Assembly (NCBI GenBank): GCA_903813345.2
Contig: CAIIXF020000009.1
Location: 14,706,347 to 14,770,346, forward strand
Length of the DNA: 64,000 bases
Direction: 5' to 3'
From: Owenia fusiformis
Taxonomy: Eukaryota > Annelida > Polychaeta > Sabellida > Oweniidae
Shown: in pieces, positions 1-64,000 of the stretch
Layout: every line of letters begins with the position of its first letter
Position numbering within the stretch: the stretch's first letter is position 1
Program-made: the position numbers and the translations under genes
The notes under the pieces: model-generated
What the model was told of the DNA's origin: nothing
The model's database searches: none
What the model saw: only the letters and a program-made list of their open reading frames with translations

Positions 1-130
1 GATGTAATTTTATATGTAGATTCCAAATATGACACCGCTTTGACTAAATTGTGAATTTTTAATGACGTAAATCAAAATTATTTGTACTTGCATCTAGGGT
101 ATTGGACTTGTGACTGAGTAACTCTCTAAT
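1..130. repeat. Dispersed repeat, copy shared with SIRT1 intron 5
   Basis: The stretch around 14-120 (TAGATTCCAAATATGACA, then AATTGTGAATTTTTAATGAC and a TTGTACTTGCATCTAGG tail) recurs in the same orientation with few changes at about 21650-21750 inside SIRT1 intron 5. No coding capacity is seen. It is probably a fragment of an interspersed element whose ends lie outside the window. Confidence 0.6.
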
Positions 131-350
131 GAAAAAAGGTTTGGCAAAAAGCTTAACTTACTCTTAAATCCAGGCCTGCAAAAATGGTTCAACTGACACC
201 TGAGCAGTAGAGCCAACAAAAAGTTCTAAAAGGCAAATCCCACATACTGTTTATATTCTTACTATTGAAATGGTTTCTAGCAATACTGTCCCACATTAAT
301 CTACTTGTTTAGACTCCATAAAGTCGAGTTGTGACTGGTAAATATCATTT

Positions 351-388
351 GATATTCAACGGAAGTCACGTGACTTCCATTGAATATC
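351..388. repeat. 38-bp near-perfect palindrome
   Basis: GATATTCAACGGAAGTCACG is followed directly by its reverse complement with one mismatch. The centre is CACGTG. It could form a cruciform or be a dyad binding site. No gene lies next to it except the FAMeT gene downstream. Confidence 0.6.
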
Positions 389-1718
389 GTTTGTTATTTT
401 TTAATCATGTGTAGGACATGGACCGATCAGAGAGTGAGGAATATGACAGTAAAATAATGATGACAGTTATTTGTCATAAAGAGAGAATAGGATCTAGCGA
501 GCAAGCTAAACAAATATTGCTTCAAGTTTAAAATATTTTTGGCTCATATCGTTCCTTGTCAATTGTCTATTTTCTAAAAATTCCCAAAAGTGTATGCAAT
601 AATGTGAAACCTTCTATTTTTATGGTTATCATCTTATTTGGGAAAATTTAAACATGTTTCTCCCGTTTTTGAACTTTGATTCCTAATAACTTATGACATA
701 TTGCGGACCTTTTGGGAGATAATGTATTTAATATGTTAAGGAATAGATTGGTAGGTCAACTGTACATATTGCTTGGCCAATTTTGTCACCCTCTTTAGAT
801 CTGATTCTGCCTTTAAGAAACATATTCAGTCATTCTCATGTGTTTAACATTTGCACATGGCTTTCATACCAAAACTATGTAATGCAATTATAAGACAATT
901 ATCACTCTGTCATTATCAGTCAATTCACAAACATGCTCAACAACTGCAAAGTGCCAGTAGAAAAAGAAATGGCTCAATAATTACAGAAATTAGGAGACTT
1001 ATCAATAATTAATTGCCTTTTTGTAATAAAAGAGTCGAGTGCTTTCAAAGAGTTGATGATTTATGAAGAGTTTTATATTTGCGAGGAATATATTGATCCA
1101 GTATTGGAATTGAATTTCCAAGAGCATCTGTGAAGTAATTTAGATATTATTTACATGAAAGGATTTTTGTAAATCTGAAATACTGAGTTGAAAACAAGCA
1201 AATGCTGAGAGTTCCCAGAAAAGCAATAATTATTGCAATAGCATAACATACTCATAGTGTCATTCAATTTTATAAGAAACAGAATCTCCTATCAGATTAG
1301 AATTGTTATTTAGAATTAAGGAACTTCACTCTTTTTTCAAGTAAAATGCATCTTTTCATATAAATGGAAAAATAGATGGCATCATAGGTAAAGGCTGAGG
1401 GCTAAATAACATGTGGATTGTGACTTCACATTAAAATTGTGATCCTAATGAGAGTAAATGAACTTTTCAAAGCTATATGGAAAAGCCTCTATCAAGGCTA
1501 AGCAAAATTAGTTGACAATAAGCACAATAATCATGCATAACTGATCGCTACAAGTTGCTTTCTAGACCTTAAAGTAAACTAAGCTTTAAACTACTAACAA
1601 TTGTACTTAAATGATGACTTATCGTGTTAAATAATGGTTGGTCTCAGATGGCGATCTCTACATGATCATTATGTGTCATTCAGCACAGTCTTATAATTGA
1701 GTTTACATGTATTTTCAG

Positions 1719-3353
1719 GTATACATGATGTCATAGAGGTCTACACACCAGACTACAGTGAGTCATATCGCTATGTGAAAGGATTGGCCTTTGATAATGG
1801 TTACATTGTATTTATGGTGAAGACATGCCACAATGCCCATATACTTCTCTCAGCAGAAGAAAATCTTGCAGAGACAAGTGATAAAACTTATGAAATTGTC
1901 CTTGGAGCTCACGAAAATTTCTTCACAGAGATACGTGTGGGTGGAGAAATGAAGGCTCAGAAAAAGACAAATGCAATGATGGAAAAGACTGGGATGCGGA
2001 CATTTTGGATAATGTGGAAGGACAATTATGTTGATGTAGGGCGAGGCTTTATTCAAGGATATGACCGATTAATTCACTGGAAGATTGAAGAGCCCTACAA
2101 GCATGATGTGGCTGCCATTGCCTTCCACACAGGCTATGAGTGTGAGGGCACATGGATGTTCAAGGAATCTAAAGTGGCAACTAAGGCACTAGGAATGGAT
2201 GACTTCTCCAATGAATCAGAAGGTGAAGAATATCTTAAGAATCATATTTTTAGAAATGGCTATACTCATGTATCAACAAATCCTATTACGGCTTGGGTAT
2301 GTTTTTATCATACAGTGGCACAAATGCATAACTTCAATAATGATGAAAGATGTATTTTTGCATTTTTTAAAGGTATGCGGTGAAAAAATACTGTGGCAGC
2401 AACAGAAAATATCCCATTTACCATTGAATACTAAGAAATTATCGTATTGACCTATTATAGTTTGGAAATGGTTGTCCCCAATGCTTTTCATTGTTTTATG
2501 CTATTAAATCTAAACATGAAGCCCATGACCTCCATAGAAGTAATGTTGTATTATCATTACGTAAATGCATTGAGGATTTGATGTTTTCATAGCAGGGACA
2601 TATAAAAAGTATTTGATTGAGTTCAGTGAGCCATAGGCATACTGCTGTGCTCATGTTCAATTTTAGTACTTTGTCATATTTATTTCTATCAATACATTTC
2701 AATGATATCAGGTGCATGGCAAAACAATTATAATACTTCTTCATGTTTGTAATCCCCATTCATCCAGGAGAAGGTCCTGTTTTTGTTTGAGTCTATCTGC
2801 TGAATTTCTACATTCATTCCAGCCTGCAATAGTTTCACTTTCATGTAAGATGTTGTCTTAAATACAATATACCTTGCTTCTAATTTCAGGAAATATCATA
2901 GTGTACACACCAACTCAGTTCAAGTACCGTCTCATCAAAGAATTCTTTGAAGACCAGAATGATAGACCTACGTCTATCATTTTCAGCGTGAAAGCTTGCA
3001 AAAATGCAATGATTGCACTCTCGAGATACCCCACAAGTACAAACATAGACACAACTGATATTGTCATAGGAGCTGATAACAGAGATTGCAAGATGCGAAC
3101 ACGGAAACCAACGTCAAAATTGATACGTAAAGAGGCACAGGTTAAGGACATTCTCAATTGTCACCAATGGCGCTGGTTTTGGTTGTCATGGAATGATGGG
3201 AATATAAGGTTTGGATCGGGACGTGAAGTGGGAGAGAATGTTGTTCTAGAATGGTCACCAGTGGAAGGTGAGAAACATGATGTCATATCTATCTGGAGTT
3301 CCACCCAATTCACTGAAGGAGAGTGGCATTTCCCTGGTCTGGACCAAATGTAG
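1719..3353 (+). CDS. FAMeT (Methyltransf_FA) domain protein, 3' two exons
   Basis: Two coding exons at 1719-2222 and 2890-3353 (TAG stop). Each encodes about one farnesoic acid O-methyltransferase-type domain (Pfam Methyltransf_FA). Visible landmarks in the first are EVYTPDYSESY, VKTCHNAHILLS, FWIMWKDNYVDVG and AFHTGYECEGTW. In the second they are IVYTPTQFKYR, VKACKNAMIALS, FWLSWNDGNIRFG and EGEWHF. Both exons start after one carried base (phase 1), and the first is 504 nt, so domains can be added or lost without breaking frame. A polypyrimidine-AG precedes each, and an AG|GTGAAG donor ends the first. The 5' exons must lie left of the window, so signal peptide and full domain count are unknown. 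ATTAAA at 3415-3420 is a possible poly(A) signal. The domain was named from a crustacean juvenile-hormone enzyme, but enzymatic activity in such multidomain invertebrate proteins is unproven. Confidence 0.8.
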
Positions 3354-6300
3354 AGAAAATACACATTTAACATGGCATCTTGGTCATTTTGGTTGAAATG
3401 CTCTCAAAAATGAGATTAAATACCTTTGTAAGCATGCAAATGGTAAGCGATAATTGAAAAAAAAAACAAATTAAACCCATTTTTTGTTTAATAGATTCTA
3501 ATGACATTTTAGCTTTTATCAATTCAATAATTTTGAGCAATTCTTCAGATAATAGCAGAATTACATTGTTATTGTTTATCCTTGAATAACAGTCATAGTA
3601 ATTTGACTACAGCCTCAGCTATGTATTAAACACACAAGTCTAATACATTTAATAGCACACATTTTCTCCTTGTGAGATCTTGGATACAACAATCATTTGA
3701 TGCCTTAAGATACATGCTTAATGTGAAATCTGTACCTCATCTTTGCTAAGAAGTTTGGAAGAACACTTAAATACTAATTGATTCACTATTTTCTTAGATA
3801 TTACTTAACATTTATGCCATTTCTGAGAACTTTTCCCATGTTAAAAACCCAATACAATTAAATGTGAATTAATGTAAATTTGGGCTCTATGTTTTAAGAG
3901 ATTTAGCAAGAAATGTTAAGAAGGGCTCTGTCGCTCAGTGAACTGAATACTCTAAACTCATTTCAAAAACACTTAGGCATGTATCAAATCATTACAATAT
4001 AGAAGAGAATATAGAGTGAATTCATTATTAACGACTAATACAAGGCAAGAGTTTGATTTTTACTTGTATTTTGTGATGTTGCTCTTTGTGATACCTCAAA
4101 ATGTAGGCGAGGTACTCAACTTAATTAACCAATGTTAAAACCATCAAGGTAATAACACAATAGAATGAACTGTATTTTATTTTGAAGAATGTACAGTTGT
4201 AACAAAGAGTACATTCTTTGTTTCTATTGTTTTTAAAGAATTGACTTTATACAAAATAGTTTTATAATACACAATTATGTGTATATGGCCTTCAAACTCA
4301 AAATTGCCACCATTTTCTGTCAAAAATTGGATAGTTTAAATGAAATATTGTTTTTAAATACCTAGCTGATAGATAAATGATAAAATAACTAGAAACAATG
4401 AGAATATGGTAGCATGAAATCATTATATAGTGCCAGAAATGTTAGTGTGTGTGTATCCTAATCGGATGAGATTATTTTTTATTATCAATTGATAATAAAA
4501 AGTAGTTTATATTTCAAGTGCAGTATATTAGAGATTTTGTCTTGGTAGCTTTGAAAAAACATAATTGAGAAAATGCAATGTGGTTTTACCATAAGGTTAA
4601 TCACAACATTCATTGTATAAGTTCGTCCATCTGATGAAATTTTAAGAAAAAGTTGTTTTTGACTTCAGGAAATACAATGAGTCTTGTCTTATCCATCAAA
4701 CATGTTTTACATTTACTTATATACTGTATATAATATATATATACCGTATGTATATGTATGTACATATAGTTAATACTAAGGTATATTATTTGGAGAAAGA
4801 AGCAAATGCTATGCAGGAGAAACATTTTAAAAGTACCATTTGCCAAAGCCAGTAATCTTTCTAGTTTTAGTTTAGTTGTTAACATATTTGAGCATGAACA
4901 CAGAGCATGAAAGCCCAAATTATAAATTAACAATTTGTTAACAGACTGTTAATATTTATTATATTTTATTATATTGCAAGACATTATATTACATTATATA
5001 ATAACTGAATAAAAATTATCAAAATTTAAATGACTTTCTTTTGAAAAATACTAGTTATATGCAATCTAATATAGGATTTAATCTTATAGGGCAATAGGGC
5101 AAAAAAAATCTACTAATTTTGAAAATTCATTCTGTTAAATTTACTAGTGTTGCAGTATATTGTGTTGTATAATGTTTCAAGATAATTGTTGTTTGAGATT
5201 CATTATTATGAAATTCATATTATATGCAAATTGAATTTACTTGTCAGTCTACATATACAGTTTAATATTCAAGACCAATAAGCTTATGAACATCCCCAGG
5301 AACATACAATGTACTAGATATAGTAAAATCTGTGCATCACGTGAATTTTTAACCTAGGGACATAATACAGCAATACCTCCTAAACGTCAATTTTAACTTC
5401 TATATTATGTAGTTTTTGCAATAAATAAATGTATCACCTGAAAAATAATAATCTTAGGTTATTTGATATCATTCATATGGAATGACCAAAACAGCCATTA
5501 ACTTCTCTTTTAAACTGGTAAGCATCCAATTCATCATGTTGCAGAGTTTTATGTCATAAAAACCCAGATTGGTCAAATGTCAAATAGGGGCCTAATTAGA
5601 TGAAAACATTGAAATTGACATTTTCCATCCACTATTTTGAAAGAGAAAGTCATAGCTATAACTTCCTGATATTGATTAGTGATAATTGACCTGTTAATTT
5701 TTTGTGGAAGCTGAATGTAATGTAGCTCTCCAAATTGAATACTGTACTTCTGCTTAATTTGGGGGCCGTTTTAATTTGGCACTCCACCAAATTAAGTAGC
5801 CGCCAAATTCAATATTTCATATTTTAATCATAAAGTATGGTATATACATTTCAATATTGTAAGTCTGCCAAATAAGTAGTCGCCAAATGTTCAAAACAGT
5901 AAATCTGCCAAAATAAGTTGCAACGAATCAAGTAGAAGTACAGTATGTATCTTGTGATAATCAGGAAAAATATAAATTGCATTCCTCTGCAAAGTATGAA
6001 TTTACGCACAATCAATATTGGTAACACTTGCAAAAAATAGTTTATGCCATTACCAACTGATAAACCTCATGTAATAGTCGTAGATCTATACCTCAAATTT
6101 TTGATTCAAGGTGTGCCAAAAGAGAGAAACATGGAATTACCTTAGAGTGATGAAGGAATATTCTTTAAATTTGGTCATCTGGTAGACAATTTAATTATTA
6201 TAAATGTTGGAAAGTTTCACCAGGTAACTGTATTATGTTTTAGAAAAAAGCTTGTTTTGGTACCATCACCCATATTTTCAGCACCGCATTCAGCTCTGCA

Positions 6301-7251
6301 TGGTTCGTAATAAGTAATGTACAAATCAAACTGCTAATTGGAAAATGAATTCTCTTTCTTATTTGAAAGGTTCAGATTTTTTCGATGAAGGAAAAAAAGT
6401 TATTCCCATTTCATTTGGGTACAACCATTTTTGACACACAATGTATATTGATGAAATTGATAACCAAGCAGTAGTACTCTCTTCTTTTGGCAAAATCTAC
6501 ACCCATGACATGAGTTAATGTGACATTGACAACATATCAGTAATTCCTTCCAGAGTAAGAGATTTCATACCCATGCGACATCATCCTATGAACCAAGACC
6601 AATAATGACTGGTATTTGATCTAGCATAAATTACACTCCATCTGAAAAATGGCAATCACTTAAAATTCCGCAACCATTTTGATAATTTCTTCTTGAACAG
6701 CATATAATCATGGGCTTTCAATTAGAAATCTGACAACTGGTATTTGAGTTATCATATATATTTTTGCAAAATTTAATCAGCTGTCCTCAGATTATAATGT
6801 GCATACACATTTGAACAAAATCCTGTGGCTTTCATGGAATGAATGCTTTGATGGATGACAAGATTTATTAAGAAACTGAATGTACCTAAAACCTTTTCAA
6901 TCTCAACCTACAACTTATTGGGTGTCAAAAAACTTTTATAAAATTTGTTAATCCACTTCATCAACCATGCACATTCCATTATACTGCAGAATCAGAGGTA
7001 ATTTACCCAAGCATCACTCACAAGCTGAACTGCAAATGTTGCACTTGCACTTTGTTGGATTATACCAATATATGTGATCAGGGTCCACTCCTGTCTCTGT
7101 TTATAGTTATAGGTACTTATTTGCCAACACCACATCACTCAGTTGTGCCAATCATTCAAGACTGTTATCTAATGTTAATTGTTTTTTGTTTCACGGGTTG
7201 GTTCAACACTAACTTGTGCAATTATATTAATACTGGAGAGATCACTGTTCA
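3354..7251. other. AT-rich intergenic stretch, no gene seen
   Basis: I see no exon-like homology here. It contains a TA-rich microsatellite (about 4715-4770) and a degenerate repeat at 5740-5945 built from AATTAAGTAG/CGCCAAAT phrases, of which a short copy recurs at about 26497-26540 in SIRT1 intron 8. TTTATT at 6864-6869 (AATAAA on the minus strand) is a possible DNAJC12 poly(A) signal. Confidence 0.5.
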
Positions 7252-10200
7252 TCATATGTCATAGTTCCTGAACTTTTTCAGCATTTCACTTGGTTCATCC
7301 CCCACCCAGTGAGCTTTAACCCAGTTCTCTGTAAAGACAAAAAGTAACCATTTTGAATAGAATGCCTGATTTTGAGAAAAAGCTGACAGATTCCCTGCAT
7401 GTTGTATAATTCAAAGCACAATAGGCTATACAAAATATCCATAAGAGTATCAATCAAACAATAATGATTTGAAGTGAAGTATATATATATCTTTTATTGA
7501 CTCAATAACCATGTCATGTAAATGACATATCAGTCACTACAGTGTACAAAAAACTACAAACTACAACTACATACTACAAAACTACTTTACATCAGTTTCA
7601 CATGTCAGGGTATGATATCAGTGTGGTGTATCCATAATACATGTGTTTTAAAAAATGTTTACATAATATTAATCATTTTCCAAATTTTTAAAAGAGTGAT
7701 ATACAAATTTGGCTAAATGTACAGGGTGATCCAGAAGTAACGTCAAAGATGTTGTAATTTCAAAAGTATTCATCAGATCTTCATGAAATTTGGTATACAT
7801 GTACCCACAACATTTCTGAGTTACCATCTCAAAGATTGGAATTCAATCATTTCATTGGTTGAAATTATGGTTGCTATAGTAACCCGATATCGCGTAACCC
7901 GGGGCAAATTACTTAACGTGTAATGCGTAATCTCAAAATATCAACAAGATCTGAAATTGTTATATCCTCAACATTTTATTTCACAACAATATAAATCATA
8001 CTATTGCACAGTTACTAATAATAGTTCATTCTACATAATTGCCACCATTTGCAACACATTTCTCATGTCTGGATACCCATTCCTTGAACACAGAATTAAA
8101 TCCATTAGAACTCATTCCTTGTAGGGCTAGTACTACGGCATTTTTCAATTCCTCACAGGATTGAAAATTATTTCCACTAAGGTTTCTTTTTAGTTCCCCA
8201 TACAAATAAAAGTCACTGGGGGCAAGATCAGGTGAATAAGGGGCATGTTCAAGTTGTTGAAATCCAAGTGTTTGGACTGTGTTGCTGGTCAGGATTGCAG
8301 TGTGCGTAGGGGCATTGTCCCAATGCAAGATAAACTGCTGCAGATGTCCGGGACGCTTTTTCCTCAGGGAACGTTGAAGATCACGCTTCAGAACCTGAAA
8401 AACAAATGTTTAATGGTTGTTAAACCAGTTGTTTCATTGATTGGATTTGGATTTGAATCATGGCCATGGAGTTATAATTATATTGACAGTGAACAACATT
8501 TAAATACTTTAATTTAAAAATAAAATTCACAGTATGATGTATTATTAGAACAAATGATATCTTACCTTTGCAATGTAAACGGCATTAATTCTCTGGCCAA
8601 TGGGAACAAAATGGGTTAACACCATTCCTCTAATGTCAAAGAATGTCACAAACATTTGTTTCTTTTGTGGAATTCCTGGTACTATTTTAGGCTTGGTTGG
8701 TGTTGGGGAGTTGTCATGTTTCCACGATGAACTTTGTTGCGTGGTCTCTGGGATGTAGAATGATAGCAATGATTCGTCACTCGTAATGATCTTGTTAAGA
8801 AAGTCATCTCCATCTCTCCGATATTTTGCAAGAAAGTCCCTTGAAGCCTTAACACGCCGGTCTTTCTGCTCCTGTGTCAAGTCATGCGGGACACATTTAG
8901 CAGACACCTTCTTTAACAGACAGTTCTTTGTCAGTATCCGTTGCACAGTCCCATAGCTCAGATCGTGTTTTTCAGCCAATTCTCTGATAGAAATTTGCCT
9001 ATTGTCCATAACATCAGCTTCAATTGCTTTGATGGTTTGATCATCGAATGACGACACTGGCCTGCCTCCTCGCTGCTTGTCTACCACTTCATCATATCCA
9101 CTGAAATACTTGTTAAACCACCTGTAAATGTTTCTCTCAGCAATGGCAGCTTTACCATATGCCTTCTTTATCTGTCTTATAGTCTCTTTTACACCTTTCC
9201 CCAACTTTACACAGAACTTAATGTTTGTTCTTTGCTCTATTTTACTCTGACTTGGCGCCATCTTGAATTGGGTGGGTTAGTGTCCTTGGTCATGTTAGTA
9301 TTTGTCATGGATGATGGAAGCAATTCAAAGAAATTGAAAGCTTTTTATGAATGCCTATTGTGACATCACAACTATTACATATTTGTTACCATGGCAACAA
9401 ATATAAAAATCATAGAAAACAAACAATGAACATTTTCAAATGTTACTGACTTTTTAAATTAGAGAAATTCACAAAAACGTTATGGTTTCTCTTCAATTTG
9501 CCCCGGGTTACGCGATATCAGGTTACTATAGCAACCATAATTTCAACCAATGAAATGATTGAATTCCAATCTTTGAGATGGTAACTCAGAAATGTTGTGG
9601 GTACATGTATACCAAATTTCATGAAGATCTGATGAATACTTTTGAAATTACAATGTCTTTGACGTTACTTCTGGATCACCCTGTAAGTTAACATAAGAGC
9701 TTTTACTAGACATAATAGTTTCAAACAGTTTATCTGGATCTTTGCACTGTTTCAGATCAGATTCTAAAGTTTCAAACAAAAGTTTTCTGTGTTTTAAGTT
9801 CTTTGTACAGCTTGTGATAAAGTGAAGCTCATCCTCAATTACCCCACATTCACTACACAACCTTTCACTTGTGGGTTTTGGCTTTGGTTTTGAGTACCGC
9901 CCAACTTCTATCTGTAATTTATGTGAACTCATCCTGAGCCTAGTTAATGCATGTCTATACTTTTTATTTTGAATGTTTAAATATAATTCTTTGGTGAAAG
10001 TATTTTTGAATTTTATATAAGTTCTAAGAACAGGAAAAGTAAGAATATCCTGTTTCCATTGAAGTGCATAATTACTTTTTAATTTCTTTGTGATCATTTG
10101 AATAAATATATAATCATCTTCAACATTTTGAGTCAACCAATGAGAGAATAAATCACATTGTTTTAATATGTCAATAACTTTACTGGACCAAGTGCCAGAG

Positions 10201-13200
10201 TAACCTAAACCATTCATTTCAAGGTCATACAAATATGATTTATTGAGCATATTTTCTTCAGGTAATTTCATTAAACGCAGCCAATATTTAATCAGCTTAA
10301 TGTTGAAACGAATTTTTAAAGGATAACGTCCTAGCTCCCCATAAACAGCCGGTGTAGCTGTTGATTTTTTCACACCAAGCAAACATTTAAGGAATGATAA
10401 GTGTATTGCTTCTATAGCTTTTACATGCTTCTTACTATACCATATCTCAGAGGCATACATTAAAATTGGTTCAACCAAGCTATCAAAAAGATGCAGGGCA
10501 ACGGAGATAGGAACATCGTTAAATTTTTTATACTGTTGCTTAATTTTAAAAAGGGCTTTCCTTGCCTGTTCTTGGAGATAACCTATGTGTTTATCAAAAT
10601 TAATGTTATTATTAAATATGCAGCCCAAATATTTATAGTGGTTAACGCCTCAATAATGTTGTCATTAAAAGTGAATTGCACATTGGATTTTGAATTAAAA
10701 ATTATTGATTTCGTCTTTAATGTGTTAACAATAAGGTGATACCTCTTACAGAATTTAAATAAACAATTTAACATTTTTTGCGCTCCATCTTCAGTATTTG
10801 ACAATAAAATTAAATCATCAGCCCAAAGTAAATGGTTTATCTTATCACCGTCAAATTGAAGTCCATACTCCTTCGGTAAATAGTCTGACAAATCATCAAG
10901 AAAGTGGTTAAATAAATAAGTACTAAGAACAGAGCCCTGCATTACACCGGCATCTGTCTCAAAAGTAGGGGTGATACCATCTTTGAGTTTGAGGCAAGCT
11001 TTGGATTTTTTATACATACTGGAAATAATTTTGAAAATATTTGAACTTGGTGATATACCTGCTTTGCATAGTTTATACATTAGTGCAGACCTATTTACAA
11101 AATCAAACGCTTTTTTGAAGTCAATCATAATACAATATACTGGTTTCTTCAATCGTTTATAGTGAGATATAAGAGTGCTTAAGATATATAAATTGTCACT
11201 TGACTGATGTCCAGTTTTATAGGCACCTTGGAGTGGATCTTGGGTGTTCAACATTTCAGCATTGAAAACAAGTCTATTCTGGATGACTGAGTCGAACACA
11301 TTGCCTATACAAGCTAAAACATTTATTCCTCTATAATTATCAGGATCAATTTTACTACCTTGTTTAAAAATAGTTGACAACATGCCTATGCTCCATTCAT
11401 TTGGGTAATCACCACTTAGAAAAATATGATTAAAAAGAGCAGTAATGTATATCAAAGTTTTGGAAAATAAAGGCCCTTTTTGGAGGCCATTTTGGAAATT
11501 CTGGTCTTGATTTACGACACAAAATACAAAAATGACATCAACAAATGAGATAAGGATGAGGTCATTTGCATTGACATTGAGTCATACCTGCATGTTGACT
11601 AGTATTATATTTTGTGCTGTTGCAATGTAAAACATTTGGACTTGTTGCTGGCTGACTTCCTTCATTTGCATTAGTGCTTTCATTAATTTTTCCTCCTTCT
11701 AGCATTGGTTCTTTCTTAGTCTTGTATGCCCAATGCATGGACTGCAAATAAAGGACTCATTATAAAACCAGAACAACAGCAACGCCAAAGCGTAGCGAAT
11801 CCCATCGAACAGAAATGGCTGGCATTTTTACATTTGAAATATATAGCAAATATCATAAAATAACACCCATAAGAAAGGCCACCATTTTCAAAATGGTTGA
11901 TCACTAGCCAAGTTGTCACCAGAAGAAGTAAAATGCTTTTAAGTAGCCACATATAAAATTCTTTAAAAATCCCCAATGCTGGCAATTTTTTAAAATGGCC
12001 GCTTATTACCAAAAATGTCATAAGACAGTATGCAATCCTTACGAGTATTCACATATCAAATATGAACAAAATCGCTCTATTACTTTTTGAGTTATAATAA
12101 AAAATGTAAAATAACATACATAAAGATGGTGGCCATTTTTCAAAATGGCCGACTACTCCCCAACGTTTTATTAGAAAATGTGCCATGCTTAAAGTATTCA
12201 CATATCAAATATGAACAAAATCGCTTCACTACTTTTCTAGTAAAAAACATAAAAATAGTGGCCATTTTTCAAAATGGCCACCTATTACACAAAGCGTCAT
12301 TAAACAGTCTGCCATGCTTATAGTATTCACATATTAAATATGAACAAAATCGCTCTACTACTTTTTGAGTAATAGTAAAAAATGTAAAATAACACATGTA
12401 AAAATGGCAGCCATTTTTCAAAATGGCCGCCTACTACCCAAAATGTCATTAGACATTTTGCCATGCTTAAAGTATTCACATATCAAATATGAATGAAATC
12501 GCTCCACTACTTTTTGACTTACAGTAAAAAATGTTAAATAACACACATAAAAATGTCGGCCATTTTGAAAAATGGCCGCCTACTATCCAAAATGTCATAA
12601 GACATTGTGCCATGCTTAAAATATTCACATACCAAATATGAACAAAATCGCTCCACTACTTTTCAAGTTACAGCAAAAATCGTAAAATGACGTGCAAAGG
12701 CAGCCATTTTTCAAGATGGCTGCCATGTTTTTCTTCTATATTACATTTCTAGCTTAATCAATATTTTATATAACTTTTTTACATTTAAAACATATTGCTA
12801 TTACAGTTTTATATGCCGTACCTAAATAACAGTAAAATCGGCACTAAAATGAACTTCTACCGCCATTGGGTATATGTGTACAAAATATGAACAAAATTGG
12901 GCCAGGGGTATTTGAGTTATTGCCCGGACGGACGGATGTACGTACGTACATCCGTACAGACGGACGGATGGACTGACGGAGGCGTTCCCTATATCCTCCG
13001 AACTTCGTTCGATGGGATAATAATAATCTTGTAAGAATTTGTAATGATTGATACCATATTTGTAATCTCCTATCAAATACTTTCTTTTGGATGGACAGCT
13101 TCTCTATATACTCAGACTTTCCTCAGTTGGATAAGAATTCATATATTTCAAACAATGGGTTATTATTTGTAGAGAAAAGAGCTTACTGTTTTCACTGTTT

Positions 13201-14615
13201 CTTTCATACTAGTGTACTGTTCAAAGGGCATAGCTATTCCACTTCTCTTCCAGTTGTCATAAAGCCTCCTGTTGGCAGGATCCTCCAGAGTTTCCTTGGC
13301 ACGTAGCAGGCGAGAGAACCTCTTAGCTGAGGACACATAAAACAAGATGATAATTGAATTGTAGAGTTGTAGAATTGCATAAACTTAAAACATCAACATC
13401 ATCTAACTAACAATAACAATGATGTTATTGCTCAGCATTAATCGTAATAATATAGGTATGAGACGGAGGACATTGAGCTTATAATACATGTAGGGTTTGA
13501 ATGTATTAAAATAATAATTATTGAATTTTAATTGGTATCATTTATCATGTTTATTTTATATAAAACTGTTCAACTATGGCAAAAGAGAATAAATAACATC
13601 ACATTTTACTTTCAAAAATAAAATGTAAATAAATAAACTTAATATGCCAACGTTTTACTCCAGATAAAATGGCAGTTAGGTTATATGCTATAAATTAGAC
13701 CGAACTAAACTCATGGGAGGGGAATATGCCTAGCGAATATGCTTTTTATGTTGGTATGGCATCTTACACCAGTCATGTGACAGACACTGACCAATCAGAG
13801 AGTGAGGTTCTAGGAATATGTCAGTGAAATAGATATGTAATGCAGATATATTTATACAACATGTACAAACCTGCATCTGGGTCATTGGGATTTTTATCTG
13901 GGTGACAGTCTAGAACCCGGGTCTTGTATTCTGTCTTGATCTGCTCCACCTAAGTAAGAAATATAACATTTAGATTTCCAGAAAGATATGATGCTTATGT
14001 TGGTGCAAACGAAGAATGAGATAATGAAGATTCAACCTTTATTTCCAGGCAATCTGGAAAAAAAAATTGTTCTCACAATATCAAACTGGATGTTGTAACG
14101 TTTTGTTACGATCTGTCTTTGTAACACACTTGTAAGTTCTCTACAGTGCCACATCCATTCCCATATAACAGGTTTCCCAGCTAAGCGAATGATTGAAATT
14201 GAATTTCTAATAAAAATATGTTATGAAGGAAGCATCAAATTTAAAATACAGCCAAGGACATAGCCAGGATCTAAAATATAACAAGGCAAAAATTCGAGAT
14301 AAAAGCAAATTACTCTACCATATGACTTCATTTTCAAAGTTTCAATTGAAAATGTTAAGCTATTGTCATCCCTATCGTGTCATTTTCACAAGATTGAAAT
14401 TGTCAACTGAAAAATCAAAACATTATGTGTAAAAGGATTTAACCACAGGGCTCAATGAATTGTGGATGATTTAAAGCAAGTACAAGTATGTCTTGTATCA
14501 AGACTTTGAATGAGAGCGGTAGCTTGAAAAAACTTACTGATGATAACTCATCACATCCTAAGATATGGTAATAGTCATCTGCATCCTCCCTTTTGTAGTT
14601 AATGATCGTATCCAT
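7252..14615 (-). CDS. DNAJC12: DNAJC12, J-domain co-chaperone (five exons)
   Basis: Exons in transcript order: 14615-14538, 13949-13871, 13326-13187, 11741-11588 and 7328-7252. They join in phase to 175 aa (human protein 198 aa). Exon 1 reads MDTIINYKRED, then DDYYHILGCDELSS. Exon 2 carries the J-domain HPD (residues DCHPDKNPNDP). Exon 3 holds RAKETLEDPANRRLYDNW and AMPFEQY. Exon 4 starts SMHWAYKTKKEPMLE. Exon 5 encodes the conserved tail ending KKFRNYDI and stop, close to human KFRNYEI. All introns are GT-AG. Human DNAJC12 is a cytosolic HSP70 co-chaperone for aromatic amino acid hydroxylases; the same role here is inferred. Intron 4 (about 4.3 kb) is swollen by a LINE with a nested mariner, and intron 3 by a tandem-cored repeat. 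It is divergent from SIRT1. Confidence 0.93.
7722..9683 (-). mobile_element. Full-length mariner-type DNA transposon
   Basis: The 1962-bp element is flanked by TA on both sides (7720-7721, 9684-9685). The ends are CAGGGTGATCCAGAAGTAAC and its complement. Inverted repeats of roughly 190 bp (7722-7910 and 9495-9683) match almost base for base, including the GTAACCCGATATCGCGTAAC stretch. Long arms like this are unusual for mariner, whose inverted repeats are usually a few tens of bp. The near-identity of arms and the open transposase frame point to a recent insertion. It lies inside a LINE, inside DNAJC12 intron 4. Confidence 0.92.
8026..9261 (-). CDS. mariner transposase, DD34D, with a 171-bp intron
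   Basis: Exon 1 is 9261-8566 (232 codons) and exon 2 is 8394-8026 (122 codons plus stop). Together they give 354 aa, the usual mariner length. The gap 8395-8565 starts GTAAGATATC and ends TTTTTCAG, and splicing it keeps phase 0. Without splicing, the frame stops just after the donor. The N-terminal half has helix-turn-helix regions, a GRP motif (residues about 66-68) and VPHDLT. The catalytic aspartates are D162 (TSDES), D258 (HWDNAPTHT) and D293 (SPDLAPSDF), with 34 residues between the last two. No stop or frameshift is seen. The transposase may be functional; that needs testing. Confidence 0.88.
9684..11475 (-). pseudogene. LINE reverse transcriptase ORF with frameshift
   Basis: Frame one (down to about 10640) encodes reverse transcriptase: YRGINVLACIGNVFDS, IDFKKAFDFVN, GVMQGSVLS and the catalytic box LLWADDLILLS. 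Near 10640 a one-base frame change is needed to continue into YKYLGCIFNNNINFDKH and the post-RT region. That region ends with a Cys-Cys-His-Cys motif (LCSECGVIEDELHFITSC). The copy is 5'-truncated, frameshifted and interrupted, so it is dead. The C-terminal zinc motif argues against RTE; I do not assign a clade. Confidence 0.85.
11770..13024. repeat. Tandem-cored interspersed element (Helentron/pearl-like?)
   Basis: Lies in DNAJC12 intron 3. One end has GCAACGCCAAAGCGTAGCG, the other CGAACTTCGTTCGATGGGAT. The core is at least five copies of a ~148-bp monomer (phrase CATATCAAATATGAACAAAA at about 12052, 12200, 12330, 12479 and 12627). Each monomer holds a self-complementary GGCCATTTTTCAAAATGGCC. 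Next to the second end is an ACGG/TACG microsatellite (about 12925-12975). A second copy in reverse orientation is at 29216-30180. Tandem core plus microsatellite plus fixed ends resembles non-autonomous Helentron (DINE/pearl) elements; this is inference. Confidence 0.7.
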
Positions 14616-14925
14616 TGCTGTGTATGTTCTTTTAAAACACTTTGATATGAATTAGATCTAAATGCACCTTGGTCCAGTCAGTATGACTTGGGCTTGGCTA
14701 TTCTAACTTTTCGTGTTTCTCAGTTGACTCATGGATGAGCCGGGCGCACAGGCATATAGGCCTATCCGCCTCTGATTATAATTACAGACTGTTTAGCACA
14801 CTGAGCTACAGCAGCCGCTATCACAAACATGTACTACGAACAGATAAATTCCTGGTTATTGTAACACCCTTGGTTGAATGTGCCTTGGTGGCTAAATAAC
14901 AGGACTATCATCTATTTTACTAAAG

Positions 14926-15465
14926 TCACTGCTACCCACCTAGTTACACAGACGTATCGTCAGTGTATCATGGCTGAACTACTTCTGGGATTTGAATTTG
15001 GTAAGATATTTTTATTTCTCGATTTACATCTACTTATAAGTCACGATGTGGATTATAATTTGGCTCGAAGTTATGGGAGATAGTCTAGTTTGAGAATGTG
15101 TCGATGGTTTTAGGTTTGGTATGTTAAAGAAGACGCATTTCACATATTTTGTTTCGCTTTTGTTACACTGACGATCGGCATTAATATTGCCAATATTACA
15201 CTGATATTGGTCGTTCGTCAGTGTAACAAAAGCGAGGGACTAAATACGTGAATTGTGTCTTCGTTAACATATAAAACCTAAAACCATCGACACATTCTCA
15301 AACAAGACTATCTTCCTTAACTTCGTGCCAAATTATTATCCACAACATGACTTATAAGTAGGTGTAAATCGGGAAATAAAAAAATCTTACCGAAACCTAG
15401 TCCCGGAAGTAGTTCCGCCATAATACACTGACGATACGTCTGTGTAACTAGGTGGGTAGCAGTGA
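14926..15465. mobile_element. 540-bp foldback MITE between DNAJC12 and SIRT1
   Basis: The two halves are nearly perfect inverted copies meeting at about 15195. The left end is TCACTGCTACCCACCTAGTT and the right end is its complement. Further matches run through GACGTATCGTCAGTGTA, TCTACTTATAAGTCA and AACCATCGACACATTCTCA. The flanks share AAG on both sides, a possible 3-bp target duplication. It has no transposase. The small ORFs inside are incidental. It sits in the divergent spacer, about 300 bp above the DNAJC12 start and 600 bp above the SIRT1 start. Confidence 0.88.
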
Positions 15466-15784
15466 AAGTGCTCACAATAAATAAATGACACCTGGATTTT
15501 CTATCACCATTTCATATTCCAGACCATGATGATTTGAGACTTCATACTTTCCAAATAGTCTACAGATCAGTTTCTCACACTGATTGTGTGTAAAGAAACC
15601 CAAATGAACTTTTACCCTGCTGTGTGCAATACTTATCTATTTCTTTTTCTTCTGATGTTATATTTCTTATGATAAATTAGATATTTATCTATTAGACTAT
15701 TATATCATTTCATCAGTTCATAATTTCATACTACATCAACTTAAGATCTGCGCCAGGTTTGCTTATTCTGCTTCGAGTTTTTAG

Positions 15785-16032
15785 TGCGCATGCGCAAAAA
15801 TGACCGACAGAATTGCCCTACATATTCGGGTGTATTACACTATTATAAAGACTTTTTCTATTCCCAATCGTTATTTAGGATACCCATAGGGCATAATGTA
15901 AAATTTCTTTACCGTATAGTTTCGTAATAGCTTAAATTTGAACAGTAGGTGCGCATGCGTACTTAAGATAAACCAAAGGAAGAAAGAAAACCTGGCGGAG
16001 ATGATCACTAGTTGACGTCATTGTGCGCCAAA
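15785..16032. promoter_or_regulatory. Probable SIRT1 (possibly shared) promoter motifs
   Basis: TGCGCATGCGCA at 15785-15796 is a perfect NRF1-type site. TGCGCATGCGTA at 15950-15961 is one base off. TGACGTCA at 16013-16020 is a perfect CRE. GCGCCAAA at 16025-16032 is an E2F-type site on the minus strand. This is the most CpG-bearing part of the spacer and ends 27 bp before the SIRT1 start codon. NRF1 and E2F sites are common in housekeeping promoters, and mammalian SIRT1 has been reported as a CREB and E2F1 target. Function here is inferred from motifs only. Confidence 0.6.
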
Positions 16033-16035
16033 TAG

Positions 16036-16074
16036 ATGCGCAGTTGAATGCTAAAACAATGGCGGAAGTTGTAG
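16036..16074 (+). promoter_or_regulatory. Two short upstream ORFs at the SIRT1 start
   Basis: ATG at 16036 opens a three-codon ORF (stop 16045-16047). ATG at 16048 opens an eight-codon ORF ending 16072-16074, which overlaps the SIRT1 ATG (16059) in another frame. The SIRT1 ATG has the better context (ACAATGG). These matter only if transcription starts upstream of 16036, which is unknown. Confidence 0.5.
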
Positions 16075-19000
16075 ATCTCAAAAGTACTGCTTCAAAGCGT
16101 CCTAGGACCGACAGTAGACGTCAGAGTAGCTTGGATGAGGGTTATGAAGAAGGATTCGATGTTACCACACACGCCAATGCAGCAAAACGACGTAAAGAGA
16201 CAGATCCGACAAGTATAAAAGGTACAAACCAGTTTTTTATTCACTTTTTTGTACTTTTTTCAACTCACTGACAAAATAAAAGGAAAATTTTCCTTGGCCT
16301 TGCCGTTAGGTGACTTTAGATTTACTTTAAGCTTAAAGGATGGTGACTTTGGTCAAATGCCACTAAGGTTCATCTGCATATTAAGAATTTTGCTGCTTCC
16401 TTCCCTAGTAGATCTATGTATCCAACAGACTGACTGGAAGTCAGTCTGTTATGATGTACTACTTTCCTGTGGAAATTGCAGTGAATTTTTTTGCACAAAA
16501 TTATCAATTGGAGGAAACATTTTTTCAATAAAATAAGCATTACAAAATTTCAATTAAATAGTAAGGTACAATTAAATGCAATAAAAAGTAACACAGCATA
16601 TTGTCTAGTGGAAATAAAGCTAGATGAAGTAAAACTGTGCAAATTAATTTTACCCAATCGGCCATTTTGAATAGCACTTCCTATGTAAACAAATATTTGA
16701 AATTACCAAACTTTAACATAGGTGCCTTATAGTCTGAATATAATTCAGACTAAATAGGATATAGTCTACTTCCTTCCCCAAATGGACGAGACCCTATCTG
16801 TTGCAAGACTAACGCCTGGCGTAACCGTCACTATGTTATTCAGTGTTTTTTAAGTAGCGCAAGGTAGTGTTGTCGCGATTAATCGATACATCGCGATATA
16901 CATCGCCAAAGCTGATTCTGGCGATGCATCGATGTCTGAAACAAAACATCGATGTTTTAAAAAAAAATTAATTTGCTAAATATCACCCTTTCTTATCTTA
17001 TTTTGACGCAAATCGCTTACCTTTGTCATGTCTTATTTCATTTTCCAATGTTTTCTGATATTCTTTCGCTTTAAAACTGTTTTAGCTAGTCGAAATGAAC
17101 CATTAATCTAAAAAAATTCACTTTACTTTCATTTCATCGTTACTAGAAGTTCCCGGATGTACCAGCATACTTTTATTAATTTGTTCTGTTCAGTATTTTA
17201 GCGCAATAGCGTTCGGTATTTCAGTGCACTTTTCTCGGACTTTTTCTCGATGTACATCGCGATGTGCATCGATGTTTACTACTGAAAATTGCCGATGCAT
17301 CGATGTACGATTATGGCACATCGCGACAACACTAGCGCAAGGATCCTGCCATGACCGTAGTAATGTTATCGTGAAAGCCTGGTATAACCGCGACAATGCT
17401 GTATTATATTGTAATGCCTGCCATAACCGTGACAATGTAATATAGTTCTGCAAGGCTTGGTATGACCGTGACAATGTAATATAGTACTGCAAGGCCTGGC
17501 ATGACCGTGACAATGTAATATAGTATTGCAAGTTCAGGTATGAGAGTGGTAATGTAGAAATTTACGATTAGGACTGCTATAACCGTGACAATGTGTATTC
17601 CAAAGCCTGGCATGACTGTGGGAATGTAATATAGTTCTGCAAGGCCTGGCATGACCGTGACAATGTAATATAGTATTGCAAGTTCAGGTATGAGAGTGGT
17701 AATGTAGAAATTTACGATTGGGACTGCTATAACCGTGACAATGTGTATTGCAAAGCCTGGCATGACCGTGACAATGTACTATAGTATTGCAAGGCCAGGT
17801 ATGAGGGTGGTAATGTAGAAATTTAGGCTTAGTCCTACTATGACCGTAATAATGTATTGCAATGACTAGTAAATACTGTACATGACATTAATGCCAGGAA
17901 TATCCTTAACAATTTTAAGTGATTGTCATTACAATTCAACAGTTTAATACTATGATCATGGTGTTTAACTACCTTAATCATGTGAAAATCAAAATTACTA
18001 CTATACATAATATTCACATTCGCTTATAAACCACAATAAAGGCTACGGTCACGCCAGGCTTCCACGATAACACTTCCAGGGCCATGACAGGCCTTGCAAT
18101 ATAATACAGCATTGTCACGGTTATACCAGCCTGTCACGGTTATACCAGGCTTACACGATAACACTACCACGGTCATGGCAGGATCCTTGCGCTACTTAAA
18201 AACACTGATTAACATGGCGACGGTTGTGGCAGTAGTAGTCTTGCAATAGATAGCATGTGAAATGGACACGAGTAAATCCTCTACGGCATATGGTATATTA
18301 TTGATGTTTGACCAATCAGATTTCAGCATTTGGTTCAGCCCTTGTCAGAGAAATATTTTGTGATTGGTCAAACATACCATTCACCTTCCCCAAATGGAGA
18401 CCCTATCTGTTGCAAGACTTATGCCTGGCACAACTGTCACCATGTTATTAAGTGTTTTTATGTTTCGCAAGGATCCTGCCATGACTTTGGTAGTGTTTTC
18501 GTGATAGCCTGATATAACCGTGACAATGCTATATTGCATGGCCCAGTACTGTCAACCCCCAAAGATTTTCTCGCGGGACAGATTTTTTAGACCCAGTGCC
18601 AAAACTTCGCGGGATTTTGCGGGACATCCGCCTAAATTCGCGGGATTTTGCGGGACATTTAAGGAATTTGCGTGATTGCGCTAATAGGTCGAATTTCGAT
18701 CAAATTCGCAGGATTTCGCGGGACCATTTGAGGGACAAACACGCTAATTGCGGGACAGTTAACAGGGTAACCACCAAAGACTTCATAGAGGGGCAATCTT
18801 TTTAGACAAAGTGTCCTAAATTTGCAGGATTGGCGAAACATCCACCTAAATTTGCGGGATGTCGCAGGACATTCAAGGGATTTGCCTGATTGGGGCTTAA
18901 TGTAAAAGTACTCAAATCAAACTTTCAGATACTGATTTATCAAATATAATGAACTTAACTTAAGTAAACGTCAACACAATTCCACACAATACGCATAGAA

Positions 19001-22000
19001 ATATTATTAAAGGGTGACGGTTGTGCCAGGCGACGGTTGTGCCAGGCATAAGTTTTGCAATAGATAGCATGTGCCTATCTGTTGTGATTGGTCTTCAAAG
19101 TCAGAGAATATACGTTTTATAGTCATATAATACAGGGTGACTGGAAACAAGAGACCATTGACTGGCTAGCAGTGTTGCTATCTATTTTCTCATGGAGATA
19201 AAATCACAATTATAAAACTTGGTTAAGATATAACTCAACCATTGAGGTTATAATTTGTGCCCTTTACTTGTCCTTAATGGTCACCCAAATGCCTAAATTG
19301 ATGGAAATTCTGATCTCAAATGTCTGTCAAATTATCTGCAAATCAAGTATAATTTCAACAATGAGTAGATGGTTGTGACTTATACAGATTCATGATTTAT
19401 TTTGTTTTTTGGGGATTTGCTACCATGTGGAGTTATTTACTAGTGTCCCAACTTATTCTTCTTTTCTTGAATGGTAATTATGAAAACTAATTACAAAAGG
19501 TTTCAAGGTGAATGTTTATGGAAACATTTTTGAAAAATTGCTTTTTAGGTAATAATACCGAGGTTGACGAATCAGACTTAGAAGTTGATCAACAATATGG
19601 CAGTTCTGTTGCAGAACAAGAACATACACTTGTTCCAAAGGCTGGTCATAGCACAGAGGCAAATAACACTATACTAAGCTCAACTGAACAACAGGCAAAT
19701 ATTGAAAAAGACAAAGGTGAGCTCAGTTTACCAGATATCAAGTTTTATTTCTTATGGTTTTCCAGTTCTGTGCCTTTCAAAAGGATATGAACATTTAACA
19801 TTTTATTGATTGCTTTGAAGAAATGCTCAAGAAACTTCCCAGTGGTGACTTTTTTAATTCCTCTGTGTTCTGAATTTTTACACTAAATACTACTAATATC
19901 CTACTAATTTTCATCATAAAATGTCCAAATTAAGACTTTAAGATTTGTTTAAATAAAAAATATGTTTTGTTTGGTGAGATTTTCTAGCTTATGAAACTTT
20001 TCTAGTTTTAATATTTTCATAATCTTATAATTTCTCTAGATGCAGAATTGCTGTTATTTAGCCACCAGGGAGAAGATTCGGATGATGATAGTAGCTCAGA
20101 CAGTGATAGCAATAGTCTATCAGGTGGCAGTGAGGCAGGATGGCGGCCTATTGCTGGTAAACTAAATACTATTTATTATAAGACCAGCTCATGGCAAATT
20201 CAGTTGTTTACTCAGAGATGAGTATTCTCAATATGGCATGTATGTTTGACTTATTATCTTTATGATCTATAAACACTATGTTTGTGTGTAGGCCCTATGG
20301 CATGGGTAGAGCGTCAGATGATGAAAGGTGAAGATCCAAGAGGTGTTCTAGAGAGTATTCTACCAGATGGTCAGTCTTCACAGATCCCCAGTGACATTGA
20401 TGACATCACACTTTGGAAGATTATCATAAACATTGTATCAGAGCCACCCATGAGACCCAAGTTGAAGGACTACAATACATTTGATGATGCTGTGAATCTC
20501 ATCAGGAATTCTAAGAAGATTGTTGTCCTCACTGGAGCTGGGGTAATGATCTATAGCATATTACTTTTTCTGACCAAACTTAAGAAATCTTGCTTTGAAT
20601 TACATTAAAATGTATAGGATATTAAGATGATTTACCAGTTGGGATGTCTGCAAGTTTTATTTAGTAGATTTAATTTCTGAATCACCCTCTGTGATATGTG
20701 GCTGTGTGGGCCGCTGAACGAGGATGGGAGAGTTGTAGCCTTGGTACATTTTTGTACATGAACATTTTTATTTAGAATATTCCACTTATTAATATGCTTG
20801 TAACATCTTTTGATTTTATCAACTTAGGTATCAGTTTCATGTGGAATCCCTGACTTCCGTTCAAGAGATGGCATATATGCACGGCTAGCAATAGAATACC
20901 CAGATTTGCCAGACCCACAGGCCATGTTTGACATAAAATACTTCCTGCATAATCAGAAACCATTCTTCAAGTTTGCCAAGGTAATACTCTTCTGAATGTC
21001 CCTCTAGGACAGCGGAACATCTGTTGATTCCATGTGGTAGTGTGTATAAGTGAATCTTGAATACAGAGTGGTCCAAAAAATGTGAACTTTTTGATTTTAC
21101 GCAGAACTTTTATTTCTCCTAAATTACATCAAAATTTTAATGAGCATAATTCAATTACAAATGACTTACGAAAGTGTAAAAAAAAGATCCATTTGCAACT
21201 TTATGAATTCATAACTTTTTAGATATTTACAAATTGTGAACATTCATTACTACGAATGGTACAAAAATGGACTCCTGGTTCTCATGATTTGATCTGCTTT
21301 CAATTACTCAGATGCGAGTAGGTATTTACCAGTTACGCCACCAGGTGGCTGATTCGGGGGAAATAACATGGTAGGGTATTACAAAGTTCCCTTAAACTTG
21401 AATATTCATCAGTTTTAGTGGTTCAATTTTCATATTACCCATATGTATGTGATAGTTATATAAATTAAAATATGTCCAGTAAAACAAAATATTATCTGCC
21501 AAACACAAGAAAAGATATTTCACTTTTTATGGTTTACAACATGGGGTCTATGGGGAATCTACCCGACCTAGAAGTCACATTTTCAAAGAAAATTAAATTT
21601 TCAAAGTTGATAAACTCTTTTCAAAACCACATTTTTAGATGTATATTTACATGTAGATTCCAAATATGACATCAGATTGACTGAATTGTGAATTTTTAAT
21701 GACATAAATCAAGATTACTTCTACTCGCGTCTGGGACATTGTTCTGTGTTCTAATGAATCGATACTTTGTGTTAATTTATGTGTTCCTTTTGTACAGGAA
21801 ATTTACCCTGGGCAGTTTGAGCCATCGTTGAGCCACAAGTTCATTAAGCAGATAGAGAATCATGGCAAGCTGTTGCGTAACTACACTCAGAATATTGACA
21901 CTCTGGAGCAGGTTGCTGGCATTTCTAATGTTGTACAGTGTCATGGTATGTGATTTGCTGCAAAGTGTGCCTGGGCAAAGTTCAAATTAAACTAAAATCA

Positions 22001-25000
22001 TATTCTTGTGCCTCAAAATTTCAGTTGCACCAGAATATGGGCTCAATGTTTTTAGCTCACTTGTTGAGTCATTGCAGTGACACACTTAGTGTCTGTTTTT
22101 CAATAACAGTGGCATTTTTCATCTCTTGATACGATTCAAGTTTTTGTATTTAATTAATCATTGATAAGATAAAGTTCCCAATGACTCCAGATTCAAAAAT
22201 ATTTCATTGTCTTTTTATTTGAATGAAATATTTCATTCATTGAATCATATTCTTGTTTTTGGGATATGGTACTCGGTAGAGTTGATTTTCGAGTTAGTAA
22301 TAAATCAAATATGTGCATATCTTTACAATGTTTTTCTTATACTTTCTTTGATTAGGTTCATTTGCCATGGCAACCTGTATGAACTGCAAGTACAAAGTGA
22401 ATGCTGAAGCAATCAAAGAAGATATTATGAATCAAGTAAGGCTCTCAATGAAATTGCTTTTATATTTACATATTGAACTTGTTTGAGGAGATATGATTAA
22501 GATTGAAAAGTGCTAGTACAGGGGGGGGGCAAAAATGCCTCCATTGATTATTTGAATAATACTTAGCCCTTATAGTAAAAGCAAGTTGTTTATACCATAG
22601 TAAAAAGATATATGACATACTATTCTCCAAGATTGTTTCATTTGAACTATGGTCATGTGAACCTTTATGGCATAGGAGTCACTTTTCAGTTTCTAAGATC
22701 AACGATTTTGAATATATTTATTATGAACTAATGTTCATATCCATTTTATGGTTCATTCTGGTTTACTTTATTTTGGATCGATCAGCTTTTTGGCAACAAA
22801 ATATCACTTTTTTAAGATCACTTTTTTGTATTTTGTGTGTAACGTCTTGTCTACACATTACAGTCATACTGTTTGATAAGATTGATTATGAATTTTTAGG
22901 GATACTTTTTGGAGTATAAACCATCCCATGCTCAATAAATTTTAAGGTGGCCATTTTGTATTTTCTGTCCTAAAACTTTGTATGTAAATCATGTGTGTCT
23001 ATGTAATGTAGTGTGTCTATGTATAATGTATGTTCAGCCCTTCTTGAAATTCTATTCTATTGAATATTGTTCACCATGTGTCTTGCTAATCATTTGAAAA
23101 ACAGGACATTTGCATCCAATGAGTTGTACTGAGATCACTCCGATGCTCTGTTGTCCCACGTACTACTGGTATGTTGTAATTTCCATAGGCCACACTTCAG
23201 TAGGCATTCAGTTCATCAACACTGTACACTATAGTAAGAAAAACAATTGATTCATTGCAGGTGATTCCCAGATGTCCTGAATGTCCAGCTGATACTGAAC
23301 TTAATATTATGAAACCTGACATTGTCTTCTTTGGGGAAAGTCTACCTGAGGAGTTCCACAGGCAGATGGAGCTGGACAAGGAAGAGTGTGATCTCCTAAT
23401 TGTTGTTGGCTCCTCACTCAAGGTTCGCCCTGTGGCTCTTATACCAAGTAAGTTATCATATTATGTCATCATGTTTTATCTAGTGAAGATGACACTCATA
23501 CATCTTTACAAAAACAGCTCGTGAGCTGATTTGTTCATATTGATGATTCAGTGATTCTCGCAAATATTGATGTTTAGATTGATAGTCCTGATCGTCACAA
23601 TCGTAACGATCGTGAGCTGAATTGTTGTGCTGATTCAGCTTGAATACATGAATCAGAGCGATTGTGTGATTAAGTGATTCTGCAACTGAATTATGTGCAC
23701 ATCACTATTGAACAATCGTCACTATTGTGCTGATTCAACTAAAATGAATGATTGAAAATGTATGAACAATTCAGCTCACAATTGTGATGATCATGACTAT
23801 CAATTTAAACATCATTATTTGTGAGAATCACTGAATCATCAAAATGAACGATTCAGCTCACGATATAAAAGAAATAAAAATCACTGAATCAAAATGTACG
23901 ATTCAGACAGGGCTCGATCCTTGGACCTATTCTGTTTCTTATTTACATCAATGACATTGTTACGACATCTTGTATATTTAAATTTGTTATTATCTTTGCT
24001 GATGATACAAACCTTCTCTGCTCACATAAAAACCTAAGTACTCTCATGAATCATGTCAACTCTGAATTAGAAAATCTTGACGAATGGCTATGTGCAAATA
24101 AACTATCGCTTAATATAGAAAAATCAAAATTCATGATCTTTCATCCACACAAATTAAAAGAATCTGAAATAAAAATGCTAAATATTAAAATAAGAAATAA
24201 ACCTATTGAAAGAATTTCAAAGACTGCTTTCCTTGGAGTTATTATTGATGATAAACTTAAATGGAATGAGCATTTTGCTCATGTATCTACCAAAATTTCA
24301 CAAGTAGTAGGAATTCTTTTCAAGGTCAAAAATAAGATAAATCACACTGCAATGATGTCTATTTATTACTCTCTTATATATAGCCATATAAATTATTGTA
24401 TTCTTATCTGGGGAACAGCAACTAAAGCTATATTGTTTCAAATTCTGAAAGTACAAAAAAGATTCTTAAGACTAATTACAAACAGTGTTAGAACAGACGA
24501 TTCCTCTCCACAATTTAAGAAAATAAAAATACTTAAATTAGAAGATATTCATAAGCTAAATGTCGGTATTTTTGTATATAATTGTCTCAAACGACCCAAA
24601 GAATTTCCTCAAACTTTATTTTCTGACTACTTCATATCAAATGCTCAAACTCATGGTCAAGAGACACGTTATAGATTCAATCTTAGAGCTAATCAATTTA
24701 AATCTACATTTGGACAAAGGAGCATTAAATACCTAGGACAAACAACATGGAATGAAACTTTTAAACATCTGAATTCTAGAAATAAATTTAAGTCAGATTT
24801 GAAAAAGTATTATCTGGACAAGTATTAAATTAATCTGTATAACATTTAGCTATATGTGCTTTTATTTATGTATATTTCTTTCTCTTCTATCACTTTTCTT
24901 CTAACTTTCTATCTTAAAAAACAGTTTTATATCTTGTCATCTTGATTAATACAATTATGTAATATAATCATATGTAACTACATGTATATACACCCGCATG

Positions 25001-28000
25001 GGTGTCAGTTGCCTGTACATTGAAAATCGATATAATTGACAAATAAACAACTATGCAAACTGTAGATCACAATTGCTACGATCATTAGAATCGTAAATTC
25101 AAGAATGAATCCAGTAATCTCCCTAGGAATTTTTCTCAGGTGGGTGCAAAATATTTTTGTGCAAATATTTTTTGCTCGCAGTAGTAAAATCTTGAAAATT
25201 TTCGCTGCCTGCGAGGTTTAAAACTTAAATATTTATGCCGCTCATTTCACTAATGATACTTTTTTCTTCATAATATTCTCCTCCCAATGTACTCACTTCA
25301 AACCACCTTTTTTATGTCCCCACCACATAGTGTGGGGCCATATTGTCGTCCTAGGCGCGTCCGTCTGTTTGTCTGTCTGTCTGTCCGTCCGTCCGTACGT
25401 CTGGCAGTTTTCTCCAAAACCGCTACAGATATCACCTTCAAATTTTCAGGAATAACTTGTGAGTGCATACAGATGTGGATGTAAAAATCCTTGTCTGCAA
25501 ACTTTAAGAAAAACGGCTTCACAGTTGCTTTTAAAACTTTAACATCTTGTTCAGCTCACCTCATTCTACATCTGATCAGGTTTTGGACCTGTTAGCTCAG
25601 TCATGTCAGCCATTTTGAATGTCTTAAGAAAAGTTAGTGCGTGATAATACTTTGTATCATATTGAATGGTGTTTTTGAGTTTTCATACTTTAACTATTTA
25701 ATAGGTTTATAAATAATTTCAGGTGTACTTTGTTGTAAAAGCCTATGTTATTGTTAGTTATTTGTGATAATTTTGTAAAAGGAAATCAGCAAAACTCATA
25801 ATCACTTTTTTATTGTCGGCCATTTTGTTTTTTTCTGTCATAAAATCTTGTCTGTAAAGTCTTGTCTACGCGTTTTCAGGTGAACTGTTTGGTAGATCAA
25901 TTTCAAATTTTCAGGGATGATTCTTAGTATGCAAATCTAGATTTGATTAGTTTTTTGGCATTCTGGGTAAGTGTCAAGGCAGCCATTTTGGATTTTCTGT
26001 CTTAAAATCTTGTCTGTAAAGTCTTGTCTACGCATTTCCAGGTGAACCGTTTGGTAGATCGATTTCAAAATTTCAGGGATGATTCTTTGTATAAAAATCT
26101 AGATCTGATTAGGTTTTTGGCATTCTGGATAAATCTCAAGGCAGCCATTTTGGATTTTCCATCTTAAAATCTTGCCTGTAAAGTCGTGTCTACGCGTTTT
26201 TGGGTGAACCGTTTGGTAGATCAATTTCAAATTTTCAGAGATGATTCTAAGTATGGAAATCTAAATTTGGATTTTCCGTCTTAAAATCTTGCCTGTAAAG
26301 TCTTGTCTACGCGTTTTCAGGTGAACCATTTGGTAGATCAATTTCAAATTTTCAGAGATGATTCTAAGTATGAAAATCTAAATTTGGATTTTCCGTCTTA
26401 AAATCTTGCCTGTAAAGTCTTGTCTACGCGTTTTCAGGTGAACCATTTGGTAGATCAATTTCAAATTTTCAGGGATGGTTCTTAGTATGAAAATCTATTG
26501 CCAAATTAAGTAGCGCCAATTTAAAGACAAATACAGTATTGAGCTTAAATGCTTAACTTGCAGACTAGCTTGTAAGGTGACACCAAAGACTTTAATATAT
26601 AATAAAAAAATAACCTTTGATTTCAGATTCCATCCCAGCCTCTGTACCTCAGATCCTCATCAACAGGGAGCCTCTCACACACTTGCACTTTGACATTGAG
26701 CTGCTTGGAGATGGTGACGTCATCATAAATGAACTAGCACAACATCTGGGGAACTCCTGGGTAGTTGACCCCTCATGTCCACCGCTCACAGAGATTACAA
26801 AAGGCAATTTGTTAACTCCACCTTTGTCATGTGACTCAAACTCCTACCCAGGGAACAGCAATGACAATAGCTGCAGTATATTTCCCTCTACCTCAAATGA
26901 TGCAATAACAAACAGAACTGAAAGTGCAGATCTCAATGAAAATACTGTTAACTTGAATCAGCAGAGCCCTACCTCAGCAATTACTTCATCTCATTGTGTT
27001 TCTATAATTACACCAGCGATAGAGTCAACTGAAGCTAATCATGTGGACAATACCAAGTCTCACCTCACAAAAGCCTCTACTGAACAAATAGAAACATTTT
27101 TGAAAGACTCAAAAACTGAAAGCAATCTTCCCGAAGAAAATACTTCACAAACTGATCAAATTACTGAAAAGGATCACTCAGTAACTGAAAATAGTGAACT
27201 TAAATCTGAAAGTTGCTCTAGTTTGGAGGGCATAGTTAAAACTGGCTCATTAGATAAGCAACTCATTACTGGCTGTGGTCCATCAGGCTTGGGGCCATCT
27301 GAGCCAGGGTATTCATCAATATTGGCAGGAGACACTTTTGTTTCAAAAGGTCCCAGATCATCTGAAGTTATAATTGAGTGTGACCAGTCGTCATCTAATG
27401 TGGCAGATTCTTCAGAAAGTACAGAACAAGATAACAGCAATAAACCAGAGGTAAAGGATGCATTAATGTTACCAACAGATAAACCAGCGGTAGAAGATGC
27501 ATCAGTGTTACCAATAGATAAACCAGAGGTAGCAGAAGATGCATCAATGTTACCAACAGATAAACCAGAGGTAGCAGGAGATGCATCAATGTTACCAACA
27601 GATAAACCAGAGGTAGCAGGAGATGCATCAATGTTACCAACAGACAAACCAGAGGTAGCAGGAGATGCATCAATGTTACCAACAGACAAACCAGAGGTAG
27701 CAGGAGATGCATCAATGTTACCAACAGACAAACCAGAGGTAGCAGGAGATGCATCAATGTTGCCAACAGACAAACCAGAGGTAGCAGGAGATGCATCAAT
27801 GTTACCAACAGACAAACCAGAGGTAGCAGGAGATGCATCAATGTTACCAGTAGATAAACTAGAGGTAGCAGGAGATGCATCAGTGTTACCAATAGATAAA
27901 CCAGAGGTAGCAGGAGATGCATCAATGTTACCAACAGACAAACCAGAGGTAGCAGGAGATGCATCAATGTTACCAATAGATAAACCAGAGATAGCAGGAG

Positions 28001-28978
28001 ACACGGGCACCTCAGTGATTGTTGAAAACACTCAAATGATGTCAAAAGACACCCCAGCATTGTCTCAGGATACACCTGGACATTCCAAAGAAGAGTTGGA
28101 ACTATTGAAAACTTTCTGGCAACCTAAACGCTGGAATCTAGCTAATATGTTAGCAGGTGAGTTAAATAGCCAAGTCTTCATTAATGTACAGTGTTTCTAA
28201 AAAATAATTCAAGGTACATGAAGCAGTCAGATTTACAGTACTTGTTTGCATTTACTTTTTTCTATAGAACACAACTCGGAATAGGTCTACTGAGTAATTT
28301 CTGCACTTTAAAATCTCATTTCCATGTTTAACATAGCCTATTTAATGTTGTTGTAGCTATTACACTCGATCTTACATTCATGCTCCACGTTCTCATTCTT
28401 TTATATCCATACACACATATCATTCATACTTGATAAATACATTCATGCCGCAATTTCCTCATAAACATGAATGAAATGCAGTATGAGAGAAAGGGAAATT
28501 CACAAGAAGATGATGATAATATAAATAAGTGGAGCCATATGTCAGGCAAAATCCTAAGATGAAATATTAATATACAATGGAGAACTTAATTTCTGTTCAA
28601 CTTTCAGATGGTCAGTATCTATTCCTGCCTCCAAATCGCTACATCTTCAAAGGTGCCGAGGTCTATGAATCTGACAATGATGATGATGACCCCAGTTACC
28701 ATGGTAACAATCAAGCAGAATCTCCTGATGATCTCTCTGATTTGGAACCAGAATTGACAATGCTGCCAAATCTACATCAGGATACAAAAACTGCCGATAT
28801 TATTTGCCATAGCAACACGCGTCAGGACAATGACATTGTGAATGTTGATATTCCAGCATCTGAATGTCCTGTTGAAATTGGAGAAATTACTGGTTCTCAA
28901 CATCTTCCTATAAAAAGTGATTCCCTCAAAAATACATCTGGTACCACCATAAAAACAGACTGTTGCCATGACAGCTGA
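16059..28978 (+). CDS. SIRT1: SIRT1, NAD-dependent protein deacetylase (ten exons)
   Basis: Exons: 16059-16221, 19549-19716, 20040-20156, 20292-20542, 20828-20980, 21798-21945, 22356-22435, 23261-23447, 26627-28156 and 28608-28978. They join in phase to 1055 aa (human 747). Basic NLS-like clusters KRPR and AKRRKE lie in exon 1. The helical pre-core (exon 4) matches human around TLWKIIINIVSEPP. The Rossmann/NAD motif GAGVSVSCGIPDFRS spans exons 4-5, with TQNIDTLEQ in exon 6. The catalytic His is H333. Zinc cysteines C341, C344, C365 and C368 have human spacing. VGSSLKVRPVALIP ends exon 8. The C-terminal ESA-like segment QYLFLPPNRYIF is in exon 10. SIRT1 deacetylates nuclear proteins using NAD. 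The extra length is mostly exon 9, which carries a 42-bp tandem repeat. Introns hold foldbacks, MITEs and a LINE. Exon 2 rests on phase and splice signals rather than strong homology. Confidence 0.94.
16793..18260. mobile_element. Large foldback element with tandem-repeat arms (copy 1)
   Basis: The termini are CTATCTGTTGCAAGACT (left) and AGTCTTGCAATAGATAG (right), followed inward by an inverted TTTAAGTAGCGCAAGGATCC. The arms contain ~40-bp tandem units (ACCGTGACAATGTAATATAG, then TGCAAGGCCTGGCATG) and a longer ~149-bp repeat (two copies from about 17524). The centre (about 17880-18045) is unique AT-rich DNA. No transposase is seen. It lies in SIRT1 intron 1. A full copy in reverse orientation is at 61489-62625, with shorter copies at 18384-19070 and 60207-60608. 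Confidence 0.82.
16865..17334. mobile_element. hAT-like MITE nested in the foldback element
   Basis: 470 bp with inverted ends TAGTGTTGTCGCGAT and ATCGCGACAACACTA. It is flanked by the 8-bp direct repeat GCGCAAGG (16857-16864 and 17335-17342). The related foldback copy at 61560-61567 has a single GCGCAAGG and no insert, giving a natural empty site. An 8-bp duplication and these ends fit the hAT superfamily. Near both ends are repeated CATCGATGT palindromes. No ORF of note. Confidence 0.88.
18384..19070. mobile_element. Short foldback copy (copy 2) carrying a GC-rich insert
   Basis: Left arm about 18393-18545 (CTATCTGTTGCAAGACT onward) and right end about 19015-19068 (GACGGTTGTGCCAGGC, then GCAATAGATAG) belong to the same family as 16793-18260. 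Between them (about 18548-18890) is a stretch of repeated phrases such as CGCGGGATTTTGCGGGACAT, unlike the surrounding AT-rich DNA. It looks like a separate insertion. No coding frame. Confidence 0.6.
21640..21780. repeat. Dispersed repeat in SIRT1 intron 5
   Basis: Matches the first ~120 bases of the window (TAGATTCCAAATATGACA onward) in the same orientation. It ends about 20 bp before the exon 6 acceptor. Confidence 0.55.
23519..23864. mobile_element. Foldback MITE in SIRT1 intron 8
   Basis: The left arm (GTGAGCTGATTTGTTCAT onward) and right arm (ending CGATTCAGCTCAC) are inverted copies over about 90 bp, including TGATTCAGTGATTCTC / GAGAATCACTGAATCA. The middle has further imperfect dyads. 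No ORF. Confidence 0.75.
23907..25060 (+). pseudogene. LINE fragment, reverse transcriptase C-terminal half
   Basis: The open frame runs from about 23907 to the stop at 24828. It begins inside the RT domain (QGSILGPILFLIYINDI) and has the catalytic box FADDTNLL, then WLCANKLSLNIEKSKFM and the post-RT region (LGVIIDDKLKWNEH; SLIYSHINYCILIWG). A 3' UTR with AATAAA follows to about 25060. The 5' two-thirds is missing. It looks CR1/L2- or Jockey-like from the thumb motif, and is a different lineage from the LINE at 9.7-11.5 kb. It sits in SIRT1 intron 8 in the sense orientation. Confidence 0.83.
25313..26500. repeat. Tandem-cored repeat in SIRT1 intron 8
   Basis: Begins with CACCACATAGTGTGGGGCCA and a GTCT/GTCC microsatellite (about 25365-25400). 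Several degenerate monomers follow, marked by AAGTCTTGTCTACGCG and GGTAGATCAATTTCAAATTT, with GGCAGCCATTTTGGATTTTC in some. Related monomers occur at about 22660-22990 in intron 7. The layout parallels 11770-13024, but the monomer is different. Confidence 0.65.
27433..28000 (+). repeat. In-frame 42-bp minisatellite in SIRT1 exon 9
   Basis: About 13 tandem copies (the first interval 39 bp, later ones 42 bp) encode DKPEVAGDASMLPT with small variants. Copies in the middle are almost identical, while the first two and last few are diverged. The unit is acidic and proline-bearing and is predicted to be disordered. It lies between the catalytic core and the ESA-like segment. The multiple-of-three unit also keeps minus-strand frames open, but those are shadows. 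Confidence 0.93.
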
Positions 28979-29215
28979 CAAAACAAATCACTTCCTTCTT
29001 GATGTTGGTATTACTTCTGTTTTGTCCCATCAATCTTCTGGGGATATAAAGAGTGCATGTCTGTTTGTGAGTCTGCAATAACACAAATGCCGTTTGTCCA
29101 ATTTTGCTAATATTTTATATTCTCTATGGGAATAATTAATAGTTCTGTTTGAAAGCCAATTGTGGCCACTTGATTTATTTGAATGTACATTTGTATTGTT
29201 ATTGTGGTGTACTAC
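28979..29215 (+). other. Probable SIRT1 3' UTR start
   Basis: No coding homology. No AATAAA occurs before the repeat that starts at 29216, so the poly(A) site is either non-canonical or inside that repeat (AATAAA near 29486 and 30218). Confidence 0.4.
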
Positions 29216-30180
29216 TTATTATCCCATCGAACGAAGTTTGGAGGGATATAGGGAACGCGTCAGTCCATCCGTCCGGGCAATAACTCAAATACCGTTGGCC
29301 CGATTTTGTTCATATTTTGTGCACATATACCCTATGGGGGTAGAAGTTCTGCTCGAGAGCCAATTTTCAAAATGGCCGTTCATTTAAAAATGGTGGCCAT
29401 TCTAGTGCAGATTTTACAGTTATTTAGGTACAATATGTAAAACTAATAGCAATTTGTTTTAAATGTGAAAAAATTCTATAGGACATTAATAAATATAGAA
29501 ATGTAAATATTGAAGAAGCATATGGCAGCCATCTTGAAAAATGGCGGCCTTTACACGCTTTTACACAATTTTGGCTATAAGTAGTGGAGCAATTGTGCTC
29601 ATATTTGGTATGCGAATACTATAAGCATGGCACACTGCCTAATGACACTTTTGGTCGAAGGTGGCCATTTTGAAAAATTGCCAGCAATCTTAACATTTTA
29701 TACTTAACTCAAAAAGTAGTGGAGCAATTTTGTTGATATTAGGTATGTGAATACTATAAGCATGTCACACTGTCTACTGACACTTTGGGCAGTAGGCGGC
29801 CATTTTGAAAAATGGCCACCATTTTTATGTGTGTTATTTTAAGTTTTTTTTACGATAACCCAAAAAGTAATAGAGCGATTTTGTTCATATTTGATATGTG
29901 AATACTCATAAGCATGGGACACTGTCTTATGACATTTCGGTAAGTAAGTGGCCATTTAAAAAATGGCCGCCATTGACATGTATGTGTGTGCGATTTTGTT
30001 GAAATATTACATATACACTTTCTGTTATTACATATTACACTTTCTGATGACTATTTGGCTATTATGGTGGCCTTTTTGTGCGTTATTTTGATTTTTGCTA
30101 TATATTTGTACTTTCTTTATAAAAATGCCAGCCACGGCTGTTTGATGGGATTTGCTACGCTTTGGCGTTGCTGTTGTCTA
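29216..30180. repeat. Tandem-cored interspersed element, reverse copy of 11770-13024
   Basis: Starts TTATCCCATCGAACGAAGTT, with GTCAGTCCATCCGTCCGGGC following. It ends TTTGCTACGCTTTGGCGTTG. Diverged ~148-bp monomers are marked by ATGTGAATACTATAAGCATG and GGCCATTTTGAAAAATGGCC. Same family as the DNAJC12 intron 3 element, in opposite orientation and with fewer, more diverged monomers. Confidence 0.7.
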
Positions 30181-30567
30181 GTTTTTTTTCTAAAAGTGTT
30201 GAATCAATTTTCTTTAAAATAAAGTGAACACTCTAGAAAGTTGTGAGCATTTTTGAACATTACATTTTTGCTCTAACTCAAAAGCTAGAGGAGTGATTTT
30301 GTTGATCCTTTATATGTAATTGTACTTAGGTCATGGAAGTATGATACTTTACCGGCCTTATGACAATCTGGTTAATATGATGGCCATTTTATATGTAGGC
30401 CTATTAGAATGAAAGAATACATTTTACTATAGGCCACAAAATTGGACACTAGCATATAATCCATTTAGATAGAGTGATTGACAACCTGGAAAGACGGGTA
30501 ACTTATATGGGGTCCAGGAAACTGGGCATGTAAGACATGGCTGCAATGCTGTATATGCAATGTTGAT

Positions 30568-30673
30568 GTGGAAAAGCCAGTCGGTCCTGTAGCTCAGTGG
30601 TAGAGCACTTGCCCGGAAAGCGAGGGGTGTTGGGTTCGATCCCCACTGGGGTGGACTGACTTTTTCACATCAG
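30568..30673 (+). ncRNA. tRNA-like sequence with extended outer stem (SINE or tRNA pseudogene)
   Basis: The core at 30583-30656 has a good A box (TAGCTCAGTGG), a near-perfect B box (GGTTCGATCCC), a paired D arm (GCTC/GAGC) and a paired anticodon arm (CTTGC/GCGAG) with loop CCGGAAA. Position 33 is C instead of U, the acceptor stem pairs poorly, and one T-stem pair is lost, so it is unlikely to be a working tRNA. GATGTGGAAAAGCCAGTC before it and GACTGACTTTTTCACATC after it are near-complementary. The right arm contains TTTTT, a pol III stop. Confidence 0.55.
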
Positions 30674-30679
30674 CCCTTA

Positions 30680-32352
30680 GCACAGGATTTCATTCTGTGT
30701 TTTCATTAACTAATTAACATAAATGTATGTACAATAAACGTCAATGCATATTTTCATTAATTTTGCTTGACACAGTAGTTTAGCCTGGACAGTTTTCTGT
30801 ATATTTGAATCATATTTTATCATGATTTTGAATTTTTATTAGTAGCCTTTATTTTTTATTACTATAGTAATATTTATCTTGTATATTGTATGAAAATCAG
30901 GTTTCCTGAGCTAAAAGTGTGACTGTGATATGAAGATACTGGTCACTTATACAAGTCGAGAATGAAATAACTCATGAATGGAAACAACTCGAGATAGTAT
31001 AAAAATATAAATTATAGTCTTCTAGATTGAGAGCTTTTACTGTATTATTACTGATATTACCTTTATAGGTAGACATATTGAAAATCTTATTTCTTTGATT
31101 TATTTATTATCCTATCAAAATTCATTCAGATATGGGTATAGGTTAATGAGAAACTATGCATGTGTCTGTTTGTATACATTTTTATCACACAGTTTTGCTT
31201 GAAGTCAACTTATTTTATAAAATATATGCCATATTAAGTGTAGGAAGACAACCTTTTCTAACAAATGGCTGCAAAGTTTTTGGCCATTACTGTCCTGACA
31301 ATATTGATGGGATAGAAGCTCGCAAAATGACTTCAAAAATTCCTTTTTGATTTATGATTATTATTGAAATTGTCCAATCCGAGGTTTGTATTGTAAATAG
31401 AGACCTTCTTAAATGAAAATATGTCAACAATGTCAACTGCACTAGAACTTGTACTTGAAACATAATCAGCAATACAGTAAAACCTGTAAATTCAACACCT
31501 CTTTAACCTATGATCTCTTCTTAATGTGAACACTTCTTGGAAACTAACATTCCAAAAAACTATAGTTGAACTACATAAGTTTGTTCCATTTTGCTCACAA
31601 TTTGATTTTTACATGGACAACTGACATGTGTGGAGAGCATTCAATTAACCTACAGATTTCAATATGAGTTGAAAGTATTTTATCCATAACGAAGGAACAT
31701 CCAAAATAGTTTCAATTCTTGGTTTGTGACTGACCTCTCTGAATAAAATCTATGCCAATCATGTCTTTATTGTTTTTGATTTGCAACACTTTAATAGGCT
31801 GTATGTCTGAGGTCACTGGATCTTCATTGGGTAGGCCTATGATTATTCCTTTCATGAAGTGAGCAGGCCATTGTGTTGTACATTAATGCAAAAGCTAATC
31901 CCCTCACGTTTTTCTTTTGCGTTTTTCATAGTGATTTAAAATGATTAAACACATTTGAATCACGACCTAACAAAGGTACTATTGTCATTGGATTCTTAGT
32001 TTTTAGTATTATTTTCCTCTTCTTCCACCCCCCCTCCCCGAGCAGTGACAGTTTCTTATCAACCCCTGCTCTGAGACCACCTGTGGTCGGAGAGGTTGGT
32101 ATTTTCTATACAACTGGAGTCTTTTGCCATATGGTCATCTTATTTTGGTTTTTGTGTTTTAGTTTATGTCACTAGTTGTCTCTAAAGAATGATGTCATTG
32201 CAGAAACTAATCTGGATTCAGCCTGAAATCAAAGACCAGGTTGAATATTCTTGAATAGGAATATATTTAACAGCAGTTTTCTCATAATTTACATTAATAT
32301 TGCTAATTTTGCATATAGCTCTCATCCTATTGTTTTCGTTATCATGGACTTT
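30680..32352. other. Intergenic, no gene recognised
   Basis: AT-rich, with no exon-like homology. TTTATT at 31767-31772 (AATAAA on the minus strand) is a possible poly(A) signal for the ependymin-related gene. Confidence 0.4.
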
Positions 32353-34247
32353 TCACAACATACACACCTTACTGGAGTATTGATACTGTGAAGGAGGGGG
32401 GCAGTATTTAGGTGGTAAATACACACTTGGGTCTCTATTTCCCAGGGTCACATTGTAGTAGGATAGAAATGTTAGGGTGGTCACTGGAATCAAAGTAAGG
32501 CATGGTTTAGGACTATACTGAGTATATTTTTTTATGGTTTGGCATGCAAAGGGCCTTTGAAGAATTTTTTTATTTCTAAAACGGTAGTGCAGGATTTGTG
32601 ACATTAAAATTGCAGTGTACATGTATAGCAAAGCATTGGCATTCTCATTATAAAGCATAATAATGATGACATCAGTAATAAATGACAAGTTAATTTGCAT
32701 CATGATGTTCAAAAATAAAAATTTAATTTCACAAAAAAATTAAAATGTAGTAGTTAAGCAATACAGAAGTTCTATAGTTGAGAGACACCTATGTTATAAT
32801 TTCTCTAACTTTGTCACCTGGCAGAGCTACTGTAGTGATGACCTCAGTTAAAGGCACACAGACATCTATAGCAGTTGTGGTAGCAGATACTCTCACAGAT
32901 GTGTTCTTCTGCCCTGCTACATCAGACCACCACCAGATGTCAGTAGCTATCCTGCCCCCAACCACTGAGTTTCCAAGGTGACTTGATTTACCTGCAATTA
33001 AGAGTACAGCATGAAGAGACTGTTGATCTCCAACCTTATTAACAATTACACAAGGTTAAAAATATCTTCTTTTTCAGTGAATATCTGGGTGATTTTAACA
33101 AATTCAATATTCATTTGGGGCTTTGGGAAATATTACTTGTGAAAGATGCACAGGCTAGCATTCTGTCAACAGAATTAAACAGTAAACACTTGTATAATAT
33201 GCATACCTGGAATGCACATGCCAGGAAAAGGTGTTGCAAGTTTTGCTATTGTACACTTCCCATCAGTGATTGTGTACTGCAACATCTGTAATGAATACCC
33301 ATATTTATGGCTTCATCTTCAAATACTGGAACCCACCTAATTTTTTACTCGCCATGGAAGGTCTGATTTACAATCATGTTTTAATAATTCTTTTATTTCT
33401 CTAGTATCACCAGGAACTATCATCAAAGTATGTCTCTGATCAAGTTTAACATTTGGATGACTCATTGTTTAATTTCTAATTTATTGATATATCTATACAT
33501 TTAATTGGTAGTTTCTATAAGAAGGGGATTCAAAGATGAACATATGTTCATGCTTTTTCATATCAAGGTTATATCAAGGTACACCTAACCTTTTAACAAA
33601 GCCAATGGTTGAAACAGAGGAGTAACTCATACATAGTCATGACCATTCCTGTTCACCTTTGTTTGTCACAAAATTTCCGCCATCTAGTTTTGACTATTCC
33701 ACGTCAATGTGATGTTTTATTGATGTAAATATAATTCTTACATCTTTCTTTATATATTTTACATAATTAAAAAATCAGACCCCACATATGGTGGGTAAAT
33801 AATCATGCTCCACAACGTGATACTATTTTAAGGTAAATTTCAAGACAACTGAGACTCCTTAAAATTACACCAAAAACGAAAGTTGTAGGAAAGTAAATGT
33901 AAATCATAGGAAACTGGAATTTTTCCTTATTGTCAAATTGTGAAAACAATAGTATCAAAATTCTTAACCTCTTTGAAATCTTTAATGATTTTTAGCTTGG
34001 TAGTAGCTCCACTTGGTTGCACATTCACCGTTTCTGTCCAAGCTTGCCTCTTATTGGTTGCATCTGATGACATCATAATATTTGATTCATATACTTTTGC
34101 AAGGTCCTTGTTATGGTTATAAGTACCACCAGTTTCCACAAGAACTCCATCCCAGATGTCAGGCATGCAGCATCTTGCATCTGAAGCTGTTGTCAGGAAG
34201 GGCCCTGATAATCCAATGTGCAGAATTACTAGAATAGGCCTAAACAT
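32353..34247 (-). CDS. Ependymin-related secreted glycoprotein (four exons)
   Basis: Exons in transcript order: 34247-33969, 33285-33207, 32991-32818 and 32483-32353. They join in phase to 220 aa, typical of the ependymin family. The N-terminal ~24 residues (MFRPILVILHIGLSG onward) look like a signal peptide. Then come RCCMPDIWDG, the Cys pair in GKCTIAKL and PFPGMCIP, the DIWWW segment, and the C-terminal YYNVTLGNRDPSVY with PPKYC. These match the family's conserved Cys and Trp positions. NVT and NTS are N-glycosylation sequons. Ependymins are secreted or lysosomal, fold as a LolA-like beta barrel with a hydrophobic pocket, and are expanded in many marine invertebrates; the ligand is unknown. 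The exon 1 donor GTTAAG is weak, so that boundary is the least certain. Confidence 0.85.
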
Positions 34248-36009
34248 TCTGAAATGTCAGATACTGGAGTCTTGCAAATGTCACCAGTGCCTTTTGAATG
34301 ATATGTCGAGCTGGTAGAATTATTCCCCTGTAATGTAAACTGTTTATCTTTATATGAAATGTTCTGCCTATGAATCTAAATGTCAACATGTAGGTGGAAC
34401 ATATATATGTAGAGCTAAAACTAGATCGTCTTGGACACCTATACCAATATATGATCATGGCCCAAGTTGACTTAGATCGTTTGAAAACAATGTGATATGT
34501 AATACTGGATAAGATAGCTGAACACACATGGACAATAGTCCAATGTTCAAGTTTATCAGTAGAATAAGATAATTCAAGAGTAACCTTGAGGTTTGAGTAC
34601 TGCTACAGTGTGCCATCATTTGGTAAGAGGAAGCGTTAATGTGAAAATACAAAGCCAAGTTTCTCTTACAACTCTTACAGCTCTAGTATTACACAGCATT
34701 TAGGCTACACTTTTCTCCTTCATTTAGATAATTCCATATGAAAAAAGTATATTAGTGATACAATTTGTCTATAATATACCATTTGAAATGAGAGAGTGTC
34801 CGGTTGATTTGATGAATTACATTTTGGTTATATTCTTTGAACAATAACAAATTTTACCGATACAAAGATGCCTTTATGGACAAAGGAAGTAATCATTTCA
34901 AATTGTTAGTACCTCAGTGTAAATACTCGCATCTGATTGGTCAATTAGCGGTCAACATTTTTGCCTGTACCTCACTTGTGCATCATGGGATATCATATTA
35001 TTGACCGCGTATGTTACTGTACTACACTTGTGAATTATGGGAAATATGACGTCACAATGTTTACAGAAAAAACATGGTAGTCGGACATTTTGTACACGTT
35101 GATGAAAGTGATATTTTGACTTTTCTACACGACGAGTATAGCAACAATACAAATAGAAACGCAAAATTAACATTAATTTACTAGTGAGTACGCAGTTATG
35201 TGCCGAAAACAGAGAGTTTAGCTTCCACTGTCTTCAGATTTTCTTAAATTATTGCTGGCGTGGTTCGTAGAAAAGATTGTGAAATGAAGCCATGATTGAT
35301 GACTGTCGTATATATGAGTATTATTAGTTTCTTCTGACTAACAAAACAATTGTAGACCTCTCCATTCGGTCAACCGTCAAAATCATATACCTCGACTGTA
35401 AACCTTGAAACACTGTTGACCTCGACCTTCGGTCTCTGTCAACAGTAGTTTCTCGGTTTACAGTCTCGGTATACAACTTTGCCGGTTGACCTCTGGAGAG
35501 GTCAACAATTGTATACTGTCACCTAAAATATGTGAAAATATGTAAAATTTCTAAACTTCTATGCTCATCATTTTGATAAAAGATGGAAAATGATGGATGG
35601 ATGGATGTTAAAAAAGTAGAAATTACTAAATGGTACAATATTTCCATACAACTTACAAGCTGTTAAATGAATAAGTTTTATACACTTATTCACTTTTATA
35701 CATCAAAAACTTGCATTTACTGGATGTGGCAAAGAGGCTGATTAGAAAAGGTGTGACACTCTTAGTCAAAGCTCAGATTTTCATGCATCTTCCAGTCAAA
35801 AGCTATTTGTTTAATATGTGGGTATGTCTGTAATGCCTCAAGGGTGATGGACATCATGACATTTTATTTAAGTGTACTTATTAATTTCTTCAATAAATAC
35901 TGGAAAAATATATTGTAATGACTGTTCCTGAATTGTGGGAAGGAAACATTGGCCATTGTCTCTTTCTATGTAAGATTATAATTTTTTACAGAAAACTGTT
36001 TTGTGTAGA
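34248..36009. other. Intergenic, mostly featureless
   Basis: Upstream of the ependymin-related gene. It contains ATGACGTCAC (about 35046-35055, CRE-like), the palindrome at 35347-35512 and a short GATG run (about 35594-35608). No exon recognised. Confidence 0.4.
35347..35512. repeat. 166-bp long palindrome (foldback MITE)
   Basis: CAATTGTAGACCTCTCC at the left meets GGAGAGGTCAACAATTG at the right. Inner matched pairs include CGGTCAACCG/CGGTTGACC, TATACCTCGACTGTAAACC/GGTTTACAGTCTCGGTATA and CTGTTGACCTCGACC/GGTCTCTGTCAACAG. The loop at about 35424 is only a few bases, so one strand can fold into a single long hairpin. No ORF. Confidence 0.82.
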
Positions 36010-36168
36010 ATTGTGTCATTTATTTCAAAAATTACATTGATATATCACATTGTAACATAATTAACAAAATGAAATAAGTTATAAATCAAATAATTTAAAT
36101 AATACAAAAATAAATAGTCTAATATAATATAATACACAAATGCATAAAATGTAAAACAAATCCAATAT
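36010..36168 (-). other. Candidate terminal exon/3' UTR of delphilin
   Basis: On the minus strand a strong acceptor (TTTGTTTTTTCAG, about 36169-36181) is followed by GTGTGA. Spliced to the last resolved delphilin exon (phase 0), this gives one Val and a stop, with AATAAA about 145 nt later (TTTATT at about 36019-36024 on the plus strand). This is only a splice-signal argument. Human delphilin has about 23 more residues after the matching exon, so a coding terminal exon may have been missed. Confidence 0.25.
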
Positions 36169-36832
36169 TTTCACACCTGAAAAAAACAAATGAGATCATA
36201 AAATACATGTTAATGACTACCAGCTTTAATTGTGAGTGTACGTGTACACTGTACATGTAAATGGTTTGCATAAATGTGTGCGTACATTCCTAAATCTGCG
36301 TATAATACGAACACTTGTAAATCCTTGTAACATACTATTATTAATGCTGAAAGTGAATTACAGTACCACCCATGGCTTCCCAAGTGTATTACAGTACAAC
36401 ACTGTCGACACAAATGAAGTACAGTACAATAGTACAACCACATTATGTCTTATCTTATGTGATAGTAAAGAATATATTGGTAGGTCAATTGTACAGGTTG
36501 CTTGCAATTTGGCCACCCCCATGACCTTTAATATGTTCTATATAGTATATAGTCTGCAATATATGAAGAGTGAATGTTGAAACATTTCAGTAGCATACCC
36601 CACCTCTAGAGAATATAATAAATGATGAAAATTCTGGGAAAAGCTGCATTTCAAGCAACAATAAAGTTTCAACAGAGCTTCACTAAAGTTGTTTGGTAAA
36701 CTTGTCCTTAAAAGCAAGAAGACAATTTAAGTGAACAATACTGCACCTTTGAATAGAATATTAAGAAAGATTAATACCAAATTTTGCAATATTATGATGA
36801 CTGAGTAGTTTGTTATTATCATTATTGTACGA

Positions 36833-37340
36833 TTAAAGCACTAATCCTCATTGTTGATAATCCCTTTGTCTTTAATAGCACTAATCCTCATTGTTGATAA
36901 TCCCTTTGTCTTTAATAGCACTAATCCTCATTGTTGATAATCCCTTTGTCTTTAATAGCACTAATCCTCACCATGGATAATCCTGATGCCTATAACAGTA
37001 CTAATCCCCATTCTGGAATATCTTGATGTCTTGAACACTATTAATCCTCATTGAGGATATTCCTTTTGTCTTTAGAAGCACAAATCCTTATTGTTGATAA
37101 TTCTTTTGTCTTTAGAAGCACAAATCATTATTGTTGATAATCCTTTTGTCTTTAGAAGCACAAATCACTATTGTTGATAATCCTTTTGTCTTTAGAAGCA
37201 CAAATCCTTATTGTCAATAATCCTTTTGTCTTTAGAAGCACAAATCATTATTGTTGATAATCCTTTTGTCTTTAGAAGCACAAATCCTTATTGTAGAATA
37301 TCCTAGTGTCTTTAACAGCATTAATCCATAATATATTGAG
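36833..37340. repeat. 40-bp tandem repeat, about 13 copies
   Basis: Copies start every 40 bp from 36841 to 37321. There are two subfamilies: CACTAATCCTCATTGTTGAT early and CACAAATCCTTATTGTTGAT late. The first three copies are essentially identical, suggesting recent expansion. It lies downstream of the last resolved delphilin exon, possibly in its last intron. Confidence 0.92.
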
Positions 37341-37755
37341 GATAATCCTGTTATCAAATAAGGATGTGTTTGAGATTCTATTTCCTCATATCAGTGTTTC
37401 TTGTACAGCAGGTTATGTGTGTGAGCTTTCTGGAAGATAAACAACCACTTTGTAAATTACTGAATAATATATATCTAGTAGGAACATAGTTATCATTTAG
37501 TGGTCTAACAGGAATATAGTTACGATATAGAGGACTAGGAGTTATCATATAATGGCCAACACAGGGATGTAGTTATCAGAGGTCAATGCAGGTATATAAT
37601 TATTACATGTACTTTGTATTGGTCTAGCCTAGCAGCAAAAAACAGTAAGCACATAATGGTTTATGTTAGGATATAGTTATAATGAAGAAGTCAATCAGGA
37701 ATATAGTTATAATGAAGAAGTCAATCAGGAATAGTGTTATAATGAAGTCTCTTAC

Positions 37756-56977
<19,222 letters not shown>

Positions 56978-57059
56978 TGTTGGATATTTCTATATCAATA
57001 TCATATCCCCTATGAGAGTACAGATGCAGGCTGGCTCCATAGAATAGAGGGAGGGGCTG

Positions 57060-57390
57060 AGTGATAGCACCACCAAATTGTTACTTATGTGTAATTGTAA
57101 CTGAAAATAAACAAAAAAAATTGTAACTCACAACATACTAATTCTAACTGAAAATAAACAAATGAAACTGTTAATCCTGTGTAAATATATCTGGAAATAA
57201 AATGTCGAAACAAACAAATAAATAATTTATCATATGTGCGCAAATGTCACTGAAAGTCAACAAAAGCAATTACTCATGTATAAATATCACAAAAATAAAG
57301 TTAATATACAAATGACACTTCAAATAAACAAATGAAATTGTTACTCATATGCATTATTTAACTGAAATAAGCAAATGATAAGTTGATGGA
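57060..57390. repeat. Degenerate ~60-bp tandem repeat upstream of delphilin
   Basis: About five diverged units share AAATAAACAAATGAAA and TTGTTACTCATGTGTAAAT. It lies just above the first delphilin coding exon, so it could be in its 5' UTR intron or promoter side. Confidence 0.5.
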
Positions 57391-58731
57391 ATAGTTAAGA
57401 TGTTTTCAATATCTGGTAAATTTCTCATGGTTTCCCAATTAAGCAATATGTGCTGGATGTATATCCCATGCATTAATGTTACTTCTCATTGTTTTGAGGG
57501 CTTATTTTTTAGGTCTGATTGACTTGACAAAAAAAAGTGATAAATGCAGCCTTTAGAGAAACTTTGTTTAATTTTATCAATTACAAATGTATTCTCCTAT
57601 TCTCTATTGACAGAGACTGCAGTTGGAATTTTCTCTCCTCGCAGGCAGAGGAAAGAGAATTCACACATAGCTAGGCAAGGTGTGTCCGATTCCAGGCGAT
57701 TCGAACATGATATTTCCTATAATTGAAGTGCATTATATCATCAATCACTGCATCCAAGGTTGCTGGTAAAATAGTTGTCAAGGTGACAAATTGACTCTCC
57801 AAATTGAAATTGATACTTTGCAAACTTGACCCTTGCAAAAAGTTTCCTTGAAAATATGTTCTTTTATGTGATTTCGTAGAAAATATTTTGCATATTATAC
57901 ATGAACAGCTTGTAGAATTGTACCATGGGCTTTCAAGAGTTGTACCATGAGAGTGTTTTACATTGGTGGATTAAGGATTTAAGTCCTGGACTAGAAAATA
58001 TTTTGCAATGTGTGAAAAGAATTTAAGCCCAAGACTCAATGCATTGTGGCTGCTTCATTCGACTCAGGCGTTGATTCCTAATGCATTCATTCTGCAGGGT
58101 CATGCAAAGATTTGGAAACAACACCTTCAATGGAATAATTTTTTTGCGTAGAACTTATCACCAATATACATCTTTCTACCAAATATGAAGAAAATCTGTC
58201 GACTAGTATTCAAGTTATAGACGGACATCATTTGTTGCTGGTGCATCAGACGAACAGACACTGACTGAATGACGGACAGCTTCACTATATCCCTATTCCT
58301 ACAGAACTTCGTTCCTTGGGATAATGAGCAAAGCCTTCTTAGCGACTTAAATATTAAATTTTTGTTTATAATGAGTAAATAATTTGAAGAGAATTACTCC
58401 CGTTCAGTAATCAATCCAGGAATCTATCATAGAGGGAAACTGGATGTGAACAGGTGAAATTATCATAATCATTAGTTCACTATTATAACATGCCTCTCAT
58501 AAAAATATATAGACAATTTATCAGTGCATCAGTGTCATTTGCAATGACCTGTTGAAATTAAAAACATTTTGCTCTACATTAATTCATTGACTTCACTCCC
58601 ATTATTCAATCAACTAAACACGATTACTTGCCATGTGCTTCTTCATGTTTCTTCCTTCTATTCATGACAGTCGAAAGCAAGCAAGATGCATTAACACTAC
58701 AGGAGAATAAACTGGTCTCCTGGGCATTAGC
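57391..58731. other. No gene recognised; fragment of tandem-cored element end
   Basis: At about 58150-58325 a fragment ends ACAGAACTTCGTTCCTTGGG, similar to the CGAACTTCGTTCGATGGGAT end at 13024, with a short GACGGACAG run. The rest shows nothing I can name. Confidence 0.4.
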
Positions 58732-59165
58732 CAGTGTGGGAAATAATCACCGGACAACGGACAAATGTCGAGTCTGAAAAGAAATTTGTCCAGACTGTTT
58801 CAAACTGTGTGGTCAAAATAGTCCAGATAGATTTTGCTGAGACATGAGACAATGAATTTTGTTTTACACATCAAATGAAAAAATATAAATTGGTCTTCTT
58901 CTGACGAAGAAGTTGTCATCAAATGAAACAATGCAAAATATGAAATTCAATGGTTAAGAATTTCAATCATTTTAACCCCCCCCCCCCCTTCTGTTTCCAT
59001 GTATATATATTTTTTTGTTTTACATTGACCAAGTACAAAAAATGTCCAGTGTGTTTTCAAACTGTCTGGTCAAAATTTTGACCAGTCAAAAAAGAATTTG
59101 TCTGGAGTGTTTCAAAGTGGCTGGACAAATTGATCCAGGCACAAAAAATGCTTATTTCCCACACT
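58732..59165. mobile_element. hAT-like MITE
   Basis: Ends CAGTGTGGGAAATAA and TTATTTCCCACACT are inverted. GCATTAGC at 58724-58731 and 59166-59173 is an 8-bp direct repeat, as hAT insertions leave. Internal GGACAAAT / TTTGTCC and CAAACTG phrases recur in inverted order. A run of 14 C occurs at about 58977-58990. No ORF. Confidence 0.78.
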
Positions 59166-59173
59166 GCATTAGC

Positions 59174-60206
59174 CTGCATTATCAATCGTTTTCTTCGAAT
59201 TACAATGTTTTTTGAACTTTTCAGCATGAATATAGAGTTGGGATCTCAAAACCACGCAATGCCGGAGTGGCACCCTTGGGCAACTCTCTACAGAGCATTT
59301 CTTATACCCCCCTAATAAAATCATCATCATCATTTTCTTCATATTCTTGATTCTTAAACTCTAGGTAGGTGTAAATATTTTCGAAACAAATGCGTGATAT
59401 ATACACATATTTTGTACCACATGCGTGACATAAACGGCAATCGCGTGCAAAGACCGAATGGAATGCGTTCGCTTTTTTTCGCCGTTCGTTTTTTTACCGT
59501 GTCACAAAAAACGATTTTTAAAAATATCAACAAAATGCATGATTTGCGTGATATTTGATCATACACGCTAAATTGATGTGTGATTTCTATTTTTCCAGCA
59601 AATGCGTGACAATCACGCCTAATGTGTGAGGGTTGACAGGGCAGCATATAGCATGATTAGAAGTGAAGATAATATAATTCATCATATCACGTATGTAATA
59701 TGTCTAACATTTCAGTTGCTATGGCAACATCACTTGATAATTAGGTTCTTACATTTCACTTTCTTTAATGAGTATAAAGGTTGGGTCCAAAATAACACTT
59801 ATGTGTTATGCTCTCTAAGTAAAGAAGAGCTCCTTTAGAGGTAAATAGTCACATGAATTTGTAAAAAAATGTATAACTTGTAGTTGTAGAACCCCTCCCC
59901 ACAGCCCCCAAAGTTTGACGATTGGTGAAAACTGGCAAAAAACCTTTCATTTTCTAGTTTCAAATTAAAAATGCATTGGGATGCAACACTTATTAGAATT
60001 CAAGGAATATCTACTGACTTTGTCTGATATAACAATATGAAGATTTTAATCATTAAACAATGGGAAGTATTTTATTTGAAACATTTTAGAATCCTTTCCC
60101 ATAAAAATGTTGAAAAGAGGGAGTGGTCAATTTCACCATTTTGCAGCATTTAACGTTTGAAATAAATACAAACCAAGGCATTAAAACATTTTCAATGCTA
60201 TACTAT
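59174..60206. other. No gene recognised
   Basis: Contains repeated ATGCGTGACA-like phrases (about 59390-59620) of unknown origin ending GTGAGGGTTGACAGG, which resembles the complement of the start of the GC-rich insert near 18548. No supported feature. Confidence 0.3.
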
Positions 60207-60608
60207 ATCGCAAGGCCTGTCATAACCGTGGTTATGTTAAAGCCTGATATGACCGTGACAGTGGTTGCAAGGAAAGCCTGTCATGACCGTGGTAATGTTA
60301 ACGTGACAATGGTTATATCAAATGACATTTGGTAGCATGAGAATGCCGTAATGAAAAATTTCATAGACTTCTACTACTTTAACTCATATTTCATTTTCAC
60401 AAACTATAATTCTAACCTTATTCAAGAATGCTAACATTGTCACGGTCATATCAAGCTTTAACATTACCACGGTCATGACAGGCCTTACAACCATCGCCAC
60501 AGTCATATAAGGCTTTTACAGGCCTTGCAACATAATAAAGCATTGTCACGGTTATACCAGGCTTTCACGATAACACAATGACGGCATAAGTCTTGCAATA
60601 GATAGCAT
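60207..60608. mobile_element. Short foldback copy (same family as 16793-18260)
   Basis: GCAAGGCCTGTCATAACCGT and related units on the left are matched by inverted TCACGGTCATATCAAGC, CCACGGTCATGACAGGCC and AAGTCTTGCAATAGATAG on the right. It is about 400 bp with an AT-rich centre. It looks like an internally deleted derivative. Confidence 0.7.
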
Positions 60609-60644
60609 TTTATTTTTTACCAAAATGTTATTTTCTAGCTGTAC

Positions 60645-60800
60645 CTTAACATGCGAATATCCACTTCAACTTTTTAAGTTCCTATTTGTCATTATGGACA
60701 CAAATTCCACTATATTTGGACTTACTAGGACGGAGAAAATAGAGCACTGAATACACTGAGGTAAGAATTTATTACATGTGCAACAGCATGTAATTTTCAT
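60645..60800 (+). repeat. ~155-bp direct duplicate, left copy, with splice-donor-like end
   Basis: Nearly identical to 61337-61492 (CCACTTCAACTTTTTAAGTT, then GGACGGAGAAAATAGAGCAC). Both copies contain GAG|GTAAGAATTT at the same place. Each lies immediately outside a foldback element copy. It may be a duplicated non-coding exon or a flank carried with the repeat. Confidence 0.65.
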
Positions 60801-61336
60801 AGCTATAGCAATTCTTTATGTCCCCCACTGTATAAATCAATTCAAGAATGGAAAAGCACCTGATGAGACAGAAATTTCTTCACCACAACTAACCCATGTC
60901 CAGTGAGCAATTAAACGACGCCCCCCCCCCCCATTAACATGACATGAAAATAATAGTAAATATCTGGATTATACAGGACAATCAACTTATAATGAGCTAA
61001 ATTCCAAGTTTCCTGTCTCAAACTCTCCCAAGCAGTAGAAAAATAATTCCCGTTCACTTTAGTAGCACAATAAATGAATCAAAAGTTTCATACCTGCAAA
61101 TGAAGGATGAATCCCAACCAAATCGAAAGAATGTTTTCACGAATTGCCATGTTTGTGATCGAAGGAGGATTGACTCCCAGAATGCAACATCAGTTAACCT
61201 TATACTCATGACAGGTTTCAAAATGGCGGAATGGAATTTTGAAAGCTGGCATGTGTCATGTTGCACTCTGGGAGCCAATCCTCCGTTGCAGCATAATCGG
61301 GCTACAAAATCACCTCAACATTTAAAGAGTCGACAT

Positions 61337-61492
61337 TAACATGTGAATATCCACTTCAACTTTTTAAGTTCTTATTTGTCATTATGGACACAAATTCCAC
61401 TACATTTGGACCTACTTGGACGGAGAAAATAGAGCACTGAATACACCGAGGTAAGAATTTATTAGATGTGCGACAGCATGTAACTTTTATAC
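61337..61492 (+). repeat. ~155-bp direct duplicate, right copy
   Basis: Partner of 60645-60800 in the same orientation with about ten substitutions. It keeps the GAG|GTAAGAATTT donor-like site and runs into the left end of the large foldback element at 61489. Confidence 0.65.
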
Positions 61493-62625
61493 ACATGCTA
61501 TCTATTGCAAGACTTACGCCTGCCACAACCGTCGCCATGTTAATCAGTGTTTTTAAGTAGCGCAAGGATCCTGCAATGACCGTGGTAGTGTTATCGTGTA
61601 AGCCTGGTATAATCGTGACAGGCTGGTATAACCGTGACAATGCTGTATCATATTGCAAGGCCTGTCATGACCCTGGAAGGGTTATCGTGGAAGCCTGGCG
61701 CGACCGTAGCCTTTATTGTGGTTTATAAGCGAATGTGATTATTAATGTATGGTAGTAATTTTGATTTTGACATGATTAAGGCAGTTAAGCCTAAACACCA
61801 TGATCATAGTATTAAACTGTTAAATTGTAAATTACTAATGACGATCACTTAAAATTGTTAAGGATATTCCTGGCATTAATGTCATACAATATGTTTTTTA
61901 TGTCTCTGTACATATTTACTAGTCATTGCAATACATTATAATGGTCATAGTAGGACTAAGCCTAAATGTCTACATTGCCACCCTCATACCTGGCCTTGCA
62001 ATACTATATTACATTGTCACGGTCATACCAGGCTTTGCGATCCCATAATACATTGTCATGGTCATGTCAGGTTTTCAAATACACATTGTCCAGTCACTTA
62101 TAGCAATCATAAATTTCTACATTACCACTCTCATACCCGAACTTGGAATACTGGGGCAATACTATATCACACTGCCACGGCGGTCATACCAAGCCTTGCA
62201 ATTACTATATTATATTACATTGCCACGGCCCTGCCAGGCCTTGCAGTACTATATTACATTGCCACGGTCATGCCAGGCTTTGCAATACACATTGTCACGG
62301 TTATAGCAGTCCAAATCGTAAATTTCTACACTACAGTACCACTCTCATACCTGAACTTGTCATGCCAGGCCTTGCAGAACTATACAACATTGTCACGGTC
62401 ATGCCAGGCCTTGCAGTACTATATTACATCGTCACGGTCATGCCAAGCCTTGCAGAACTATATTACATTGTCCCGGCAGGCATTGCAATATAATACAGCA
62501 TTGTTGCGCTTATACCAGGCTTTCACGATAACATTACCACGGTCATGGCAGGATCCTTGCGCTACTTAAAACACTGAATAACATGATGACGGTTACGCCA
62601 GGCGTTAGTCTTGCAACAGATAGGG
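61489..62625. mobile_element. Large foldback element (copy in reverse orientation)
   Basis: Ends CTATCTATTGCAAGACTTAC and GCGTTAGTCTTGCAACAGAT are the same termini as at 16793-18260. The AT-rich centre reads as its reverse complement (ATCCTTAACA phrase inverted). The ~40-bp units (GTCACGGTCATGCCAGGCCT and TGCAGTACTATATTACATTG) fill the right arm. This copy lacks the hAT MITE, showing the empty site at 61560-61567. Open frames here are repeat artefacts. Confidence 0.82.
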
Positions 62626-63339
62626 CCTATAGTAATTCTTTATGTTCCCCACTTTATAAACATGTTTGCTCTGAGTCTGTGCCAATCTGTGGATATTAGA
62701 TCTATATAGACAAAACCAAACATAGTGATAAAGTTTGAATAAGAGCTTACCAATGATGGATTAGTTGGACATCATGCTGATAACTTCATTGCACGTTTGT
62801 AGCACTCATTTCTCGCATAAATCACTGAAGAAACATATTTCCACAAATCGATGAAAGTTCTGTTTAGATGTTGACTGTCACGTGATCCACTCTTCAAACA
62901 AGGAGGAAAGAAAGGTGAAAGTGTAAGTGAACTTTTTGGGGGGGATTTTCTTTCTTTCTATGCGTTAGTAAGTCATCTCTCAATTGTATGTATATTGTTA
63001 CTTTGGAATTATAAGTTTGCACTCTGTTTGATCGCTTCAAGACTGAGATTTAGTGGGCACCACTTGCACAGAGAGCTAGAGTCTGGGCTGTAAAAAATCA
63101 ACTTAGGACTGCTTACAGTAGGCTAGAATTAGCCTTGACCAGGAAGAGTCACTATAAGCGGCTAACCCTAGACTAAAATAGAGCCGGTAGGTATACTAGA
63201 GTTTTGCTGGGATATATATACTCAATATATTTTAGATATTTTAAGGCCACGGGGAAGAAAATAGGTATATACACAGAAAGATCAACATTTTCCAGGAGGA
63301 ACATACCCAACATTTGAGTTGACGCAATCTGGGCAAGGT
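62626..63339. other. No gene recognised
   Basis: Contains TGTCACGTGATC near 62877 (E-box-like) and otherwise nothing that I can support as coding or RNA. Confidence 0.3.
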
Positions 63340-64000
63340 TCAGTTTTTAGTTGGTTCGGTTTTTCATACCATTCCAGCCATAAGTGACCATGACATTATC
63401 CAGATTGACACCAACACACAAGCAACACGTCAACATCCAGTAAAGCGCCTGATATATCTCTGGAAGAGAGCAGACATGAACACCCTTAAAACTGAAGTAG
63501 CAACTTTTGCCAAGCTTTTGTGAGAAGTGTGACATCTCTACTCCCATACAAGACATTTGGGATGAACTCTCAAAAGCTTGTAACCGCTTTATGGCAAAGA
63601 GCGTACCATCTAAGATGACGTTGTCACGCTTTGACCAGCCCTGGATAACAACTGTGAAACAGCTATCACATTGGAAGAAGCATGCATACAACCGTGCCTG
63701 GAAATCCAAACGCTCGTAGGACTGGAACTATAATCGTTCAGTGAAGAACAAATCCCAGCGAGAATGCAAAATAGCATATAACACCTATTTGGATGGCTTG
63801 GTAGGTGACGGTTGTAACAAACGCTTCTTTAACTTTATTAAGTCCAAGAAATGTGACAACTCAGGTGTGGCCCCTCTGAAGCGTGATGGCACAACATTCA
63901 GCTCAAGTAAAGCCAAGGCAGAGGTGCTTAATGACCGGAGTTTGTGTCAGTTTTTACTCATGAGCCAGAAGGTGCCATTCCCAACAAAGGCCCTTTTCTC
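63340..64000 (+). pseudogene. Decayed LINE, endonuclease end to RT linker (runs off window)
   Basis: About 63373-63400 reads AISDHDIIQIDTN, the APE-type endonuclease SDH motif, followed by RLIYLWKRADMNTLKTE. After a stop and frame changes, another frame gives RFDQPWITTVKQLSHWKKHA and, further on, CKIAYNTYLDGLV and FFNFIKSKKCDNSG, the usual segment between endonuclease and RT. Several stops and frameshifts show that it is dead. RT would start beyond the window edge. Confidence 0.75.

Follow-up and report, generated by a model that had tools for sequence, protein, structure and literature searches.

In Owenia fusiformis, DNAJC12 and SIRT1 lie back to back and are transcribed divergently, and we regard them as probably an inherited pair that has been retained passively through the compactness of the interval between them. 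SIRT1 is an ageing-linked, NAD-dependent deacetylase, and DNAJC12 is a helper of aromatic amino-acid hydroxylases. We analysed a stretch of 64,000 nucleotides around the pair (the window), which places the two genes at 14.71-14.74 Mb of chromosome C9.

DNAJC12 was modelled on the minus strand from 14615 to 7252 (five coding exons, 175 aa) and SIRT1 on the plus strand from 16059 to 28978 (ten coding exons, 1055 aa; Table 1). Both models are complete, with an ATG at 14615-14613 and a stop at 7252 for DNAJC12 and an ATG at 16059 and a stop at 28978 for SIRT1; all introns are GT-AG and the frames are open throughout. The start codons are 1444 bp apart (16059-14615), and the intervening interval measures 1443 bp. 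The initial annotation had described two complete genes in these orientations and at this distance, which the spliceable models bear out.

The minus-strand gene is DNAJC12. Its closest solved structure was human DNAJC12 (2ctq, E 1.5e-34), followed by DNAJC5 (8.8e-13), and in the J-domain part 54 of 100 residues were identical to the human protein. DnaJ (PF00226, E 1.4e-19; HPD at residue 42) was the sole Pfam match at E <= 0.01, as in a type III J protein. The C-terminus KFRNYDI agrees at six of seven residues with KFRNYEI, which is described as the DNAJC12 C-terminal signature heptapeptide (PMC11926245), the one change being E to D. When the genome was searched with the model, five of the eight matches were its own exons; the other three were J-domain stretches on C1, C8 and C7 with 35-47% identity.

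The plus-strand gene is SIRT1. The closest solved structure was human SIRT1 (5btr, E 5e-163; 73% identity over 289 columns), and the first non-SIRT1 chain was yeast SIR2 (2e-69), with SIRT3 (8.2e-61) and SIRT2 (1.5e-57) scoring lower. The 5btr alignment covered residues 130-494 of a query from which the repeat-bearing part of exon 9 had been omitted, and it spanned the N-terminal SIRT1-type domain and the C-terminal activating stretch QYLFLPPNRYIF.GAEVY; this stretch is retained as PPNRYIF.GAEVY. The SIR2 catalytic core was recognised as PF02146 (E 9.4e-65). A SIR2-family search of the genome gave 16 matches, three of them in the SIRT1 gene and 13 others counted at family level, which may include a second SIRT1. 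Exon 9 also carries an in-frame array of a 42-bp repeat (13.5 copies, 27440-28001).

Table 1. Coding exons and features of the interval at the DNAJC12-SIRT1 locus (positions in the window)
Feature	Positions	Strand	Basis
DNAJC12 coding exon 5 (stop; C-terminus KFRNYDI)	7252..7328	-	gene model; signature as described in PMC11926245
DNAJC12 coding exon 4 (linker)	11588..11741	-	gene model; genome match
DNAJC12 coding exon 3 (J domain end and linker start)	13187..13326	-	gene model; structure match
DNAJC12 coding exon 2 (J domain with HPD)	13871..13949	-	gene model; structure and Pfam match
DNAJC12 coding exon 1 (ATG 14615-14613)	14538..14615	-	gene model
Interval between the two start codons, 1443 bp	14616..16058	.	
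Inverted-repeat (foldback) transposon, 538 bp, 5-bp target-site duplication AAAGT	14927..15464	.	
Palindrome TGCGCATGCGCA, NRF1-type motif	15785..15796	.	
Second GCGCATGCG, NRF1-type core	15951..15959	+	
TGACGTCA, CRE-type palindrome	16013..16020	.	
ATGGCGGAAG, at SIRT1 start codon	16059..16068	+	
SIRT1 coding exon 1	16059..16221	+	gene model
SIRT1 coding exon 2	19549..19716	+	gene model
SIRT1 coding exon 3	20040..20156	+	gene model
SIRT1 coding exon 4 (N-terminal domain and SIR2 core start)	20292..20542	+	gene model; structure match
SIRT1 coding exon 5	20828..20980	+	gene model; structure match
SIRT1 coding exon 6	21798..21945	+	gene model; structure match
SIRT1 coding exon 7	22356..22435	+	gene model; structure match
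SIRT1 coding exon 8	23261..23447	+	gene model; structure match
SIRT1 coding exon 9	26627..28156	+	gene model
SIRT1 coding exon 10, C-terminal stretch PPNRYIFKGAEVY	28608..28978	+	gene model; structure match

The human pair was given as adjacent in the initial annotation. We take the human genes to be divergent as well, with promoters that lie ~46 kb apart, whereas the starts are 1.4 kb apart here. For the adjacency we rely on gene lists in two papers, which give the order DNAJC12, SIRT1, HERC4 for human and also for cattle (PMC3909616; PMC7764440). On human 10q21.3 and cattle chromosome 28, as listed there, DNAJC12 adjoins SIRT1 just as in this genome, and the adjacency is found in two distant bilaterian lineages. 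The flanking genes differ, being CTNNA3 and HERC4 in the human list and a Methyltransf_FA gene and a PDZ/formin-type gene here; HERC4 and CTNNA3 were absent as immediate neighbours among the genes recognised in our flanks.

The flanks were surveyed through frames above a score cut-off, and the Pfam scan covered eight frames of the window and the two gene models. Upstream are the Methyltransf_FA gene (Pfam) and, by eye, a beta-lactamase-like gene. Downstream, a PDZ match (56567-56989) lies 11 kb from an FH2 match (44838-45152) whose 29.5 bits are below the Pfam curated cut-off of 34.8; their combination, which we take to be the delphilin organisation, suggests that the two belong to one delphilin-like gene. 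Beyond it is an ankyrin plus patatin-like gene, presumably PLA2G6-like as judged by eye.

Three of seven human neighbours tested share the chromosome of the pair, at distances of 0.75-8 Mb: CCAR1 (C9:13.96 Mb), TET (C9:12.25 Mb) and an RCC1-plus-HECT gene of the HERC3/4 type (C9:6.67-6.72 Mb). As this chromosome makes up 7.8% of the genome, the binomial probability of such sharing is 0.013. The remaining four are elsewhere (DNA2 on C12, KIFBP on C8, VPS26 on C6/C10, the alpha-catenin/vinculin family on C5/C6/C7). For a given pair to be adjacent and divergent by chance on a chromosome of ~2,100 genes, a figure borrowed from a published annelid assembly, p is ~2.4e-4. The proposal of an ancestral linkage is thus supported by the adjacency in both lineages, the shared neighbours and the low chance expectation, and it fits best among the readings considered, but with two lineages only it is not proven.

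Between the two start codons lies a high-copy foldback transposon, probably a recent insertion, and once it is subtracted ~900 native bp remain. Within these, the marks of NRF1-like, CRE-like and CpG type are found on the SIRT1 side. The palindrome TGCGCATGCGCA is assigned to the NRF1 type by consensus, and ATGGCGGAAG at the SIRT1 ATG resembles YY1/ETS promoter motifs. GCGCATGCG occurs twice, both copies being <=275 bp from the SIRT1 ATG, and nowhere else in the window (expected 0.04). CpG observed/expected reaches 1.19 at 15700-16099, the 96th percentile of 400-bp windows over 124 kb, and is 0.46 at 14616-14926 on the DNAJC12 side (64th percentile). Judged from sequence, the SIRT1-side marks would represent a working promoter. 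CpG is frequent in the transposon too (observed/expected ~1.5 at 15000-15399), and sequences resembling ETS and YY1 motifs occur within it, so that it could serve DNAJC12 or SIRT1 as a promoter; perhaps only part of the native 900 bp has promoter function.

We propose that the pair was inherited from the common ancestor of O. fusiformis and vertebrates, in an old chromosomal block that would once have held HERC3/4, TET and CCAR1 as well. These three genes would since have been scattered over 8 Mb of the chromosome, with the pair still back to back. In a native gap of ~0.9 kb, nearly any break would sever regulatory sequence 5' of DNAJC12 or of SIRT1, and most exposed would be the putative SIRT1 promoter with its NRF1-like and CRE-like motifs and its CpG-rich sequence. 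Broken arrangements would seldom be retained because breaks would damage the 5' control of either gene, and we infer that compactness is the holding force. Several points count against this proposal: a 538-bp transposon has been tolerated inside the interval, the comparison covers two lineages, one of them known from papers, four of the seven neighbours tested are on other chromosomes, and the genes recognised next to the pair differ from the human ones.

A possible but less probable explanation is plain slow decay, in which ancestral order is kept by inertia and the pair is a chance survivor under zero constraint. O. fusiformis is reported to retain ancestral linkage groups (PMC9977687), and the pair was chosen after the fact, both of which fit this explanation. 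Local order is otherwise shuffled, however, because the block members are 0.75-8 Mb distant and the genes recognised next to the pair are not the human ones.

In a bidirectional promoter, the transcription starts are commonly less than ~1 kb apart and share one common open region. Selected co-regulation through such a promoter or a common enhancer, with a hydroxylase chaperone and an NAD-dependent deacetylase being needed together, was suggested by the initial annotation; we consider it unlikely. Divergent starts separated by 900 native bp, the palindromic and orientation-free motifs in this interval and the retention of the pair while HERC3/4, TET and CCAR1 dispersed would all suit it. The native marks, however, are on the SIRT1 side and the transposon parts the two halves; the human promoters are far apart. 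GCGCATGCG looks like a general promoter mark, because its only further copy in the 124-kb region is found ~400 bp ahead of the first frame in another gene, the PLA2G6-like one. A simple, crude heat-shock pattern (GAANNTTC / TTCNNGAA) had no match in 14400-16300, and heat-shock co-regulation was rejected for lack of HSF-type support at this level in that segment.

Drosophila bears on the same question. The Sir2 (SIRT1) locus partly overlaps an oppositely transcribed J-protein gene, dnaJ-H (PMC3808700), and in this the fly resembles the arrangement here. A table in PMC5597180, however, matches dnaJ-H to human DNAJA2 and gives Jdp as the fly counterpart of DNAJC12; the fly pair is therefore a different one. 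One study cited in PMC3808700 found a 2-fold rise of dnaJ-H mRNA when Sir2 was induced 12-fold from its own locus, which would favour co-regulation, but according to the same paper later studies saw no rise at 2.5- to 5-fold Sir2, and GFP overexpression also induces dnaJ-H, as a stress response. With the one-sided marks, the intervening transposon and this different fly partner, the DNA gives no sign of joint control of DNAJC12 and SIRT1, and the suggestion of shared regulation is not supported.

It is improbable that the two genes were joined separately here and in vertebrates. The comparison covers two lineages and the fly Sir2 partner is the DNAJA2 orthologue, which would allow for such a history, but the chance expectation given above and the three neighbours on the same chromosome argue against it. 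Slimmer still is the prospect that SIRT1 is held to, or repeatedly gains, a divergent J-protein (HSP40) partner, DNAJC12 here and in vertebrates and DNAJA2 (dnaJ-H) in flies; if true, the sirtuin-chaperone promoter pairing would itself be favoured, for example with a deacetylase and an Hsp70 co-chaperone answering energy or proteotoxic stress jointly.

The inherited, compact pair would be a further example of an ancient divergent gene pair. A study of amphioxus describes a set of 372 with ancestral bidirectional promoters, many of which, and by this account most, vertebrates have lost (PMC6292497). Those are likewise invertebrate divergent pairs with close starts; the spacing of the pair here is that of its start codons. 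A literature search over the titles and abstract openings of the matches listed, with supplementary tables outside its reach, found no paper with the DNAJC12-SIRT1 pair as its topic; the text portions of a catfish HSP40 paper held no mention of sirt1, and those of a scallop sirtuin paper no neighbour-gene information. A SIRT1 search of bacterial, archaeal and viral contigs returned no animal locus, and a bacterial sirtuin at 24% identity was discarded.

Should the pair be ancestral, the sequence in front of human SIRT1 would have a long past as 5' flank of DNAJC12 and SIRT1 alike. The depression-associated variant rs12415800 presumably lies between DNAJC12 and SIRT1. It has been assigned to SIRT1; PMC6901563 describes it as an intergenic variant close to SIRT1 and notes that linked variants span DNAJC12. 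Because DNAJC12 stabilises the enzyme that makes dopamine, tyrosine hydroxylase (PMC11926245), it would merit equal attention as a target at rs12415800. The pair is also a simple case in which passive retention of neighbouring genes could be told apart from retention by selection.

DNAJC12 and SIRT1 lie head-to-head and are both complete, as the initial annotation had stated, and the exon models place their start codons 1444 bp apart (14615 and 16059). All internal exon boundaries of the two genes are GT-AG. The DNAJC12 coding sequence (528 nt including the stop) encodes 175 aa with an HPD motif, and the J domain is its sole Pfam match. The model matched human DNAJC12 (2ctq) at 1.5e-34, with 54/100 residues identical, and DNAJC5 was next at 8.8e-13. 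Its C-terminal KFRNYDI differs by a single conservative change from KFRNYEI, a heptapeptide that falls inside the last eight DNAJC12 residues, the deletion of which nearly abolished tyrosine hydroxylase binding (PMC11926245). A genome search with DNAJC12 returned its own five exons and three weak J-domain matches at other places, and thus one DNAJC12 locus. The SIRT1 model matched human SIRT1 (5btr; 5e-163) across the N-terminal domain, the catalytic core (73% identity across 289 columns) and the C-terminal activating stretch. For the SIR2 family, 16 matches were found in the genome, three inside the SIRT1 gene and 13 others counted without regard to sirtuin type. Between the core and the activating stretch, exon 9 carries an in-frame tandem array of a 42-bp unit (14 aa, PTDKPEVAGDASML-like; 13.5 copies, 94% matches), which may differ in length among individuals.

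Features of the pair, its surroundings and related loci (positions in window numbering unless a contig is named)
Feature	Position	Strand	Basis or remark
DNAJC12	14615-14538, 13949-13871, 13326-13187, 11741-11588, 7328-7252	minus	5 coding exons, complete
SIRT1	16059 to 28978	plus	10 coding exons, 1055 aa, complete
SIRT1 exon 9 repeat array	27440-28001
Inverted-repeat (foldback) element, 538 bp	14927-15464		between start codons; direct repeat AAAGT on both flanks
Mariner-like element	7720-9685		DNAJC12 intron 4; open frame resembles mariner; terminal inverted repeats of 191 bp (98% complementary), with TA either side
Reverse-transcriptase-like frames	9648-11581		by eye; after mariner-like element
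Reverse-transcriptase-like open frame, 316 aa	23878-24828		by eye; SIRT1 intron 8
tRNA-like match	30583-30654		37 bits; sole Rfam match at gathering score in window
Two Methyltransf_FA domains	1.7-3.3 kb		Pfam
FH2 match, sub-threshold	44.8-45.2 kb	minus	Pfam
PDZ domain	56.6-57.0 kb	minus	Pfam
Ankyrin + patatin-like (PLA2G6-like) gene	~73-88 kb (9-24 kb past window end)		by eye
Beta-lactamase-like gene	~19-21 kb ahead of window start		by eye
CCAR1 (DBC1 domain)	C9:13.96 Mb		Pfam family search
TET	C9:12.25 Mb		Pfam family search
HERC3/4-type gene	RCC1 repeats C9:6.712-6.717 Mb; HECT domain C9:6.667-6.673 Mb		same strand, right order
DNA2	C12		Pfam family search
KIFBP	C8		Pfam family search
VPS26 family	C6 and C10		Pfam family search
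Vinculin/alpha-catenin family	C5, C6, C7		Pfam family search
RCC1-like partial repeats, tandem	C346:257980-263274		small contig; ~113 bp spacing
Doubled vinculin-family exons	C5:17864040-17904173		many exons, 24 kb apart, identical scores

The two genes are also neighbours in a human 10q21.3 deletion, which contains, in order, CTNNA3, DNAJC12, SIRT1, HERC4, MYPN, ATOH7, PBLD, HNRNPH3, RUFY2, DNA2, SLC25A16, TET1, CCAR1, SNORD98, STOX1 and DDX50 (PMC3909616). A stretch of cattle chromosome 28 reads LRRTM3, DNAJC12, SIRT1 and onward to TET1 in the human order (PMC7764440). In contrast, the nearest recognised genes at the Owenia locus differ from those flanking the human and cattle pair. We scaled the published annelid gene number to ~2,100 genes expected on contig C9, which carries the pair, giving a mean spacing of 18 kb; at this number, two given C9 genes are adjacent and divergent by chance with a probability of ~2.4e-4. 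Because the window holds few genes, chance re-adjacency of DNAJC12 and SIRT1 is unlikely, although the pair was spotted after the fact. The ancestral linkage proposed in the initial annotation is likely, given the adjacency here and in the human and cattle gene lists: with two lineages compared, common ancestry would explain the arrangement, since independent re-adjacency is improbable.

We also searched the genome by Pfam family for seven neighbours of the human pair. Three of the seven lie on C9, which makes up 7.8% of the genome (binomial 0.013 for uniform placement, uncorrected for gene choice), and two lie less than 2.5 Mb from the pair (p 0.002, at a distance picked after the places were seen). 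The pair therefore seems to be part of a conserved chromosomal block, the other members of which were found here 0.75-8 Mb off. We infer that the RCC1 and HECT matches on C9, ~40 kb apart, are one gene, and we take its reading frames to resemble human HERC4; the two other loci with both domains, on C10 and C2, fit HERC1 and HERC2, respectively, by RCC1 block number. The run of RCC1-like repeats on C346 could be an array artefact or an RCC1 gene that has expanded, and the vinculin-family doubling on C5 could stem from the assembly or from a tandem duplication that happened very recently. CCAR1, also within the human gene list, lies 0.75 Mb from SIRT1; its vertebrate paralogue CCAR2/DBC1 inhibits SIRT1 (PMC4287135).

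The genome comprises 498.26 Mb in 525 contigs, with C9 accounting for 38.88 Mb; the window covers C9:14706347-14770346. Across 12 genome searches, listed matches on C1-C12 extend to positions of several megabases and no listed match on a contig numbered above 12 reaches 0.27 Mb, which suggests twelve chromosomes. Published values for O. fusiformis are 505.8 Mb, 12 chromosome-scale scaffolds and 26,966 genes (PMC9977687), and 12 chromosomes are also given in PMC9539403.

The foldback element between the start codons belongs to a high-copy family of 538-540 bp with ends CACTGCTACCC. A genome scan gave 1,087 candidate places; among the best 40, which were scored, the 39 others were 96-98% identical over the 538-bp element, and older copies may exist. 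Target-site duplications of 5 bp flank all three copies read (window 14927-15464; C11:10507462; C1:45102467), and the two copies outside the window are identical in 527/540 columns. The element probably arrived recently between DNAJC12 and SIRT1. Without it and one duplication copy, the gap is 900 bp.

The remaining, native sequence of the interval is lopsided, with promoter-like marks on the SIRT1 side. GCGCATGCG, the core of the NRF1 consensus, occurs as a palindrome at 15785-15796, again at 15951 and nowhere else in the window (0.04 matches expected). TGACGTCA is found at 16013 (3 in the window vs 0.41 expected), and the SIRT1 start codon carries the sole ATGGCGGAAG of the window. The observed/expected ratio of CpG reaches 1.19 at 15700-16099 (96th percentile) vs 0.46 at 14616-14926 (64th percentile), the DNAJC12 side, where none of the scanned motifs was found. 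However, high CpG ratios also occur in the transposon (~1.5 at 15000-15399, with ETS- and YY1-like matches inside) and in part of SIRT1 intron 1 (1.8 at 16800-16999), and both count against a simple reading of these one-sided marks. Moreover, the one further GCGCATGCG in the 124-kb region, at 72434, lies ~400 bp ahead of the PLA2G6-like gene's first frame, suggesting that it is a general promoter mark in this genome.

Shared regulation, the second proposal of the initial annotation, gained no support beyond proximity: promoter-like marks occur on the SIRT1 side only, a transposon is tolerated between the genes, and nothing seen requires joint control. The human starts are presumably ~46 kb apart. 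The Drosophila Sir2 locus shares part of its sequence with dnaJ-H, which is transcribed in the opposite direction (PMC3808700). According to that paper, one study found dnaJ-H up 2-fold when Sir2 was induced >12-fold from its native locus, but dnaJ-H did not go up in other studies at 2.5- to 5-fold Sir2, nor in the authors' own work at 3.5-fold; as a stress response, it did increase when GFP or unlinked Sir2 transgenes were strongly expressed. The fly gene facing Sir2 encodes a J-protein but is not the DNAJC12 orthologue: because a table in PMC5597180 lists human DNAJA2 for dnaJ-H and DNAJC12 for Jdp, the fly offers no example of the DNAJC12-SIRT1 pair, and the recurrence of a J-protein gene opposite Sir2 is a curious coincidence, in which a meaningful pairing would be the boldest interpretation.

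The pair may instead have been kept since its short 5'-5' interval would offer few harmless break points. Bidirectional promoters hold 25% of neighbouring protein-coding genes in amphioxus, compared with 12.8% for mouse and 7.8% for zebrafish, and vertebrates have lost most of 372 such promoters that are putatively ancestral (PMC6292497). By this frame, DNAJC12 and SIRT1 would have been drawn apart in vertebrates yet stayed neighbours.
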